DNA of 64,000 nucleotides, taken from contig NZ_JACVMU010000004.1 of NCBI RefSeq assembly GCF_014529985.1, positions 62,001-126,000 on the forward strand, given 5' to 3'. Below the pieces are notes generated by a model. That model did not search any database. It was not told the DNA's origin and was given only the letters and a program-made list of their open reading frames with translations. Positions 1 through 64,000 of the stretch are shown piece by piece. This stretch comes from Leucobacter sp. cx-42. Its GTDB lineage: Bacteria > Actinomycetota > Actinomycetes > Actinomycetales > Microbacteriaceae. A program made the position numbers and the translations under genes. Numbering within the stretch: the stretch's first letter is position 1; each line of letters begins with the position of its first letter.

Positions 1-609
1 GGTCTCGGTGCTCCCGATGAGCAGGAGTCGATCCAGTCGTCTGGCCGTTGGCTTGAGGCTGATTTCCCCCTCGGTGATTCGAGCATCACGGTCATCAGCA
101 ACTACACCCACTCCGGTGAGGTCGGCACCCCGCGCCAGGACGCGAAGTTCGCGTTTCTCGAGGCGATGGGCAAGCGAATGACCGAGCTGGAAAATGAGTA
201 CCAGAACGTCGCAATCGTGGGCGATTTCAATGTTGGCCACCGCGAGTTCGACATCAAAAACTGGAAGGGCAACGTCAAGAAGTCGGGCTTCCTTCCCCAG
301 GAACGCGCATTCTTCGACCGCTACTTCGGCGCGCGCGGCGAGACCGTGACCGGCGTTGACGGTTCAGAGGGTCCCGGCCTTGGCTGGGTCGATGTCGGGC
401 GCACCTTCGCTGGCGAGATTGACGGCCCCTACACCTGGTGGTCAAACCGCGGTCAGGCGTTCATCAACGACACCGGTTGGCGTATCGACTACCACGTCGT
501 CACCCCCGCGCTTGCTGAGCGCGTTGTTGACTACCGGGTCGACCGCTACCCCTCGTACGACGCCCGCTGGTCGGACCACGCGCCCGTCATCGCGGACTAC
601 CGCATCTAA
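1..609 (+). CDS. xth: exodeoxyribonuclease III (xth), 5'-truncated by the window edge
   Basis: The reading frame is open from the first base, so the N-terminal part of the gene lies outside the window and 202 residues are visible. The protein belongs to the endonuclease/exonuclease/phosphatase fold. I see the VGDFNVGH motif, which carries the catalytic Asp and Asn, and the terminal SDHAPV motif with the catalytic Asp-His pair. The stretch YTWWSNRG followed by GWRIDYHVV is typical of the ExoIII branch. Such enzymes cut DNA at abasic sites and degrade one strand 3' to 5' in base-excision repair. The metal-binding Glu and the N-terminal Asn expected earlier in the fold are not visible because of the truncation. 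The gene is followed 105 bases later by trpS on the same strand. Confidence 0.9.
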   Translation, partial: GLGAPDEQESIQSSGRWLEADFPLGDSSITVISNYTHSGEVGTPRQDAKFAFLEAMGKRMTELENEYQNVAIVGDFNVGHREFDIKNWKGNVKKSGFLPQERAFFDRYFGARGETVTGVDGSEGPGLGWVDVGRTFAGEIDGPYTWWSNRGQAFINDTGWRIDYHVVTPALAERVVDYRVDRYPSYDARWSDHAPVIADYRI

Positions 610-1734
<1,125 letters not shown>

Positions 1735-1878
1735 GTCGGGTCCACCAAGCAGTTCACTCTGCGTGCTCGCTGGCCAGGGTACTTTCCAAGAGTTCCACCT
1801 CGCGTCCCCAGCCACTTCGTGGTGAGACACGGACGCTCCAGACGGCAACTCACTAGCCGGCGACACTCAGCGATTCGT

Positions 1879-1942
1879 GATCTCCCAACAGTAAATGGCT
1901 CCCTCAGAACTATCTGAGGGAGCCATTTACTGTTGGGAGATC
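1879..1942. repeat. perfect 30-bp inverted repeat between convergent genes
   Basis: The left arm 1879-1908 and the right arm 1913-1942 are exact reverse complements with a 4-base loop. That is far longer than a usual terminator stem. It lies between trpS and the convergent membrane protein gene. No run of T follows either side, so it may be a bidirectional terminator without a canonical U-tract or a small palindromic element. I see nothing else in the rest of this 317-base gap (1735-2051). Confidence 0.85.
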
Positions 1943-2051
1943 GACGCTTGCGCCAATTCACCGAGTTTTGTCCCAGATTCAATAGGCTGCCTATTCGTTG
2001 CATCCGTTTCTTCGTTCCATATGCGTCTGCAGCCTCAGTTAAAGACCACGG

Positions 2052-2828
2052 CTACGCGGCGCCTCGCGCTCGTATCTCTTCGCGGCAGTCCAACCGGAAC
2101 TCTGTGATGGACTCATCAATTTCTATAATTGTTTTTCCAGCCACGTAGTCTGACCATCGTGCCTCCGATCGATCGCTTTCAAGCTCAGGGTTCTCCCATG
2201 CGCCGACCAAGTTCTCGACGGAGAATGAACGAGATTCCTTGACGGCGTTCAAGAGCTCTTCGCGGAGAACCCTCGTGTATCTCATTAAGTCGAGACCAAG
2301 ATCCAGCATGCTACCTGCTGATTTCATACCCCGCATCTCCAAGCCGCCTTCGATGTCGACGAGAAGACGAACTACCTTTGAACTGTGCTCACGCATATTC
2401 TTTGCTTGGTCTGAGAGGGTCGTGATCGCGTCGAGGCGCTCGTTGTAACTGAGATCCGGCTCGAGAGGGCTCCGAAGACCATGTCGGATAAACGTGATCG
2501 TGTCTTCCGCCTCGAGTACAAGCCCCCACATCTGACTAACCGCAGCATAATGCGATTGTTTATGTTGGCTAGCCAGCATCTCTTTTTCTACGTCTACCAA
2601 CGATTTGGTGTGACTAACATATGACCAAGTCACGGCTAGAAGCGCCAGCGATGAAGCGACGGTAAGACCTGGTCCGAAATCCATCCCGGTCTTTGATGCA
2701 ACCCAAGTAATTACAAAAGCAATAACCAAGATGGCAATCACAATCAATAAGAAATAGAGGATTCGCTTCTTCACAACATAGATACTGGCATGGAAGTTAC
2801 CCAAGGGAAGACAGCGCCACGAGACCAT
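2052..2828 (-). CDS. hypothetical membrane protein, unknown function
   Basis: I do not recognise this 258-residue protein. A strongly hydrophobic helix (ILYFLLIVIAILVIAFVI) lies near the N-terminus and is followed by a second one around VASSLALLAVTWSYV. The remaining two thirds is polar and likely cytoplasmic, with helices that could form a coiled coil. The start is uncertain: the ATG used here has no clear ribosome-binding site, and a GTG at 2774 (VKKRILYF...) would put the first helix right at the N-terminus. The coding strand is visibly less GC-rich than the neighbours, with codons rare elsewhere in the window, which suggests acquisition by transfer. It stands alone between the palindrome and the divergent riboflavin operon. 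Confidence 0.6.
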   Translation of the reverse strand: MVSWRCLPLGNFHASIYVVKKRILYFLLIVIAILVIAFVITWVASKTGMDFGPGLTVASSLALLAVTWSYVSHTKSLVDVEKEMLASQHKQSHYAAVSQMWGLVLEAEDTITFIRHGLRSPLEPDLSYNERLDAITTLSDQAKNMREHSSKVVRLLVDIEGGLEMRGMKSAGSMLDLGLDLMRYTRVLREELLNAVKESRSFSVENLVGAWENPELESDRSEARWSDYVAGKTIIEIDESITEFRLDCREEIRARGAA

Positions 2829-2929
2829 AACGAGGTTACTCGCGCACCACCCTTTTTATTCCCGTGATCCGCCACTTTTTCTGCGTTCCGCTCCAGGCAG
2901 AAATTTCCCCGCTCCCAGGCGGCAGCTAC

Positions 2930-2935
2930 TACAGT
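2930..2935 (+). promoter_or_regulatory. probable -10 box of the riboflavin operon
   Basis: TACAGT lies about 6 bases before the first base of the FMN aptamer, so transcription would start at the edge of the riboswitch. No good -35 match is visible at the expected distance. Confidence 0.45.
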
Positions 2936-2941
2936 GGAAAA

Positions 2942-3083
2942 CGTGTTCCGGGGTTGGTGAGATTCCAAACCGGCGGTGAAAGTCCGCGAGCACTCGCAAC
3001 CTGCGGGTGTTGAACCGGTGAAATTCCGGTGCCGACGGTAGTAGTTCGTGAGTGTGCGGGCTTAGTCCGGATGAGAGGAACGC
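2942..3083 (+). promoter_or_regulatory. FMN riboswitch (RFN element)
   Basis: The leader carries the hallmark conserved blocks of the RFN element in order. These are a GGTGAGATTCC-like start, ACCGGCGGTGAAAGTCCGCG, GAAATTCCGGTGCCGACGGT and the closing TTAGTCCGGATGAGAGGAACG. The variable stem between them is GC-rich. The aptamer binds flavin mononucleotide and lowers expression of the downstream riboflavin genes when FMN is abundant. It lies directly upstream of ribD, as expected for an operon-wide control site. Confidence 0.95.
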
Positions 3084-3086
3084 AGC

Positions 3087-3105
3087 CCGTCGGCGACCCC
3101 GACGG
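3087..3105 (+). promoter_or_regulatory. hairpin in the riboswitch expression platform
   Basis: A 7-bp perfect stem (CCGTCGG / CCGACGG, 5-base loop) follows the aptamer and precedes the ribD start by about 40 bases. No U-tract follows it. It could be a regulatory element that sequesters the ribosome-binding region or an anti-sequestering partner; this is inference from position. Confidence 0.4.
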
Positions 3106-3147
3106 CGTTCTGCGCACCCGGTCACGCTTGAGAAATGGCGGATTCGG

Positions 3148-4290
3148 ATGATTGAGCAGACATCGCAACGCACTGTCGTTGATGCGATGCAGCGTGCGCT
3201 CACAATCGCAGCGCGTGGCCCCGCCGAGAACGCAAACCCGCAGGTGGGATGCGTCTTCATCGACGCCGATGGCCGCATCATTGCTGAGGGCTGGCACGAG
3301 GGTGCAGGCACCCCGCACGCAGAAACTTCCGCGCTCGCTCGCATTCCTGCCGAGTGGCGCGATCGCATGGCCGAGCTGACCGCTGTGGTCACGCTCGAGC
3401 CATGCAACCATACCGGCCGCACCGGCCCGTGCGCTGTGGCGCTCGCTGATGCCGGAGTTGGCGCGGTCGTCTACGCACTCACAGATCCCGGTAAGACCGA
3501 GGGCGGCGGATCCGCAACGCTGCAAGCAGCCGGCATCAGCGTCACCGGCGGTGTCCTCGCCGCTGAATCACAGGCTTTGCTGCGCGGCTGGCTCGAACGC
3601 CAGGCCGCAGCTGCGGCGAGCGCGCAGGCAGCGTTGCATGGCGAGGAGTCGGAGGCTGCGGCCGCGATCCGCCTCCCGCGTGTGATGGTGAAGTGGGCGC
3701 AGACTCTTGACGGTCGTGCCGCGGCAGCTGACGGTTCGAGTCAGTGGATCACTGGTCCCGAGGCGCGCGCTGACGTGCACCTTCGGCGGGCACAGGCTGA
3801 CGCGATTCTTGTGGGGACGGGGACGTTGCTCGCTGATGATCCGTCACTCACGGCGCGGGCTGCTGACGGCTCATTGCTGGTTCCGGCCGCTGAGCAGCCG
3901 ATTCCGGTCGTACTCGGGCGGCGCGAGATTCCGGCTGAGGCGAAGATCTTGGCTCATCCGGCACTTGCTGGTCGCGGTCTTGCGGCACCGATCCGCCTCA
4001 CTGGCGAAGATCTCGCGGCCGACTTTGCGGAGCTTGCTGCGCGCGGCATCACCTCGGTCTTTGTCGAGGGCGGCCCCAAGGTTGCGAGCGCGATCATCGC
4101 GGCAGGCCTCGCAGACGAAGTGCTCGTCTATGTCGCTCCCGCGCTCCTCGGCGGCGAGAAGCTCGCGGTCGGCGATCTCGGCATCGCGTCGCTGGCAGGC
4201 ATCGTCCGCCTCGACCGCCCCCAAATTTCACAGCTCGGCGACGACCTCCTCGTCACCGCCGCGCTGACCACCAACACAGAGGAGAACTGA
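3148..4290 (+). CDS. ribD: bifunctional riboflavin deaminase/reductase RibD
   Basis: RibD catalyses the deamination and then the side-chain reduction of the pyrimidine intermediate of riboflavin synthesis. The N-terminal deaminase shows the zinc ligands His57 (PHAE) and the cysteines Cys86 and Cys95 (EPCNHTGRTGPC). The reductase domain begins near residue 175 with VMVKWAQTLDGRAA and includes SSQWITGPEAR and DAILVGTGTLLADDPSLT. An alanine-rich linker of about 30 residues joins them. I chose the ATG at MIEQTSQRT because the upstream in-frame ATG lies inside the riboswitch. The predicted 380 residues fit the family. Translation is probably coupled to ribE, which starts 2 bases after the stop. 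Confidence 0.95.
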   Translation: MIEQTSQRTVVDAMQRALTIAARGPAENANPQVGCVFIDADGRIIAEGWHEGAGTPHAETSALARIPAEWRDRMAELTAVVTLEPCNHTGRTGPCAVALADAGVGAVVYALTDPGKTEGGGSATLQAAGISVTGGVLAAESQALLRGWLERQAAAAASAQAALHGEESEAAAAIRLPRVMVKWAQTLDGRAAAADGSSQWITGPEARADVHLRRAQADAILVGTGTLLADDPSLTARAADGSLLVPAAEQPIPVVLGRREIPAEAKILAHPALAGRGLAAPIRLTGEDLAADFAELAARGITSVFVEGGPKVASAIIAAGLADEVLVYVAPALLGGEKLAVGDLGIASLAGIVRLDRPQISQLGDDLLVTAALTTNTEEN

Positions 4291-4292
4291 TC

Positions 4293-4967
4293 ATGTTCAC
4301 CGGACTCATTGAGGAAATCGGCGAGATCGTCGACATCTCCCCCGTGGGTGACTCGCTGCGCCTCACCATCGCTGGCTCGCTCGTCACCTCAGACGCCACC
4401 CACGGCGCATCCATCTGCGTCTCTGGCGTCTGCCTCACCGTCATCGAACAGGGTGCAACCGCGGATGGCCGCGGCACGTTCACCGCAGATGTGATGGCGC
4501 AGTCGATCCGCATGTCGGCGCTCGGCGATCTCACGGTCGGCAGCCGCGTAAACCTCGAGCGTGCAGCCCGCCTCGATACCCGCCTCGGCGGACACATCGT
4601 GCAGGGCCACGTCGATGGCACCGCGACGCTCCTCTCTATGACACCAGAAGACAACTGGAAGACCTACCGCTTCGCGATTGGCGCAGAGCTCGCTCCCTTG
4701 CTTGTAGACAAGGGTTCCGTGACGCTTTCGGGTACGTCACTCACCGTCTCGAACATTTCGCCAGCAAGCGACGCAGATCAGTGGTTTGAGGTTTCGCTCA
4801 TTCCTGAGACGCTTGTAGCAACCATTCTCGGCGCGCTCACCCCCGGTGACCGCGTCAATGTCGAAACTGACATCATCGCTCGCCACGTCGCGCGCATGCT
4901 CCAGTTCGACCGCCCGGTCCACGAACTTCCCTCTTCCATCACCACCAACGAAGGATCCCTCTCATGA
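4293..4967 (+). CDS. ribE: riboflavin synthase alpha subunit
   Basis: This enzyme dismutates two 6,7-dimethyl-8-ribityllumazine molecules into riboflavin. The start MFTGLIEEIGEI is diagnostic, and the protein has the expected two similar beta-barrel halves: the second begins near GGHIVQGHVDGTATL. The 224-residue length is slightly longer than average because of a C-terminal tail. It begins 2 bases after ribD and overlaps ribBA by 4 bases (ATGA), which implies translational coupling in the riboswitch-controlled operon. Confidence 0.95.
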   Translation: MFTGLIEEIGEIVDISPVGDSLRLTIAGSLVTSDATHGASICVSGVCLTVIEQGATADGRGTFTADVMAQSIRMSALGDLTVGSRVNLERAARLDTRLGGHIVQGHVDGTATLLSMTPEDNWKTYRFAIGAELAPLLVDKGSVTLSGTSLTVSNISPASDADQWFEVSLIPETLVATILGALTPGDRVNVETDIIARHVARMLQFDRPVHELPSSITTNEGSLS

Positions 4968-6223
4968 GCATCCCTGGTATCTCCACCATCGAAGAAGCGA
5001 TTGCAGCGATCAAGGACGGCCGTCCCGTCATCGTCGCTGACAACGAGAACCGTGAGAACGAGGGCGATGTCATCCTCTCGGCTGAGCTGGCGACCCCCGA
5101 GTGGATCGCGTGGACCGTGCGCTGGTCGTCGGGTCTGCTGTGCGCCCCGATGTCGAATGAGATCGCGAACCAGCTCGACCTCCCAATGATGGTGGAGCGC
5201 AATGAAGACGTGCGCAGCACCGCGTACACCGTCACCGTCGATGCGGCTGAGGGTGTCACGACCGGCATCAGCGCGAGCGATCGCGCGCACACTCTGCGCA
5301 CCCTCGCGAACCCCGATTCATCGCCGACGAGCGTGAACCGTCCCGGCCACGTGCTCCCGCTGCGTGCGGTTGACGGCGGCGTGCGCGTGCGCGACGGCCA
5401 CACCGAGGCCGGCGTCGAGCTCATGCGCCTCGCTGGTCTGCGCGAGGTCGCAGTGATCGCCGAGATCGTCGCAGAAGACGGCGAGATGATGCGTCTGCCC
5501 GGCCTCGTCGAGCTCGGCACCCGCGAAGGCGTGCCGGTCATCACGATCGAGCAGCTCATCGCGTACCTCAACGAGCACGACCCTGAGGGCTGCCCCGCAC
5601 CCGCAGATCGCCACAGCCGTCGTGTCAGCCGCCGCGCTGACACCCTGCTGCCGACCTCACACGGTGACTTCCGGACCCTCGCGTACCGCGACCGTCGCAC
5701 GGGTGTGGATCACCTCGCGCTCGTCGCGCTCAATGCGCAGGGTGAGCTGCCGGGGAAGGACGCGCTCGTACGCGTCCACTCGGAGTGCATCACCGGTGAA
5801 GCCTTTGGTTCGCTGAAGTGTGAGTGCGGCCCGCAGCTCGAAGCAGCAATGGATCGCGTACACGAGGAAGGCGGCGTTGTCGTCTACCTGCGCGGCCAGG
5901 AGGGTCGTGGCATCGGCCTCGCGAACAAGCTGCGCGCGTACCAGCTGCAGGAGCAGGGCGTCGACACCCTTGATGCCAACGTTCGCCTCGGCTTGCCCGC
6001 CGATGCACGCGATTACACCGCTGCCGCAGAGATCTTCGCTGATCTCGGTATCCCCTCGGTTCGCCTGCTCACGAATAACCCTGACAAGGTGGCGCAGCTC
6101 GAGGAGCACGGCATCGTCGTGACTGAGCGCGTTCCCCTCGTCGTTGGTGTGAACGAGAAGAACGTCGGCTACCTCAACGCGAAGCGTGACCGCATGGGGC
6201 ACCAGCTGCCCGATTCGATCTAA
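4964..6223 (+). CDS. ribBA: bifunctional 3,4-dihydroxy-2-butanone-4-phosphate synthase / GTP cyclohydrolase II
   Basis: The protein supplies both precursors of riboflavin. The N-terminal RibB half contains ENRENEGDVI, the acidic metal-binding loop, and GHTEAGVELMRLAGL. The C-terminal RibA half contains the zinc site HSECITGEAFGSLKCECG, with three cysteines, and RGQEGRGIGL. The 419-residue length fits the fused form that is usual in actinobacteria. Both active sites look intact. It overlaps ribE by 4 bases and is followed by ribH after 28 bases. Confidence 0.96.
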   Translation: MSIPGISTIEEAIAAIKDGRPVIVADNENRENEGDVILSAELATPEWIAWTVRWSSGLLCAPMSNEIANQLDLPMMVERNEDVRSTAYTVTVDAAEGVTTGISASDRAHTLRTLANPDSSPTSVNRPGHVLPLRAVDGGVRVRDGHTEAGVELMRLAGLREVAVIAEIVAEDGEMMRLPGLVELGTREGVPVITIEQLIAYLNEHDPEGCPAPADRHSRRVSRRADTLLPTSHGDFRTLAYRDRRTGVDHLALVALNAQGELPGKDALVRVHSECITGEAFGSLKCECGPQLEAAMDRVHEEGGVVVYLRGQEGRGIGLANKLRAYQLQEQGVDTLDANVRLGLPADARDYTAAAEIFADLGIPSVRLLTNNPDKVAQLEEHGIVVTERVPLVVGVNEKNVGYLNAKRDRMGHQLPDSI

Positions 6224-6251
6224 CCCACCGACCGGATTCCAAGGAGTAATT

Positions 6252-6782
6252 ATGAGTGGCGCAGGAGCACCTGACCTTCGCGTAGACGCAACCGGCCTCC
6301 GGGTCGCCGTCATCGCGGGCAGTTGGCACCAGGAGATCATGAACGATCTCATCAAGGGTGCGCACGAAACCATCATGGGCATGGGCGCGGATCACACCCT
6401 GTTCCGCGTGGGAGGCGCCTTCGAGTTGCCCCTCGCCGCGCAGGCTGCGCTCACCCCTGCTGAGCAGGGTGGCGGCGGCTTCGACGCGGTGGTGTGCCTC
6501 GGCATCATCATTCGTGGCGGCACCCCGCACTTCGATTTCGTCGCGAACTCCGTAACCGACGGCCTCACCCGCGTGCAGCTCGATACCGGCCGCCCTGTCG
6601 GCTTCGGCATCCTCACGACCGATAACGAGCAGCAGGCAATCGATCGATCGGGCGCACCCGGTGCTCCCGAGTCGAAGGGCAAGGAGGCTGCCGAGGCAGC
6701 ACTCCACCTCGCGGTGACTGCGCGTCGTATTCGTACCGAGGGGCCAACGATGCAGCTCGTGCCGGGCACGCCGCAGGGCTAA
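6252..6782 (+). CDS. ribH: 6,7-dimethyl-8-ribityllumazine synthase
   Basis: RibH condenses the RibA/RibD product with the RibB product to give lumazine, usually as an icosahedral or pentameric assembly. The motifs AGSWHQEI, GAFELPLAAQAA and GIIIRGGTPHFDFV (catalytic His) are clear. The ATG at MSGAGAPD was chosen because an AAGGAG ribosome-binding site lies 6-7 bases upstream. The 176-residue length is slightly above the usual 155-160 because of a short N-terminal extension and a tail. It is the last biosynthetic gene of the operon. Confidence 0.95.
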   Translation: MSGAGAPDLRVDATGLRVAVIAGSWHQEIMNDLIKGAHETIMGMGADHTLFRVGGAFELPLAAQAALTPAEQGGGGFDAVVCLGIIIRGGTPHFDFVANSVTDGLTRVQLDTGRPVGFGILTTDNEQQAIDRSGAPGAPESKGKEAAEAALHLAVTARRIRTEGPTMQLVPGTPQG

Positions 6783-6792
6783 GCTCGGTCAC

Positions 6793-7698
6793 ATGAATTC
6801 GAGAGCGCGCAACGTTGCACCGCACAGGCGAGCATTGGCCAACGCCCTGGCCGCGTGTGCACTCACGGTAGCTTGCGCGCTCACACTCACGGCGTGCGCT
6901 GAGACTGACTCAGCGCACGCCGCTGGTGTTTCTGGCGGCTCTGCTGCCACTGCTCCTGCCTCGGCTCCCAGGCTCCTGCCGAAGGGCGCGACCCCCGACT
7001 ACCAGCTCGGTGGCGCGTATAAGCCGGCAGCCGGGGTCGGCATTGTGGGTCGCGATCGCTCGGATCCGCCAGCCACAGGTGTCTACTCCATTTGCTACGT
7101 GAACGGCTTCCAGACGCAGCCGGGCGAGCTGAAGTCGTGGCCGAAGAGTCTGCTGCTGCAACGCGGTGGCAAGCCGGTCTATGACCCAGCGCGGCCAGAC
7201 GAGGTCATCCTCGATACGTCGACGGCGACATCGCGCTCCGGGATTTTGAAGCGCGTGAAGCCGTGGATCGAAGACTGCGCTCGCGCCGGGTACGACGCCG
7301 TCGAGTTCGACAACCTCGACACGTTCGAGCGCTCTCACGGTGCGCTCAAGCAGTCCCACAACGCGGCGCTCGCGAAGTCATTCGTGCAGGTCGCGCACCA
7401 GGCGGGCCTTGCCGCCGGGCAGAAGAACGCTCCGGCGTATGCGGCCTCGCTCAAGAAGTCGGCTGGCTTCGACTTTGCCGTGGCCGAATCGTGCGGTGCC
7501 TACAACGAGTGCGGCTTCTACACGAAGACGTACGGTTCGCAGGTGATCGATGTTGAGTATCCCGAGGGTCTCAAGGACGCAGGCACGACCTTCGCGAAGG
7601 TCTGCAAGGCGCAGGGCAAGCCCAAGTGGATGGTGCTGCGCGACCGCGACCTCACGACGCCAGGGTTGAAGGGGTATCGCTTCCAGAAATGTCAGTAG
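6793..7698 (+). CDS. GH114-type (endo-alpha-1,4-polygalactosaminidase family) lipoprotein
   Basis: The N-terminus has a basic stretch, a hydrophobic segment and a lipobox ending LTAC, so the protein is likely a membrane-anchored lipoprotein. The mature part resembles the GH114/TM1410-like barrel. I see YSICYVNGFQTQPGE, RVKPWIEDCARAGYDAVEFDN with the acidic catalytic residues typical of that family, and VIDVEYPEGL. Such enzymes act on galactosaminogalactan-type polysaccharides in fungi; the bacterial substrate is usually unknown. It starts only 10 bases after ribH, so it can be co-transcribed with the riboflavin genes although no functional link is evident. It ends 15 bases from the convergent transporter gene. 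Confidence 0.75.
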   Translation: MNSRARNVAPHRRALANALAACALTVACALTLTACAETDSAHAAGVSGGSAATAPASAPRLLPKGATPDYQLGGAYKPAAGVGIVGRDRSDPPATGVYSICYVNGFQTQPGELKSWPKSLLLQRGGKPVYDPARPDEVILDTSTATSRSGILKRVKPWIEDCARAGYDAVEFDNLDTFERSHGALKQSHNAALAKSFVQVAHQAGLAAGQKNAPAYAASLKKSAGFDFAVAESCGAYNECGFYTKTYGSQVIDVEYPEGLKDAGTTFAKVCKAQGKPKWMVLRDRDLTTPGLKGYRFQKCQ

Positions 7699-7713
7699 CA
7701 CCCGTGGACCGAA

Positions 7714-9141
7714 TCAGCGCTGTCGCTCCGGCTTCGGCTTCGGCACAAGGAACGCAGCGATCACGCCAACAAGTGACACCACGGCTGCAGCCCCAAAGAG
7801 CGCCGAGAATGTACCAGTGCCCTGTGTGCCGGCAGCGGTCAGACCCACAGTGGTGAGCACGAGCGTGGCAATCGGGGTGCCGAGCGCAGAACCGACCGTG
7901 CGCAGCACGCCGTTCACCCCAAGCGCGGCGCCCAGACCAGCCGCTGGGACATTGCCCGCGATGAGTTCGGCGATGACCGCAAAACCAATCCCGTTTCCCA
8001 GGCCAATGAGACTGAAGAACACTACGACGACCCACAACGACTCGGGGCGAACCGCAATACCCACGCCACCAAGCAGCATCACCCCGAGTGCGAGTGCTGC
8101 AACCCAACGCCCACTCATACGGCCGAGAAGCCAGGGCGTGAGCCGCCCACCAAGAAAGACCAGAATAGCTCCAGGCAAGAGCGCGACACCGGTCGCGGTG
8201 ACGCCAAGCCCGTGCCCGACACCGTGCGCGGGCGAAGCCTGCAACAGTACGGGCAGTCCCACGTAGAACACGTACGGAATGAAGCCGAGGAAGACGGTGA
8301 GCAGGTTCGTGGCTGCGAGCGCGCGGTGTGTGACCAGGCGCGGATCCACCAGGGGCGCGGCAACACGACGTTCAACGAGCACGAGCGCGATCAGGCTGAT
8401 GACGGTGACTCCTGCCAGCCCAAGGATGACCGGTGAACCCCACCCCCAGCTCGCACCCTGAGATACCACGAGGAGAAGCGGCAGCAGGGTTGTCACCAAC
8501 AGCACAATGCCGCCCCAGTCGGGACGGGTTTTGACTGCTGGCGCAGCCGAACCAGGCACCTGCCAGAGCACCAGGGCGATGGAGAGCAGGCCGAGCACGC
8601 CGCCAACAATGAACAGCCAGGGCCAGCTCAGGAAGTCGACCACCGCGCCGCCGACGACAAGCGCGAGTCCTGCACCGAGTCCAAGCGTGCCTGACAGCCA
8701 GCCAATTGCGGTCGCCTGAGCACTTCCAACAAGCTGCAACCGCACGATCGCAACGGCGAGTGGGAATGACGCAGTGGCCGCACCCTGTAGCACTCGACCA
8801 GCAAGGAGCAGCGGCAACGTCGAGGCAATTGCCGCGAGGGCGGCGCCCGCGACAAAGATCAGCATCGCCAAGATGAGAATGCGACGATGTCCGAAGCGAT
8901 CCCCCAGCGAGCCGATAACCGGCGCTGCAACGGCGCCGCTGAGCAGGTATGCCGTGAGAATCCATCCCGCGGTGGCGCTGTCTACCTGGAGTTCAGCGGC
9001 AAACACCGGAAGAGCAGGGACCAACAGCGTCTGCATCATTGAGAACGCGAGTACCGCCGAAGCGAGCGCGAGGGTTAGACCAGCGCGTGAGACTCGGTGT
9101 TCCGGAGATCGTACAAGTGCCTGAGCAGTCTGCGTCGTCAT
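7714..9141 (-). CDS. MFS multidrug-type exporter (DHA2/EmrB-QacA-like)
   Basis: The protein has the major facilitator fold with a first helix ending in VPALPVF and the loop motif GSLGDRFGHRR between helices 2 and 3. About 14 hydrophobic segments are visible, which fits the DHA2 drug/H+ antiporter group. I prefer the ATG at 9141 because GAGAGG lies 5 bases upstream; a GTG two codons earlier is possible. It diverges from a TetR gene, and a palindromic operator lies in between, so expression is probably relieved by a ligand that is also the export substrate. The substrate cannot be told from the sequence. Confidence 0.85.
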   Translation of the reverse strand: MTTQTAQALVRSPEHRVSRAGLTLALASAVLAFSMMQTLLVPALPVFAAELQVDSATAGWILTAYLLSGAVAAPVIGSLGDRFGHRRILILAMLIFVAGAALAAIASTLPLLLAGRVLQGAATASFPLAVAIVRLQLVGSAQATAIGWLSGTLGLGAGLALVVGGAVVDFLSWPWLFIVGGVLGLLSIALVLWQVPGSAAPAVKTRPDWGGIVLLVTTLLPLLLVVSQGASWGWGSPVILGLAGVTVISLIALVLVERRVAAPLVDPRLVTHRALAATNLLTVFLGFIPYVFYVGLPVLLQASPAHGVGHGLGVTATGVALLPGAILVFLGGRLTPWLLGRMSGRWVAALALGVMLLGGVGIAVRPESLWVVVVFFSLIGLGNGIGFAVIAELIAGNVPAAGLGAALGVNGVLRTVGSALGTPIATLVLTTVGLTAAGTQGTGTFSALFGAAAVVSLVGVIAAFLVPKPKPERQR

Positions 9142-9156
9142 TTTCACCTCTCAAAT

Positions 9157-9180
9157 TCGGAACGGAATGTTTCGTTCCGA
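9157..9180. promoter_or_regulatory. palindromic TetR-type operator
   Basis: TCGGAACG and CGTTCCGA form a perfect 8-bp inverted repeat with an 8-base spacer. The spacer itself contains GAA and TTC in partial symmetry. It lies between the divergent MFS and TetR genes, about 15 bases before the exporter start, and so would overlap the exporter promoter. Confidence 0.7.
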
Positions 9181-9205
9181 TTGGAAATGGTAACACCGAA
9201 CTCAG

Positions 9206-9211
9206 TACTAT
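9206..9211 (+). promoter_or_regulatory. -10 box for leaderless TetR-family gene
   Basis: TACTAT is separated from the ATG by exactly 7 bases, so the transcript would begin at or next to the start codon. A TTGGAA stretch at 9181-9186 could act as a -35 with a long spacer. Confidence 0.5.
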
Positions 9212-9218
9212 GGAAACC

Positions 9219-9989
9219 ATGACCGATGAAGCCGGGCCTCCACTCGCGGCCAAGCTCACTACAGCCGCCGCACCGTCAGAGACGCCTGCGGCCGCAACAG
9301 CGCCACTCCGCGGTCGCGCACGCGAAGCCCGCGATAACGACCGCATCCTGCTGCAGGCAGCGCGTGAGGTCTTCGCCCAACGCGGCTGGCAGGCTCCCAT
9401 GTCAGCGGTTGCCGAGCACGCAGGAATCGGCATCGCAAGTATCTACCGCAGGTTTCCCAGCAAAGACGACCTCGTATTGCGACTGCGATCACTCGCACTG
9501 TGTGAAGTGACCGAGGTCGCGCGGGCAAGCCTCACGGGAGAAGTCGCCGCAGAGCCGCTCACGCCCGGCCTCACTGAAGCGATCCACAACCATCGGGACT
9601 CCAGCACCGTGGCCCGCTTCCTCCGGCTCCACATCACCATGGCAACAGGTCCGCTCACGGTCGGGTCCTGGCGCCAAGCACTCACATCACCCGAGATTGA
9701 GCAGAACACTGTCGAATTGCGATCCGCTCTCGATGTCCTCATCGCACACGACACCGAGGCCGGGTACGTCCCACATGATTTCACTGCGGCCGATCTCATG
9801 CTTGCCGTCGTCCATTTACGACCGAATCTTCCGACCAGCAATGAGCGCGCCACCGAGATCCACATACGCCATCTTGAGCTCTATCTCCTCGGCCTTGCAG
9901 CCGCTGCGGAAACCCCGTCCCTCGTGAGTGGTTTCGGAGCAACTTGGGAAGAATGGCTCGCCTTCCACACCGTTGAAGACCCCGCATAG
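9219..9989 (+). CDS. TetR-family transcriptional repressor
   Basis: The N-terminal helix-turn-helix is clear (MSAVAEHAGIGIASIYRRFP, with the SKDDLVL helix after it) and is preceded by a basic arm. The C-terminal part, about 190 residues, is the ligand-binding and dimer domain and resembles TetR members with a C-terminal YfiR-like domain. Its divergent partner is a multidrug-type exporter. The likely role is repression of that exporter and of itself through the palindrome at 9157-9180. The start is set by the -10 box 7 bases upstream; an ATG three codons earlier also exists. Confidence 0.88.
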   Translation: MTDEAGPPLAAKLTTAAAPSETPAAATAPLRGRAREARDNDRILLQAAREVFAQRGWQAPMSAVAEHAGIGIASIYRRFPSKDDLVLRLRSLALCEVTEVARASLTGEVAAEPLTPGLTEAIHNHRDSSTVARFLRLHITMATGPLTVGSWRQALTSPEIEQNTVELRSALDVLIAHDTEAGYVPHDFTAADLMLAVVHLRPNLPTSNERATEIHIRHLELYLLGLAAAAETPSLVSGFGATWEEWLAFHTVEDPA

Positions 9990-10087
9990 CCACCCACTCT
10001 CCACCCACCAGCACACAACTCGCATCTCGTTTCCGTCACGAGTGCCAAAGGTGTGTCATTCTCGGGCTTCCACCCAGCGGTCTGGCG

Positions 10088-10093
10088 TAAAGT
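10088..10093 (+). promoter_or_regulatory. -10 box for leaderless ABC exporter gene
   Basis: TAAAGT lies 6 bases before the GTG start. No ribosome-binding site is visible, which supports leaderless translation. Confidence 0.45.
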
Positions 10094-10099
10094 ATTGGG

Positions 10100-12112
10100 G
10101 TGGCTGAAACATCTGATGTAACCGCTCCCGGGTCGACCAACGAATCACCGAACGCTTCGTCGAAGCGTTCGCGTCGAGGCGCATCGAGGCCCGGCCGCAG
10201 CGCATCGTCGCAGCCGCGTGGCCCACGCGCTTCGTTCAAGGAGCTCATCCCCTACCTGTTCGAGCAGCGCAAGCTGCTCGTCGTGGCGCTCGTACTCGGC
10301 ATCGTCGCCGCGATCGCGTCGCTCGTGCAGCCCCCGATGCTTGGCCTCATCATCAACAAGGTGCAAGCGGGCGAGGCCCTCGGTGGCCTCCTCGCTATCC
10401 TCACCGGCATCGTTGTCGTTGGCGCGATCCTCAGCGGCATCCAGCACTTCGTCCTGCAGCGCATGGGTGAGGGCGTCGTCCTCACGAGCCGCAAGCGCCT
10501 CATCGCGAAGATCATGAACCTGCCGATCTCGCAGTTCGATCAGCGTCGCACCGGCGACCTGGTCTCCCGCGTGGGCAGCGATACGACGCTGCTGCGCGCG
10601 GTCCTCACGCAGGGCCTTGTCGAGGCAATCAGCGGCCTCCTCGTCTTCGTGGGTGCGCTCATCGGCATGCTCGTCATCGATCCCGTGCTGTTCGGTATGA
10701 CCTTCGCGGTTATCGTCGTCGCACTCATCACCGTTGTGCTGATTTCGGGCCAGATCCGCCCGGCTGTTGCCCGCTCGCAGGAGAAGGTCGGCGACCTCGC
10801 CGCCCAGGTTGATCGTTCGATTTCGTCGATCCGCACCATTCGAGCCGCTGGCGCGACCGAGCGCGAGGAAGCCGCGACCGTCAAGGATGCGACCGAGGCG
10901 TACACGCTCGGTCTCAAGGTCGCGAAGATCTCGGCCTTCATCGTGCCGATCTCGTTCCTCGCGATGCAGCTCTCGTTCCTGATCGTGCTGGGCCTCGGCG
11001 GATTCCGCGTCGCTACCGGCGCCATCACCATCGCGCAGCTCGTCACGTTCATCATCTTCCTGTTCCTCATGGTCATGCCGCTCGGCCAGGCATTCGGCGC
11101 GATCTCGGCGGTCAACCAGGCGCTCGGTGCGCTCGGCCGTATCCAGGAGATCACTGCGCTCGAGACCGAGACTGAACGGGACGCGGATCGCTCACCCACC
11201 GGCCAGATCGTCCCGCTCGCGACCGTGAGCGATGACGCCGCTCCCGCGATCCGCTTCGAGGACGTCCACTTCAACTACCGCTCGGCAGCACCCGAGCGCG
11301 CAGATGCCCGCGATCTCGTGCGCTCGTCGGGCCGCGGCGCCCGACGAGACATGGAAGCGGCCCCTGCCACCATCGTTGAGACCCCGGTGCTGCACGGCGT
11401 CACCTTTGATGTCCCCCGCGGATCACGCGTCGCCCTCGTCGGCCCCTCGGGCGCCGGCAAGTCCACCATTCTTGGCCTCATCGAGCGCTTCTACGATCCC
11501 GCAGCTGGCGTCGTCGCCCTGCACGGCGCAGACCTGCGCCTGCTCGACCGCCGCGAGCTGCGCTCGCAGATGGGTTACGTCGAGCAGGACGCTCCCGTGC
11601 TCGCAGGAACGCTGCGCGACAACCTGCGCCTGGCGTCGCCCGACGCGTCCGACGCCGCGTGCGAGCGTGTGCTGCGCGCCGTGAACCTCGGCGGCCTGCT
11701 CGACCGCACGCAGGAGCAGCTCGACCGTGGCACCGTGCCCGCACTCTCGTCGGTGCTCGACCTGCCCGTCGGCGAGAACGGCATCATGCTCTCCGGCGGT
11801 GAGAAGCAGCGCCTCGCGATTGCGCGTGCACTACTCACCGCTCCCCCGATTCTGCTGCTCGACGAGTCGACTGCATCGCTCGACGGCGTGAACGAGCGCC
11901 TCATGCGTGAGGCCCTCGACTCGGTCTCGACCGGTCGTACCCTCATCGTCATCGCGCACCGCCTCTCGACGGTTGTCGACTCGGACAAGATCATCGTGCT
12001 CGACGGCGGCAAGGTCGTCGGCGAGGGTACGCACGCTGAGCTCGTCGAGTCCACTCCGCTCTACCGCGAGCTCGCGCAGCACCAGCTGCTCGTGCCGAAG
12101 GACGAGGCGTAA
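10100..12112 (+). CDS. ABC exporter, fused permease and ATP-binding protein
   Basis: This 670-residue half-transporter has a type IV exporter membrane domain (about residues 45-345, six helices, with the coupling-loop segment QRRTGDLVSRVGSDT) followed by a nucleotide-binding domain. Walker A is GPSGAGKS at about residue 448, the signature is LSGGEKQR, Walker B with the catalytic Glu is ILLLDES, and the H-loop is IAHRLST. A low-complexity insertion rich in Arg, Asp and Ala (ERADARDLVRSSGRGARR) interrupts the start of the ATPase domain between the A-loop strand and Walker A. The first 40 residues are Ser/Arg-rich and cytoplasmic. It probably works as a homodimer that exports a lipid, peptide or drug. 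The substrate is unknown. Confidence 0.9.
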   Translation: MAETSDVTAPGSTNESPNASSKRSRRGASRPGRSASSQPRGPRASFKELIPYLFEQRKLLVVALVLGIVAAIASLVQPPMLGLIINKVQAGEALGGLLAILTGIVVVGAILSGIQHFVLQRMGEGVVLTSRKRLIAKIMNLPISQFDQRRTGDLVSRVGSDTTLLRAVLTQGLVEAISGLLVFVGALIGMLVIDPVLFGMTFAVIVVALITVVLISGQIRPAVARSQEKVGDLAAQVDRSISSIRTIRAAGATEREEAATVKDATEAYTLGLKVAKISAFIVPISFLAMQLSFLIVLGLGGFRVATGAITIAQLVTFIIFLFLMVMPLGQAFGAISAVNQALGALGRIQEITALETETERDADRSPTGQIVPLATVSDDAAPAIRFEDVHFNYRSAAPERADARDLVRSSGRGARRDMEAAPATIVETPVLHGVTFDVPRGSRVALVGPSGAGKSTILGLIERFYDPAAGVVALHGADLRLLDRRELRSQMGYVEQDAPVLAGTLRDNLRLASPDASDAACERVLRAVNLGGLLDRTQEQLDRGTVPALSSVLDLPVGENGIMLSGGEKQRLAIARALLTAPPILLLDESTASLDGVNERLMREALDSVSTGRTLIVIAHRLSTVVDSDKIIVLDGGKVVGEGTHAELVESTPLYRELAQHQLLVPKDEA

Positions 12113-12128
12113 GGGTTCCGGATACGCG

Positions 12129-12165
12129 AAAGGGCGCCGCACAGGTTTTCTGTGCGGCGCCCTTT
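12129..12165. terminator. bidirectional terminator
   Basis: A perfect 16-bp stem (AAAGGGCGCCGCACAG and its complement) with a 5-base loop of GTTTT separates the convergent ABC exporter and permease genes. The AAA/TTT ends provide short U-tracts in both directions. Confidence 0.9.
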
Positions 12166-12170
12166 GCACG

Positions 12171-13751
12171 TTAGGCCGTGGGGAATGCCCTGATGCGTGC
12201 CAGCAGCGCGGGCGCATTTCGGTCGAACGCATTGCCACCGAACACAATGCCGAGCGCGGCTACGATGAGGCCCCAGACGACGCCGACGGCCAGCGTCAGC
12301 CAGCCGAGCGGCGCTGACGACATGACGATGCTCGCAATACAGAGGCCGACCACAGGCAGGCTGAGCAGACCGGTCACGCCAATGACTGCAAACACCGCGA
12401 GGCCATTCAGGAAGGTCTGGCCAGGCACCGTCTTGAACGGATTATCGCCGGGTGCCGCGACGGGCATCACGAGCAGCGCGGAAGACACCGCTGCGACGCC
12501 GAAGCCAACAAAGAGTACGCCGACCGCCGTGCCTACCGCAGGCAGCAGGTAGTTCGCATAACCCGCCACAATGGGCGGCACGATGGCGAGCAGCAAAATC
12601 AGCGGGGTGATGACGATCGCAGAAGCAAGGAGCCGGCCGGCCCGATCCGCGCGCCCACGCGCACCCGTCGCAAGTACCGAGGCAAATGCCGTGCCATCGT
12701 ATGAAACGTCGGTGTAGGTGGCCGTGCACATCATGAACGCAGCTAAGACGCCTGAGAGCGCGAACGGAATGCTCTGCACGCCAGAGGTGAACAGCATGAG
12801 GATCGGGAACAGCGGGAGCACGATGAGCTGGCGCATGTAGCGCGGATCGCGCAGCCAGAACGTGAGCGACCGCGCCAAAGTCGCGCCGAACGGTCCGGTC
12901 GGCAGCTTGCCGAAGAGGCCGAGCTCGCCTGCCTTTGCCGTGTGCGTCGACTTCTTGGCTGGCGTGCTGACGCGGCGATCAAGCGTGTAGCCCCAGAGCA
13001 ACCAGAGCGCGACAATCGTCACGAGTGCAATCGCGATACGAGCGAGCGCAAGGAGCCAGTTGCCTGCAAGCGCGTCACCTGGCACCGCCCAGATCGCGCC
13101 GATCGGCGTCCATTCCAGCACCCTGGTCAACTGGGCGAATCGACCAGCAAGATCGGTCGCATCGGACAGCACGGCCGTGACCGCGGTCATGATCGGCCCG
13201 GTCAGAATCAGCAGGAAGAGCGCGATCGTACCGAGGAGCTCCTGCCACCTGCGACCACCGCTCGACGCCGAGACCGCCCCCAGCAGACGGCTCGCGAGCA
13301 CACACAAGACAACGCCGATGAGCGCGCAGGGCACCGCGACGATCGCAGAGACGGGCGAGCGTGACCACGCAATGACTGTCGTGAGTGCTGCCAAGGTCGT
13401 GATGATGCCAGGAACACCGGTGAGACCAGTACCCATGAGTACCTGCATGACCTGCGTGCGAGAGAGTGGCAACGGGGCCAGGTGATCCGCGTCGACGGTT
13501 GAATCCATGCCAGCCGACACCAGTGGGCCAATGACCCAGCCGAGCGTGAGCGCGGCGCCGCCAATCACGACGGCGGATCGCGTCGCATCAGCGTCAGCAA
13601 ACACCAGCAGCCCGACCATGCCAGCGGCGGCAAGGAACAGGAGCCAGAGGCCACCGAAGATACCAAAAACGAGGCCGACAATGCGCCAGGGACTCCGGGT
13701 GAGGGTGTTCCCGAGAATTCGGAAACGGAGCTTTAGGATTGTCGCAACCAC
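12171..13751 (-). CDS. ABC-2 type transporter membrane protein
   Basis: The 526-residue protein has about 12 hydrophobic segments and no soluble domain of note. A cluster of basic residues around residue 270 (RRVSTPAKKSTHTAKAGELG) marks a cytoplasmic loop. It resembles the large permeases paired with a separate ATPase in actinobacteria. The GTG start overlaps the end of the upstream ATPase gene by 19 bases, so the two are translationally coupled and surely work together. Direction and substrate of transport are unknown; exporters of peptides or antibiotics are the commonest relatives. Confidence 0.8.
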   Translation of the reverse strand: MVATILKLRFRILGNTLTRSPWRIVGLVFGIFGGLWLLFLAAAGMVGLLVFADADATRSAVVIGGAALTLGWVIGPLVSAGMDSTVDADHLAPLPLSRTQVMQVLMGTGLTGVPGIITTLAALTTVIAWSRSPVSAIVAVPCALIGVVLCVLASRLLGAVSASSGGRRWQELLGTIALFLLILTGPIMTAVTAVLSDATDLAGRFAQLTRVLEWTPIGAIWAVPGDALAGNWLLALARIAIALVTIVALWLLWGYTLDRRVSTPAKKSTHTAKAGELGLFGKLPTGPFGATLARSLTFWLRDPRYMRQLIVLPLFPILMLFTSGVQSIPFALSGVLAAFMMCTATYTDVSYDGTAFASVLATGARGRADRAGRLLASAIVITPLILLLAIVPPIVAGYANYLLPAVGTAVGVLFVGFGVAAVSSALLVMPVAAPGDNPFKTVPGQTFLNGLAVFAVIGVTGLLSLPVVGLCIASIVMSSAPLGWLTLAVGVVWGLIVAALGIVFGGNAFDRNAPALLARIRAFPTA

Positions 13752-14515
13752 GTCGGTCCCTCCGAAGTGTGGCGGCCACCCACGAGTGTGAGGAAGCGCT
13801 CCTGCAGGGTCTCGCCCGCACGCACGTCAGCAACGGTGCCTGCCGCGAGCAGCTGCCCCGCAGCGATGATCGCAACGTGGTCGCAGAGGCGCTGGACCAG
13901 ATCCATCGAGTGGCTCGACACAATGACCGTGCCACCCGAAGCGGTGTAGCTGCGCAGTACGTCCTCAATGTTGGCAGCCGAGACCGGGTCAACGGACTCG
14001 AACGGTTCGTCGAGCACGAGGAGCTTCGGTGCGTGGACGAGCGCGCATGCGAGTGCAATTTTCTTCGTCATGCCGGCCGAATAGTCGGTGACCATCTTGC
14101 CTGCCGCTGCGCCGAGATCCATCATGGCGATGAGGTCGGCTACGCGCTGGGGAATCTCTTCGCGCGGGACGCCAAAGATCATCGCCGTGTAGGTGAGCAG
14201 CTGATCACCGGTCAGTCGGTCGAACAAGCGAACACCGTCGGCCAAATTACCGATCATTGCCTTCGCTGGAACCGGATCTTCCCACACGTCTACGCCATGG
14301 ATCCAGGCGCGCCCCGCGTCAGGCCGCAGCAGGCCCGTCACCATCGACAGCGTCGTGGTCTTGCCAGCGCCGTTCGGGCCGACCAAACCGTAGCAGGAGC
14401 CGGTGGGCACCTCGAGGTCGATGCCTGCCACCACGAGGTTCTCCCCGAACTGCTTCACAAGCCCGGAGATGCGTAGGGCGGCCTCGCCCGATTGTTCCGA
14501 TTGGATACCCGTCAT
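13733..14515 (-). CDS. ABC transporter ATP-binding protein
   Basis: Walker A (GPNGAGKTTT) begins at residue 46 and Walker B reads LLVLDEPFESVDP. The signature motif is degenerate, YSAGMTKK, instead of LSGGQ; this variant is common in ATPases of the ABC-2/CcmA group. The H-loop is VSSHSMD. The 260-residue length is typical. It energises the membrane protein encoded immediately downstream. The start codon lies 7 bases after a TAGGCT -10 box with a TTGAAG -35 and no ribosome-binding site, so the mRNA is probably leaderless. Confidence 0.9.
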   Translation of the reverse strand: MTGIQSEQSGEAALRISGLVKQFGENLVVAGIDLEVPTGSCYGLVGPNGAGKTTTLSMVTGLLRPDAGRAWIHGVDVWEDPVPAKAMIGNLADGVRLFDRLTGDQLLTYTAMIFGVPREEIPQRVADLIAMMDLGAAAGKMVTDYSAGMTKKIALACALVHAPKLLVLDEPFESVDPVSAANIEDVLRSYTASGGTVIVSSHSMDLVQRLCDHVAIIAAGQLLAAGTVADVRAGETLQERFLTLVGGRHTSEGPTWLRQS

Positions 14516-14522
14516 GCCATCC

Positions 14523-14546
14523 AGCCTAGTTTGGCAATTGGACGGC
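14523..14546 (-). promoter_or_regulatory. promoter of the ABC-2 operon (leaderless)
   Basis: On the minus strand TTGAAG, an 18-base spacer and TAGGCT precede the ATG, which follows after 7 bases. It is one of the better -35/-10 pairs of the leaderless set in this window. Confidence 0.6.
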
Positions 14547-14640
14547 CTTCAAGGGTGTGCGCTGACCTGAGCGCCAAGACCGCGCCTCAGCGGCGTACTG
14601 GTCGTGATTCAGTGGCGCTTCGGTCACGCCTCGGCGCGCT

Positions 14641-15738
14641 TCAGTCGCGCTTGAGCATCCAGTCGAACTTCGGCTCGACAACGATGGCAAACACCTTGGT
14701 GACCCACTTCATCGACAGCAGCATCGACAGTCCGATCGCACCCACGATGAGCATCAGGAAGCCCCAGTTGCCGAGCTCGCCAGCGGCGTCAATGACACCG
14801 GCCTCACGAAGGCTCCAGATGACTACGCCATGCAGCAGGTATACGAACAGCGTGCGCGAACCCCATGGCGTCATGCCGTTCTCTACGCGCGGCACGAGAA
14901 TCAGCAAGGCAAGCGTCATGATGCCGGCAATCAACATCAGGATCGCGGTGATGAGAATGCCGAGCCCCGCGGTGGCCCACCAGCCGTGCGGAACGAGGTC
15001 GCCAAGAGGCGCGTTTTTGAAGAGCCACTGGTAGCTGTCTCGGTGGGTGAGCCACTTGTCGATCCGCCAACTGCTCTTGTGCATTGCGGGCAGGAAGAAC
15101 GCAGCCGCGATGAGCGCAAGGGTACCGGCGGCGGCAATGCGGGTGAGCGCGCGCGGGCGCATGAACCAATCGCCGCCGAGGAGGTTTTGGTCCTTGATCT
15201 TCCAGCCGATGACGAAGAAGGGCAGGAAGGCAAGGGTGCGGGCGACCGAGAAGTTGGTGCCGATGACGGGGCTGAGTCCGCCGATCAGGGCAAGCACGAT
15301 GGAGAACGTCAGCGGGTGACGCAAGCGCGCAATGTACGGGAAGATGATTCGCAAGGTTGCGAGGGTGACGAGGAACCAGAGCGTCCACGAGGAGTTCACC
15401 AGGAAGCCCTTGCCCGGGGTCTGGTCATTCACTACGAACTTGATGATCGCCCAGATGCCTTCCCACAGGAGCCAAATAACGATGAGCTGAATGGTTGAGC
15501 GGATCGCCTTCGGGTTCACCTCTGGCTTCACGAAGAGCCCAGACAGCATGATCATTGCTGGCATGTGGAAAAGGTAGAGGAACGCGTAGGCCGCAAAGCC
15601 AAAATCGGTCGTGGTGCGGATCGTCGAGATCATATGGCCGATCACAACAAGCACGATGAGCACGAAACGGGCGTTATCCCAGAGCGCGACGCGTACGCGG
15701 GGCGCCGCGGACTTGGGCGCGGAAGTCACAGAGTTCAC
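14641..15738 (-). CDS. membrane acyltransferase (acyltransferase family 3-like)
   Basis: The protein has about ten hydrophobic helices. The first shows WDNARFVLIVLVVIGHM, with the conserved His of the acyltransferase 3 family. The segment YLFHMPAMIMLSGLF is also typical of fucose 4-O-acetylase-like members. Such proteins acetylate or succinylate sugars of the cell envelope using acyl-CoA. The acceptor is unknown here and no glycosyltransferase is nearby. The gene stands alone, with its GTG start 6 bases after a TAAGCT -10 box. The 125 bases downstream of it hold short, imperfect GC-rich repeats only. Confidence 0.8.
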   Translation of the reverse strand: MNSVTSAPKSAAPRVRVALWDNARFVLIVLVVIGHMISTIRTTTDFGFAAYAFLYLFHMPAMIMLSGLFVKPEVNPKAIRSTIQLIVIWLLWEGIWAIIKFVVNDQTPGKGFLVNSSWTLWFLVTLATLRIIFPYIARLRHPLTFSIVLALIGGLSPVIGTNFSVARTLAFLPFFVIGWKIKDQNLLGGDWFMRPRALTRIAAAGTLALIAAAFFLPAMHKSSWRIDKWLTHRDSYQWLFKNAPLGDLVPHGWWATAGLGILITAILMLIAGIMTLALLILVPRVENGMTPWGSRTLFVYLLHGVVIWSLREAGVIDAAGELGNWGFLMLIVGAIGLSMLLSMKWVTKVFAIVVEPKFDWMLKRD

Positions 15739-15744
15739 CCTGCA

Positions 15745-15750
15745 AGCTTA
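15745..15750 (-). promoter_or_regulatory. -10 box for leaderless acyltransferase gene
   Basis: On the minus strand TAAGCT is followed after 6 bases by the GTG start. No ribosome-binding site and no clear -35 are visible. Confidence 0.45.
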
Positions 15751-15849
15751 ATCAATGCGCGGGATGCGGGTTTGCCTCGGCCGTCGTTGGGTGGGTGGGG
15801 AAACTCACCGCGCCATGTGCAAGCGCCTTCCACCAACCCCGGAAACAAG

Positions 15850-15883
15850 AAAGCGCCTGTCTGGAATCCCAGACAGGCGCTTT
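15850..15883. terminator. terminator after nusG
   Basis: A perfect 15-bp stem (AAAGCGCCTGTCTGG and complement) with a 4-base loop lies 13 bases beyond the nusG stop codon. On the minus strand it ends in TTT then CTTG. It separates secE-nusG from whatever follows. Confidence 0.85.
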
Positions 15884-15896
15884 GCTTCGTAATTAC

Positions 15897-16766
15897 TTAC
15901 GCAAGCTTGGTGACCTGGTCGAAGCCGAGCTCGACCGGAGTCTCGCGCTCGAACAGCGACACCAGAACGGTGAGCTTGCCCGAAGCGGGGTTGATCTCGC
16001 TGATGGTACCGGGGAGGCCCTCGAACGAACCCGACTTGATCGTGATGGTCTCACCAATCTCGAAGTCGATCTCAACCTGACCCTGTGCGACTGCGTTTGC
16101 AGCTGCCGAGCCCTTCTGAGTTGCGGTTGCGTCGAGCTCGACGGTGCTCTTGAGCATCTCGAAAGCTTCGTTGAGGCGCAGCGGGACAGGGTTGTGAGCG
16201 TTGCCCACGAAGCCGGTCACACCAGGGGTGTGACGGACAACCGACCAGGTGTCCTCGTTGAGGTTCATGCGAACAAGAACGTAACCCGGGATACGAACGC
16301 GGGTGACCATCTTGCGCTGGCCGTTCTTGACCTCCATGACCTCTTCCATTGGGACCTGGATCTCGTAGATGTCATCTACGGTGCCCATGACCTCACGACG
16401 GTTCCAGAGGTTCGACTTCACCTTGCGCTCGTAACCTGCGTAGGTGTGAATGACGAACCACTTACCGGGACGGCGGCGGAGGTCCTTCTTGAAAGCCTTG
16501 AGAGGGTCAACAGCCGAGTCGGTCTCTTCCGACTCGCCGTCTTCGCCCTCGGTTGCCTCAGCCTCTGCGTCGCCAGCAACTGCGGCGTCTGCATCTGCTT
16601 CGGTCTCTTCGTCTTCGATAGCTGCAGCAGCGGCGTTTGCCTCTTCTGCCGAATCAATATCGAGAGCGTCTTCTACAGCCTCATCAGCGACCGAATCGGT
16701 CGACTGCACCAGCGCGTCGAGCGCTGCGTCGAGATCTGCCTCGGGGTTGATCTGATTCTCAGTCAT
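15897..16766 (-). CDS. nusG: transcription termination/antitermination factor NusG
   Basis: NusG binds RNA polymerase and links it to Rho or the ribosome. The NGN domain begins near residue 102 with KWFVIHTYAGYERKV and contains IPGYVLVRMNLNEDTWSVVR and GVTGFVG. The KOW domain is at the C-terminus (IKSGSFEGLPGTISEINP). The first 100 residues form an unusually acidic Ala/Glu/Asp-rich extension, which makes the protein 289 residues instead of about 180. Acidic N-terminal extensions are common in actinobacterial NusG. secE is upstream on the same strand. The terminator after nusG shows that rplK-rplA, the usual next genes, do not follow here. Confidence 0.97.
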   Translation of the reverse strand: MTENQINPEADLDAALDALVQSTDSVADEAVEDALDIDSAEEANAAAAAIEDEETEADADAAVAGDAEAEATEGEDGESEETDSAVDPLKAFKKDLRRRPGKWFVIHTYAGYERKVKSNLWNRREVMGTVDDIYEIQVPMEEVMEVKNGQRKMVTRVRIPGYVLVRMNLNEDTWSVVRHTPGVTGFVGNAHNPVPLRLNEAFEMLKSTVELDATATQKGSAAANAVAQGQVEIDFEIGETITIKSGSFEGLPGTISEINPASGKLTVLVSLFERETPVELGFDQVTKLA

Positions 16767-16820
16767 CTCAGTGCTGCCTTTGCTTCTGTAGGGGGAACGT
16801 GTACGTCTCGCGCTAGCCGA

Positions 16821-17093
16821 TTAGGCGGGCAGCGAACCAAACACGAACACTGCAAGCCAACCGAATACCTGGTCGAGGACCCACACGAGTGCCATCATGA
16901 CGACAACGAAGCCGATCACAACGAGCGTGAAGTTCACGAGCTCTTTGCGGGTCGGAGTGACGACCTTCTTAAGCTCGGAGAAAACCTGCTGGATGAAAAG
17001 GATGATTCGACCGAAGAAGCCTCGCTTCTTCGCATCGCTCGAATGAGCGCGAGTGTCGATCGGATCGACGCCTTCAACTTCCGTACTACTCAT
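16821..17093 (-). CDS. secE: preprotein translocase subunit SecE
   Basis: SecE clamps SecY in the protein-export channel. The 90-residue protein has the conserved amphipathic segment FFGRIILFIQQVFSELKKVV, then TPTRKEL and a single transmembrane helix (FTLVVIGFVVVMMALVWVL). A GGAAAG sequence serves as ribosome-binding site. It lies between tRNA-Trp and nusG, an arrangement conserved across many bacteria. Confidence 0.96.
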   Translation of the reverse strand: MSSTEVEGVDPIDTRAHSSDAKKRGFFGRIILFIQQVFSELKKVVTPTRKELVNFTLVVIGFVVVMMALVWVLDQVFGWLAVFVFGSLPA

Positions 17094-17118
17094 TCAGGCT
17101 TTCCTTTCCCAACAGGTG

Positions 17119-17144
17119 CCCGGTCGCAGTTATCTGCGACCGGG
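17119..17144. terminator. hairpin between tRNA-Trp and secE
   Basis: An 11-bp perfect stem (CCCGGTCGCAG and complement, loop of 4) lies 4 bases after the tRNA 3' end and about 25 bases before secE. It has no U-tract. It may mark tRNA processing, attenuation or partial termination between the tRNA and the secE mRNA. Confidence 0.55.
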
Positions 17145-17148
17145 TATC

Positions 17149-17224
17149 TGGCAGGGCGGACAGGACTCGAACCTGCAACCTACGGTTTTGGAGACCGTTG
17201 CGCTACCAATTGCGCCACCACCCT
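17149..17224 (-). tRNA. tRNA-Trp (anticodon CCA)
   Basis: The minus strand starts AGGGTGG, which pairs with CCGCCCT at the 3' end with one G-U wobble. The anticodon loop reads CTCCAAA, giving anticodon CCA. The T-loop GGTTCGAGTCC is normal. A 3' CCA is encoded. The D-arm with AATTGGTAGCGC is standard. Confidence 0.97.
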
Positions 17225-17367
17225 ATGGTTCATTGACCATGAATTCACCCACCAAACTCTCTCACGCTGAGGGTGTCAGGCACAAGAAATTTTGGTAGAA
17301 GTCAACTACCTCGGATTACATTACGGGATTCCGAAGCAAATGTCGAACTGAGCATACGGATTCCGGG

Positions 17368-17373
17368 TACGAT
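17368..17373 (+). promoter_or_regulatory. -10 box for leaderless aminotransferase gene
   Basis: TACGAT is followed after 7 bases by the GTG start of the aspartate aminotransferase. No ribosome-binding site is present. Confidence 0.5.
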
Positions 17374-17380
17374 TAATGCC

Positions 17381-18589
17381 GTGAGCAGCATCTCCCGTCT
17401 TTCAAAGAAAATTTCGGCCATTGGCGAGTCCGCGACCCTGAAGGTCGACGCTAAGGCAAAAGCACTTCAGGCAGAGGGTCGAAAGGTCATCAGCTACGCC
17501 GCTGGTGAGCCCGACTTCCCCACGCCCAAGCACATCGTTGACGCCGTACGCGACGCCCTCGATGACCCGAAGAACTTCCGGTACACCGCAGCAACGGGTC
17601 TCCCCGAGTTGCGCTCCGCTGTCGCAGCAAAGACCGCTCGCGACTCGGGCTGGGATGTCGAGGCATCGCAGGTCATGATCACTAACGGCGGCAAGCAGGC
17701 CGTGTACCAGTCGTTCCAGGTTCTTCTTGATCCGGGCGACGAGGTCATCGTTCCTGCCCCCTACTGGGTGAGCTACCCCGAAGCGATTCAGCTTGCCGAC
17801 GGCGTTCCCGTCGAGGTATTCGCTGGCGCTGATCAGGGCTACAAGGTCACCGTTGCGCAGCTCGAAGCAGCACGCACCGACAAGACCAAGGCAGTCCTCT
17901 TCGTGTCGCCCTCGAACCCGACCGGCGCTGTTTACACCGCTGAAGAGACCAAGGCTATTGGCGAGTGGGCTCAGGAGCACGGCCTCTGGGTCATCGCCGA
18001 TGAGATCTACCAGAACCTCGTCTACGGCGGCGTTCGCGCAACCTCGATCGTCGAGGCTGTTCCTGCACTTCAGGACCGCGCAATCCTCGTCAACGGTGTC
18101 GCAAAGACCTACGCGATGACCGGCTGGCGTCTCGGCTGGATGGTTGGCCCCTCGGACATCATGAAGGGTGCAGCAAACCTGCAGTCGCACATGAGCTCGA
18201 ACGTGAACAACCTCGCTCAGCGTGGCGCGATCGCAGCCCTCAACGGCCCCCAGGAGCCCATCGAAGAGATGCGCGTTGCCTTCGAAGGCCGCCGCAACCT
18301 CATCGTTGACGAGCTCAACAAGGTTCCCGGCTTCCACTGCCCGATGCCCGACGGCGCGTTCTACGCGTACGTCGACGTCGCTGGCGCACTCGGCAAGACC
18401 TACCGCGGCGTTACCCCCGCGACGTCGCTCGAGCTCGCTGATCTCATCCTCACCGAGGCTGAGGTTGCAACCGTTCCCGGCGAGGGCTTCGGCCGCGGCG
18501 GCTACCTCCGTCTGAGCTACGCGCTCGGCGAGGGCCCCCTCCTCGAGGGCGTGCAGCGCATCCAGGCACTCATGGCTGAGGGTAACTAA
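17381..18589 (+). CDS. aspartate aminotransferase (class I, PLP-dependent)
   Basis: This fold-type I enzyme transfers the amino group of aspartate to 2-oxoglutarate, using pyridoxal phosphate. The conserved N-terminal [12 protein letters not shown], the GEPDFPTP motif, [10 protein letters not shown] and the Schiff-base Lys242 in [16 protein letters not shown] are all present. The GTG was chosen over an upstream ATG because it matches the family N-terminus and lies 7 bases after a -10 box. The 402-residue length fits the Ib subgroup. It is monocistronic, divergent from tRNA-Trp/secE and followed by a terminator shared with birA. Confidence 0.92.
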
Positions 18590-18603
18590 CCCTTACCAAG
18601 CAC

Positions 18604-18641
18604 AGAGGCCGGACCCAGCGATTCAGCTGGGCCCGGCCTCT
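18604..18641. terminator. terminator between convergent genes
   Basis: A 16-bp stem with a single A-C mismatch (starting AGAGGCCGG) and a 6-base loop follows the aminotransferase stop by 14 bases. TTGC follows on the plus strand. It probably serves both the aminotransferase and the convergent birA. Confidence 0.8.
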
Positions 18642-18698
18642 TGCATTGCGGCCGCGGCCGCGGCACGCATGAGCACACGGCCGCATGCCGCGCACGGA

Positions 18699-19616
18699 CT
18701 ACCGCAGGTGTTCGACGTCGCCAGCGTGGACGATCAGCTGCTTCCCCGTTGGACGATCAACGACCAGCGCGCCGTCGTCCGCGAGCCGCACCGCACGACC
18801 ATCCACGATCTCGCCGCCTGGCAGGTGTACGCGAACCTCGCTGCCGAGCGTCACAGAATCACGAGCGGCGCGGATCCGCACCCCCTGCGCCTCACTCTTC
18901 GAGCGCGCCACGAGCGCGAGCAATCCCGTGCCAATTTCGCTCATGACCCGGTCGAGGATCGCTGCTCCGCGCGGATCAAATGCCGAAATGCCCGGTTCAC
19001 CGAACGAGAACTCATCACCCTCGTAGATGTCTTCTCCGAGGTAGGCGCCGGCCGCGAGGAGCGAAGTCGACCGCTCGGTTGGCAGATCCCACTCAGCGAT
19101 GAAGAGGTTGACGCCCATGCCCACGATGACGTCGCCATTCGGCAGCATCTCGCACAGGATACCGCAGAGCTTCTTGCCTGGGCTGTTGTGTTCTGCGTCA
19201 TGCTCGTCGCGCACGTGCACGTCGTTCGGCCACTTCACACCGACGCGCCGCGTCTCAGGAACCTCGTCGCCGTCCTCCAGCGCGCGCTCAGTGAGCTCAG
19301 AGAAGAAGGGCTGCAGTGCGGCCGATACCGCCGACCCGGCCAGCAGCGGGAGCCAGCTGATGTCGAGGCTTGTTGGCGCGGATCCGCCCCCACTCCGAAT
19401 GAGCATCGACATCGCGAGGCCAGTGCCCGGGGGCATCTCCCAGCCGCGGCCGAGACGCCCGCGGCCCGCCGTCTGCTGAACGGTCGCGAGGACCGTGCCG
19501 TGCGGGACAGCATCACCTTCGCGTTCAACGAGCTCACGCAGCTCGGCATTGGTTGAAGACGACCGCTCGCGCCATTCAACGCGGGGCAGAGCGGTGCTGG
19601 AGCGTGGCAGGTTCAT
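18699..19616 (-). CDS. birA: biotin--[acetyl-CoA carboxylase] ligase
   Basis: BirA activates biotin with ATP and attaches it to the BCCP lysine of acyl-CoA carboxylases. I see RSSSTNAEL, the biotinyl-AMP loop GRGRLGRGWEMPPGTGL, KWPNDV and KLCGILCEM. The protein lacks the N-terminal DNA-binding domain of E. coli BirA, as expected in actinobacteria. The ATG was selected because a -35/-10 pair (TTGTGG, 16 bases, TACGCT) ends 7 bases before it; a GTG 11 codons upstream is an alternative. It diverges from the carboxylase beta gene, whose enzyme complex it modifies. Confidence 0.93.
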   Translation of the reverse strand: MNLPRSSTALPRVEWRERSSSTNAELRELVEREGDAVPHGTVLATVQQTAGRGRLGRGWEMPPGTGLAMSMLIRSGGGSAPTSLDISWLPLLAGSAVSAALQPFFSELTERALEDGDEVPETRRVGVKWPNDVHVRDEHDAEHNSPGKKLCGILCEMLPNGDVIVGMGVNLFIAEWDLPTERSTSLLAAGAYLGEDIYEGDEFSFGEPGISAFDPRGAAILDRVMSEIGTGLLALVARSKSEAQGVRIRAARDSVTLGSEVRVHLPGGEIVDGRAVRLADDGALVVDRPTGKQLIVHAGDVEHLR

Positions 19617-19623
19617 ACGGGCG

Positions 19624-19651
19624 AGCGTACCTGATTGTGATGATTCCACAA
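19624..19651 (-). promoter_or_regulatory. birA promoter (leaderless)
   Basis: On the minus strand TTGTGG and TACGCT are spaced by 16 bases, and the -10 box is 7 bases from the ATG. Confidence 0.55.
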
Positions 19652-19705
19652 CGATTTACCGATCCCGCTGGAGAACCTCTCCCACTTTCAGCATGGGGTC
19701 CGCGA

Positions 19706-19711
19706 TAGTCT
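19706..19711 (+). promoter_or_regulatory. -10 box for leaderless carboxylase beta gene
   Basis: TAGTCT is followed after 7 bases by the GTG start. No ribosome-binding site is seen. Confidence 0.5.
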
Positions 19712-19718
19712 GGAAGAC

Positions 19719-21323
19719 GTGACTGCAGAGAACTCATTCTCCCCGGAAGATCTGGCGACTACCGCCGGACGCATTGCCGACCACCGACGCAAGTATCAAG
19801 AGGCCGTTGGTGACCGTGACGCTGCCGCTGCTGCAAAGCAGCACGCTCGTGGCAAGCTGACCGCTCGTGAGCGCATCGCGTCGCTCCTTGACCCGGGTTC
19901 GTTCGTCGAATTCGACAAGTACGTACGCCACCGTTCGCACGGTTTCGGCATGGAAAACAACCGCCCCTTCGGCGACGCAGTCGTCACGGGTGCCGGTGAG
20001 ATCCACGGCCGTCAGGTTGTCGTCTTCTCGCAGGACTTCACCACCTTCGGTGGCTCGCTCGGCGAGGTCGCAGGCGAGAAGATCGTCAAGGCGATGGAGT
20101 TCGCGCTCAAGACCGGTGCACCGCTCATCGGCATTCTGGATTCGGGTGGAGCTCGTATTCAGGAGGGCGTCGTTTCGCTCTCGAACTACGCAAAGATCTT
20201 CCGCCTGAACACCAAGTGCTCCGGCGTGATCCCCCAGATTTCGCTCGTGATGGGCCCGTCGGCAGGTGGCGCGGTGTACTCGCCCGCCCTCACCGACTTC
20301 GTCATCATGGTCGACAAGACGAGCAACATGTTCGTCACCGGCCCCGACGTCATCAAGACCGTCACCGGCGAGGAAATCGGCTTCGAAGAGCTCGGTGGTG
20401 CGCTCACGCACAACCAGACGAGTGGTGTTTCGCACTACCTCGCGAGCGACGAGCACGACGCACTCGACTACGCACGTACCCTCGTGAGCTTCCTGCCTGA
20501 CAACAACCTCGCAGAAGCTCCCGTGTACGACAGCGAGGCTGTTCTCGAGATCACCGAGGCGGATCGTCGCCTCAACTCGATCATCCCTGACAGCCCGAAC
20601 CAGCCCTACGACATGAAGGAAATCGTCGAGGCTATCCTCGACGGTGGCGACTTCCTCGAGGTGCAGCCGCTGTTCGCGCCGAACATCCTCATCGGCTTTG
20701 GTCGTGTCGAGGGTCGCTCGGTCGGCATCGTCGCGAACCAGCCCAACCAGATGGCTGGCACGCTGAACATCGCAGCGAGCGAGAAGGCTGCACGCTTCGT
20801 GCGCTTCTGTGACGCATTCTCGATTCCCATCGTGACCCTCGTCGACGTTCCCGGCTACCTGCCCGGCGCAGACCAAGAGCACCAGGGCGTCATTCGCCGC
20901 GGTGCAAAGCTCCTCTACGCATACGCAGAGGCAACCGTTCCCCTCGTGACCATCATCACCCGCAAGGCTTACGGCGGAGCGTACATCGTCATGGGCTCAA
21001 AGGAGATGGGCGCGGACTTCAACATCGCTTGGCCTACCGCTGAGATCGCCGTTATGGGCGGATCGGGCGCAGTCAACATCCTCTACCGCAAGGAGCTCGC
21101 AGCCGCTGCTGAGCGCGGTGAGGACGTTGAGGCACTCCGCGCACAGCTCACCGCGCAGTACGCGGCAGACGTCACGTCGCCGTTCCTCGCGGCAGAGCGC
21201 GGCGAGCTCGACAACGTGCTCGAGCCCGCTGGTACCCGCCTCGCAGTCATCAAGGCCCTCCGCGGCCTCCGTGGCAAGCGCGAAGAACTGCCCGCTAAGA
21301 AGCACGGCAACATCCCGCTGTGA
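19719..21323 (+). CDS. acyl-CoA carboxylase beta subunit (carboxyltransferase, PccB/AccD type)
   Basis: The subunit moves the carboxyl group from biotin to acetyl-CoA or propionyl-CoA, for fatty acid synthesis. Typical elements are [18 protein letters not shown], the oxyanion-hole segments [11 protein letters not shown] and [17 protein letters not shown], and [14 protein letters not shown]. The length of 534 residues is normal. Substrate choice (acetyl against propionyl) cannot be fixed by eye. The epsilon gene overlaps its end by 4 bases (GTGA). The matching biotinylated alpha subunit is encoded separately 12 kb downstream, and the biotin ligase gene is adjacent. Confidence 0.94.
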
Positions 21324-21595
21324 GCGATCAGCTGCTTCCCCCCGACGCCTCTGCTCGCGACGCTCTGCGCCGCGAGCAGGCAGGCTCGGATGATTCGGTA
21401 CTTCGCGGCGAAGACATCACCTTCGTCACGAAGAATGTCAGCGACGAGGAGCGCGCGGCAGTTATCGCGGTACTCACACAGGCACGCGCTGACGAAGCGC
21501 GCCGTGTAAAGCGTCGCGAACGCCGCGAGCGCGAGCCCTGGGCTCGTTCGCAGCGCGTCTCAGAAGGCATCGCAGACCTGCTCATCGAAGGCTAG
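21320..21595 (+). CDS. acyl-CoA carboxylase epsilon subunit
   Basis: This 91-residue protein matches the small epsilon subunits that stabilise actinobacterial acyl-CoA carboxylases. The motif [20 protein letters not shown], with the conserved alternation of hydrophobic residues before a helix rich in Ala, Arg and Glu, and PWARSQR at the C-terminus are typical. The GTG start overlaps the beta-subunit stop by 4 bases. The N-terminal half is acidic and likely disordered. Confidence 0.85.
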
Positions 21596-21603
21596 CTTCT
21601 ACC

Positions 21604-21666
21604 GTTCGGGCTCGGCTTCGGTCCGGGCCTGGCTTTCGGGCTCGGCCCCGGCCCCGGACCCGGCCC
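21604..21666. repeat. GC-rich low-complexity tract with G-quadruplex potential
   Basis: Units such as TCGGGCTCGG and CCCCGG repeat imperfectly. On the minus strand several runs of 3-4 G are separated by 2-4 bases around 21640-21666, which fits a G-quadruplex motif. It lies right after the epsilon-subunit gene. With repeat copy A it fills most of the 385-base gap before the next small gene; the remaining 210 bases hold nothing that I recognise. Confidence 0.6.
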
Positions 21667-21677
21667 CGTGAGCATCC

Positions 21678-21771
21678 CAACCCCGCGAGATCGACCCTTT
21701 CTCTCGAGATCATGAGTTTCTACGCCTAGAAACTATGGTTTTCGGCAGAAAGCGTCGATCTCGCGGGGTTG
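21678..21771 (+). repeat. dispersed palindromic repeat, copy A
   Basis: Its ends form a perfect 18-bp inverted repeat (CAACCCCGCGAGATCGAC at 21678-21695 and the complement at 21754-21771). Inside lies a 7-bp hairpin AGTTTCT/AGAAACT and the shared CGGCAGAAA word. It is about 80 bases downstream of the epsilon-subunit gene. It is the copy with the longest end symmetry and lacks the GGGG-TTTC main stem of the others. Confidence 0.7.
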
Positions 21772-21980
21772 ACTCGTTTCTGGGCGGCGGCGCCCACACC
21801 TGCGCCATGGTCTTGTGATGTATTGGCTGGCCGGTGCCAGCAGCGCCAGCAGCACGTGGCACAGTTCTCGGCTCATCCCACGTCAGGCCTTGCGGGGCCG
21901 AGTATCCCAGCGAATACGCTCTGAACAATTTCTGCAGAAATTGTCATGCAGTCTGAAGAGTGCGAGCGCGGGAGGTTCCG

Positions 21981-22241
21981 ATGTGGCTCACCAAGAAGGT
22001 CACGCAGGTCAGCATTGTTGTCGCCCTCATCGCGGTATTCCTCGCAATGGTGTGCGTTGCGCTCGCTGCGGTGCACTACGTCATTGCACTGCGCTCCGGA
22101 GACAATCGCGGCCTCCCTGTGACGCTTGCGATCGGGTTGTACGGCAGCGCGACAGTCGTCTGCGTCAGTAGCGCGCTCGCGACATTTGCGGGCACGCTCT
22201 ACTTGCTCGCGAAACGACGCATTCGGCAACAGCTCAAGTAG
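21981..22241 (+). CDS. small hypothetical membrane protein
   Basis: The 86-residue protein has two hydrophobic helices (VSIVVALIAVFLAMVCVALAAV and VTLAIGLYGSATVVCVSSALA) joined by a short polar loop, and a basic C-terminus (KRRIRQQLK). Both ends are probably cytoplasmic. The ATG is supported by GGGAGG 5 bases upstream. I recognise no family. It lies between the repeat region and the convergent sigma-factor operon, with 15 bases to its neighbour. Confidence 0.65.
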   Translation: MWLTKKVTQVSIVVALIAVFLAMVCVALAAVHYVIALRSGDNRGLPVTLAIGLYGSATVVCVSSALATFAGTLYLLAKRRIRQQLK

Positions 22242-22256
22242 GGCCGAGTATCGAAG

Positions 22257-23126
22257 CTACTCTGCTGTCGCCAAAACCCCGGGGTCGTCATCATCGATCG
22301 CCCAGAAATCAAGACCCGCAAGCGTGGTGCCGTCTTTGAGGTGCAGGTCGTAGGTCATGTCCTGCTCTGTGCCGAAGACCTCTTCGTATTCCTCCGCTCC
22401 CGTTTCGGGAACGAGGTAGTTGCCGTTCTCGTCGAGCTCTCCCTGTGGCCACCACAACAGGTAGTTCCCGTTCGCTACGGTCGCAGTAACTGCAAGATCA
22501 CCAACGTGCAGGGTGACTCCGGCCACATTTGCTCCGACGCCGCCACCCGTCATGGCATTTGGTCCGTCGGGTCCCTCACTGCCAAACATGGCTTCGCTCA
22601 AAAGCTCATCGGGTTCCGGGGTGTACTCAGGCGCTGTCCCGTCACGCCCGCTCCAGCCGTTGAGCAGAACTTCGGAGGTCTTCGATCCTGGTACTAAGGC
22701 GACGAGACAGCTCCCGTAACCTCCCACCTCATTGTTCCCGTCGAACAATATCGCCACAGCATTTCCACGTCGCTCTGACGCCAGCACACGTGTGGTTGCA
22801 ACTGTCATGGGAACCTGTGACAGGCTTTCCTCTCCGCTGCACGCAGCCACCGCAACGGCCAGATCCGCGTCTGAAACTGCCGAAGGCTCGGCCGTCCACT
22901 GCGCGTTTATCTCAACCACCGAATCATTTCGAAGGATGACCACAGCGGCGATCCCGACGAGCATCGCTGCTGCGACGATGCCGCCAACCGCCCAAAAGAC
23001 GCGGCGGCGAATCAGCTGTCTCCGCGTCGGCAGGGCATCGGGAGGGGTCTCCGCATCGAGGAGCTTGTTCGACCCCGGCGCTGTCTGGCCAGCATCGGCA
23101 TTGTGGCGATACATTTCAAGGTTCAT
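22257..23126 (-). CDS. membrane-anchored protein, paralogue 2 of a sigma-linked pair
   Basis: The 289-residue protein has a cytoplasmic N-terminus with an Arg-rich stop (RRQLIRRRVF), one transmembrane helix (about residues 47-67) and an extracytoplasmic domain. It shares with the upstream gene the segments SERRG, CLVALVPG, VGDLAVTATVANGNYLLWWP and HLKDGTTLAG, so the two are tandem paralogues. The topology recalls anti-sigma factors, but no zinc-binding motif is present. An AAAGGTGGAG ribosome-binding site precedes the ATG. Function is unknown. Confidence 0.7.
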   Translation of the reverse strand: MNLEMYRHNADAGQTAPGSNKLLDAETPPDALPTRRQLIRRRVFWAVGGIVAAAMLVGIAAVVILRNDSVVEINAQWTAEPSAVSDADLAVAVAACSGEESLSQVPMTVATTRVLASERRGNAVAILFDGNNEVGGYGSCLVALVPGSKTSEVLLNGWSGRDGTAPEYTPEPDELLSEAMFGSEGPDGPNAMTGGGVGANVAGVTLHVGDLAVTATVANGNYLLWWPQGELDENGNYLVPETGAEEYEEVFGTEQDMTYDLHLKDGTTLAGLDFWAIDDDDPGVLATAE

Positions 23127-23215
23127 TGCGGCTCCACCTTTGCAGTTCCTTCCAGGCTACCCACGAACGTGACCGTAGTTGCGCAAGATGCGAGTGGATG
23201 TCACTCACCAAGCAC

Positions 23216-24058
23216 TCACTCACCCGTTGGGCTGCTCCATTCCTCCGCCTCCTCGGGTGACAGGGGTTGTACCCCAGTTTTCGTCGTCCCGTCCGTGAGC
23301 GTGAGGTCGAAGGTGATCTGCCCGAAGGGGTGCGGAGACGAGAACAAGCGAAGGTCCGATGTTGGCCACCATGCGGCATAACGGCCGTCTGCAACCGTCG
23401 CTTGCACGGCGGTGTCGCCGAAGCGCACAGTGACGGCCGAGACATCCGGCCCAACTGCGCCCGATGCGATCGATGCTTTGCCTCCTGCAAGATCCAGATC
23501 CCACACGACTCCACCGACCATGTTCCCCGGAGGTGAGGCAGGTGCCGCGCTATCGCCGAGTTCCGCGCCACCTGTAGCCGCAAGCACCCGGCTCGCACCG
23601 GGCGGCAATTCGACCAGGCAGGTAAGTACTGTCTCTGGATCCGCGCCCCACAACGTCAGGCCGATGAGATCACCACGCCGCTCCGACAGCACAGTGGTTG
23701 GGCTCTTGGGGATCTCCAGGTCGAACTCGGCGAGCGTCGCGCGGCAGGCCTCCCGTGCTACGTCGAGTTCGATGGGGGTGACGGGCTCGGTGGTTGCGGT
23801 CCAGGTCGCGATTGCGGGCACCTTGGCGGATCCTTGCTGCGGCAACACCAGCATCGCCACCGCTGCGCACGCGCCTAACGCAACGACCACGCCGACGCGC
23901 ATCGTGAGACCCGCTCGCGGTCGCTCGCGCAGGCGCTGGCGGCGCTTTGGCGGCGCACTTACGATCTCCTCGAGTAGCCGATCCGCCGCCGCTCGCTGGC
24001 GAACGTCAGGATGGGTCGCCGCAGCATCAAGCGCGCGGATCTTGTCATCAATATTCAT
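23216..24058 (-). CDS. membrane-anchored protein, paralogue 1, putative anti-sigma partner
   Basis: Residues 1-50 are cytoplasmic and charged (MNIDDKIRALDAAATHPDV), a single helix spans about residues 52-72, and the rest is outside. The outer domain resembles the next gene: SERRG, CLVELPPG, FGDTAVQATVADGRYAAWWP and LTLTDGTTKTG. Its ATG overlaps the stop of the sigma gene by 4 bases, the typical coupling of a sigma factor to its regulator. That coupling and the topology suggest an anti-sigma role, but the sequence shows no known anti-sigma domain. Confidence 0.72.
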   Translation of the reverse strand: MNIDDKIRALDAAATHPDVRQRAAADRLLEEIVSAPPKRRQRLRERPRAGLTMRVGVVVALGACAAVAMLVLPQQGSAKVPAIATWTATTEPVTPIELDVAREACRATLAEFDLEIPKSPTTVLSERRGDLIGLTLWGADPETVLTCLVELPPGASRVLAATGGAELGDSAAPASPPGNMVGGVVWDLDLAGGKASIASGAVGPDVSAVTVRFGDTAVQATVADGRYAAWWPTSDLRLFSSPHPFGQITFDLTLTDGTTKTGVQPLSPEEAEEWSSPTGE

Positions 24059-24636
24059 CGTGCCTCCTGCGCCGCGGCTTTTGGGGTTGATGGGGTGGTC
24101 GAGCCAGTGTCAGTGTCAGTGTCGGCGAGCAGCGTTCTGAGCGCGGATCGGGCGCGCGAGAGGCGCACTCGGTAGGTTCCAGGTCTGATGCCCAGTGCGG
24201 CTGCAGCGGATTCCGCGTCGAGTTGCTCGAAGATCGCGAGCGCGAGCACCTCTTGTTGCGCGTCGGAGAGCTGTTTCCATGCGGCAGAAAGATCCGCCAG
24301 AAGCTCGACTATTTGTAACTCGGTGTCCATCGCGGGTTCGGCGCGATCTGCGTGCGTGGCAAGGTGCACGGCAAGTGCTCGACGTCGCGCGGTACCACGG
24401 CGCTCGTTCAGGAGCGTGTTGCGCACGATTCCGAAGACCCAAGCGCGACGCGCATCACTGGTCTCTGGGGCACGGTCGAAGCGACGCCACGCGACCGTCA
24501 TCGCAGTTGCGACGGCTTCTTCGGCGTCGGTGGGTTCAGCTCGTCGCAGAGCAAATCGCAACGCATCATCGTAGACGTCGGCAAAGAGACGTCGGTACGC
24601 GCGCTCGCGATCTTGAGTATGGGCCATATCTTTCAC
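24055..24636 (-). CDS. ECF-type RNA polymerase sigma factor
   Basis: Region 2 is visible at residues 15-60 (FADVYDDALRFALRRA followed by DAEEAVATAMTVAWRR), and region 4 near residues 115-165 (LSDAQQEVLALAIFEQLDAE, then a helix-turn-helix with ALGIRPGTYRVRLSRARS). The size of about 190 residues fits the extracytoplasmic-function class. The start is uncertain between this GTG and an ATG three codons on. The C-terminal tail is rich in Thr, Asp and Ser. It heads a three-gene operon with two membrane-anchored paralogues and would redirect RNA polymerase in response to an envelope signal. Confidence 0.85.
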   Translation of the reverse strand: MKDMAHTQDRERAYRRLFADVYDDALRFALRRAEPTDAEEAVATAMTVAWRRFDRAPETSDARRAWVFGIVRNTLLNERRGTARRRALAVHLATHADRAEPAMDTELQIVELLADLSAAWKQLSDAQQEVLALAIFEQLDAESAAAALGIRPGTYRVRLSRARSALRTLLADTDTDTGSTTPSTPKAAAQEAR

Positions 24637-24691
24637 ATGTCCGGCTAGAGGCTGGTCGTTACAGCTCCGGCTCAGAATACATTCGCAGGGT

Positions 24692-24697
24692 TAAGCT
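24692..24697 (+). promoter_or_regulatory. -10 box for leaderless Nudix gene
   Basis: TAAGCT is followed after 6 bases by the ATG of the Nudix hydrolase, without a ribosome-binding site. Confidence 0.45.
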
Positions 24698-24703
24698 TTC
24701 GAT

Positions 24704-25399
24704 ATGTCACTCACTCCCGATGTTGCGCGCGCACGCGAAGAACTGAGCGCGCTCCTTGAGCGAGGCATGGACCTGCGGATCACTCCGCAAGCGCCACCGA
24801 ACGACCGGCCGTACCGGCATTCTTCCGTGTTGATCTTGTTTGGCGCGCTTGACCGAAAGCCGAGTTTGCGAGCAGACTCGTCACCGGTTTCACGTGATCT
24901 TGACGTGCTGCTCATGCGGCGCTCGTCACAGCTGCGGCATCACGCTGGAGAGATTTCGTTCCCGGGCGGCGGTGCCGAAGCTCACGATCCCGACGCAGTC
25001 GCGACCGCGTTACGTGAGGCGAACGAAGAAACTGGACTCGACCCTGCTGGGGTCGAGGTGCTCGGCACGCTTCCCGAGGTGGCCATCCCGGTGAGCAACA
25101 ATCTTGTGACCCCTGTTGTCGGCTGGTGGTGCGCACCAAGCGAGGTACGTGCCGACGAGAGCGAATCAGTGGAGGTTTTCCGTGTGCCGGTCGCTGACAT
25201 GCTCGATCCCGCATCACGCGGAACCTCCGTGCTCCGCCGCGGCGGCCTCTCGCACCGTGGCCCGGCATTCCAGCTGACCCCAAAGTTGGGGCGTCACATC
25301 GTGTGGGGGTTCACCGGAATTCTCCTCTCGTCGATGTACGACGAATTAGGTTGGACCCAGCCCTGGGATCGGAAGCACGAGTTTCCGCTCAGCAAGTAG
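24704..25399 (+). CDS. Nudix hydrolase, CoA diphosphatase type
   Basis: The Nudix box is intact from about residue 87 (GGGAEAHDPDAVATALREAN followed by EETGLD). Directly upstream the sequence LLMRRSSQLRHHAGEISFPG matches the signature of the CoA-pyrophosphatase group (NudL/PCD1). Such enzymes split CoA or its oxidised forms into phosphopantetheine and 3',5'-ADP. The 231-residue length is normal. The gene is divergent from the sigma-factor operon and convergent to dgt, with 56 bases between. Confidence 0.88.
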   Translation: MSLTPDVARAREELSALLERGMDLRITPQAPPNDRPYRHSSVLILFGALDRKPSLRADSSPVSRDLDVLLMRRSSQLRHHAGEISFPGGGAEAHDPDAVATALREANEETGLDPAGVEVLGTLPEVAIPVSNNLVTPVVGWWCAPSEVRADESESVEVFRVPVADMLDPASRGTSVLRRGGLSHRGPAFQLTPKLGRHIVWGFTGILLSSMYDELGWTQPWDRKHEFPLSK

Positions 25400-25455
25400 C
25401 CCTCACGCGCCACCCGGGTATCGGCCGATCGAGCGTTGGTCAGTTGGGCCCCGCG

Positions 25456-27048
25456 CTACAGCACCGTTCCGTTGAGCTGTGCGTGTACCTGTACGGCCTG
25501 CTGGTCGCTGAGACCTGCGACGTAATCAAGGATTGCACGTGTGCGACCCTGACGAATCAAGCCCGGAATTGACGTGTCACCTGTGAGCAAATCTGGGCGC
25601 GATTCTCGAAGCTCCATCAGGCCTTGCGTGCCTTCCTCCACCCATTCCAGCAGGCTTCGTGGCGCATGTGACGCGTCAACTGGATCGGAGAGCCAGGCAT
25701 CGAGCCCGAGCGTGATGCTCTCGATGATGCGGGACTGGCCGCGCTGCCGCAGGGCATGCTCGGGACGTTCGAGGACGAAGTGAGCGTGCACGAACTTCAG
25801 CACCATCACCTCGTGCCACGCCCGCTGGTTGAGTCGTACGTATCCGCCGCGAACATTGGGGTGTTCATCGACGACAATTGACGAGCGCAGGCGCTCGATC
25901 CATCGACGCGTGAACCCAGAAATCGCGCGCTCGCTCGTGATGCCTCCGTCGTAGGGCACGGCGAGTAGTCCGTCGCCAATCTCCTCGGCAACAATGCGGA
26001 CAGCCTCAGCGAATGCATCGTGTTCTGCGATCCAGCTGTCCTTGAGCTGCAGGCGTCGCCACAGCAACTCGAGGGATTGCCCGGGTTCCCGGGTATCAAG
26101 TTCAGCCTCGTTCGCTACCGCGAGCGACCCCTCGACTGCGAGCCACGCAGAGAACTCACGCAGCACCTCACCACGCTGCAGCACCCCGGCCTTCGCAAAG
26201 TCGTCCAGATCGTGCACTGCGTAGGCGATGTCGTCCGCGAGGTCCATGACCGCGCACTCGACGGTCTGCATCCCTGACGGGATCGCAGGGAACGCTGCCA
26301 GCACCTGCTCCATCTCAATTGCTTCAAGCGCGTAGGAAGAAAACTTGTCAGCACCCGTTTCAACATTGATGCCTGCGCCGCGGGGGCGATCCGCCGCTTC
26401 GATGTCAGTGAGCGGGATGCCTGCCCAGGCCGCCCGCGTCCACGGGTACTTGAGCGTCGCGGCGCGCGTGGCCGCGGTGAGGTTCAGTCCGTCGAAATCG
26501 CGGCCGAGGGTATCGAGGTGCGTGAGAATACGGAACGTCTGCGCGTTGCCTTCGAAGCCCTCGGCAAGGCCGAGGCGGGTGCGGGCGAGGCGGTCGAGCA
26601 CACGCTCCCCGAGATGCCCGAAAGGCGGGTGCCCGAGGTCGTGCGCGTGAGCTGCAGCCTGGGCCACCACGGTGTCGCAGCCTCCGAGGGTGGTGACGAT
26701 ACGCCCGGTATCGTCACGCTCTGCAGTCTCTCCGCGTTCGAATGCTTCCCACTGTGCAGCGTGCCCCGCAAGCTGTGCAGCAATGACACGCGCCACTGCG
26801 CTGACCTTGAGCGAGTGCGTGAGTCGGTTGTGCAGCACCGGACCAACGCCTGTCTGCGGGACGACCTGGGTCACATCTGACAGTCTCGCGAAGTAGGAAG
26901 AGAAGCGGATTCGTTCAAGATCTACTCGGAAGGCCTCGGGCGTATCTGGGCTCTCTGCGAACTGCAGCGCATTTTCAAATGCAGCATGCTGCGAGGATTC
27001 AAGCTCAGCGTGGCGGCGAGCGGTGCGGTTGCGTGCGAACGTCTCCAT
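25456..27048 (-). CDS. dgt: deoxyguanosinetriphosphate triphosphohydrolase-like protein
   Basis: The protein is an HD-domain dNTP triphosphohydrolase, which removes triphosphate from deoxynucleotides and so limits dNTP pools. The first His lies in HNRLTHSLKVSAVARVIAAQ, and the HD pair is in AHAHDLGHPPFGHLGERVLD. LADDIAYAVHDLDDF carries the later Asp ligand. The 530-residue length fits the Dgt family. The start METFARN is 6 bases after a TATTCT -10 box. The frame stays open far upstream, but that part is antisense to the aminotransferase gene. It diverges from the MalY/PatB gene. Confidence 0.92.
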   Translation of the reverse strand: METFARNRTARRHAELESSQHAAFENALQFAESPDTPEAFRVDLERIRFSSYFARLSDVTQVVPQTGVGPVLHNRLTHSLKVSAVARVIAAQLAGHAAQWEAFERGETAERDDTGRIVTTLGGCDTVVAQAAAHAHDLGHPPFGHLGERVLDRLARTRLGLAEGFEGNAQTFRILTHLDTLGRDFDGLNLTAATRAATLKYPWTRAAWAGIPLTDIEAADRPRGAGINVETGADKFSSYALEAIEMEQVLAAFPAIPSGMQTVECAVMDLADDIAYAVHDLDDFAKAGVLQRGEVLREFSAWLAVEGSLAVANEAELDTREPGQSLELLWRRLQLKDSWIAEHDAFAEAVRIVAEEIGDGLLAVPYDGGITSERAISGFTRRWIERLRSSIVVDEHPNVRGGYVRLNQRAWHEVMVLKFVHAHFVLERPEHALRQRGQSRIIESITLGLDAWLSDPVDASHAPRSLLEWVEEGTQGLMELRESRPDLLTGDTSIPGLIRQGRTRAILDYVAGLSDQQAVQVHAQLNGTVL

Positions 27049-27054
27049 GTCCTC

Positions 27055-27060
27055 AGAATA
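27055..27060 (-). promoter_or_regulatory. -10 box for leaderless dgt
   Basis: On the minus strand TATTCT precedes the ATG by 6 bases. The intervening GAGGAC is too close to the start to act as a ribosome-binding site. Confidence 0.45.
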
Positions 27061-27117
27061 TGACACCCGCTTACAAAAGGGTTCGGCAAAATCGGTCGCG
27101 GGCGTGAAGATGAGAGT

Positions 27118-28353
27118 ATGAGCGACTGTACCGATCCCAGCGGCGTCCCGTTTCCCGCCCTCGACCCCGCATTGCTGCGCACCGAACGCACAAGTTTGAA
27201 GTGGACGCGATTCCCCGCCGACGTGCTTCCGATGTTCGTCGCTGAGATGGACTTCACGATCGCACCCGAGATTAAGCGCGCACTCATTGAGCGGATCGAG
27301 AACTCGGACATCGGCTACCTCGACAGCCCTGGCCCGCTGGCTCCCGCATTCGCAGGTTTTGCCCGCGACCGTTGGGGTTGGGACGTCAACGAAGATCATG
27401 TGCGCCTTGTCACCGATGTCGCTACCGGCGTCGTTGAAGCGCTTCGCGTTGGTCGCCCTGCTGGGGGCCGACTCGCGATTCCTGTTCCGACGTACCCCGG
27501 CTTCTTCGAGATGCTTGAAGAGCTGTCGTTTGAGACCGTGCAGGTACCGCTCGTCGTGCCCGGTCCCGGCACCGGCGAACCTGGCGGCCTCGATCTCGAA
27601 GCAATCGAACGCGAGTTCGCTGCGGGCATTGACGCGTTTATTCTCTGCAACCCGCATAACCCGCACGGCATCGTGTTCACGCATGCTGAGCTCACCGCGC
27701 TTGCTGAGCTCGCTGCGAAGTACGACGTGTTTGTTGTTTCGGACGAGATTCACGCTCCGCTGGTTCACGACTCGGCCGCGTTCGTGCCATTCGCTCCGGT
27801 CGCGGCTCAGGCTGGCGCTCTCGCGCTTGCGTCGACCTCTGCGAGCAAGGGGTGGAACATCGCCGGCGCGAAGTGCGCAGTCTTGGTCGCGGCTGACGAT
27901 CGCTCGGCAGAACTGCTCGACCAGCTTCCGCCCGAGGCAGTCACTCGTTCCAGCATCCTCGGGTTGCACGCTGGAGTGGCCGCCTTCACTGAGGCACGTG
28001 ACTGGCTCGACCGAGCTATTGCGCAGATCAAGGCCAACGATGACCTGCTCGCTGAGCTCGTCTCCGTGCACCTTCCCGGCGTCGTGCACACGCGCCCCGC
28101 GGCAAGCTACGTTTCGTGGCTTGATTTCCGCGAGGCAGGGCTCGGCGACAATCCCTACGAGCGCATCCTGAATGACGCAAAGGTCGCCTTCAACAACGGC
28201 GCATTCTTTGGTGAGGGTGGCCAGGGCCATGTGCGGATCAACCTCGCGTGTGCGCCTGAGACGATCCGTGAGGCGATCCGCCGAATTGCCGCCATTCTCC
28301 CGTCGACTGCCGCCGACGCACACACCACTACTGTCGAAGGAACCGCACGATGA
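27118..28353 (+). CDS. MalY/PatB-type cystathionine beta-lyase (PLP-dependent)
   Basis: The protein is a fold-type I PLP enzyme of the MalY/PatB group. It shows SLKWTRFPADVLPMFVAEMD near the N-terminus, CNPHNPHGIVF and SDEIHAPLV, and the Schiff-base Lys244 in STSASKGWNIAGAKCA. Members cleave cystathionine or cysteine to ammonia, pyruvate and a thiol. The 411-residue length is typical. Its stop codon overlaps the start of the sulfhydrylase gene by 4 bases, so the two sulfur amino acid enzymes are co-translated. Together they can move sulfur between cysteine, homocysteine and sulfide. Confidence 0.88.
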   Translation: MSDCTDPSGVPFPALDPALLRTERTSLKWTRFPADVLPMFVAEMDFTIAPEIKRALIERIENSDIGYLDSPGPLAPAFAGFARDRWGWDVNEDHVRLVTDVATGVVEALRVGRPAGGRLAIPVPTYPGFFEMLEELSFETVQVPLVVPGPGTGEPGGLDLEAIEREFAAGIDAFILCNPHNPHGIVFTHAELTALAELAAKYDVFVVSDEIHAPLVHDSAAFVPFAPVAAQAGALALASTSASKGWNIAGAKCAVLVAADDRSAELLDQLPPEAVTRSSILGLHAGVAAFTEARDWLDRAIAQIKANDDLLAELVSVHLPGVVHTRPAASYVSWLDFREAGLGDNPYERILNDAKVAFNNGAFFGEGGQGHVRINLACAPETIREAIRRIAAILPSTAADAHTTTVEGTAR

Positions 28354-29747
28354 GCGCAGCAGCACGTCCCGAATACGACTGGGCTGGATACGGCTTCGAC
28401 ACCCGTCAGGTGCACGTCGGCGATTACGAGGACCAGAACCATGGCGTGCGGATCCCGCCGCTTGCGCTCTCAGCTGGCTACGTCTTCGAAGATTTTGATG
28501 ACTGCGTCGAGCGGTTCCAGGGTCGCCCGGCACGCGGTTCAATGGAAGAGCCTGACTTCTTCCCACAAGAGCCTCCTTCGGCCATTTACTCTCGACAGGG
28601 AAACCCAACGAACACGGTCGCTGAGCAGCGTCTCGCGTCGCTCGAGGGTGGAACCGAGGCAGTTGCCGTGTCGAGCGGCCAGGCAGCAATCTCGTCGGCG
28701 CTCTTCACGCTCGCCCAGAGTGGCGATCACATCGTGTCGACCGCGTCAATCTACGGCGGCACCCGCATTCTCTTCGGTCGTAGTTTCAAGCGCTTCGGCA
28801 TCGAGGTCGATTACGTCTGGGACGCAAACGACGATGCCGAGTGGGAGGCAATGATCCGCCCCAATACGAAGGCGATCTACACGGAGACTATTCCGAACCC
28901 ACGCAACGACGTCACCGATTTGCACAGGATCGCGTCAATTGCTGCGAAATACAATCTTCCGCTCGTTGTGGACAACACTGTCGGCACCCCGTCACTCATC
29001 CGTCCGATTGAACACGGTGCGAACATCGTCGTGCATTCCACGACCAAGTTCCTGACCGGTCACGGCACCGCAGTGGGCGGCGCGATCGTTGATGGCGGCA
29101 CGTTTGACTGGCCCGCAGCCGAGGCAGCTGGCCGAAGCTACCCGCTCATCAACAACGCACCACGACCTGGCGCACGTTCGATCTTCGAGCGATTCGGTAC
29201 AGCGCACGCCTACGCCCGCGCAGCCCGCGAGCAGGTCGTGAACGATATCGGCCCCGCACTCTCACCGTTTAGCGGGTTCCTGCTGCAGCAGGGCATGGAA
29301 ACTCTGTCGCTGCGCATGGAACGTCACGTTGCGTCTTCACAGCGGATCGCAGCGTGGCTCGAGACCCAGCCCGAGGTTGAGTCCGTGGACTACGCCGGCC
29401 TCCCATCGAACCCGCTGTTCGACCTCGCAGCACGCGACTATGGCCTCGACGCGACCGGCACCTACGCAAACACCGGCTCCGTCTTCGGTGTGACCGTGCA
29501 CGGCGGCATCGATGGTGCACGCGCATTCACCGACGGCCTGCGCATCTTCTCGCGCATGACCGGCATCGGCGACACCCGATCAATGATCATCCACCCCGGG
29601 ACGTCGACGCACGCGAGCTTCACGCCTGAGATCAACGAGCGCCTCGGCATCACCCCCGGCCTGCTGCGTCTGTCAGTCGGCATTGAGAGCGTCGAAGACC
29701 TCATCACGGATCTGCGCGCCGGCCTCGATCGCGTCGCCGCGTTGTAG
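28350..29747 (+). CDS. O-acetylhomoserine sulfhydrylase (MetY type), Cys/Met metabolism PLP enzyme
   Basis: This enzyme of the Cys/Met-metabolism PLP family replaces the acetyl group of O-acetylhomoserine with sulfide to form homocysteine. I see GFDTRQVHVGDYEDQNHG, YSRQGNPTNTVAEQRLASLE, SSGQAAISSALFTLAQSGDH and the PLP lysine Lys233 in VVHSTTKFLTGHG. The insertion after position 50 and the 465-residue length fit MetY and not cystathionine gamma-synthase, which is shorter. A related O-succinyl or O-acetylserine activity is possible. Repeat copy B follows the stop codon by about 22 bases and can serve as the operon terminator. Confidence 0.88.
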   Translation: MSAAARPEYDWAGYGFDTRQVHVGDYEDQNHGVRIPPLALSAGYVFEDFDDCVERFQGRPARGSMEEPDFFPQEPPSAIYSRQGNPTNTVAEQRLASLEGGTEAVAVSSGQAAISSALFTLAQSGDHIVSTASIYGGTRILFGRSFKRFGIEVDYVWDANDDAEWEAMIRPNTKAIYTETIPNPRNDVTDLHRIASIAAKYNLPLVVDNTVGTPSLIRPIEHGANIVVHSTTKFLTGHGTAVGGAIVDGGTFDWPAAEAAGRSYPLINNAPRPGARSIFERFGTAHAYARAAREQVVNDIGPALSPFSGFLLQQGMETLSLRMERHVASSQRIAAWLETQPEVESVDYAGLPSNPLFDLAARDYGLDATGTYANTGSVFGVTVHGGIDGARAFTDGLRIFSRMTGIGDTRSMIIHPGTSTHASFTPEINERLGITPGLLRLSVGIESVEDLITDLRAGLDRVAAL

Positions 29748-29769
29748 CGTTTTCCCGCTCCTTCGGGCT

Positions 29770-29863
29770 CAACCCCTCGAAAGGCCCTGTTTCACCCGAA
29801 ACAGGGCCTTTCTTGCGCCAGAAAGGGGTGTTTTCGACAGAAAACCCCATTTTCGACGGGTTG
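29770..29863 (+). repeat. dispersed palindromic repeat, copy B
   Basis: It begins CAACCCCTCGAAA and ends TTTCGACGGGTTG, an inverted pair with one mismatch. Inside are two hairpins: a 14-bp stem AAAGGCCCTGTTTC with its complement, and GTTTTC/GAAAAC flanked by GGGG and CCC. The word CTTGCGCCAGAAA (29812-29824) recurs in copy F at the same place. It follows the sulfhydrylase gene and precedes the AbiEi-type gene by 100 bases. Confidence 0.75.
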
Positions 29864-29901
29864 AGGGAGCGACTGGCGAAGTCGAATCGGGGCCGCGAAG
29901 C

Positions 29902-29910
29902 TTATCCACA
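29902..29910 (+). other. single perfect DnaA-box-like sequence
   Basis: TTATCCACA matches the consensus DnaA box exactly. It is isolated, between repeat B and the promoter of the AbiEi-type gene, so it may be fortuitous or a regulatory DnaA site and not an origin. Confidence 0.35.
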
Positions 29911-29927
29911 AGCGTCGATTTCGCTCC

Positions 29928-29956
29928 TTGTTCGTCTGCCTCCAGCGCACCAAACT
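29928..29956 (+). promoter_or_regulatory. promoter of the AbiEi-type gene (leaderless)
   Basis: TTGTTC and CAAACT are spaced by exactly 17 bases, and the ATG follows the -10 after 6 bases. No ribosome-binding site is present. Confidence 0.5.
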
Positions 29957-29962
29957 CGTGGC

Positions 29963-30976
29963 ATGCTCAACACGTTGTCTCCAAAACCCCCGTCACCTTC
30001 GACCCCGAGTTCGCCCTGCGATCAAGCCATCGCGGACGCGCTCGCGCACGCAGATGCCGAACTGCGCACCCGCAGCCAGCTCGTGCGCCTCGGACTTTCA
30101 GACCAGCAGATCGCCGCGCGGTGTGAGGCCAAGGAGTTGGTGCGGATCCGCCGCGGAGTCTACGTTCCCCACGATTATTGGCGTGATCTGTCGTCTGAAG
30201 CCCGTCACCTGACGCAGATTGTCGCCACGACCCGTACTGCGGTTGAGCCGCCGGTCTTCTCGCACCACTCGGCGGCGATTTTGCACGGTCTGCCGATTTA
30301 CCGTTTCCAGCAGGCGCGCGTTCGCTCTACCAGCGTTGCTCACACCGATCCCGGGCACACTATTGAGCGATACGGCCTGCGGTTTACGGCGCTCGACCGC
30401 ACGGTGCTTGATGTCGCATGCACGTCCACGCACGAGGTCGCGGTCGGCGTGCTTGACCAGGCTGCGCGGTACACCACGGCCGGCGGGCTCGCGCTCAGCG
30501 CATGGCAAGCAGCGTTGCTCACAACTATGGACGCGGAAGGAATGCAGCGCGGCTGCCGGCGGGCACGGAATCTCATCGGCATCGTGGATCCCGCCGCCGA
30601 TTCGCCTCTGGAAAGCGTGAGCAGGCTGTACCTCATGGCGCTCGGACATGAAACCCGCACCCAGGTAGAGGTGCGCGCTCGAGATGGCGGGCTGTATCGG
30701 CTCGACTTTGAGCTGCCGGAGCACAACGTCCTCGGCGAAGTCGACGGGATCGTGAAATACCGCGATCCGACGATGCTCGCGGGCCGCTCCCCCGATGCTG
30801 TATTACTGCAGGAGAAGCGCCGCAACGACTGGATCGTCGGGCAGACCGGCAAACGCCTCATTCGATGGGGCGCCACCGAACTTCGCTCGGTCAATGACTT
30901 TTCACGGTGGCTTGTACAGATGCGGATCCCCACCCCGCCCCGTTCGGCGTCTCGACGCGGGGAGCTTCTCGTATGA
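29963..30976 (+). CDS. AbiEi-family antitoxin domain / DUF559-type (Vsr-like) nuclease-fold protein
   Basis: Residues about 15-60 form a winged helix of the type IV antitoxin AbiEi kind (TRSQLVRLGLSDQQIAARCE, RIRRGVYVP). The C-terminal part has a restriction-endonuclease-like pattern (YRLDFELPEHNVLGEVDGIV, then LLQEKRRNDWI), which matches DUF559/Vsr-related proteins. The Asp, Glu-x-Asp and Lys positions could be catalytic. No toxin gene is adjacent, so it is an orphan. Proteins of this architecture are numerous in actinobacteria and of unknown role. The gene is flanked by palindromic repeat copies B and C. The start follows from the promoter spacing; the 337-residue length fits the group. Confidence 0.75.
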   Translation: MLNTLSPKPPSPSTPSSPCDQAIADALAHADAELRTRSQLVRLGLSDQQIAARCEAKELVRIRRGVYVPHDYWRDLSSEARHLTQIVATTRTAVEPPVFSHHSAAILHGLPIYRFQQARVRSTSVAHTDPGHTIERYGLRFTALDRTVLDVACTSTHEVAVGVLDQAARYTTAGGLALSAWQAALLTTMDAEGMQRGCRRARNLIGIVDPAADSPLESVSRLYLMALGHETRTQVEVRARDGGLYRLDFELPEHNVLGEVDGIVKYRDPTMLAGRSPDAVLLQEKRRNDWIVGQTGKRLIRWGATELRSVNDFSRWLVQMRIPTPPRSASRRGELLV

Positions 30977-30998
30977 GGTGCGGCGTCCCAAACACGGC

Positions 30999-31085
30999 GA
31001 AAGGGGCCGTTTCTCTCGAAACGACCCCTTTCACACCGCAGAAACTATCGATCTCGGCAACAAGTACCAATCTCGAGGGGTTGAG
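30999..31085 (+). repeat. dispersed palindromic repeat, copy C
   Basis: The 15-bp stem GAAAGGGGCCGTTTC with its near complement (one mismatch, loop TCTC, 30999-31032) is followed by CGCAGAAAC, GATCTCGGCA and TCTCGAGGGGTTGAG. It lies between the AbiEi-type gene and the convergent murB gene and can terminate both. Confidence 0.75.
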
Positions 31086-31107
31086 CGATGCGCTCGAGAT
31101 TGAGCGA

Positions 31108-32280
31108 CTACACGTGCAGACCGTACAGGTTGGGCTCGGGCACCAAGATGACACCGAATTCCTGCTGGACACGCTGTACAACGAAGCGGGCAAGCTCGGC
31201 GACGTCAGCAGCGGATGCGCCCCCACGGTTCGTCAAGGCAAGTGTGTGCTTCGAAGAAATCGCAGAGCCAGATCCAGGCAGACGGAAGCCCTTCGGCACC
31301 CCTGCGTTCTCGATGAGCCACGCAGCAGACAGCTTTACACGCTGTTCAGCGGCTGGCGGGGCGACCCGAAGCTCGACACCGCGAGCAAGCTCCTCGAACG
31401 TCGTTGCGACCGCTGCTGGCTCAACGTTGCTCACAGGGAAGCGCGGAGCATTTTCCGGAAGAGTACGGGCAAACGACTCCGACACAATCGGGTTCGTGAA
31501 GAACGAGCCCGCGCTCCAACTGTCGCGATCATCCACATTCAGCACCATGCCCTTGCTCGACCGAAGCCGCAGCACCGAGTCACGAACGACGCCGATCGGC
31601 ACCTCGGCACCAAGTTCGACACCGAGTGCACGCGCCAGCTGCTCGTACTGCACGGGAGCGGTGGCGGATCCGCCATCGCCCTCGCGGAGCAACAGATCAA
31701 TCGACAGCACAACACCTTCGAGGCCCTGCTTGATCACCGAGTCACGGTAGCCAAGCTCAAGCTCGGCCACCGACATCCGGCGAACCTCGCCGTCAGACGC
31801 AAAATCACCAGGAAGGAATTCAATCGAATGCAGTACATCCGAAAGCTCCTGCCCGTATGCACCAATGTTCTGCACAGGGGCAGCACCTGAGAGCCCGGGG
31901 ATACCAGAAAGCGCTTCGATGCCAGCAAGTCCCTGAGCGACGCAGGTTGCGACAAGTTCGTCCCAATCCTGACCAGCCTGCACGCGCAAGCGCACCGTGC
32001 CGGGGGCGAGATCGGGATCAGCGATCCGCTCGATTCCGCTCGTACGAACAAGCAGCACAGTGCCGGGGTAGCCAGCATCGGAGACGATCGTGTTTGATCC
32101 GCCACCGAGCAGAAGCCATGGCTCGCCCTCGTCCCACAGTTCCTCAGCCATTTCGACGAGATCTTCGCGGGTCTTCGCGACGAGCACGCGCTCGGCCGGG
32201 CCGCCCACGCGCATCGTCGTGAGCTCGGCTAGGGTCGGAGCGGTCTCCGCAGCGGATTCCGCCACTGCACCGTGCTTCAC
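31108..32280 (-). CDS. murB: UDP-N-acetylenolpyruvoylglucosamine reductase
   Basis: MurB reduces the enolpyruvyl group to make UDP-N-acetylmuramic acid, the second committed step of peptidoglycan synthesis, using FAD and NADPH. The FAD-binding segment TTMRVGGPAERVLVA, then LLGGGSNTIVSDAGYPGTV, GIPGLSGAAPVQNIGAYGQE and the C-terminal HTLALTNRGGASAADVAELA are typical. The 390-residue length is normal for actinobacteria. Its GTG start overlaps the stop of the MaoC gene by 3 bases, so it is coupled to the dehydratase pair. Confidence 0.95.
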   Translation of the reverse strand: MKHGAVAESAAETAPTLAELTTMRVGGPAERVLVAKTREDLVEMAEELWDEGEPWLLLGGGSNTIVSDAGYPGTVLLVRTSGIERIADPDLAPGTVRLRVQAGQDWDELVATCVAQGLAGIEALSGIPGLSGAAPVQNIGAYGQELSDVLHSIEFLPGDFASDGEVRRMSVAELELGYRDSVIKQGLEGVVLSIDLLLREGDGGSATAPVQYEQLARALGVELGAEVPIGVVRDSVLRLRSSKGMVLNVDDRDSWSAGSFFTNPIVSESFARTLPENAPRFPVSNVEPAAVATTFEELARGVELRVAPPAAEQRVKLSAAWLIENAGVPKGFRLPGSGSAISSKHTLALTNRGGASAADVAELARFVVQRVQQEFGVILVPEPNLYGLHV

Positions 32281-32702
32281 GCGAACGCCGCGAGCAGCTG
32301 AGCCTTACCCAGCACGGTCGAACCGTCGAAGACCACCTTGAGGTCAATGCGCGCGGTGCGAGCATCAGCGTCAAGCGCGCCAACGGTAGCGGTAACGGTC
32401 ACGGTTGCACCTGCAGCGGCGTCAACGGGAACCGGGCGGGTGAAGCGTGACTGGTAGTCCTTGACCCAAGCCGCGGTGCCGAGCCAGTCGGTCGCAACCG
32501 AACCCGCTGCACCCATAGTGAGCATGCCGTGCGCGAGCACGCCGGGGAGACCGACCGACTGCGCGACGTCATCACGGTAGTGGATGGGGTTGAAGTCGCC
32601 CGAGGCGCCTGCGTAACGCACGAGGGTGTCACGACTGAAGTCGAGCTCACGCTCAGCGACAACATCGCCGACGGTGAGGTTCTCAAATACTGGAGAGGTC
32701 AT
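32277..32702 (-). CDS. MaoC-fold dehydratase (HadB-like)
   Basis: The 141-residue hot-dog-fold protein carries the hydratase motif YAGASGDFNPIHYRDD, with the catalytic Asp and His, and GVLAHGMLTMG. In mycobacteria HadB pairs with HadA as a (3R)-hydroxyacyl-ACP dehydratase of FAS-II. This window's lineage may use the pair for another (3R)-hydroxyacyl thioester, so the substrate is open. It overlaps both neighbours by a few bases. Confidence 0.85.
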   Translation of the reverse strand: MTSPVFENLTVGDVVAERELDFSRDTLVRYAGASGDFNPIHYRDDVAQSVGLPGVLAHGMLTMGAAGSVATDWLGTAAWVKDYQSRFTRPVPVDAAAGATVTVTATVGALDADARTARIDLKVVFDGSTVLGKAQLLAAFA

Positions 32703-33145
32703 GCCTCTTCTCCTCTCACGACGAGGGTCGAGATCGCAGTGACGACATGCTCGCCTGCCGCGTCAACGATGTTGCTCGACGCAGTCACCATCGAGTGACC
32801 ACCGAGCTGCTTCACTGCAGCGATCGTGAGCGTCGCGGTGAGCTCATCGCCAGCAACGATCGGACGCGTGTAGGTGAAGCGCTGATCACCGTGAACGACG
32901 CGGCTGAAGTCAACGCCAGCTTCCTCGTCAGCGAGCAGCTGCGCGAGGGTCGACTCCTGAACAACAACGGCAAACGTCGGAGGTGCAACAACATCAGCGA
33001 AACCAGCAGCCTGTGCAGCTTCAACATCGGTGTGCAGCGGAGAAGCGCTGAGCACGGCGCGCGCGAACTCGCGGACCTTCTCGCGACCTACGAGGTACGG
33101 CTTAGTGGGCGGATACTCACGCCCCTGAATCTCTGGATTGACCAC
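32699..33145 (-). CDS. MaoC-fold dehydratase N-terminal-type protein (HadA-like)
   Basis: The 148-residue protein has a hot-dog fold like HadA, with [16 protein letters not shown] at the N-terminus and [11 protein letters not shown] and [14 protein letters not shown] in the core, but it lacks the catalytic D-x-x-H-x pattern of its neighbour. Such subunits bind substrate while the HadB-like partner supplies catalysis. The GTG start is 6 bases from a TAGACT -10 box. It heads the hadA-hadB-murB operon, in which both overlaps are 3-4 bases. Confidence 0.82.
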
Positions 33146-33151
33146 TCGTTC

Positions 33152-33157
33152 AGTCTA
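33152..33157 (-). promoter_or_regulatory. -10 box of the hadAB-murB operon (leaderless)
   Basis: On the minus strand TAGACT is followed after 6 bases by the GTG start. No ribosome-binding site is present. Confidence 0.5.
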
Positions 33158-33286
33158 CAGAGCGCGCCTCGGGGGCGGTATCGCCCGGCCCGCAGTGCGC
33201 GGATCCGCCTCACTCCTGTGCCATCCAGCAATAGATTCCGGGCGAGGTTTGTTGGGAATATCCAAGTTGAGAGACATCCACTGGAA

Positions 33287-33292
33287 TAGGCT
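33287..33292 (+). promoter_or_regulatory. -10 box for leaderless carboxylase alpha gene
   Basis: TAGGCT is followed after 7 bases (TAACCTT) by the ATG. A TTGAGA at 33267-33272 is a possible -35, though the spacer of 14 is short. Confidence 0.5.
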
Positions 33293-33299
33293 TAACCTT

Positions 33300-35066
33300 A
33301 TGTCGCGCATTCGTAAAGTGCTCATTGCCAACCGTGGAGAAATCGCAGTACGTATTATTCGTGCTGCCCAGGACAGCGGTATTGCATCCGTTGCCGTGTA
33401 CGCGGATCAGGACCGCGACGCACTCCACGCCCAGCTTGCCGACGAGGCATACGCCCTGCACGGCACCACCAGCGCCGAGACCTACCTGGTTGTAGAGAAG
33501 CTCCTCGCAGTTGCTCGCCGCTCGGGCGCAGACGCCGTTCACCCCGGCTACGGTTTCCTCGCTGAGAACGCGGCGTTCGCGCAGGCAGTCATCGACCAGG
33601 GCCTCACCTGGATCGGCCCGAGCCCCGAGGCAATCGAACGCCTCGGCGACAAGGTCAGCGCACGTCACGTTGCTGAGAAAGTTGGCGCTCCGCTCGCTGC
33701 CGGTACCAGCGATCCCGTACAGAACGCTGACGAGGTTCTCGCGTTCGCTGACGAGGTCGGCCTTCCCATCGCAATTAAGGCTGCCTTCGGCGGCGGCGGT
33801 CGTGGTCTGAAGGTTGCGTATGAGCGTGACGAGGTTGCTGAGCTCTTCGAGTCGGCAACTCGTGAGGCTGTTGCGGCGTTCGGTCGCGGCGAGTGCTTCG
33901 TCGAGAAGTACCTCGAAAAGCCCCGCCACGTCGAGACGCAGTGCCTCGCCGACGCCCACGGCAACGTTGTTGTCGTTTCGACGCGTGACTGCTCGCTGCA
34001 GCGCCGTCACCAGAAGCTTGTTGAGGAGGCGCCCGCGCCGTTCCTCACCGATGACCAGATCGAGCGTCTCTACAGCTCGTCGAAGGCCATCCTTAAGGAG
34101 GTCGGCTACGTCGGCGCAGGTACCTGTGAGTTCCTCGTCGCGAAGGACGGCACCGTCTCGTTCCTCGAGGTGAACACCCGCCTCCAGGTTGAGCACTGTG
34201 TCTCGGAAGAGATCACGGGCATCGACCTCGTGCGCGAGCAGTTCCGCATCGCAGAGGGCGGCACCATCGAGTACGGCGACCCCGTTGCGAAGGGCCACTC
34301 GTTCGAGTTCCGCCTCAACGGCGAAGATCCCGGCAACGGCTTCCTTCCCGCTCCCGGCCCGGTTGCGGTCTTCCGTCCGCCGCTCGGCCCCGGCGTCCGC
34401 ATCGATACCGGTGTTCAGTCGGGCGATGTCATCTCGGGTTCGTTCGACTCGATGCTCGGCAAGCTCATCGTCACCGGCGCGACTCGTGAAGAAGCTCTCG
34501 AGCGCAGCCGCCGCGCACTGGAAGAGTTCGAGATCCAGGGCCTGCCCACGGTTCTCCCCTTCCACCGCAAGATCGTTCGCGATCCCGCGTTCACTGCGCC
34601 CGACGGCAAGTTCGGCGTCTACACGCTGTGGATCGAGACCGAGTTCAACAACGACATCGAGCCGTGGGAAGGCGAGAACACCGTTCTCGCTACGGATCCG
34701 CGCCGCCAGACCGTTGCGGTCGAGGTCGATGGTCGTCGCGTCGAGGTGTCGATGCCGATGACGCTCCTGCCCGCCTCTGATCTGGACGTCACCCGCGGCC
34801 CCGCACCCAAGCGCGCAAAGGGTGCTGGCGTCTCCGGCGCAACCGGCAACGCAGTCGTCGCGCCCATGCAGGCGACCGTCGTGAAGGTTGCCGTCGAAGA
34901 GGGCCAGCAGGTTTCTGAGGGCGAGCTCGTAGCCGTTCTCGAGGCGATGAAGATGGAGCAGTCGCTCTACGCACACCGTGACGGCATCGTCACGGCAATC
35001 GACGCTCCGGTCGGCCAGACCGTCCCGAGCGGCCACGTGCTGCTCAGCATCACCGACGCCGAGTAA
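33300..35066 (+). CDS. acyl-CoA carboxylase alpha subunit (biotin carboxylase + BCCP)
   Basis: The protein carboxylates its own biotin with bicarbonate and ATP. The biotin carboxylase domain spans about residues 1-450 ([37 protein letters not shown], the ATP-grasp loop [27 protein letters not shown]). The BCCP domain is at the C-terminus, with biotinyl Lys551 in EAMKMEQ. The 588-residue length is typical of AccA3-like subunits. The matching beta and epsilon subunits and the biotin ligase are 12-14 kb upstream. The ATG was chosen from the family N-terminus and the -10 box 7 bases before. It is monocistronic, and repeat copy D follows. Confidence 0.95.
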
Positions 35067-35097
35067 GTTTCGGTCGCTGTGCGGGGCGGGCCTCAGC

Positions 35098-35193
35098 CAA
35101 CCCCGCACAAACAGGTGCTTCTCCCGAAAAGGGGTCTTTCATACGTGTGAAAGACCCCTTTTCGTGTGTAAGAGGCCCTTTCGAGGGGTTGAG
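35098..35193 (+). repeat. dispersed palindromic repeat, copy D
   Basis: CAACCCCGC and GAGGGGTTGAG mark the ends. The core is a perfect 17-bp stem, CGAAAAGGGGTCTTTCA (35125-35141) and complement (35148-35164), loop TACGTG. The inner 18 bases CTTTCATACGTGTGAAAG recur with two changes in copy E. It lies 32 bases after the carboxylase stop codon and so doubles as a terminator. Confidence 0.8.
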
Positions 35194-35214
35194 CCAGCGC
35201 CCCGCTGGCTCAAC
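35188..35214. terminator. second hairpin after copy D
   Basis: GTTGAGCCAGCG and its perfect complement form a 12-bp stem with a 3-base loop. The left arm begins inside the GGGGTTGAG end of copy D, so the two structures share bases. Confidence 0.65.
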
Positions 35215-35260
35215 CCGCAGCCCAGGGAATACCCCCGGTCCCTGCAGCGTTACACCCAGC

Positions 35261-36247
35261 ATGAGCGCGCTGCCACTTTCCATTCTTGATCTCGCAACGG
35301 TAGACCACGGCGGCAACATCGCCGAAGCTCTCCGCCATTCCGTAGAGTTGGCCCGCACAGCCGAAGCGCTGGGGTACGACCGCATGTGGTACGCCGAGCA
35401 CCACAACATGTCAGGCATCGCGTCGAGCGCCACCGCTGTCCTCATCGCGAACGTTGCCGCGCAGACGGAACGCATCCGCCTCGGATCTGCCGGCATCATG
35501 CTGCCCAACCACTCGCCGCTCGTCATCGCCGAGCAGTTCGGCACGCTCGCGACACTGCACCCGAACCGCATCGATCTCGGACTCGGCCGCGCGCCCGGCT
35601 CGGACGGCGCGACCTTCCGCGCGCTGCGCCGTACGCATCAGTCGTCGGAGAACTTCCCGAATGATGTCGTCGAGCTGCAGCAGTACCTCGGTTCGAGCCT
35701 CCCGGTGACGGGCGTGAACGCGTACCCCGGTCGCGGAACCAACGTCCCCCTCACCATCCTCGGCTCAAGCCTCTTTGGCGCGAACCTGGCTGCACAGTTG
35801 GGACTCCCCTACGGCTTTGCCTCGCACTTTGCTCCCGACGCGCTCACGACCGCGGTGGCGCACTACCGCGCGAACTTCCGGCCGAGCGAGCAGCTCGCGA
35901 AGCCCTATGTCCTCGCAGCGGTGAACGTCGTGGCCGCCGACACTGACGAGGAGGCCGAGGCACAGTTCACCCGCGGCGAGCTCGAGCGCGTGCGCAAGTT
36001 CCTTTCCCGCGGACGCGACGCCGAACTCACCCTCGACCAGGCCGGCGAACTCTACGACACCCCCGCGGGCGAGCAGATTCGCGGCATGCTCCGCTATACC
36101 GCGATCGGTGGCCCGGAGCGCGTCCGCGAAGAGCTCGAGGCCTTCGGCAAGCACGCCGACGCTGATGAGCTCATCCTCGCGTTCGCAGCACCCACGCACG
36201 CCGAGCGCTTGGCCGGGGCGCGGATCGTCGCCAGCACACAGCCCTAA
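35261..36247 (+). CDS. luciferase-like monooxygenase (LLM class flavoprotein)
   Basis: The 328-residue protein resembles the bacterial luciferase-like family, with [32 protein letters not shown] and [18 protein letters not shown]. Members use reduced FMN or F420; nothing in the sequence fixes the substrate. The ATG begins [10 protein letters not shown], the usual family N-terminus. It stands between repeat D and a convergent hydrolase gene, with 13 bases to that neighbour. Confidence 0.88.
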
Positions 36248-36260
36248 GTGCCGCGCCGCG

Positions 36261-36968
36261 TCAGGAAGCGGCGGCCTCCTGCAAGAGGGACGCGAGCTCA
36301 CCTGGTTTGCTCCACATGGGCCAGTGCCCGGTCGGTAGGTCAACGAACGACGCCTGCGTGAGCTTGGTGATTTCGGCGAACATCGGGTGGCCAGCGGCCG
36401 CCAGTTCGAGCACCTGGGCACTCGGCATCGAGGAGCAGACGAACGTCGTCGGAACCGTATGCCGACCCTCGTTGGTGAGGACGATCTCGTCGCGCATCAC
36501 CGGTGCTGGCTGCGGTACCGCGCGCGCGACAAAGCGCTCAAGCTGCGCCGTGGTGAGCCCATCGAGGCTTGCCTGCTGTCCCAGCGTGGCAAGCTCTGGC
36601 AGCGGCACCTCGCGAATCGTTCCAGGCAGATCCGGCGCAAACACCGTGCCTGACGCAACCGGACCAGAGTCCACCCAAACGATTCGCTGCACCAGTTCGG
36701 GGTGCCGGTCGAGCACGAGACTCACCGGCCCGTTCGCGCCGCTGTGGGCAACCAGCACGCAGGGGCGATCCGCCGTGACCTCATGCTGCGCAAACACCGT
36801 AAGGATTCCTGCGACTTGATCTTCGAGCGTCCGCGTCGCACGGTCAGGGTCGGCGGGGTCGAGTCCGGGCAGCGTCATCGGCACACAGCTTGGGAAGCGC
36901 TCCCGCACCTCGTCCCAGGCCCACGCCCCGAGCCAGTGACCGGCAATGCACACAGTAGTTGTTGTCAT
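36261..36968 (-). CDS. alpha/beta hydrolase
   Basis: The 235-residue protein starts with the oxyanion segment CIAGHWLGAWAWDEV and has the nucleophile elbow AHSGA, a variant of G-x-S-x-G, in LVAHSGANGPVSLVL. The catalytic His is likely in LPTGHWPMWSKP and the acid is not certain. Small esterase-like or lactonase members have this form. The gene is divergent from the WYL regulator and shares a palindromic site with it, so it is a likely target. Confidence 0.8.
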   Translation of the reverse strand: MTTTTVCIAGHWLGAWAWDEVRERFPSCVPMTLPGLDPADPDRATRTLEDQVAGILTVFAQHEVTADRPCVLVAHSGANGPVSLVLDRHPELVQRIVWVDSGPVASGTVFAPDLPGTIREVPLPELATLGQQASLDGLTTAQLERFVARAVPQPAPVMRDEIVLTNEGRHTVPTTFVCSSMPSAQVLELAAAGHPMFAEITKLTQASFVDLPTGHWPMWSKPGELASLLQEAAAS

Positions 36969-37003
36969 GGTTCCACTTTCGCATCCCCGTTGGACAACGG
37001 TAT

Positions 37004-37022
37004 GTCACTATTTATGACATGA
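37004..37022. promoter_or_regulatory. inverted repeat between hydrolase and WYL regulator
   Basis: ATGTCA and TGACAT are exact complements separated by CTATTTA. The site sits in the only AT-rich stretch of the 88-base divergent intergenic region, overlapping possible -10 sequences. It is a candidate binding site of the adjacent regulator. Confidence 0.55.
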
Positions 37023-37056
37023 ATTCACATCTCACCAGATCGTCGAGGCTCGAGCT

Positions 37057-37773
37057 ATGAAGCGCACCGAACGCCTCCACGCGATGTCTGAGATGCTGCG
37101 TCGCAGCGGTGCCCGCGGCATCTCTGCTGAGCGCCTTGCGCGCGAGTTTCACGTCTCCGTTCGCACCGTAAAACGTGACATCGATGCGCTTGAAAACAGC
37201 GGTGCACCGATCTGGGCGCAGCCCGGACCCGGTGGTGGGTATGGTCTGGCGGCTGGCGCAACGCTCCCACCCGTCACGTTCTCACCGACCCAAGCCGTCG
37301 CGCTCATGGCAGCGGTCTCTGCCGCGGCCGACGCTCCGTATGCAGATCTCGCTCACGCGGGCGTACGCAAGATTCTGGACGTCCTCGACCCCCTCACCCG
37401 GCGCAAAGCTGAGGCGCTCGCTGACCGGGTGTGGATCAACGCCGAACAGCCCACATCCCGGGCAACACGATCCGCGCTCGAAACGGCGATGGCAGAGCAG
37501 AAGGTCGCCCGCATCAGCTACGTCTCTGGCGCAGGCGTTGCCACCACTCGCGACGTCGAGCCTGTGCTGTTCGCTGCAACGAACGGCCAGTGGTATCTCA
37601 TTGGCTGGTGTCGGCTCCGCGACGCGATGCGCTGGTTCAAGCTGTCACGCATCGAGCGAGCGAGCGTCACCTCGCTCGCCTGCACCGGCTACACCGTCGC
37701 CGAGGTCGGCGAACCACCTGCGGGTGCACGGCCGGTCTACGAGCGCGGGCTGCCGGACTCTACGAAACGGTGA
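37057..37773 (+). CDS. HTH/WYL-domain transcriptional regulator (YafY-like)
   Basis: The N-terminal helix-turn-helix (ISAERLAREFHVSVRTVKRD) is followed by GGGYGL and then by a WYL domain (about residues 140-210) with DVEPVLFAATNGQWYLIGWC and RWFKLSRI. WYL domains are thought to bind a ligand or nucleic acid. The 238-residue length is short because the C-terminal WCX domain is absent. It is divergent from the alpha/beta hydrolase and may control it. Its 3' end overlaps the convergent cupredoxin gene by 14 bases. Confidence 0.87.
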   Translation: MKRTERLHAMSEMLRRSGARGISAERLAREFHVSVRTVKRDIDALENSGAPIWAQPGPGGGYGLAAGATLPPVTFSPTQAVALMAAVSAAADAPYADLAHAGVRKILDVLDPLTRRKAEALADRVWINAEQPTSRATRSALETAMAEQKVARISYVSGAGVATTRDVEPVLFAATNGQWYLIGWCRLRDAMRWFKLSRIERASVTSLACTGYTVAEVGEPPAGARPVYERGLPDSTKR

Positions 37774-38167
37774 TCGTGCCTCGCATCTCGGGGTGAATCG
37801 AGCAGTCGTATCCGAACGTGCCAGCCTTCTCGAAGACGTGCACGTAGCTGCCCTCGCGCATGAGCTCACTCACGAAGCTCCGGTCATCGGCGACCACGTC
37901 GTGATCGGCTGAGTGACCCTGGAAGATCCACTCAACCGCGTCACCGGGGCGAATCGTCACCTCAGCCGGGTGGTATTCGTTGTCCACAACGGTGATCTGC
38001 ACGACGGGCTTCACATCGGGGCCTGCAGATGGCACGACGGGCGGCTTGGGCTGCACGCAGCCAGCCAGCGCGAGCGTACCCGCTGCCGCGACCGCGACAC
38101 CAAGCACACCGGTGACGAAGTTGCGGCGGCTGAGGGCTGCGGTGATCCGCGCCTGATCAATAGTCAT
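37760..38167 (-). CDS. cupredoxin (plastocyanin-like) lipoprotein
   Basis: The N-terminus has a twin-arginine-like start (SRRNFVTG), a hydrophobic run and a lipobox ending LAGC, so it is probably Tat-exported and lipid-anchored. The cupredoxin domain holds a type 1 copper site: a His in SADHDVV and the Cys-x2-His-x2-Met arrangement in YDCSIHPEMRG. The role is electron transfer or copper handling outside the membrane. A GGGAG ribosome-binding site lies 9 bases before the ATG. No oxidase gene is adjacent, so the partner is unknown. Confidence 0.88.
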   Translation of the reverse strand: MTIDQARITAALSRRNFVTGVLGVAVAAAGTLALAGCVQPKPPVVPSAGPDVKPVVQITVVDNEYHPAEVTIRPGDAVEWIFQGHSADHDVVADDRSFVSELMREGSYVHVFEKAGTFGYDCSIHPEMRGTITVS

Positions 38168-38193
38168 CAGAATTAACTCCCTAAGCGTGCCGG

Positions 38194-39633
38194 TTAGCGA
38201 ACGTGCATCGCACGAGCGGCGTCAGTGATCGCGCCGGTGAGCGACGGGTACACGGTGAACGCCGAAGCGACCTGGTCAACGGTGAGGCGGTGCTCGACGG
38301 CGAGCGCGAGCGGGAAGATCAGCTCACTTGCGCGGTGCGCGACGATGACGCCACCGATGACCGTGCCTGACGCCTTCCACGCGAAGAGCTTGACGAAGCC
38401 GTCAGTGAAGCCAATCATCTTGGCGCGCGGGTTCGTGTGCAGCGGGATCGTGTGTTCGATCGCCTTCGCCATATCAACCGCGCCTTCGAGCGAGCGCTCG
38501 TTCCAGCCAACGGTCGCGATCTCGGGGTACGTGAACACGTTCGATGCGACGTTGCGCAGGTCGATCGGGCGCACGAAGTCACCGAGCGCGTGCATGATCG
38601 CGGTGCGACCCTGCATCGAAGCGACCGATGCGAGCGGGAAGAAGTCGGTGCAGTCGCCGACTGCGTAGATCGAGGGGACGCTCGTGCGGGCGACCTTGTT
38701 GACGCGGATATGGCCGCTGTCAGTCAGGTCGATGCCTGCCTCTTCAAGACCGAGGCCCTGGGTGTTCGGAATCGAACCGACCGCCATGAGGCAGTGCGAG
38801 CCTTCAACGACGCGACCGTCAGCGAGCTGCACGCGAACGCCACCGTCGACGACCTCGACCGCGTCTGCGCGCGACTTCGACATGACGTTCATGCCGATCT
38901 TCTTGAACTCGCGTTCGATGACGGCTGCGGCGTCGGGGTCTTCGCCCGGGAGCACCTGGTCGCGGCTCGACACGAGGGTGACCTCTGCGCCGAGGGTGCG
39001 GTACGCGTTGGCGAACTCTGCGCCGGTCACGCCCGAGCCGACAACGACGAGATGTTCGGGGATCGACTGGAGGTTGTACAGCTGCTTCCAGGTGAGGATG
39101 CGCTCACCGTCGGGCTTTGCCGAATCGAGCTCGCGGGGGCTCGCGCCAACCGCGACGACGACGGTGTCGACCTCGACGCTGTCGAAGTCGGTGCCGCTGT
39201 CGCCATCTTCGGTTGAGACGAGCACACGGTTAGAACCGTCGAGTCGGCCGGAACCGTGCACGATGCGTACGCCAGCGCTCTCGAGCTTCTCGCGCATGTC
39301 GGTCGACTGTGCGCCTGCCATTGCGAGGAGTCGCTTGTTGACCGCTGCGAGGTTCACCGCGATCTCGGGGCGCACGGGCTTGCCGTCTGCGCCGGGCACG
39401 AATGCCTGCACGCCGAGCTTGCCCGAGTCGCGCACTGCCTGCGCCGCACCAGCGGTCGCAATGAGGCTCTTCGACGGGACAACATCGGTGAGCACGGCCG
39501 AGCCACCCACACCCGCACGCTCGATCAGCGTGACCTCTGCTCCGAGCTGTGCGCCCGCGAGCGCTGCTTCGTAGCCGCCTGGTCCGCCGCCGAGGATTGC
39601 GATGCGGTGCTTACGTTCATACGCCTTAGCCAT
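38194..39633 (-). CDS. NAD(P)H-quinone dehydrogenase, LpdA type (lipoamide dehydrogenase family)
   Basis: The protein has the two-dinucleotide-binding fold of flavin disulfide reductases: IAILGGGPGGYEAALAGAQL for FAD and VVVGSGVTGAEFA for NAD(P)H. The redox-active Cys-x4-Cys is missing; in its place the sequence reads GVGGSAVLTDVVPSKSL. This matches mycobacterial LpdA (Rv3303c), which lacks lipoamide activity and reduces quinones. The ATG at MAKAYERK is used because a TAAAAT box lies 7 bases before it; a GTG six codons upstream exists. The gene is divergent from the decarboxylase. Confidence 0.85.
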   Translation of the reverse strand: MAKAYERKHRIAILGGGPGGYEAALAGAQLGAEVTLIERAGVGGSAVLTDVVPSKSLIATAGAAQAVRDSGKLGVQAFVPGADGKPVRPEIAVNLAAVNKRLLAMAGAQSTDMREKLESAGVRIVHGSGRLDGSNRVLVSTEDGDSGTDFDSVEVDTVVVAVGASPRELDSAKPDGERILTWKQLYNLQSIPEHLVVVGSGVTGAEFANAYRTLGAEVTLVSSRDQVLPGEDPDAAAVIEREFKKIGMNVMSKSRADAVEVVDGGVRVQLADGRVVEGSHCLMAVGSIPNTQGLGLEEAGIDLTDSGHIRVNKVARTSVPSIYAVGDCTDFFPLASVASMQGRTAIMHALGDFVRPIDLRNVASNVFTYPEIATVGWNERSLEGAVDMAKAIEHTIPLHTNPRAKMIGFTDGFVKLFAWKASGTVIGGVIVAHRASELIFPLALAVEHRLTVDQVASAFTVYPSLTGAITDAARAMHVR

Positions 39634-39640
39634 ACTCACC

Positions 39641-39646
39641 ATTTTA
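39641..39646 (-). promoter_or_regulatory. -10 box for leaderless lpdA-type gene
   Basis: On the minus strand TAAAAT is 7 bases before the chosen ATG. It is close to the consensus. Confidence 0.5.
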
Positions 39647-39777
39647 GGCACTCTTCACGTCTATATCTGCAGCGAGCATATTGCGCTCAGTAAGATGTGT
39701 CTCGGATCCGCTTCGCCGGAGAGCGCTCCGTCGCCAGGTTTCTCCGGAATAACAATGATGTGGGAGAGATAAGTTCA

Positions 39778-42537
39778 GTGACGAACACAACACCCGAGTC
39801 TGCTCTAGAACGAGATCCCGGAATGCCCACCAGCACGTGGCGCTTGCGCAGCGATGCATGGGAATACCTGCGATTTGTCGTGAAGCGGCTCGCCCTTGGT
39901 ACCGATGAGTCCCGTGACATCATGGCCGATCCTGAGATCACGCGGTCGCTTCGAGCACTGCGTACCATCGAGATGTACTGGGCCGGTTTTGGTCAGCGCT
40001 ATGTCCAGAACGTGGCCGACCTCATCGAGGAGGGCAAGTACGAACTCGCTCTCGACCGCATTGGGCGTGTGGTGCACCGTCTGCGTGGCTCGTCCGAGCA
40101 CGGTGAACCGCGCGAGGACATCACCGATGATCCCGAGCTCGCTGAGCAGTTGCATATGGACGCGGATCCGCGCCAGCGCTTCGAGGTACTCATCGTCGAC
40201 GAGACCACCGAGGCTGACCGGGACGCGACCCGTGCCGAGGCACTCGCGCACCGCAGTGCGGCTGATGACTTCATCTACGAGTACGTGATCGTGCCGAGCG
40301 CGGATGACGCGGTCGCCGCCATCCTCACCAACCCGAACATTCTGGCGTGCGTGATCCGCCCCGGTTTCAGTCAGCGCACGCGACAGAAACTCAGCCGCGA
40401 TCTCACCGCAACCATTGAGCTGGCCAAATCGCAGACGTCGACCCATGCATCGGCGCCCTCTCCGAAGAGCCCGCTGTCGTCCGTGCAGCGCGTGGTTGAG
40501 CTCGCAGACACCCTCATTGAGATCCGCCCCGAACTCGACCTGTATCTCGTTGCCGGCGCACACATTGAGGATCTCGCTGGTGCGCTCACTCGCCGGTTCC
40601 GTCGTGTCTTCCGTCGCGACGACCAGATCGAACTGCACCTGTCGCTCGTCCGCCGCATCTCGCACCTGTACGACACCCCCTTCTTCTCGGCGATTCAAGA
40701 TCACGCACGACGCCCGGTCGGTGTGTTCCATGCCCTCCCGGTCGCACGCGGCGGATCAGTCCTCTCGTCACAGTGGGTCAAAGATCTCGCCGACTTCTAC
40801 GGCGTGAACCTACTCCTCGCAGAGACTTCGGCAACCTCGGGCGGTCTTGACTCACTGCTCGCGCCTGTCGGCCCGCTGAAGAAGGCACAGGACCTTGCCG
40901 CCCGCGCGTACGGTGCGAAGCGTTCCTATTTCGTCACCAACGGCACCTCGACCGCGAACAAGATCGTGCACCAGGGGCTTGTTGCCCCCGGCGACGTCGT
41001 GCTCGTCGACCGCAACTGCCACAAGTCGCACCACCACGCGATGATGCTCACCGGCGGTCGCCCCGCGTACCTCGAGGCGTACCCCCTCGATGACTTCGCG
41101 TTCTACGGCGCTGTGCCCATCAGTAGCGTGAAGCAGCTCCTGCTCGACTACCGCGCAGCTGGCCGCCTCGATGAGGTGCGCATGCTCACGCTCACGAACT
41201 GCACGTTCGACGGCCTCGTCTACGACCCCGTCCGCGTCATGTCAGAGTGCCTCGCGATCAAGCCGGACCTGGTGTTCCTCTGGGACGAGGCGTGGTTCGC
41301 GTTTGGCGGCTTCCACCCTGTTACCCGGCGCCGCACCGCAATGTTCGCCGCGAAGCACCTCGAAGACACGCTTCGCACCAACGCACACCGTGAGGCGTAC
41401 GAAGCGCAGCAGGCCGTGCTCTGGAACGAGGACGGCACTCCCGCTGCCGACGACGTCTGGCTGGCCGAACGACTGGTGCCGGCGCCTGATGCGCGGATCC
41501 GCGTCTACGCAACGCAGTCCACACACAAGACGCTCACCTCGTTGCGCCAGGGTTCGATGATTCACGTCTACGACCAGGATTGGGAGCGCGACGCGAAGGA
41601 CCCCTTCGACGAGGCGTACATGACGCACACCTCGACGTCGCCGAACTACCAGATCCTGTCGACGCTCGACATCGGCCGCCGCCAGGTCGAGCTCGAGGGG
41701 TACAAGCTCGTACAGCAGCAGCTCGACCTCGCGACGAGCCTCGCGCAGGCGATCGCGCGGCACCCGCTGCTGCGCCGCACCTACCGTGTGCTCACCGCGA
41801 AGGAACTCATTCCCGCAGGCGTCGGTGGCGCAAGCGGTGCTGCCCGCACGGGTCGCCCCATGCCGCTGCGCGATGGCCTCTCAGAGATGTGGAAGGCGTG
41901 GGAGAACGACGAGTTCGTCGTCGAGCCCTCACGCGTGACCGTTGAGATCAGCCGCACCGGCGTTGACGGCGACACGTTCAAGCACGATTACCTCATGGAC
42001 CGCTACGGAATCCAGGTGAACAAGACGAGCCGCAACACGGTGCTGTTCATGACGAACATCGGCACGTCGCGCAGTGACGTCGCCTACCTCATCGAGGTGC
42101 TCGTGAAGCTTGCCGAGAAGTTTGAGGAGAAGCAGGCGCAGGGTGATCCTGAGGTGGCATTGGTCGAGGCTGGTGAGTCGGCCGCGCCCGAATACCCGGC
42201 ACTGCCCGACTTCACGTCGTTCTCGCCGGCGTTCGCGCCGTCGCCCGTCACGACACCCGTGCTCCCTGATGGCGCGCTGCGTGAGGCGTACTACTCGGGA
42301 CAGCGCCGCGGCGGCGTCGAGTTTGTCCAGCCAGAAGAGCTGATTGCCCGCCTCGCGCGCGGTGAGCAGCCCGTCTCGGCGAACTTCGTCACGCCCTACC
42401 CGCCCGGGTTCCCCGTGCTTGTGCCCGGCCAGGTGTTCTCGAAGGAGATCATCGACTTCATGTCTGCGCTCGATACCCGCGAGATTCACGGCTACGACGC
42501 ACGACGCGGATACCGAGTACTCACTCCCAAGGGCTAA
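39778..42537 (+). CDS. Orn/Lys/Arg decarboxylase, large form
   Basis: This 919-residue fold-type I PLP decarboxylase releases CO2 from ornithine, lysine or arginine to make a di- or polyamine. Residues 1-270 form the N-terminal and wing part. The PLP core contains YFVTNGTSTANKIVHQ, DRNCHKSHHH, LVFLWDEAWFAF and the Schiff-base Lys584 in QSTHKTLTSLRQGSMIH. The C-terminal domain follows. The size is larger than E. coli SpeC or CadA (about 710-750 residues) because of the long N-terminal region. The GTG start is supported by GGGAGAG 9 bases upstream. Which amino acid is used cannot be read from the sequence. It opens a region rich in amine genes. Confidence 0.9.
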   Translation: MTNTTPESALERDPGMPTSTWRLRSDAWEYLRFVVKRLALGTDESRDIMADPEITRSLRALRTIEMYWAGFGQRYVQNVADLIEEGKYELALDRIGRVVHRLRGSSEHGEPREDITDDPELAEQLHMDADPRQRFEVLIVDETTEADRDATRAEALAHRSAADDFIYEYVIVPSADDAVAAILTNPNILACVIRPGFSQRTRQKLSRDLTATIELAKSQTSTHASAPSPKSPLSSVQRVVELADTLIEIRPELDLYLVAGAHIEDLAGALTRRFRRVFRRDDQIELHLSLVRRISHLYDTPFFSAIQDHARRPVGVFHALPVARGGSVLSSQWVKDLADFYGVNLLLAETSATSGGLDSLLAPVGPLKKAQDLAARAYGAKRSYFVTNGTSTANKIVHQGLVAPGDVVLVDRNCHKSHHHAMMLTGGRPAYLEAYPLDDFAFYGAVPISSVKQLLLDYRAAGRLDEVRMLTLTNCTFDGLVYDPVRVMSECLAIKPDLVFLWDEAWFAFGGFHPVTRRRTAMFAAKHLEDTLRTNAHREAYEAQQAVLWNEDGTPAADDVWLAERLVPAPDARIRVYATQSTHKTLTSLRQGSMIHVYDQDWERDAKDPFDEAYMTHTSTSPNYQILSTLDIGRRQVELEGYKLVQQQLDLATSLAQAIARHPLLRRTYRVLTAKELIPAGVGGASGAARTGRPMPLRDGLSEMWKAWENDEFVVEPSRVTVEISRTGVDGDTFKHDYLMDRYGIQVNKTSRNTVLFMTNIGTSRSDVAYLIEVLVKLAEKFEEKQAQGDPEVALVEAGESAAPEYPALPDFTSFSPAFAPSPVTTPVLPDGALREAYYSGQRRGGVEFVQPEELIARLARGEQPVSANFVTPYPPGFPVLVPGQVFSKEIIDFMSALDTREIHGYDARRGYRVLTPKG

Positions 42538-42540
42538 CCC

Positions 42541-42620
42541 GCCGAAAAGGGGTGTTTCTCCCGAAACTTGGGCTTTCATACGCATGAAAGTACCCATCTC
42601 GAGAGCAACACCCCTTTTCG
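42541..42620 (+). repeat. dispersed palindromic repeat, copy E
   Basis: The outer stem CGAAAAGGGGTGTT (42543-42556) pairs exactly with AACACCCCTTTTCG (42607-42620). The inner hairpin CTTTCAT/ATGAAAG lies in CTTTCATACGCATGAAAG (42573-42590), close to copy D. It begins directly after the decarboxylase stop codon. Confidence 0.8.
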
Positions 42621-42703
42621 CTGCCCTGGAGGCAGAACCAGGCAGCCCAGCGCCAACACAGCGCCAACACCACGCAACTCTGGCGCTTCCAAGGCAACCC
42701 TCC

Positions 42704-42709
42704 TAGGCT
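42704..42709 (+). promoter_or_regulatory. -10 box for leaderless nucleoside phosphorylase gene
   Basis: TAGGCT is followed after 6 bases by the ATG, with no ribosome-binding site. A TGGCGC at 42681-42686 is at the right distance for a weak -35. Confidence 0.5.
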
Positions 42710-42715
42710 GAATTC

Positions 42716-43519
42716 ATGGATCACCAGACAGCCGCAACCGAGGCCGCAGCAACCATCGCGATCATTTCGGGCGTTCCCCGCCATGACATCGCGTTGACGC
42801 TTGGCAGTGGGTGGGGAAAAGCTGCAGAAACGCTCGGCGACGTCGTCGCCACGATCCCCGCCGAGAAGGTGCCGGGGTTTCACCCGTCTGGCATTCCCGG
42901 TCACGCTGGGACGCTGACGTCGATCCGCCTCCCCGACGGTCGCCACGCGCTCATCATCGGAGCACGCACGCACCTCTATGAGGGCCGCGGAGTTGCCGCG
43001 GTCGCGCACGGCGTCCGCACGGCAGCAGCCTGCGGTGTGAAGATCATGATCCTCACGAACGGAGCCGGCGGGCTGAACCCCGCGATCAGCGCTGGCGAGC
43101 CAATGATCATGGCGGATCACATCAACCTCACCGCGACCTCCCCCATCGTCGGCGCTCACTTCGTCGACCTCACCGATCTCTACGCTGAGCGCTTGCGCGC
43201 GATCGTGCGTGAGGTCGCCCCCGGCATCGCCGAGGGAGTGTACGTGCAGGTGCCGGGTCCGCACTATGAAACCCCCGCAGAGTCTCGCTATCTTAGGGCC
43301 ATCGGAGGCGATGCGGTCGGAATGTCAACGGGCATCGAAGCGATCGCCGCACGTGAGGCCGGCATGGCAGTCTTGGGGCTCACCCTCGTCACCAACCCCG
43401 CGACCAACCTTGGCGATTCCCCGCTGAGCCATGCTGAGGTCGTTGCTGCTGGCCGCGAGGCAGAGCCCCGACTTGCAGCGTTGCTCACAGACGTCGTCGC
43501 GCGTCTCCCGCGCGAGTAA
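42716..43519 (+). CDS. purine nucleoside phosphorylase (trimeric type)
   Basis: The enzyme cleaves inosine and guanosine with phosphate to base and ribose-1-phosphate. LTLGSGWGKAAETLG, PGFHPSGIPGHAGTL, ARTHLYEGRG, TNGAGGLNPAISAGEP and GPHYETPAESRYLRAIGGDA are diagnostic of the class I, homotrimeric PNP family with the phosphate and purine sites intact. The length of 267 residues is normal. It is not part of an operon: repeat E precedes it and a terminator follows. Confidence 0.95.
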   Translation: MDHQTAATEAAATIAIISGVPRHDIALTLGSGWGKAAETLGDVVATIPAEKVPGFHPSGIPGHAGTLTSIRLPDGRHALIIGARTHLYEGRGVAAVAHGVRTAAACGVKIMILTNGAGGLNPAISAGEPMIMADHINLTATSPIVGAHFVDLTDLYAERLRAIVREVAPGIAEGVYVQVPGPHYETPAESRYLRAIGGDAVGMSTGIEAIAAREAGMAVLGLTLVTNPATNLGDSPLSHAEVVAAGREAEPRLAALLTDVVARLPRE

Positions 43520-43570
43520 GCATGACCCGGGCGCACCGATCCGCGCCTGTGAACGCAGCCCACACGGCAC

Positions 43571-43609
43571 AGGGCCCGGCCACACGCGCGATGCGTGGGA
43601 CCGGGCCCT
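43571..43609. terminator. bidirectional terminator
   Basis: AGGGCCCGG and CCGGGCCCT form a perfect 9-bp stem, extended by a less regular inner stem. It lies between the convergent phosphorylase and transporter ATPase genes. Confidence 0.75.
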
Positions 43610-43662
43610 TCCAGTTGCCGGTGCGGTGACCAATACCGCGGCCGGCTGCAACATCGGCCGGC

Positions 43663-44853
43663 TTAGGTCGCCGACTCGCCAGCCTCGCCGGTGTCGACGA
43701 GCAGAACGCCCGACTTCACAGCCCAGAGCATGGTTGCGGTCTGGCCGCGCTCGAACGCGCGTGCCTCGTGGCTCAGACGCACCGCACCCTCGGTGCCATC
43801 AGGCAGCTCGACGGTGTAGCGACGCGATGAGCCGAGGTAGGTGACATCCGTGATCGTGACGGGGATGGCGTTCCAGCCCTCGGTCGCCACGGTACCTGCT
43901 GCCTCAAGGCGCAGATTTTCGGGGCGGATCAGGATAGCGAGATCCTCGTGCGCACTGCGGCCCTCAGCAACGACGCGGTGGCCCGCGACGGTGATCGCGG
44001 TGTGCTGATCGCCAGCTGCCTCGCCCGTGCCGAGCAAGACGGTCGACTCACCAAGGAAGCGACCAACGAAGAGCGTGCGAGGGGTCTCGTACAGCTCTTC
44101 CGAGGTGCCGACCTGCTCGATCTTGCCGTTATTGAAGACCGCGATGCGGTCAGACATCGAGAGGGCTTCTTCCTGATCGTGCGTCACGTAGACGAACGTC
44201 GAGCCGACCTCGCGGTGGATGCGCTTGATCTCAGCCTGCAGCCACTCGCGCAGCTTCTTGTCGAGTGCACCGAGGGGCTCATCCATAAGGAGCACGCGGG
44301 GTTCGTAGACAAGTGCGCGAGCGAGTGCCACACGCTGCTGCTGACCGCCGGAGAGCTCCGAGGGGAAGCGATCACCGAAGTCACCGAGTCGCACCATACC
44401 GAGCGCTTCAGCGACCTTGGTCTTCTGATCCGCCTTCGACATCTTACGGCGCTGCAGCGGGTATGCGACGTTCTCTGCGACAGTCTTGTGCGGGAACAGT
44501 GCGTAGTTCTGGAACACCATGCCGATGTCGCGCTTGTGCGCTGGCAGCTTCGCAACCGGCTTGCCGTAGATGTGCAGCATGCCCTCGGTGACCGAGGTGA
44601 AGCCAGCAATCATGTTGAGCGTCGTGGTCTTGCCCGAGCCCGAGGGGCCCAGGAAGGTCATGAACTCACCGGGCTCGATGACGAGATCGATGTCATCGAC
44701 GACGGTGTTCTCGCCGTACTTTTTGGTGACCTGGTTCAGGCTGATGCCTGCCTCATTGATCGCCGAGATGGTGCTGGTGTTCAGGCCCTCGTTGCGGAGT
44801 TCCTGCTCGTGACCTGCGGGGACGGGGATGTCGTTGTGAGTCATCGCGTTCAC
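43663..44853 (-). CDS. polyamine-type ABC transporter ATP-binding protein (PotA-like), system 1
   Basis: Walker A is GPSGSGKTT at residue 69, the signature LSGGQQQR, Walker B LLMDEPLGALD and the H-loop THDQEEAL. A regulatory TOBE domain of about 110 residues follows, with GRFLGESTVLLGTG and DVTYLGSSRRYTVEL. That layout is that of CUT1/PotA ATPases. It energises import of putrescine/spermidine-like substrates with the permease and binding-protein genes upstream in the same operon. The GTG start overlaps the permease stop by 4 bases. Confidence 0.9.
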   Translation of the reverse strand: MNAMTHNDIPVPAGHEQELRNEGLNTSTISAINEAGISLNQVTKKYGENTVVDDIDLVIEPGEFMTFLGPSGSGKTTTLNMIAGFTSVTEGMLHIYGKPVAKLPAHKRDIGMVFQNYALFPHKTVAENVAYPLQRRKMSKADQKTKVAEALGMVRLGDFGDRFPSELSGGQQQRVALARALVYEPRVLLMDEPLGALDKKLREWLQAEIKRIHREVGSTFVYVTHDQEEALSMSDRIAVFNNGKIEQVGTSEELYETPRTLFVGRFLGESTVLLGTGEAAGDQHTAITVAGHRVVAEGRSAHEDLAILIRPENLRLEAAGTVATEGWNAIPVTITDVTYLGSSRRYTVELPDGTEGAVRLSHEARAFERGQTATMLWAVKSGVLLVDTGEAGESAT

Positions 44854-45635
44854 GCTGCTACTCGCTTTCTTTTTCGCGTCGCGAACTGTGCCGACAGCAT
44901 GACGACGACGGATACCACCATCGTGAGCACTGCTACGGCTGCCACAGTCGGATCATTGGTCTGCGTCACGCTGTTGTAGATCTTCACCGGCAGCGTCTGC
45001 AGTGACGGCGACTGGATGAAGAGCGACAGAATGACTTCGTCGAACGAGGTGACGAAGGCGAACAGTGCGCCTGCGGTCACACCCGGTGCGATGAGCGGGA
45101 GGGTGATGGAGAAGAACGTCCGCATACGGCCCGCGCCGAGGCTGGCCGAGGCCTGCTCAAGGCGAGTATCGAAGCCAGCCAGCGACGCCATCACGTTGGT
45201 GATGACGAGCGGCATGGCCACGATGGTGTGTGCGAGAACGAAGCCGGGCAGGGTGCCGAGCAGGTTCATGCGCAGGAAGAGCGAGTACAGGCCGACCGCG
45301 AGGACGATGCCGGGGACAATCATCGGGAGCAGGAAGTAGCCCTCGACGAGGCTCTTACCGCGGAACTTCACCTTCGAGAGGCCGAGCGATGCCAGCACAC
45401 CGACCGTCGTTGCAACGATCGTGGTGAGGATTGCCACCTGCAGCGATGACCCGAGGGCCTTCATCCAGGACGCATCGGTGAAGAAGTTCTCGTACCACCG
45501 GGTCGAGAAGCCCTTCGGCGGGAAGTTGAATGAGGGAGCCTCGTTGAACGACATCGGAACGATGACGAGCGTGGGCAGCACCAACCAAATGATGATGATG
45601 ATGGCGAAGACGCCAAGGAGACGTTTCGTGGTCAC
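44850..45635 (-). CDS. polyamine-type ABC transporter permease (PotC-like), system 1
   Basis: The 261-residue protein has six helices and the EAA loop QASASLGAGRMRTFFSITLP that docks on the ATPase. SPSLQTLPVKIYNSVTQ near the C-terminus is typical of PotC. It overlaps both neighbouring genes of the operon by 4 bases. Confidence 0.9.
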   Translation of the reverse strand: MTTKRLLGVFAIIIIIWLVLPTLVIVPMSFNEAPSFNFPPKGFSTRWYENFFTDASWMKALGSSLQVAILTTIVATTVGVLASLGLSKVKFRGKSLVEGYFLLPMIVPGIVLAVGLYSLFLRMNLLGTLPGFVLAHTIVAMPLVITNVMASLAGFDTRLEQASASLGAGRMRTFFSITLPLIAPGVTAGALFAFVTSFDEVILSLFIQSPSLQTLPVKIYNSVTQTNDPTVAAVAVLTMVVSVVVMLSAQFATRKRKRVAA

Positions 45636-46555
45636 TTCTTATCCACCCCCGGGAAGAGGCTCTGGCCCTTGTTCAGCTTCGACACGATGACGAGGATGAG
45701 GATCGTACAGATCAGCAAGAACATGCCGAGTGCCGTTCCTTGGCCCCACATGAGGAAGACCGAGATCTGCTGCTGGATCAGTGCGGAGATCATGATCTCC
45801 TTCGACGAACCGAGCAGGGCGGGGATGATGTAGAAGCCGAGGCCGAGAATGAAGACGGTCACGCCGCCGGCGAAGATGCCGGGACGCGAGAGCGGCAGGT
45901 AGACGGTGAAGAACGCGGTGACCGGGTTCGCACCGAGGTTCGATGCTGCGGGCAGCAGTCGCTTGTCGATCTTGGCCATCGCTGAGTACAGCGGCAGCAC
46001 CATGAACGGCAGGAGCACCTGTGACATACCGAGCGCGACACCAAAGGTGGTGCGGATCAGGGGCACGGGGCCAATCCCGAACCACGCCATGAGGATGCCG
46101 TTGATGGGACCGGTGTCCTGGAGCAGTACCATCCACGCGAGCGTACGCACGAGGATCGAGGTCCAGAGCGGCAGCATGATGAACAGCTGCAGCAGGTTTC
46201 GGGTGCGGTCGGAGACGACCGTCATGAGGTACGCGTACGGGTACGCGAGGAGCAGACACACGATCGTGACGATGAACGCCGTACCGAAGGTGCGCGTGAC
46301 AACAGCGATGTTCGCCTGGGTGGTGAACAGCCACTTGTAGTTCTGCAAGCCCAGCTCAGGATCAGTCACCGAACGTAGGGCGACGTCGAACAGTGGCGCC
46401 AGGAAGAACAGGGAGACAATCGCGAATGCCGGGAGCAGGAGAAGAAGCGGGCGCCAGTTGCGTGGCCCCCGCTTCTTCCCAGCGCCGGCACCCGCACCAG
46501 AAACAGCCAACGCCTCAGTGACGGTGGTGTTTCCAGGAGCAGAATGACCGGACAT
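45632..46555 (-). CDS. polyamine-type ABC transporter permease (PotB-like), system 1
   Basis: The 307-residue protein starts with a flexible Gly/Ala segment, then six helices beginning RPLLLLLPAFAIVSLFFL. The EAA loop is ASNLGANPVTAFFTVYLPLS. PotB subunits of this family are usually encoded before PotC, as here. The gene lies 5 bases after the binding-protein gene. Confidence 0.9.
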   Translation of the reverse strand: MSGHSAPGNTTVTEALAVSGAGAGAGKKRGPRNWRPLLLLLPAFAIVSLFFLAPLFDVALRSVTDPELGLQNYKWLFTTQANIAVVTRTFGTAFIVTIVCLLLAYPYAYLMTVVSDRTRNLLQLFIMLPLWTSILVRTLAWMVLLQDTGPINGILMAWFGIGPVPLIRTTFGVALGMSQVLLPFMVLPLYSAMAKIDKRLLPAASNLGANPVTAFFTVYLPLSRPGIFAGGVTVFILGLGFYIIPALLGSSKEIMISALIQQQISVFLMWGQGTALGMFLLICTILILVIVSKLNKGQSLFPGVDKK

Positions 46556-46560
46556 GATGA

Positions 46561-47685
46561 TTAGTTACCCGTTGCCCATCCAGCCCATGCTGCGGAGAGG
46601 GCGTCGTAGTTCTCGACCCAGAAGTCCACGTTGGGCTTTACAGCGGTGTCCATGTGCGAGGTCGTCATCCAGGTCTCGAGCTGCTTATCGAGCTCGGGTT
46701 TCGACTTGGTGTTGACTCCGCCGTACGAGGTGAGCTTGGTCATCTCGGCCTGCTGCAGTTCACCAATCGAGAAGTTCACTGCTGCGAATGCGGCCTGCTT
46801 GTCCTTCACACCCTTGGGGATGCCGTTCGAGTCGACCATGAGCATCCACTCGTCCCACATGGGAGCGATAGGTGCACCAGCCGAAGCTGCGCCGTAGCCA
46901 CGGCCCGACCATACGAGACCCATGACTGCCTCGCCCGACTCGAGCTGCTGCTGCGCCTGAGCGCCGGTGGTCCAACCGATGACGTCATCGCCGAGCTTCT
47001 TGTACTCGTCGAATGCGCCCTCGATGTCGGCGGGCTTCAGGTCGTTGACATCCTTGCCCTGAGCGACGAGTGCGAACTCGACGGTCTGGGGATCAACGTA
47101 GGTCGACTGGCTCACGGTGCGCTTGCCGGGGAAGTTCTTCGTGTCGAAGAAGTCCGCTGCGCTCGTGGGCGGCTTGTCGCCAAAGGCTTCGGTGTTGTAC
47201 GCGACAACCAAGCCGTACAGAATCTGCGGGGTCATGCACTTGTCAGTGATGGTGCCCTCGGGGATGTTTGAAATGTCGATCTGATCGTAGTCGTACTCTT
47301 CAAACAGAGTGCCACAGCCGCGCGCGGTGTCGAACTGGGTCGTGTTCACGATGTCCCAGGTCACGTTGCCTGCGTCGACCATTGCCTTGAGCTTGCCTGC
47401 GTCGAATGCGTCCTGGTTAAAGGTCGCGCCCGATGCCTCTGCGAACGGGTCCCAGAGCGCGGCCTTCTGGCCGTCCTGGAAGATACCACCCGAGCCAGCG
47501 AAGGTCAGCGTGGTGCCTTCGAAGGCACCTGCCTTAACCTCGCCTGCGACCGGGGTACCGAGATCACGTACGGGAGCAGCTTCTTCCTTGCCGCCGCCAC
47601 CGCTACAACCAACGAGCGTCAGCGCGAGTGCCGCTGCACCCGCTACCGCGGTCAGGCCGCGGCGAGCTTTCGCATTTTTCACCAT
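46561..47685 (-). CDS. extracellular polyamine-binding lipoprotein (PotD-like), system 1
   Basis: The N-terminus has basic residues, a hydrophobic segment (GLTAVAGAAALALTLVGC) and a lipobox ending in Cys-Ser-Gly, so it is a lipid-anchored solute-binding protein. The mature domain resembles PotD/PotF (EYDYDQIDISNIPEGTITD, VAYNTEAFGDKPPTS, ESGEAVMGLVWSGRG). Residues that contact polyamine amines are not certain from eye alone. I chose the ATG that gives a normal signal peptide and has GAGAGGA upstream; a GTG six codons earlier is also possible. It is first in the potDBCA operon. Confidence 0.88.
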   Translation of the reverse strand: MVKNAKARRGLTAVAGAAALALTLVGCSGGGGKEEAAPVRDLGTPVAGEVKAGAFEGTTLTFAGSGGIFQDGQKAALWDPFAEASGATFNQDAFDAGKLKAMVDAGNVTWDIVNTTQFDTARGCGTLFEEYDYDQIDISNIPEGTITDKCMTPQILYGLVVAYNTEAFGDKPPTSAADFFDTKNFPGKRTVSQSTYVDPQTVEFALVAQGKDVNDLKPADIEGAFDEYKKLGDDVIGWTTGAQAQQQLESGEAVMGLVWSGRGYGAASAGAPIAPMWDEWMLMVDSNGIPKGVKDKQAAFAAVNFSIGELQQAEMTKLTSYGGVNTKSKPELDKQLETWMTTSHMDTAVKPNVDFWVENYDALSAAWAGWATGN

Positions 47686-47881
47686 TTGAGATGGTCCTCT
47701 CACTTCACTGTGATTGGTACCGGGGCGCGCTTACAGGTAAAGCATCGTTACTTCCCCTGCTTGAACCGAACCTCTACAAGCAATCAGCTCGTCGCCCTCG
47801 GATGAACATTGAAGCTACACGGCATTTTCACCGATGCTCACTTGTGTTACGTGTTCGTTACCGCTCTCGAGATATCTCATA

Positions 47882-48008
47882 CATTCGTACACGTACGGTC
47901 TTATGAGCGGTACGAATGGGAGGTGCGAGGCGAAACAAATGTGCGTAATTTTCCAAATACTGGCGCAACGTCGCGTAGTGTCATTGCCAAGCTTGCGCCG
48001 TACGAATG
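47882..48008. promoter_or_regulatory. three GTACGAATG sites in the divergent promoter region
   Basis: CATTCGTAC (47882-47890) is the exact inverse of GTACGAATG at 47920-47928, with a 29-base spacer, and a third copy lies at 48000-48008. The region between the transporter operon and the amine oxidase is unusually AT-rich. It spans 383 bases (47686-48068) and holds no gene. The sites look like operators of a regulator shared by both directions, for example the PucR-type protein encoded downstream. Confidence 0.6.
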
Positions 48009-48068
48009 TAAATCGCACTCGCAAACATCTACTTCGGTAGGAAACAACAGAGCAAGGAGGCTCTACCC

Positions 48069-49301
48069 GTGAACATCATCGTGATTGGTGCCGGTCTTTC
48101 CGGTCTCACCTCGGCTTGGGAACTGCACAAAGCAGGCCATGAGGTCACTGTGCTCGAGGCTCGCGACCGCGTTGGCGGCCGTACCTGGAGCACCACACTC
48201 GACAACGGGGTCATCACTGAGCGTGGTGGCGAGTACGTATTCCCCACCGAGTTCGCGATTCGCAAGCTGGCAGCCGAGGTGGGGGTTCCCCTGCTGACGC
48301 ACGGTGTGCGGTACGGTCGCCGAACCACCAACGGCCACGTCATCTCGTTTGATGATCTTGAGCGCACGAGCGCGCAGGTACAGGCAACGCTCAAGGGCAT
48401 GATGGACGACGGTGAGCGCAATGTTTCGCTCGCAACCGCGTTCGAGACTGCCCTTGGCGCCGATTACCTGCAGGATCCCGTGTACCGCCGTACCGTCACT
48501 TCGAGCGCTGCTGACCCCACGCGCGTGAGCGCGGAAGCTGTCATTCTGCACGAGTCTTCCACCGTCAATGGTTATGTAGAGGACGGCGCCCGCTTCCTGC
48601 GCGGCAACCAGTCACTCTCCATCGAACTTGCACGGCGCCTCGGTGACCGCGTACGTCTCGAGCACCCGGTGGCGCGGATCGACCAGTCCGCGACCGGCGT
48701 CCAGGTCGAGCTGCAGGACGGCACCCGCCTCGAAGCTGACGGGGCGATCCTCTCGGTTCCGTTCCCCATTCTGCGCGAGCTGGAGCTCGGCTTCGATCTT
48801 CCCGAGGCACAGCAGCGCGCGCTCGACCACCGGTTCATGGGCGTCGCTGCCAAGCTGGGCGTCCCGCTGAACCGCGTCGATAACGACATTGCACTGCAGA
48901 ACACGAACCACACGTGGTGGTCGTGGCGTTCGATGTCGGTTGACGGCGAGCATCGCATCAATGCGCTGTCGAGCTTCGCTGGCGGCCCGGATGCGCTCGC
49001 TGCGCTGCAGGTCACCGAGGGTTCCGCCACCTGGCAGGCCGAGCTGCAGAAGATGCGTCCCGAGCTTGAGCTTGCTGGCGATGTCTTGCTCACCACCTGG
49101 GCAGATGATCCCTGGGCGCGCGGATCGTACACCGCTCCCGCCCTCGATTGGGAGGCGGCAGACGCCACCGCGTTCGAGACCTCGGCAGGCCGCGTTGCAA
49201 TCGCTGGCGAGCACACCGGTCTCGCCCAGTCGCTTTCTGGCGCGGTCGCGTCAGGTTACCGCGCGGTTGCCGCACTCACGCAGGCGCTCTCGGCAGGGTA
49301 A
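48069..49301 (+). CDS. flavin monoamine oxidase-family protein 1
   Basis: The N-terminal Rossmann motif NIIVIGAGLSGLTSAWELHK is followed by the second FAD signature EARDRVGGRTWS. The C-terminal FAD segment is VAIAGEHTGLAQSLSGAVAS. These are features of the MAO/polyamine oxidase family, which oxidise amines to imines with release of H2O2. The 410-residue length is normal. The GTG start has an AGGAGG ribosome-binding site 8 bases upstream. The PucR-type gene begins 9 bases after its stop, so the two are co-transcribed. Confidence 0.88.
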   Translation: MNIIVIGAGLSGLTSAWELHKAGHEVTVLEARDRVGGRTWSTTLDNGVITERGGEYVFPTEFAIRKLAAEVGVPLLTHGVRYGRRTTNGHVISFDDLERTSAQVQATLKGMMDDGERNVSLATAFETALGADYLQDPVYRRTVTSSAADPTRVSAEAVILHESSTVNGYVEDGARFLRGNQSLSIELARRLGDRVRLEHPVARIDQSATGVQVELQDGTRLEADGAILSVPFPILRELELGFDLPEAQQRALDHRFMGVAAKLGVPLNRVDNDIALQNTNHTWWSWRSMSVDGEHRINALSSFAGGPDALAALQVTEGSATWQAELQKMRPELELAGDVLLTTWADDPWARGSYTAPALDWEAADATAFETSAGRVAIAGEHTGLAQSLSGAVASGYRAVAALTQALSAG

Positions 49302-49310
49302 TACGCACAC

Positions 49311-50738
49311 ATGACACTCACTGTTGGCGAGTTGATCGCGCTTCCTTCTGTGAAGACGTGGTCGCTCACCCCTGGCGTTGGCGAGCATCGCAAGATCTCG
49401 TGGGCCCACTCGTGTGAACAGCCTGACCCTTGGCTGTGGCTCGGTGAGGGATCTCTCGTGATGACCACGGGCCTCGGTGTGCCGGTGTCTGTGGCGGATC
49501 AGTGCACCTACTTTGCTGGGATGCACAAGGCCGGCATTGCCGCGGTCACGATCGGTGCTCACATGTCGGCCCCTCCGCTTGCGGAGGAGGCTCTCGCATA
49601 TGCGTCTTCACTCGGCTTGCCCGTACTTGAAACCGCATATGAGGTGCCCTTCCTCACGCTCGCTACCGCCGTCATTGAGGCGGCACAAGAGCAGCGAGCT
49701 CGTCGTGTGCGCCTCACAGAGCGGATGTATGCCGCGCTGCGTACACACGCGACGGAAGAGGATTCTGAGCCCTTGCTTGCCGAACTCAGCGCACTGCTCG
49801 GTGGCACGTTCGCCATCGAGCCAGCGCTGCCTGGCGGCGCCAGAGGCAGCATTGAAGAGGTCGAGCCTGGCCGGTTCACCACGTCACTCGTCGCACCAGG
49901 CGATCCCGTGCTGAGCTTCAAGGTCGTCACGGAGGAGCCCGACTATGGGCTCCTCCAGCACTCCGCGGGCATCGTCGGCACCGCACTGTCAATCTCGGCG
50001 GCTTCCCGCCGCCGAGATTGGCTGTACGGCTCAATTCTGCTCGGCAACCTCGCTGACGGCACGATGCCAGCGGGATTTGCCCGCGGGCTACTCGAGTCAC
50101 ACGGCCTGTCTGGATCGCTCCGCTTCTGCGTGTGGGCGTACACCGACAGTCGTGAGTCACTCGATGCCGTCCAGGCGGTCGCCGCTGCTGAAGGATCCGC
50201 CGCAATCGCCACAGTGAAAGACCACCAGACGATCGCACTGATCCGCGCCGATGACTCGGCCCTGCTCGAGAGGTTCGGCGAGCAGTTCAAGGTCGTGGGT
50301 GCGAGTGCACCGTTCACCGACCTGCTCGGGTTCCAGACTGCGATGCGGCAGGCGAGTGTGACGCTCACGCGCGCCCGAACGGCCGATCAAACCGGTGCAA
50401 TTCGGTTTGATGATGCCGAGCCATCGTCGTTGTTCCTCCCGAGTGATGGCGATCAGTTGCGCGCTATCACCCAGCAGGTACTCGGCCCACTCCAGGAGTA
50501 TGACGCCCAGCGCGGCACCGACCTTATGGAAACGCTCCGTGTGTTCCTTGAGGACAACCGCAGTTGGGTGCGTGCATCCGAGCGCCTGTTCATTCACCGA
50601 CAGACACTCGTTTCGCGGATCGCGCGCATCGAAAGCGTGCTCGGAAAGGACCTCGGAAAGATGCAGGATGCGTCTGACTGTTGGCTCGCCATCCGTGCGG
50701 CTGTGCGCTGCGGCGCCCTCGAACCAGAGGACACATAG
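49311..50738 (+). CDS. PucR-family transcriptional regulator
   Basis: The N-terminal half has the PucR sensor-like domain (LTVGELIALPSVKTWSLTPG, DPWLWLGEGSLVMTTG). The C-terminal HTH_30 domain is LMETLRVFLEDNRSWVRASE, then LFIHRQTLVSRIARIESVLG. Such regulators usually activate purine, amino acid or amine catabolism. The location between two amine oxidase genes suggests that it senses an amine or its aldehyde product. Direct targets may be the flanking genes and the transporter operon at 43.7-47.7 kb. Confidence 0.85.
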   Translation: MTLTVGELIALPSVKTWSLTPGVGEHRKISWAHSCEQPDPWLWLGEGSLVMTTGLGVPVSVADQCTYFAGMHKAGIAAVTIGAHMSAPPLAEEALAYASSLGLPVLETAYEVPFLTLATAVIEAAQEQRARRVRLTERMYAALRTHATEEDSEPLLAELSALLGGTFAIEPALPGGARGSIEEVEPGRFTTSLVAPGDPVLSFKVVTEEPDYGLLQHSAGIVGTALSISAASRRRDWLYGSILLGNLADGTMPAGFARGLLESHGLSGSLRFCVWAYTDSRESLDAVQAVAAAEGSAAIATVKDHQTIALIRADDSALLERFGEQFKVVGASAPFTDLLGFQTAMRQASVTLTRARTADQTGAIRFDDAEPSSLFLPSDGDQLRAITQQVLGPLQEYDAQRGTDLMETLRVFLEDNRSWVRASERLFIHRQTLVSRIARIESVLGKDLGKMQDASDCWLAIRAAVRCGALEPEDT

Positions 50739-50850
50739 GCCGCGTACAAACGTATGAACGCCATCCCGGCTCCGCTGCCACTTCGGCGCAGTCATTACGT
50801 TTCACCTCCGTACTTTTTGTAATGTCAATTTTTCGATCACAGAGGATCTC

Positions 50851-52173
50851 ATGACCACCACCACTCCCGACGTCAACGCCGACGTCGACGTCGTAGTTAT
50901 CGGCGCTGGCTTCGCTGGCCTCGTCGCCGCCCGCGAACTCAGCCAGGCAGGGCACGACGTGCTCCTCATCGAGGCGCGTGACCGTATCGGCGGCCGCACC
51001 TGGACTGATGATCGTCTCGGCCACCCGCTCGAAATGGGCGCGAACTGGGTGCACTGGGTGCAGCCGCACGTGTGGGCTGAAATGTCGCGCTACGGCCGCG
51101 AGATGATTCGCAGTCCCAAGGCCGACGAAGCGTATTGGCATGACGCCGACGGCACCCCTGTCAAGGGCACGCTTGAAGAGTTCATGGCGCTCATCAGCCC
51201 GGGCCAGCAGCTCCTCATCGACGACGTCCGCTCGGTCATGCCACGTGGCCCAGAGCCCACGGTCGGCGAGATCCAGGCGCTCGACAGTGTCTCCATCGAG
51301 GAACGCATGGGTCAGCTCGGCCTCGACCCCGCAGCGTATGCGGCCAACGCCTCGGTCTGGACCGGCCACGTCAACGCTCCCCTCTCAGAGGTCGGCCTCT
51401 CAAGCGCGATGCGCTGGGTATCAGCAACCGGCGGTCACTGGGAACTCATGCACGAAGCATCGGCAACCTACCGCGTGGTGGACGGCATGCGCGCATTCAC
51501 TGCCGAGATCGCGAAGGACATCAGCGGCGAGATCCGCCTGAACACCACCGTCGCAGCCGTCTCGCAGGGCGACGCTGGCGCCGTCGTCACCACGACCGAT
51601 GGGGCGCGGATCGCTGCTCGCCGCGTCATCAGCACCCTGCCCGTCAACGCGATCGCAGGCATCGACTTCACGCCAGCCCTCCCCGCTGCGTGGCAGCGTC
51701 AGAACGCGGAGCGCGTTGCCTCGCGCGGTACCAAGGTGTGGCTGCGAGCTGAGGGCCACGTTCCCCGTTTCTTCGCCTACGCGAGCCCGACCGACCCGCT
51801 GTCGGTGCTGAAGGCAGAGTTCTACTGCAATGATGAGCGCGGCGACTACACGATTCTTGTTGGCTTCGGGGCGGATCATTCCAAGATCAACCTCGAAGAC
51901 CTCGCTGACGTGCAGGCCGCGGTCGACCTCTTCCGCCCAGGTCTCGAGATCACCGAGGTGGAGGCGCACGATTGGATGACTGATCCGCTCTCGCAGACCA
52001 CCTGGATGACGCACCGCCCCGGCCAGCTCACCCGCGACCTCGCGGAGCTGCAGGAACCGCAGGGTGTGCTCCACTTCGCGTCGACCGACAACGCCAACCT
52101 CTGGGGTGGCTTCATCGATGGCGCGATCGAGAGCGGGCTCCGCGAGGCGCGTCGCGTCGCTGCCGCGCTGTAG
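50851..52173 (+). CDS. flavin monoamine oxidase-family protein 2 (putrescine-oxidase-like)
   Basis: FAD motifs VVVIGAGFAGLVAARELSQA and EARDRIGGRTW are at the N-terminus and HFASTDNANLWGGFIDGAIE at the C-terminus, where most MAO relatives have G-E. The protein is 440 residues and resembles bacterial putrescine/tyramine oxidases of actinobacteria. GAGG 5 bases before the ATG serves as ribosome-binding site. A separate promoter is likely, since 112 AT-rich bases separate it from the PucR gene. Repeat copy F follows. Confidence 0.88.
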   Translation: MTTTTPDVNADVDVVVIGAGFAGLVAARELSQAGHDVLLIEARDRIGGRTWTDDRLGHPLEMGANWVHWVQPHVWAEMSRYGREMIRSPKADEAYWHDADGTPVKGTLEEFMALISPGQQLLIDDVRSVMPRGPEPTVGEIQALDSVSIEERMGQLGLDPAAYAANASVWTGHVNAPLSEVGLSSAMRWVSATGGHWELMHEASATYRVVDGMRAFTAEIAKDISGEIRLNTTVAAVSQGDAGAVVTTTDGARIAARRVISTLPVNAIAGIDFTPALPAAWQRQNAERVASRGTKVWLRAEGHVPRFFAYASPTDPLSVLKAEFYCNDERGDYTILVGFGADHSKINLEDLADVQAAVDLFRPGLEITEVEAHDWMTDPLSQTTWMTHRPGQLTRDLAELQEPQGVLHFASTDNANLWGGFIDGAIESGLREARRVAAAL

Positions 52174-52191
52174 CCGCAGTTCCCCAAACAC

Positions 52192-52278
52192 GCGAAAAGG
52201 GGTGTTTCTCTCGAAACACCCCTTTTCTTGCGCCAGAAACGCATGATCTCGGCAGAAACGCCCCATCTCGTGGGGATG
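52192..52278 (+). repeat. dispersed palindromic repeat, copy F
   Basis: A perfect 15-bp stem, GAAAAGGGGTGTTTC (52194-52208) with its complement (52213-52227) and loop TCTC, is followed by CTTGCGCCAGAAA, GATCTCGGCAGAAA and ATCTCGTGGGGATG. The stem follows the amine oxidase stop by 20 bases and precedes the convergent amidohydrolase. Confidence 0.8.
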
Positions 52279-52292
52279 CCAAGCCAGCCAAC

Positions 52293-53933
52293 CTAGGCCG
52301 CGTGCACCACGCGCCCATCAACGACGGTCAGCGCGATAGCAACCTCGGGAAGCTCATCGGCCGAGGCCGCCACGGGATCAGCGCCCCATACGGTGAGGTC
52401 GCCTACAGCCCCAACAGCGAGCACGCCGCGGTCTTCGTGACCGCGCGCCTGGGCAGGCCACAGCGTGTACGCGAGCAGTGCTTCTTCGCCGGTCAGGCAC
52501 TGATCAGGCTCGAAGACGGGAGCCGATGCGTCGCCAGGCGTGTGGCGACCACGCGCCCAAGCCATACCGAGACGGGGGTCGAACTGCGCGACGGGCCAGT
52601 CGGAGCCGAGCGTCACGTTGACGCCGGTCTCGAGTACGTCGCGCACGCGGTAGCCCGCGGTGTTCCGGCCTTCGCCGAGGCGAACGGTCCAGTTATCGCT
52701 GTGATCTGCCGCACGCCACTGCATGTGCAGGGGCTGCATCGAAGCGGTCACCTGTGCGCCACCAATCTGGGCAGCTTGGAAGCCTCGCAGACGCTCGATG
52801 TCCTGCGCAGACAGCACCTCAAGATGCTCGATCGAGTGGAACGGCAGGCCGTCACGGGCGGGCAGTGCTTCGTACACCTCGAGCACCTGGTTCACGGCGT
52901 AGTCACCGACAGCGTGCGTCGCGATGAGCATGCCCGCGTCGTGGTACGCGCGCACGACCTCGACGTACCGGTTCCAGTCAGGCCAGAAGCCATCACGACC
53001 ATCACCGCACGCATCGGCCTCGTGCAGCCACGCGGTGCCGGTGTCGATGACGCCGTCGCTGAAGAGCTTGATTGCGCCGCTCTGCCACAGGTCGCCGCGG
53101 CGGTCCTTCGCCGCAATCACTGCAGCAACATCATCATCGGTCGCCCCAACCGCGTGCCAGTGGTGCACCGTGAGGCGATGGTCGAGCTCACCGCGCGACT
53201 CGAGTTCTTCGAGCAGGTCGAGTGTTGCTGGCTTCCCGTCCATGATTGCGCCGCCGGCGAGTCCGACAGCAGCAAGCGTTCGGAACATGTCGCGCAGCGC
53301 GTCACGCTCCTCGTCATGCGAGGGCTTTGGCGCAGCGTCGAAGAGGATGCCATAGGCGCTCGGCTCACGCAGTTCACCAGTCGGGGTACCGTCTTCGTCA
53401 ACGACGACCTCACTCGCGTCAGCAAACTCGACCGGGCCGGTGATCCCGGCTGCGGCGAGCGCGGGAGCGGTGCCAAGTCCGGTGTGAAGGTCGTAGCAAA
53501 TAAGCGCGACGGGGCGACCGGGAGCAGCATCTGCGAGCAGGTCGCCGCGCATACCGGTCTCTTCGAAGGGTTCGTACTCGAGATTCCAGCCGCGCACCCA
53601 CGCGCCCTCTGGCAGGCGTGCGTGCTCGGCGGCGATCGCTTCTCGGAGCGCCTCGATGGTCTCCAGGCCACCGAGATCGATGCCTGCGGTCACGTCGGCT
53701 GCCCAGTGCGGGTGCGTGTGCGAGTCGAACAGGCCTGGGGTGATCACGGCACCCGCCACGTCGCGCACGGCGACCCCAGCGGCTGCCGCACGCTCTGAGA
53801 CCTCAACGTCTGAACCGATGAGCGTGATCCGCCCACCTTCGATCAGCAGCGCGGTCGCGTCTGCGTGCGCGTCGGTGTTCGTGCGGAGACGAGCGCCAAC
53901 GAGCGCGAGTGAGCGGGAGCTTTCCGTGGTCAT
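52293..53933 (-). CDS. YtcJ-type amidohydrolase (amidohydrolase family 3)
   Basis: The protein has the metal-binding motif DSHTHPHW, a later catalytic segment around KLFSDGVIDTGTAWLHE, and the C-terminal GSDWPVAQFDPRLGMAWAR. These are typical of the YtcJ/N-substituted formamide deformylase group of the amidohydrolase superfamily. The 546-residue length is normal. The ATG follows AAAGGA. It is the last gene of the minus-strand amine operon, so a role in hydrolysing an amide product or N-acyl polyamine is a reasonable guess; the sequence does not fix the substrate. Confidence 0.85.
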   Translation of the reverse strand: MTTESSRSLALVGARLRTNTDAHADATALLIEGGRITLIGSDVEVSERAAAAGVAVRDVAGAVITPGLFDSHTHPHWAADVTAGIDLGGLETIEALREAIAAEHARLPEGAWVRGWNLEYEPFEETGMRGDLLADAAPGRPVALICYDLHTGLGTAPALAAAGITGPVEFADASEVVVDEDGTPTGELREPSAYGILFDAAPKPSHDEERDALRDMFRTLAAVGLAGGAIMDGKPATLDLLEELESRGELDHRLTVHHWHAVGATDDDVAAVIAAKDRRGDLWQSGAIKLFSDGVIDTGTAWLHEADACGDGRDGFWPDWNRYVEVVRAYHDAGMLIATHAVGDYAVNQVLEVYEALPARDGLPFHSIEHLEVLSAQDIERLRGFQAAQIGGAQVTASMQPLHMQWRAADHSDNWTVRLGEGRNTAGYRVRDVLETGVNVTLGSDWPVAQFDPRLGMAWARGRHTPGDASAPVFEPDQCLTGEEALLAYTLWPAQARGHEDRGVLAVGAVGDLTVWGADPVAASADELPEVAIALTVVDGRVVHAA

Positions 53934-53974
53934 GTGTGGTCCTTTCGCGGAAGCGGATCGCAACAATACAAACG

Positions 53975-55144
53975 TCAGTGCCGGCCGATGGGCGAGAAAT
54001 CATCGCGCGGCACGGCGGCTGCGCCGAAGCGCTCTGGGTTCCAATACTGCTGGAACTCGGCGTCGCCGTCACCTCCGGTGACAAGATCTGCGAGGTATTC
54101 ACCCATAAATGCTGAGTACTTGAAGCCCTCGCCTGAGTCACCGCACGCAAGTACGACGCTCGCGTGGGTACGGCCGATAATGAAATCGCCGTCACCGGAG
54201 TCGGTCCAGGTGCAGACCTGGGTTGCGAGGACGTTCGGCACAATTGCCGTGAGGTCGCGCTCGACACGGGCGCGGATCGCCTCAGTTCGGTCGGGCCACT
54301 CAGCACGGTCGAGGTCTTCGCCGAGTGTGTGCCCTGCAAGGGAGCGCAGCGGAATGTCGAGGCCAAGCTTGTAGCCAGCGTCGCCATTCGGCATTGCATA
54401 GACACCGGGCTCGTCGCTGCGGGTGCAGTCGATGAGGCCGGGAAGATCAGGGGCTGGCGGTGTGAGGCTTGCGTCGCCGACGTACACCACCTGTTCCATG
54501 TACGGGGTGAGCGGCAGTGTCAGGCCGAGGCCTGGCAACAGCTCGGTCGTGCCGGGGCCGGCCGAAAGGAGCACCTGATCGCAGGTCACCTCTGAACCGT
54601 CAGCGAGGACGACGGTTGCGCTGTCGGGACCGGGGGTGATCCGCGTTACCCGGGTGTTCGGGCGGTAGTCGCCACCGCCAGCGATGAATTCGCGCAAGAC
54701 CCCGCCGAGCAGCTTGTCGGCGAACACGACACCTGCCTCTTCAACGAAGAGCGCATCGCGGCCGTCTGGGCGGAGGCCTGGGAAGTAGTCACCGACCGAG
54801 TCAGCCGGTACGCGCACGTACTGCTGCTCGATCGAGTCGAGTGAGCGGGCGACATCTTCGAGCGACTCGTCATCCCGCCAGAGCGCACCGGTGCGCCGGA
54901 ACACCGGCTCCCCGATGCGCTCTCCGAGACGTTCCATTGCAGCAAGCGTGCCGAGCATCGCGCGCGAGCGCCACACCTGAGTGTCAGCGAGACGCCACAG
55001 GCGCGATGATCCGGCGTTGGAGGCGAAGGGGCTGCCGGGCTCGAACCGCTCAAGAACGGTGACGTGCCAGCCCTCATCTTGGAGTTTCAGCGCCGTCGGC
55101 AGGCCCCATGTGCCGCCCCCGACGATGACCGCATGCTGCTTCAT
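53975..55144 (-). CDS. FAD-dependent oxidoreductase (DAO family, SolA-like)
   Basis: The start HAVIVGGGTWGLPTALKLQD is a Rossmann FAD motif. LFVEEAGVVFADKLLGG and VLACGDSGEGFKYSAFMGEYL place it in the DAO family near monomeric sarcosine / N-methyl-amino acid oxidases. These oxidise N-methylated or secondary amines with oxygen. In SolA-type enzymes the FAD is linked to a Cys near the C-terminus; here the equivalent region carries ACGDSGEGFKY, which is a candidate. It is 11 bases downstream of the cupin gene. Confidence 0.82.
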   Translation of the reverse strand: MKQHAVIVGGGTWGLPTALKLQDEGWHVTVLERFEPGSPFASNAGSSRLWRLADTQVWRSRAMLGTLAAMERLGERIGEPVFRRTGALWRDDESLEDVARSLDSIEQQYVRVPADSVGDYFPGLRPDGRDALFVEEAGVVFADKLLGGVLREFIAGGGDYRPNTRVTRITPGPDSATVVLADGSEVTCDQVLLSAGPGTTELLPGLGLTLPLTPYMEQVVYVGDASLTPPAPDLPGLIDCTRSDEPGVYAMPNGDAGYKLGLDIPLRSLAGHTLGEDLDRAEWPDRTEAIRARVERDLTAIVPNVLATQVCTWTDSGDGDFIIGRTHASVVLACGDSGEGFKYSAFMGEYLADLVTGGDGDAEFQQYWNPERFGAAAVPRDDFSPIGRH

Positions 55145-55155
55145 TGGAATATCGC

Positions 55156-55509
55156 CTAGTCGTTGATGGTCGTGTAGTGCTTACGCAGGTGCTCAGTGAC
55201 GCGCCACTTGCCCTTCCAACCGGAGGGCATCACCATCACATCGCCGGGACCGAATTCTTCTGGCTCTTCACCCTCGACCTCGAGGAACACGCGCCCCGAG
55301 AGGATCGTGCAGATCTCGGTGTAGCCGTTGCGCTCTGCGGTGAACGTGCCGGGAGTGCACTCCCACAGGCCCGTGCCGATGCGGTCGTTCGACCACACCT
55401 CGAGCGCGGCCTCCTGCTGGCCCTCGGTGATCGCAGTGGGCTTCGGCGCGAGCTCGCCGAGATCAATAGCTGCTGAGTCGTGTGCTGCGAGGGTTCGAAT
55501 CGTAGTCAT
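55156..55509 (-). CDS. small cupin-domain protein
   Basis: The 117-residue protein is a single cupin barrel of the cupin_3 kind (GLWECTPGTFTAERNGYTEI, then CTILSGRVFLEVEGEEPEEF and GDVMVMPSGWKGKWRV). No full His-rich metal motif is visible, so it may bind a ligand and not act as an enzyme. AAAGGAGA precedes the ATG. It lies between two FAD oxidase genes in the amine operon. Similar small cupins accompany PuuB-like oxidases. Confidence 0.8.
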   Translation of the reverse strand: MTTIRTLAAHDSAAIDLGELAPKPTAITEGQQEAALEVWSNDRIGTGLWECTPGTFTAERNGYTEICTILSGRVFLEVEGEEPEEFGPGDVMVMPSGWKGKWRVTEHLRKHYTTIND

Positions 55510-55601
55510 CAAATTTCTCCTTTGAATTGACGGCTGTGGTCAGTGGCGGCATGCGTCTGAGGTCATGCATGCCGCTGTCATCAGCGTATAGCGGTGTGCG
55601 C

Positions 55602-56969
55602 TTACCGGCCGCTGATGACGTTTGCGATCTTGGCGATCGGCGAAGTGGTCGGACGACCGTTGAGTTCGGACTTGTCAGCGACGCCATACGCCGCGTACAT
55701 GCCCTTGGTGGCGATCCAGCGCAGAGGCTCGATCTCCCACTTCCGAACTCGGTGGTTGACCCAGGGAAGGGTCGTGAGCTCGCTGCGGTTGCCGAGGATA
55801 AGGTCGGCAATCGTGCGGCCTGCGAGGTTCGTCGAGGTCACACCGGTACCGACGTAGCCACCGCCCCATGCGATGCCGGTCTGCTCATCGAGACCGACGG
55901 TTGCAGCCCAGTCACGGGGAACGCCGAGCACACCCGACCACACGTGGTCGATTGCTGCGCCCTTGGTACTCGGGAAGAAGCGGTGCATGATCTCGCTGAG
56001 GGTCTCGACCGTGCGCTCCGAGGTCTGGCCGTCGGTGTCGGTCTTCGAACCGTACTTGTACGGAACGCCACGGCCACCGATCGCGATGCGATCGTCGCCG
56101 GTGCGCTGCGCGTACATGTAGACGTGAGCCCAGTCACCGAGGACCTCGCCCTTGCTCCAGTTGAGCTCATCCCAGACGTCGGTCGAAAGCGGCTCAGTCG
56201 CGATAAGCGACGAGTTCATGGGAAGCCAGAGGCGGTGCAAGCCCTTGAGGTTTGCGGTGAAGCCCTCAGTCGCGCGCACAACGTACTGCGCCGAAACGGT
56301 GCCGTGGGTCGTGACGAGCTTGTGCGGTGCGACCTCGACCACGCGAGTGTTCTCGTAGATCTCAACGCCGAGGCGTTCGCACGCCTCAGCGAGACCCTTC
56401 GCGAGCTTCGCGGGCTGGATACGAGCCGAGTGCGGGTGCCAGACAGCGGCGCGAGTGTTCGCAACGTTGATCTTTGCCTGTGCCTCAGGTGCTTCGAGCA
56501 GCTGGAGGTCGGTGTACTTCCACTGCTGCTCAGCGGCCGCGAACTCGCGGATACGCTTCTCCTGCGCAACGGTGTACGCGACGTTGAACTCGCCGCCCTT
56601 CTTGATGTCAGCGTCGATGCCTTCAACCTCGGTGACACGGATCACCTCGTCAACGGTCTCGTTCATCGCGCGCTGGAAGCGCTCAGCCGCATCGCGACCG
56701 TGCGTCTTTTCGTACTGCTCGCGACCACCGGTGATTGCGCTGGTGAGCCAACCACCGTTGCGGCCCGAAGCGCCGTAGCCAACGTGACGCTGTTCAACAA
56801 CGACAACCTTGAGTTCGGGGCGAGCCTGCTTGAGGTAGTACGCAGTCCACAGACCCGTGTAGCCCGCGCCGACGATCGCCACGTCGGCGGTGAGGTTACC
56901 CGGAAGTTCAGGGCGCGGTGTAGGGGTACCGATTTGCTCCCACCAGTGGGAGACGTTGCCGTTGATCAT
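55602..56969 (-). CDS. gamma-glutamylputrescine oxidase-like FAD enzyme (PuuB-like)
   Basis: The 455-residue protein has the N-terminal motif VAIVGAGYTGLWTAYYLK, then GYGASGRNGGW, and the C-terminal GIAWGGGYVGTGVTSTNLAG. The order and the GYGASGRNGG motif match PuuB/DadA-type amine oxidases. PuuB oxidises gamma-glutamylputrescine in the Puu pathway. The gamma-glutamyl-putrescine synthetase (PuuA) gene that would supply that substrate is not in this window, so the substrate could be another amine. The gene is 62 bases downstream of the transporter ATPase gene. Confidence 0.82.
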   Translation of the reverse strand: MINGNVSHWWEQIGTPTPRPELPGNLTADVAIVGAGYTGLWTAYYLKQARPELKVVVVEQRHVGYGASGRNGGWLTSAITGGREQYEKTHGRDAAERFQRAMNETVDEVIRVTEVEGIDADIKKGGEFNVAYTVAQEKRIREFAAAEQQWKYTDLQLLEAPEAQAKINVANTRAAVWHPHSARIQPAKLAKGLAEACERLGVEIYENTRVVEVAPHKLVTTHGTVSAQYVVRATEGFTANLKGLHRLWLPMNSSLIATEPLSTDVWDELNWSKGEVLGDWAHVYMYAQRTGDDRIAIGGRGVPYKYGSKTDTDGQTSERTVETLSEIMHRFFPSTKGAAIDHVWSGVLGVPRDWAATVGLDEQTGIAWGGGYVGTGVTSTNLAGRTIADLILGNRSELTTLPWVNHRVRKWEIEPLRWIATKGMYAAYGVADKSELNGRPTTSPIAKIANVISGR

Positions 56970-57031
56970 TGCAGGGGTTCCTTTGAAATATGTAATTCGT
57001 GGTTGTGGGTGTCGGGTCTGTGCGCGGATCG

Positions 57032-58042
57032 CTACACAGCGAAAACAGAAGCCTGTGCGGGCTCCCAGGCGAGGAGGGCGACCTGGTTGTCAGCGTTGAG
57101 CCAAGGCAGCGCCTCAGTTCCGCGGACGACACCGGTCGAACCGTCGCCGAGCACGATCTCGTACTTCCAGCCCGAGCCGAGGTAGATTGCCTGGCGCACG
57201 GAGACCTCGACTGAGTCGAAGCCGGCAGGAATGTCAGCGACCGAGTTCACGAGCACGCCGTGCTCGGGACGGACAACCGTCACCTGCTTCTCGGTGCGGA
57301 TCATGGTCGATTCGCCAATGAAGCCTGCAACGAACAGCGACGCCGGGTTCTCGTAGAGTTCCTTCGAGGTGCCAACCTGCTCGATACGGCCCTCGTTAAA
57401 GACAGCGATACGGTCGGAGAGCATGAGCGCCTCCTCCTGATCGTGCGTCACGAAGATGAAGGTGCGGCCAACATCCTTGTGGATGCGACGCAGCTCGAGC
57501 TGCAGGCGCTCACGGAGCTGCTTGTCGAGTGCACCGAGCGGCTCATCGAGAAGCAGCACCTGCGGCTCGAACACGAGCGCACGAGCGAGCGCAACGCGCT
57601 GCTGCTGGCCACCGGAAAGCTCCTTCGGGTAGCGATCCTCGAATCCAGCGAGGCCCGCGGTTGCGAGCGCCTTGCGTGCCCGATCCGCCGCCTCTGCCTT
57701 CGCGACCTTGCGCTGCTGCAGCGGGAAGATCACGTTGTCCAGCACGGTGAGGTGTGGGAACAGCGCGTAGTGCTGGAACACGATGCCAAGGCCACGCTGG
57801 TGCACGGGCACCTTTGCCATCGGCTTGCCGTCGATGGTGATATCGCCCTCGGTGAGGTCGGTGAAGCCGGCAATAAGGTTCAGCGTCGTGGTCTTGCCCG
57901 AGCCCGAGGGGCCGAGGAAGGTCATGAATTCACCCGGCTTGACGACGAGATCTACGTTGTCGAGCGCGATCGACTTCGGGTAGTGCTTGGAGACTCCGGT
58001 GAGAACAATCTCGGCACCTGCCTGATTAGCTCTTGCGTGCAC
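57032..58042 (-). CDS. polyamine-type ABC transporter ATP-binding protein (PotA-like), system 2
   Basis: Walker A GPSGSGKTT, signature LSGGQQQR, Walker B LLLDEPLGALDKQ and H-loop THDQEEAL are intact, with a TOBE domain of about 90 residues after FVAGFIGESTMI. I chose the GTG because GGAAGGAAG is a good ribosome-binding site just upstream; this makes the coding region overlap the end of the permease gene by 17 bases. It is the last of a second potDBCA set. Confidence 0.88.
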   Translation of the reverse strand: MHARANQAGAEIVLTGVSKHYPKSIALDNVDLVVKPGEFMTFLGPSGSGKTTTLNLIAGFTDLTEGDITIDGKPMAKVPVHQRGLGIVFQHYALFPHLTVLDNVIFPLQQRKVAKAEAADRARKALATAGLAGFEDRYPKELSGGQQQRVALARALVFEPQVLLLDEPLGALDKQLRERLQLELRRIHKDVGRTFIFVTHDQEEALMLSDRIAVFNEGRIEQVGTSKELYENPASLFVAGFIGESTMIRTEKQVTVVRPEHGVLVNSVADIPAGFDSVEVSVRQAIYLGSGWKYEIVLGDGSTGVVRGTEALPWLNADNQVALLAWEPAQASVFAV

Positions 58043-58832
58043 GGTTCTTCCTTCCGGTAAGTACGAGCGCGCCAATGACGAGCGTCGTAGTGAGAACGAG
58101 GATGACGGTCGCTGCTGCAGCGAGCGTCGGATCGGTATCGCGGGTCACGCTCGAGTACATAAGCACCGGCAGCGTGTTGAGGTAGGGGCTCTTAATGAAG
58201 AGCGACAGCACAACCTCATCGAAGGAGGTGACAAACGCGAAGAGTGCGCCTGACACCATGCCGGGGATGATGTTGGGGAGGGTGACCTTGAAAAAGGTGG
58301 TGATGCGGTTGGCACCGAGGCTCAGCGCCGCGAGTTCAAGCCGCTCATCGAATGCCGAGAAGCCTGCGGTGATCGCGATGACCGTGAAGGGCAGTGCGAG
58401 CACCGTGTGCGCGAACACGAAGCCGATGATCGTGCCAACGAGGCCCAGCTTGAGGAAGACCGCGTAGATACCGATTGCGACAACGATGCCGGGAACCACC
58501 ATGGGAGCCATGAGGCCGATCCGCAATGCACCAGCGAGCTTCTTCTTGGTGAGTGCACGCAAGCCCATGACCGCGAGCAGGCCAAGGAGCGTAGCCACGA
58601 AGGCGACGAGCAGACCGATGAGGAGCGAATTGCCGAGCGCGGTCGTCCACTGCTTGTTCGTGAAGAACGACTCGTACCAGCGCAGCGACCAGGTCTCGGG
58701 CGGGAAGACGAACGAGGCCTTACCCGTGAAGCTCAGCGGGATGACGACGAGCGTCGGCGCGATGAGCCACAGGGCGACGAGCATGCTGACGATCCACAGG
58801 ATCACGCGCGTGACGGGATGAATTTTCACCAT
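58026..58832 (-). CDS. polyamine-type ABC transporter permease (PotC-like), system 2
   Basis: The 268-residue protein has six helices and the EAA loop ALSLGANRITTFFKVTLPNI. SPYLNTLPVLMYSSVT is homologous to the same segment of the other PotC protein in this window. It starts 1 base after the end of the PotB gene. Confidence 0.9.
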   Translation of the reverse strand: MVKIHPVTRVILWIVSMLVALWLIAPTLVVIPLSFTGKASFVFPPETWSLRWYESFFTNKQWTTALGNSLLIGLLVAFVATLLGLLAVMGLRALTKKKLAGALRIGLMAPMVVPGIVVAIGIYAVFLKLGLVGTIIGFVFAHTVLALPFTVIAITAGFSAFDERLELAALSLGANRITTFFKVTLPNIIPGMVSGALFAFVTSFDEVVLSLFIKSPYLNTLPVLMYSSVTRDTDPTLAAAATVILVLTTTLVIGALVLTGRKNRARKS

Positions 58833-58833
58833 G

Positions 58834-59715
58834 TCAGAACACCTCCACCGATAGGCCCTTGCGCTTCGCAGCGCGCATGATCAGGCCGATAAGACCGAGC
58901 AGCACGAACGTAGCGACGAGCAGAACAACACCGAGTGCACCGCCGCGGCCCCACTGTAGGAGGCTGCTGACCTGTGCGTAAATCGACTGCGCCAGCATGC
59001 TGTCTGCCGGCGAACCGAGCAGCGCAGGGGTGACGTAGAAGCCGAGCGCCTGGATGAAGACCATGAGCGAGCCAGCAGCAACACCCGGCAGCGAGAGCGG
59101 CAGGAAGATGCGGAGGAACGCGATGGTCGGGCGTGCGCCGAGCGAGCGAGCAGCAACCACGAGGCGGCTGTCGATCCCCGACATCACCGCGTAGAGCGGC
59201 AGCACCATGAAGGGCATGAGCACCTGGCTCAGACCGATCATTACACCGAGGTTGGTGCGCAGCAGCTCGAACGGGCCAAGGCCGAGGAAGCCGAGCAGGT
59301 TGTTGACGACGCCGTTGTCCTGCAGGAGCACGATCCACGCGAAGGTGCGGATCATGAGGCTCGTCCAGAACGGGATCATGGCGATAACCAGGAGAACGGC
59401 GCGAGCCTTCTTCCCAACAATCGTCATGAGGAACGCGTACGGGTACGCAAGCACCAAGCAGATGACCGTTGCCATGAGCGCATTGCTGAAGGTGCGCCCG
59501 ATCACGGCCAGGTTCTGCGGGTTCTCAAAGACCCACACGTAGTTCGAGACCCCGACCTCGGGGTCGGTCACGCTGCGCAGCATGCTCTCAAAGACCGGGT
59601 ACGCGAAGACTGCAACCAGCAGCGCGTACGCGGGCAAAAGGAGCAAAAGCGCCCGGTAGGGTGAGCGCTTCGACGTGCTCGCAGCGCTCACCACCGGAAT
59701 GTTCGTAGTAGTCAC
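58834..59715 (-). CDS. polyamine-type ABC transporter permease (PotB-like), system 2
   Basis: The 293-residue permease has six helices starting LLLLLPAYALLVAVFAYPVF and the EAA loop ARSLGARPTIAFLRIFLPLS. It is similar to the PotB protein of system 1, including AYPYAFLMTIV and LPLYAVMSGIDSR. It lies 20 bases after the binding-protein gene. Confidence 0.9.
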   Translation of the reverse strand: MTTTNIPVVSAASTSKRSPYRALLLLLPAYALLVAVFAYPVFESMLRSVTDPEVGVSNYVWVFENPQNLAVIGRTFSNALMATVICLVLAYPYAFLMTIVGKKARAVLLVIAMIPFWTSLMIRTFAWIVLLQDNGVVNNLLGFLGLGPFELLRTNLGVMIGLSQVLMPFMVLPLYAVMSGIDSRLVVAARSLGARPTIAFLRIFLPLSLPGVAAGSLMVFIQALGFYVTPALLGSPADSMLAQSIYAQVSSLLQWGRGGALGVVLLVATFVLLGLIGLIMRAAKRKGLSVEVF

Positions 59716-59735
59716 AGATTCCTACTTAATAGTTC

Positions 59736-60863
59736 TTAGCCCTGGAGCCACTTCATCCAGCGCTCGAGCTCAGCGTCGTAGTTCGCAGCCCACCAAGCGG
59801 TGTCAGAGACGACCATCTGGTCAGCAATCTCGGGGTTGGTCACGAGGAAGTTCTGGCCGAGTTCATCGACCTGCGGCTTCGCATCAACGTTGACCGGCGA
59901 GTACGAGGTCAGCTCAGTAAGCTTTGCCTGCTGGTCAGCACCGAGGTAGTAGTTCAGGAACGCCATCGACGCGTCAGGGTTCTTCGCGTTCTTGGGAACG
60001 GTCAGCGCCTCGAAGAGCACGAGCGACTGGTTCCAGACGGGCGCGTACTTTGCGCCGTTCTTGATTGCCTCGTAGCCACGGCCAGACCAGACAAGCGCCA
60101 TGTCTGCCTCGCCCGATTCGATCATCTGGGTCGACTCAGCGCCGGTCTTCCAGAAGACAAGATCATCGCGGATCGTGTCGATCTTGTTGTACGCGCGGTC
60201 CATGTCGAGCGGGTACAGCTCGTCCTCGGCAACGCCGTCAGCGAGGAGCGCACCCTCGTGGATGCCAGGGCCTACGTCTTCGAAGCCAGCGATCGCGCGC
60301 TTACCGGGGAACTTCTTGGTATCGAAGAAGTCTGCCCAGCCGGTGGGAGCCGTGTCGTACTTCTCAGTGTTGTAGACGAAGACGTAGCCGTACTGCATCG
60401 CGGGGACGTAGCAGTCACCGAAAAGGCCCTCGGGGATCTTCGAGGAGTCAACGATGTCGTAGTTGATCTTCTGCAGGAGACCGTTCTCATCTGCACACTG
60501 CTTCTCAGCCCAAATGACGTCGGTGTCGACGACATCCCAGTTCACGTTGTTGCTGTCGACCTGAGCCTTGACCTTTGCGTACTCGGTGGGGCCATCCTCA
60601 AGCATGTTTGCGCCCGACTCTTCACCGAACGGGTACGCAATTGCGTCCATCTGGCCCTTCTGGAACGAACCGCCCCAGGAAACAAACGTGAGGGGTACGC
60701 CATCGAGCGCGCCAGCCTTCACGGTGCCAACAACGGCAGGACCATCGCCGAGGTCGATTTCAGCGGCTGCGCCACCGCCACCTGCGCAACCGACGAGCAG
60801 CGAGCCTGCTGCGCCAGCTGCAAGCAGCGAGGTGAGTACACGGCGGGTGTTCTTGTTCTTCAC
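59736..60863 (-). CDS. extracellular polyamine-binding lipoprotein (PotD-like), system 2
   Basis: The GTG start gives a basic N-terminus, a hydrophobic stretch (RVLTSLLAAGAAGSLLVGC) and a lipobox LVGC. AAAGGAG lies 7 bases before it. The mature protein is similar to the system 1 binding protein (GESGANMLEDGPTEY, QYGYVFVYNTEKY, MIESGEADMALVWSGRG). Length is 375 residues. It heads the second transporter of the operon controlled by the XRE-cupin regulator. Confidence 0.88.
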   Translation of the reverse strand: MKNKNTRRVLTSLLAAGAAGSLLVGCAGGGGAAAEIDLGDGPAVVGTVKAGALDGVPLTFVSWGGSFQKGQMDAIAYPFGEESGANMLEDGPTEYAKVKAQVDSNNVNWDVVDTDVIWAEKQCADENGLLQKINYDIVDSSKIPEGLFGDCYVPAMQYGYVFVYNTEKYDTAPTGWADFFDTKKFPGKRAIAGFEDVGPGIHEGALLADGVAEDELYPLDMDRAYNKIDTIRDDLVFWKTGAESTQMIESGEADMALVWSGRGYEAIKNGAKYAPVWNQSLVLFEALTVPKNAKNPDASMAFLNYYLGADQQAKLTELTSYSPVNVDAKPQVDELGQNFLVTNPEIADQMVVSDTAWWAANYDAELERWMKWLQG

Positions 60864-60915
60864 TCTGGATCTCCTTTGATGTGATGAGTTATGTCGGTAA
60901 ATCTGTGGGCGCCGG

Positions 60916-61503
60916 TTAGGCTTCGACCGGGTCGGGAGTCGGCGGGCTGCCGATCCACAAGACCTTGGCCTCGTGCGCTGATTCGTTAAGCGCACGGTGT
61001 GGAACTGAGCTCAAGAACTCGATCGAGTCGTCAGTGTTCATGGGGTATCGCTCGCCACCGAGTTCGAAGATGACCTCGCCCTCGGTAACGATGAAGATCT
61101 CCTGCGCGTTGCCGTGCGTGTAGTTTTCGGCGCTGGTCGAGCTGCCCGGACCGAGCACGCCCGCGTAGACCTCAAGGTTGCGCAGCGGGGGCAGTGCGAG
61201 CACGTACTTCTGTGAGCCGGGCTCGAGTGGGAGTGTGGGTCGATCCGCCGCTTTCAATACACCGCGGGTGTGATCGGCCGAATCGTCAAGCAGCTTCGCG
61301 GGTGAGACACCGAGCGCTGCAGAAATCTTGCGGAGCGAGCCGATGCTCGCGCTCGTGCGGCCGTTCTCGAGCTGGCTGAGAAAGCTTGAACTCACGCCCG
61401 ATGCTGCAGCGAGCGAACGAAGGCTCATGCCACTGAGGGCACGGAATGCCGCGATGCGTCGACCGAGTTCACCCTCGGTGTCTTGCGCATGGTTATCTGC
61501 CAT
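60916..61503 (-). CDS. XRE-family regulator with cupin domain (PuuR-like)
   Basis: The N-terminal helix-turn-helix is GMSLRSLAAASGVSSSFLSQ with LENGRTSASIGSLRKISAAL; the C-terminal cupin is about residues 105-190 (YTHGNAQEIFIVTEGEVIFE, MNTDDSIEFLSSVPHRALNE). In E. coli PuuR has this architecture and represses putrescine catabolism. The ATG is supported by GAGGAGGA 7 bases upstream. It is the first gene of the minus-strand operon and probably regulates the operon from a site near its own promoter. Confidence 0.87.
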   Translation of the reverse strand: MADNHAQDTEGELGRRIAAFRALSGMSLRSLAAASGVSSSFLSQLENGRTSASIGSLRKISAALGVSPAKLLDDSADHTRGVLKAADRPTLPLEPGSQKYVLALPPLRNLEVYAGVLGPGSSTSAENYTHGNAQEIFIVTEGEVIFELGGERYPMNTDDSIEFLSSVPHRALNESAHEAKVLWIGSPPTPDPVEA

Positions 61504-61532
61504 GAAGTTCCTCCTCGAACTCCGTGTCACAC

Positions 61533-61572
61533 CACACAGTACAAACTGCTTTGTTTTACTGAACACTGTGTG
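61533..61572. promoter_or_regulatory. candidate operator of the XRE-cupin regulator
   Basis: CACACAGT (61533-61540) and ACTGTGTG (61565-61572) are perfect complements, with ACAAA and TTTGT (61541-61554) forming a second palindrome inside. The block lies about 30 bases before the XRE-cupin start codon on the minus strand. The 208-base gap between this gene and the phosphomutase gene holds no other recognisable signal. Confidence 0.6.
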
Positions 61573-61711
61573 CAGTGACGCTACGCACAATGTATCTACT
61601 TTGTGAACGAATGCAAAATCCGGATTCAACCCAGGCACTCCCGGGCCCCCACGCAGTCCGGTGATAACGTGTGAGAACGTCCAGAATTCGACGATTTCAG
61701 GGGGCAGCCGA

Positions 61712-63478
61712 ATGGCACAACAGCAGGAACTGTTCGATCAGGTGAAGACCTGGTCAGAGGCCGATTTCGACGACGAAACTCGCGCAGAAGCCGCGCATCT
61801 TTTGGCACGCGCTGAAGCCGGCGACCCCGCCGCCGTAGCAGCGCTCGAAGACGCATTCTCCGGTCGCCTGGAATTTGGCACAGCAGGCCTGCGTGGCGAG
61901 GTCGGCGCTGGCCCCCGCCGTATGAACCGCGTCGTTGTGACCCAGACTTCCGCTGGTTTCGCCGCCTACCTGCACGATCGTGCTGCCCGCGGCGAGACCT
62001 CCACTCCCCCGTCAATCGTGATCGGCTACGACGGACGCACCCATTCGGCGCAGTTCGCGCGCGATGCGGCCGAGATCATGGCCGGTGCGGGGATCCGCGT
62101 CACCCTCATGCCAGAGGCCGGCCCCACCCCACTCCTCGCGTTCGCTGTACGCCACCTCGGCACCTCGGCCGGCGTCATGGTCACCGCAAGCCACAATCCC
62201 CCGCGCGACAACGGCTACAAGGTATACCTCGGTGATGCCGACGATGGCTCGCAGATCATTCCGCCAACCGATGCAGAAATCGGGGCGCGGATCGCAGAAG
62301 CCGCCACCCGCCCCCTCGCAGACCTGCCCCGCTCGTCTGAGTACGCCATCGCTGACGCGAGCGTCACCGACGAATACGTCGCGGTCACCGCAACATCGGT
62401 AGTCGCTGGGCTCCCCCTCGACGACGACGGAAACATCATCGGCAAGGACGTCAACCTCCGCGTCGCCTACACCGCGATGCACGGCGTCGGCGCAGACATC
62501 TCCCGCCGCGTCTTCTCAGCAGCCGGCCTGCCCCTGCCAGTTCCGGTGCCCGAACAAGAGACCCCAGACGGCCGCTTCCCCACCGTCGCCTTCCCGAACC
62601 CCGAGGAGCCTGGTGCCCTCGACCTCGCGTTCCGAACTGGTCGCGAGATCCAGGCCAACATCATCATCGCGCACGATCCCGACGCGGATCGCCTCGCCGT
62701 CGCACTCCCCTGCGTCATTGACGAGCCGGGCTTCCGTCGCCTCACCGGCAACGAACTCGGCCTGTTGCTCGGCTGGCGCGCAGCCGAACGCGAACTGCAG
62801 CGAGCCACCATCGCAGGAGAAGATCCGCGCGGCGCCCTCGCGTGCACGATCGTGTCATCACCGGCGCTCGGTGCGGTCGCTGCCGCCTACGGCCTCGACT
62901 ACGTCGAGACCCTCTCTGGCTTCAAGTGGGTATCACGCGTGCCCGGTTTACTCTTCGGTTATGAGGAAGCGCTCGGCTACCTCACCCACCCCGAACACGT
63001 GCACGACAAGGACGGCATCTCGGCCAGCGCCGACATCCTCGCTCTCGCTCGTGAGTGCGCCAGCCGCGGCATCCAGCTGTGGGACATGCTCGACGAGGCC
63101 AGCGCGCGCTTTGGCCACTTTGCGAGCACCCCGATCACGCTGCGGCTCGCATCAATGGCGGCTGCGACTGAGATGTCGGCGCGGATCCGCACCTCGCCGC
63201 CCAGCTGCTTCGGCGACCGCAAGGTCACTCGCGCCCAGGACCTGCTCGAGCCAGGCCTTGCCGAGGTACCCGCGAACGTGCTGCGCTACGACCTCGCCGA
63301 TGGTTCGCGCGTCATGATCCGACCGAGTGGCACCGAGCCGAAGCTCAAGCTGTACCTCGATACGTTCAGCGACATCGGTTCAGGCCCCGACTGTGGACCC
63401 GCCCGGCGAGAGGCTGCCGAAGCCGACCTCGCAGTGCTGGAGACCGATGTGCGGGCGTACCTGGCCGGGCTCGGCTGA
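61712..63478 (+). CDS. phosphohexomutase (phosphomannomutase/phosphoglucomutase family)
   Basis: The enzyme isomerises hexose 1- and 6-phosphates. The phosphoserine loop is VTASHNPP with Ser160, the metal loop is AHDPDADR with Asp322, Asp324 and Asp326, the sugar-binding loop is GFKWVSRVPGLLFGYEEALG, and the phosphate loop RPSGTEPKLKLYL is intact. The 588-residue length fits the large actinobacterial type (PGM2-like). The ATG MAQQQEL is preceded by AGGGGG 6-8 bases upstream. The gene is divergent from the amine operon and no partner gene is adjacent. Confidence 0.93.
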   Translation: MAQQQELFDQVKTWSEADFDDETRAEAAHLLARAEAGDPAAVAALEDAFSGRLEFGTAGLRGEVGAGPRRMNRVVVTQTSAGFAAYLHDRAARGETSTPPSIVIGYDGRTHSAQFARDAAEIMAGAGIRVTLMPEAGPTPLLAFAVRHLGTSAGVMVTASHNPPRDNGYKVYLGDADDGSQIIPPTDAEIGARIAEAATRPLADLPRSSEYAIADASVTDEYVAVTATSVVAGLPLDDDGNIIGKDVNLRVAYTAMHGVGADISRRVFSAAGLPLPVPVPEQETPDGRFPTVAFPNPEEPGALDLAFRTGREIQANIIIAHDPDADRLAVALPCVIDEPGFRRLTGNELGLLLGWRAAERELQRATIAGEDPRGALACTIVSSPALGAVAAAYGLDYVETLSGFKWVSRVPGLLFGYEEALGYLTHPEHVHDKDGISASADILALARECASRGIQLWDMLDEASARFGHFASTPITLRLASMAAATEMSARIRTSPPSCFGDRKVTRAQDLLEPGLAEVPANVLRYDLADGSRVMIRPSGTEPKLKLYLDTFSDIGSGPDCGPARREAAEADLAVLETDVRAYLAGLG

Positions 63479-63480
63479 TT

Positions 63481-63570
63481 TTTGAGCTGGGCTTTGAGCT
63501 GGGCTTTGAGCCTGCGTATTGAAAAGCAGCTTCGGTAAGACTAAATCAGCGACTTTCACCATACCGAAGC
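63481..63570. repeat. 12-bp tandem repeat and inverted repeat after the phosphomutase gene
   Basis: TTTGAGCTGGGC occurs twice in tandem and a third partial unit follows (63481-63510). Then GCTTCGGTA (63529-63537) and TACCGAAGC (63562-63570) form a perfect 9-bp inverted pair with a 24-base loop. This may serve as a terminator for the mutase gene. Confidence 0.6.
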
Positions 63571-63659
63571 TCGATTCACTACCGTAGGCAACTTGGTGGT
63601 CCGCCCCTCAGTGAAAATCCCAGGCAGCTAGATACTGCAACGCAACCAGCCCCAGGCAA

Positions 63660-63756
63660 GGGCGAGCGAATGCTCGCCCGCGGCAGCACCTCAAGCTGCC
63701 ATAGCCTTTAGCCGCAGTTCTGATGAGCGCTGCCGCGGTTGCCCCGTGGGGCAACC
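63660..63756. other. cluster of three hairpins, non-coding tail
   Basis: GGGCGAGC/GCTCGCCC (loop GAAT), GGCAGC/GCTGCC (loop of 7) and GGTTGCCCC/GGGGCAACC (loop of 2) follow one another within 97 bases. The whole 522-base region 63479-64000 shows no convincing gene on either strand. A structured RNA or the 3' region of an element beyond the edge is possible; I do not recognise one. Confidence 0.45.
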
Positions 63757-63925
63757 TTGCCATTGGTTGGTGGCCTCACTGGCACCACACAGTTTCGCGG
63801 CTAGTTGGCAATTTGTGCCTCCTATCAACCAAATTCATTTGCCGTAGATCTGTAATCGACCGTAGATATGCTGTTTGCGCTCGTTTTCAGCATATGGTTG
63901 GCAAATCGCATATGTACGACAAGCC

Positions 63926-63965
63926 GACCCAGTGACCCGGTGACCCAGTGACCCAGTGACCCAAT
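63926..63965 (+). repeat. five tandem 8-bp units
   Basis: GACCCAGT is repeated five times with two variants (GACCCGGT and GACCCAAT), in exact register. A small hairpin CGTGGG/CCCACG follows at 63982-63997, near the window edge. The repeat lies in non-coding DNA. Confidence 0.85.
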
Positions 63966-64000
63966 GTGATGCTGCTGATAACGTGGGCATTCCCACGCTT

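Follow-up and report, generated by a model that had tools for sequence, protein, structure and literature searches.

A family of four-word palindromic elements at gene ends in Leucobacter sp. cx-42 and its relatives

The window, a 64,000-nt stretch of DNA from Leucobacter sp. cx-42, contains six related palindromic elements, A to F (Table 1). All six had been recognised in an initial annotation and can be placed in a common 94-nt register; the coordinates given there were exact for A and B, whereas those of C, D, E and F deviated by 2 to 9 nt at one end or at both. A plus-strand stop codon lies upstream of each of the six, and C and F are located between convergent genes. The gene upstream of Element D presumably encodes a biotin-dependent carboxylase, which we take from the peptide LEAMKMEQ. 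Element A differs from its ortholog in the sister genome (G067) at 1 of 94 positions.

The elements are built as 13-7-12-7-16-7-12-7-13 (94 nt). Each carries four CGARA words in the order direct, direct, inverted and inverted at fixed distances, together with four 7-nt slots whose letters differ from copy to copy. The two core types distinguished in the initial annotation turn out to be variants of the central 16 nt. That annotation contained neither the fixed four-unit layout nor the variable slots, the copy number or the spread across the order.

Table 1. Positions of the six elements in the window, of parts of Elements A and F, and of truncated halves found outside elements
Feature	Position	Strand	Remarks
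Element A	21678..21771	.	tandem gap, 82 nt after stop codon; 94 nt, four 7-nt slots
Element A word 1 CGAGA	21686..21690	+	direct; read from sequence
Element A word 2 CGAGA	21705..21709	+	direct, 19 nt after word 1; read from sequence
Element A word 3 TTTCG	21740..21744	-	inverted; read from sequence
Element A word 4 TCTCG	21759..21763	-	inverted; read from sequence
Element B	29770..29863	.	tandem gap, 22 nt after stop codon; slots 1 and 2 pair mutually
Element C	30990..31083	.	convergent gap; two stop codons at 13 and 24 nt
Element D	35098..35191	.	tandem gap, 31 nt after stop codon; slots 2 and 3 pair
Element E	42535..42628	.	first three bases TAA (42535-42537) double as stop codon for the gene upstream
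Element F	52185..52278	.	convergent gap; stop codons at 11 and 14 nt; slots 1 and 2 pair
Element F variable slot 1 AGGGGTG	52198..52204	.
Element F variable slot 2 CACCCCT	52217..52223	.
Element F central 16 nt	52224..52239	.	inner 8 nt are the sole clearly covarying part of the palindrome across copies
Element F variable slot 3 CGCATGA	52240..52246	.
Element F variable slot 4 CGCCCCA	52259..52265	.
Truncated half	C12:164962		half scan
Truncated half	C15:295		half scan
Truncated half	C10:108851		half scan

The genome-wide search proposed in the initial annotation has revealed many further copies at gene ends. At least 80 elements of the family are present in the Leucobacter sp. cx-42 genome at a cut-off score of 26 in a sequence-model search, the best score in mononucleotide-shuffled DNA being 11.7 (one shuffle per stretch). 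Nine more rows with scores of 12 to 25, some of which are decayed or truncated copies, were excluded from the counts. A sequence-only model made from 16 copies was used to score 150 of 792 candidates; all 150 match, at 78 places, with E-values from 6e-23 to 3e-12. The DNA for these searches was picked around matches, and densities are therefore inflated. The length is 94 nt in 73 of the 80 elements, and the remaining seven have one 8-nt or 6-nt slot. When 963,624 b of own DNA were scanned for CGARA present twice in direct and twice in inverted form, with the two side spacings equal and anywhere within 5-30 and the centre anywhere within 5-60, the spacing was 14/30/14 in 49 of 50 places, and the reversed-word control gave no place in the same DNA. 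The same scan of the sister genome found 14/30/14 in 47 of 48 places. The word GAAAAGGGGTGTTTC has 17 genome matches with at most one mismatch, of which the arms of one element can yield two, and its reversed form has none. The family is not a product of chance. Rfam models at gathering scores matched only an FMN riboswitch and tRNA in the window and left the elements unmatched. No description of a four-word palindrome family was found in the open-licence PMC literature; a word look-up in PMC2267715 gave no occurrence, and one in PMC4060949 showed no description of the family either.

Placement strongly supports the reading of the elements as one family of palindromes dispersed at the 3' ends of genes. 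Among the 78 own copies that could be placed (2 of the 80 have no placement), 47 lie in convergent, 28 in tandem and 3 in divergent gaps, and none within a gene; thus 75 of 78 are in a convergent or tandem gap. Own-genome gaps of at least 100 nt number 78 convergent, 152 tandem and 103 divergent. Tandem copies are closer to the upstream stop in 26 of 28 cases, and the median distance from stop codon to element is 41 nt (75 copies). In the sister genome, 34 elements are convergent, 23 tandem and 7 divergent (n = 64; gaps 70, 158 and 84, respectively). Across 38 loci in other genomes, 18 are convergent, 15 tandem and 2 divergent, and 3 fall in a called gene, the gene calls there being rough.

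The sister species shares 92% DNA identity with the own genome, and of 46 own copies that can be compared, 45 occur in it too. Divergence in 43 ortholog pairs is 7.4% in the framework, 12.8% in the slots and 24% in the flanks, a clear sign in the aligned letters that the elements are under purifying selection. Conversely, eight of the 53 sister copies that allow comparison lack a counterpart in the own genome. Four of these eight were aligned and show an apparent deletion scar, a degenerate copy, another hairpin instead and one ambiguous case, respectively. At the one readable clear absence, which resembles a deletion scar, the own genome retains the final 10 nt of the element. At one gene end that bears an element in the sister, its place in the own genome is taken by a simple hairpin, CGAAA..TTTCG.

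Unlike the own genome and this one sister, where copy number is high, the other genomes of the genus that were searched gave few and weak matches. The genomes G016, a more distant Leucobacter, and G462 each have their own consensus. Of 15 copies in G016, 5 have no homologous neighbour in the own DNA examined and about 2 occupy corresponding sites; a further copy follows the same gene but has a different shape, and the rest are mismatched or ambiguous. The layout recurs with lineage-specific words in other Microbacteriaceae and in three further families of the order, to which scores alone would add a fourth. In the relatives' elements, the 6 nt after CGARA are common to the two direct units at 4.06 of 6 positions, compared with 2.27 after shuffling (z 9.5; 32 of 39 elements, 7 with weak words being excluded). 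These relatives were found with a model favouring CGARA, and the fit favoured a spacing of 14 and centres of 19, 20, 30 and 31. Their centres measure about 20 or 30 nt, a difference close to one helical turn. This argument from helical turns is weak: the 19 nt that separate the direct words correspond to 1.8 turns, and one Leucobacter has a spacing of 13/31/13.

The dispersed palindromes known so far at gene ends are mainly REPs, of which many are linked to a transposase. BIME and REPIN composites are inverted pairings of such units located at gene ends. The present family differs from these in being one four-unit element that is nearly always complete, with no RAYT and no detected mobility. 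A strict two-unit pattern gave 82 matches inside elements and none outside. A looser half scan of 963,624 b found 71 left and 75 right halves inside elements and the three truncated halves of Table 1 outside them; a weaker right-end remnant was seen at C20. With only 3 truncated halves against 80 full copies, a REPIN or BIME made of separable units was rejected. ERIC, RUP and BOX are imperfect palindromes of about 100 nt in intergenic DNA; they are not known to have a sequence in common with the present family, in which the spacing and the word pattern are constant and the slots vary.

PMC3733652 describes REPs as lying for the most part behind coding regions, in gaps between convergent or unidirectional genes. 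The GTAG and CGTC superfamilies described there are likewise dispersed palindromes mostly downstream of genes, but they are 20-40 nt long rather than 94 nt, and the present family has four words at fixed spacing. The initial annotation had called the elements REP-like and had proposed a role as terminators, which is putative. The REP-like label holds for their gene-end position; REP membership was rejected on transposase, tag, length and solo halves, which are almost absent. The Y1 transposase (RAYT, PF01797), which would be expected for GTAG REPs, was found neither in the own genome nor in any of 54 genus genomes, and the same search detected it in 5 of 14 named genomes used as a control. No consistent REP tag is present: GTAG/CTAC occurs within 16 nt of the edge in 7 of 80 elements and CGTC/GACG in 15 of 80. 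Intrinsic terminators of the bidirectional kind (Ju et al. 2019, as cited in PMC8269248) are palindromic, work on both strands and occur at convergent gene ends. The elements described here differ from them in being a high-copy family with letters conserved beyond pairing, and a GC-rich hairpin followed by a T-tract on either strand occurs in only 16 of 80, so that a T-tract terminator was rejected as the general rule. They do not clearly replace ordinary terminators either: ordinary hairpins are somewhat rarer, but not significantly so, in convergent gaps with an element (9 of 38 versus 14 of 35 without, p 0.21), and in tandem gaps the frequencies are 8 of 27 and 26 of 120 (p 0.45).

The initial annotation had looked to compensatory changes; a few such pairs occur between the sister species. 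The central 8 nt covary across copies (z 9.9 to 14.1), whereas mutual information in the outer arms is near null (highest z 2.9). The R of CGARA and its partner Y vary independently, being paired at 0.53 versus 0.54 expected and at 0.45 versus 0.50. Judged by these letters, the CGARA words are kept by identity, not by pairing, and conservation of words by identity at fixed spacing is what would mark a protein-binding array.

We tentatively favour, at somewhat under even confidence, the reading that the elements are inherited gene-end binding arrays for a putative factor, which would act probably on DNA and insulate gene ends in both directions. The rigid spacing, the words kept by identity, the signal of selection and the gene-end position support this reading; the turnover of copies between the sisters and the three truncated halves count against it. 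Most likely, two dimers of a putative sequence-specific factor would together occupy the four words on double-stranded DNA. Being palindromic, the array would work alike in either direction, in keeping with a place between convergent genes. The bound array would probably stop or slow RNA polymerase arriving from either side and thereby insulate the gene ends, by means of a protein roadblock or of a gyrase or nucleoid-protein anchor with the same effect. The 6 nt shared by the direct units favour a binding array because a hairpin needs no such sharing. This argument rests on the relatives because in the own genome the four slots have lost any common word (slot 1 versus slot 2, z -0.9).

A strong rival to the DNA-bound array, possible though doubtful in our estimate, is an RNA hairpin at the mRNA 3' end, which in either direction would end transcription as a long interrupted hairpin without a T-tract or would block 3'-to-5' exonucleases after Rho-dependent ending. 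The short distance behind stop codons and the covarying tip are in line with it. The folds are stable, with a mean energy of -45.2 versus -42.0 after slot permutation (z -4.9; sister z -6.1), and slots 1 and 4 pair at 6 or more of 7 positions in 15 of 73 copies versus 5.5 by chance; both results count against the binding array. Between the sisters, 5 of 19 double changes at nested framework pairs are compensatory, while the slid versions give 0 of 9 and 0 of 12, and the simple hairpin that takes the place of one sister element fits as well. In 26 tandem copies, the slots read on the transcribed strand hold fewer A-C mismatches than permuted slots (20 versus 29.7 +- 3.7), which points to RNA. 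An excess of G-U over A-C in slots was discarded as a strong signal, a permutation control attributing it mostly to base composition; the words show no A-C avoidance (G-U 16, A-C 13; 34 tandem copies of both genomes), and a strand preference of tip wobble pairs was rejected, G-U 11 versus A-C 7 being not significant. The outer arms without clear covariation, the identical direct words that a hairpin would not need, and ordinary hairpins and T-tract terminators that are not significantly rarer beside elements likewise speak against RNA. Folded DNA, a cruciform or single-strand hairpin that would, for example, relieve supercoils between convergent genes, is a very improbable active form. Convergent gaps accumulate positive supercoils, and the central 8 nt covary strongly with no significant strand preference, as the start of extrusion requires; the outer arms again lack clear covariation, and the many unpaired slots would hinder extrusion.

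It is improbable, if less so than folded DNA, that the family is the relic of a small mobile element of the MITE or REPIN type, which would have spread per lineage and been tolerated behind genes. Dispersal, palindromic form, high copy number in two genomes with few and weak matches elsewhere in the genus, separate consensus sequences in G016 and G462, absence of copies inside called genes in the own genome and the three truncated halves would suit such an origin, and the sister copies without an own partner indicate that copies turn over. However, no target-site duplication was detected (the best of 1008 comparisons has z 2.8, a chance level), the transposase search, of Y1 only, was negative throughout the genus genomes, nearly all comparable own sites are occupied in the sister, the readable absence looks like a deletion, and the words are far better conserved than the flanks. 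Because the layout recurs in relatives while its letters differ, the elements are probably a working gene-end marker read by a putative protein, not stray mobile DNA.

An extension of the binding-array reading to many bacteria of the order is rather unlikely. In such a gene-end system, a putative factor on four-word palindromes would stop polymerase both ways, factor and words would change together by lineage at nearly fixed spacing (about 14/20/14 or 14/30/14), and the slots would have been freed in the Leucobacter lineage of the window. If true, it would be a bacterial counterpart of roadblock terminators. Yeast Reb1 is a protein-bound roadblock terminator; the likeness would hold if a bound factor, putative here, stops polymerase at gene ends, and the difference would be that four sites lie in a palindrome and in bacteria. 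If a factor binds the elements, they would constitute a candidate general gene-end system in high-GC actinobacteria. What sets the family apart is purifying selection, letter identity and a rigid four-word layout, with a spacing that hardly changes across at least four families that were read (a fifth by score only).

All six palindromic elements proposed for the window by the initial annotation are present in the sequence. They share a register of 94 nt (13-7-12-7-16-7-12-7-13), in which framework blocks of approximately CAACCCCGCGARA, TTTCTNNCGARA, TTTC-N8-GAAA, TYTCGNNAGAAA and TYTCGCGGGGTTG are separated by four variable 7-nt slots, and conservation extends 2 nt beyond the element on both sides. 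The word CGARA occurs twice directly and twice inverted in each element. A search for two CGARA and two inverted words, over all equal side spacings of 5-30 and centres of 5-60, returned 50 matches in the organism's own DNA, 49 of them at 14/30/14 (the gaps between successive words), and 48 in the sister species G067, 47 of them at 14/30/14. The spacing was 14/20/14 in 4 of 4 matches in G462 and 13/31/13 in 2 of 4 in the more distant Leucobacter G016. A reversed-word control gave no match in these four sets of DNA, and the choice of DNA around the elements does not explain the single spacing.

The family is far larger than six copies. A sequence-only model built from 16 copies found at least 150 matches at at least 78 places, mostly on both strands, in the genome of 2,773,878 bases (20 contigs), in line with the genome-wide recurrence that the initial annotation had put forward for checking. 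A scan of 963,624 bases, comprising the surroundings of matched places, contigs C17 and C20, most of C18 and the window, gave 80 elements scoring at least 26, nine rows scoring 12 to 25 being excluded; shuffled DNA scored no higher than 11.7. Because 19 of the 20 elements on C17, C20 and the scanned part of C18 were already among the listed model matches, the genome may carry some 80 to 90 in all. In 73 of the 80 elements, every slot has a length of exactly 7 nt. A scan for halves added three truncated ones, two left and one right (G000:C12:164962, C15:295 and C10:108851). Directly before the element at 91791 of G000:C8, a sequence of about 25-28 nt resembling GCGAAAAGTTTCTTACGCTCAGCCT occurs three times in tandem; it looks like an element unit that has lost its slot and been duplicated.

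The elements are located at gene ends. By our own gene calls, the 78 placed copies divide into 47 in convergent, 28 in tandem and 3 in divergent gaps, and none lies inside a gene; the same DNA contains 78 convergent, 152 tandem and 103 divergent gaps of at least 100 nt. Of 28 tandem copies, 26 lie closer to the upstream stop, the median distance from stop to element is 41 nt (75 tandem and convergent copies), and several convergent gaps hold two elements, each close to one stop. This bias extends to other genomes carrying the family: 34 convergent, 23 tandem and 7 divergent for 64 copies in G067 (against 70, 158 and 84 gaps) and, by rough gene calls, 8, 4 and 2 for 14 of 15 copies in G016 (one of different shape excluded) and 8 of 9 convergent in G462. 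By the same rough calls, 38 copies in other genomes comprise 18 convergent, 15 tandem and 2 divergent ones and 3 within a called gene. Element E has T in place of C at its edge, and the resulting TAA (window 42535-42537) serves the upstream gene as stop codon; another copy, at G000:C18:92882, apparently also supplies a stop codon. On the 3.38-Mb contig C1 of G016, the 20 places that reach E <= 0.01, among the best 150 of 1283 candidates, all fall within 0.23-2.25 Mb; dnaA lies at 2.01 Mb, and about 1.37 Mb has no such place, a pattern spotted post hoc. The dnaA contigs G000:C20 and G067:C6 are among the most element-dense (7 in 89 kb and 21 in the fetched 340 kb, respectively).

Alignments totalling 527 kb put G067 at 91.7% DNA identity, and the family has a high copy number there (at least 78 matches; 64 elements in 784,515 scanned bases). 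Fetched G067 DNA covers comparable sites for 46 of the 80 elements, the remaining 34 not being comparable, and 45 of these 46 are occupied. In 43 gap-free pairs, 2 others being left out for length, divergence is 7.4% in the framework and 12.8% in the slots; in the flanks, 40 nt on each side, it is 24% of aligned columns. Conversely, the 64 G067 copies comprise 45 paired ones, 11 not comparable and 8 at syntenic sites without a paired copy. Four of these 8 were aligned, three of them with a readable outcome: one own site retains no more than the final 10 nt of the element, a second a degenerate copy below the score cut, and a third a different hairpin, CGAAA..TTTCG.

Among named species, proteins match best to Leucobacter massiliensis (87%) and L. 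luti (84%), and the genus was accordingly taken as Leucobacter, family Microbacteriaceae. The sequence-only model has matches in 7 of 54 genus genomes, including this one. With the best 10 candidates per genome scored, a framework-pair model has matches in 28 of 398 Microbacteriaceae genomes (13 of 85 genera) and in 17 of 396 genomes of the order, 11 of them in four other families; element sequence was read in three of these families, and the fourth, with one genome, is assigned by score. Eight genomes picked for having matches gave 6 to 46 each, on both strands. The layout is kept by the relatives' copies: 32 of 39 have clear words (7 left out), spaced 14/20/14 in 19, 14/19/14 in 5, 14/30/14 in 4 and otherwise in 4, by a fit biased toward these three spacings. 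Within an element, all four units resemble one another in the 6 nt that follow the word, with 4.06 to 4.50 of 6 positions shared, compared with about 2.3 between different elements (z 9.5 to 11.2). G016 has its own consensus, and so does G462. In Microbacterium algeriense, a near-perfect palindrome with CGAGACCCCG words directly follows the homologue of the gene preceding element D, in the corresponding position; no CGARA occurs in the 230 nt after the homologous gene in two named Leucobacter relatives.

Several features argue for recognition by a putative factor: the words are conserved by identity, relatives repeat them directly, the spacing is rigid and the units are almost always complete. 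The location at gene ends and the palindromic symmetry suggest action on transcription from both directions. The elements are no simple replacement of terminators, since ordinary hairpins do not differ significantly between gaps with and without elements, and T-tract terminators located outside elements are similarly frequent (raw counts of 10/59 with and 13/57 without at convergent ends, 4/23 and 17/102 in tandem).

Other evidence speaks for action as RNA, namely folding energies, slot pairing and a reduced number of A-C mismatches within the slots of the transcribed strand. Mean folding energy is below that of slot-permuted versions (z -4.9 in the own genome, -6.1 in G067), with 22% and 30% of copies, respectively, at z < -1.5. 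Slot pairing within elements, counted at 6 or more pairs of 7 in 73 copies, is above chance only in part: 15 against 5.5 expected for slots 1-4, 3 against 0.6 for 1-2, 7 against 4.9 for 2-3, 6 against 3.5 for 3-4, 4 against 4.2 for 1-3 and 2 against 4.3 for 2-4. The 292 slots contain 197 different words, against 253 with columns shuffled independently, and neighbouring positions are mutually dependent; TCGACCG and AGGGGTG are most frequent, 7 each. Of the compensatory changes sought in the stems, clear covariation is limited to the central 8 nt (z 9.9 to 14.1) and does not reach the outer arms (highest z 2.9); the R and Y positions that vary in the words do so independently. Comparison of the sister species shows 19 double changes in nested framework pairs, 5 of them compensatory, against 0 of 21 in two slid versions, and compensatory slot changes are single cases, similar to slid versions for most slot pairs.

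The reading of the family as REP-like holds for its downstream location, which agrees with REPs as characterized in PMC3733652, but not for tag, size, unit structure or transposase. Rfam gave no match for the window elements at gathering scores, and searches of the open-licence literature returned no description of the family.

Other features of the window
Feature	Position	Strand	Remark
FMN riboswitch	2940-3086	plus	Rfam match
tRNA gene	17152-17224	minus	Rfam match
Paralogous gene cluster	44041-46080	minus	~70-75% identical in stretches to the cluster below
Paralogous gene cluster	57305-59285	minus
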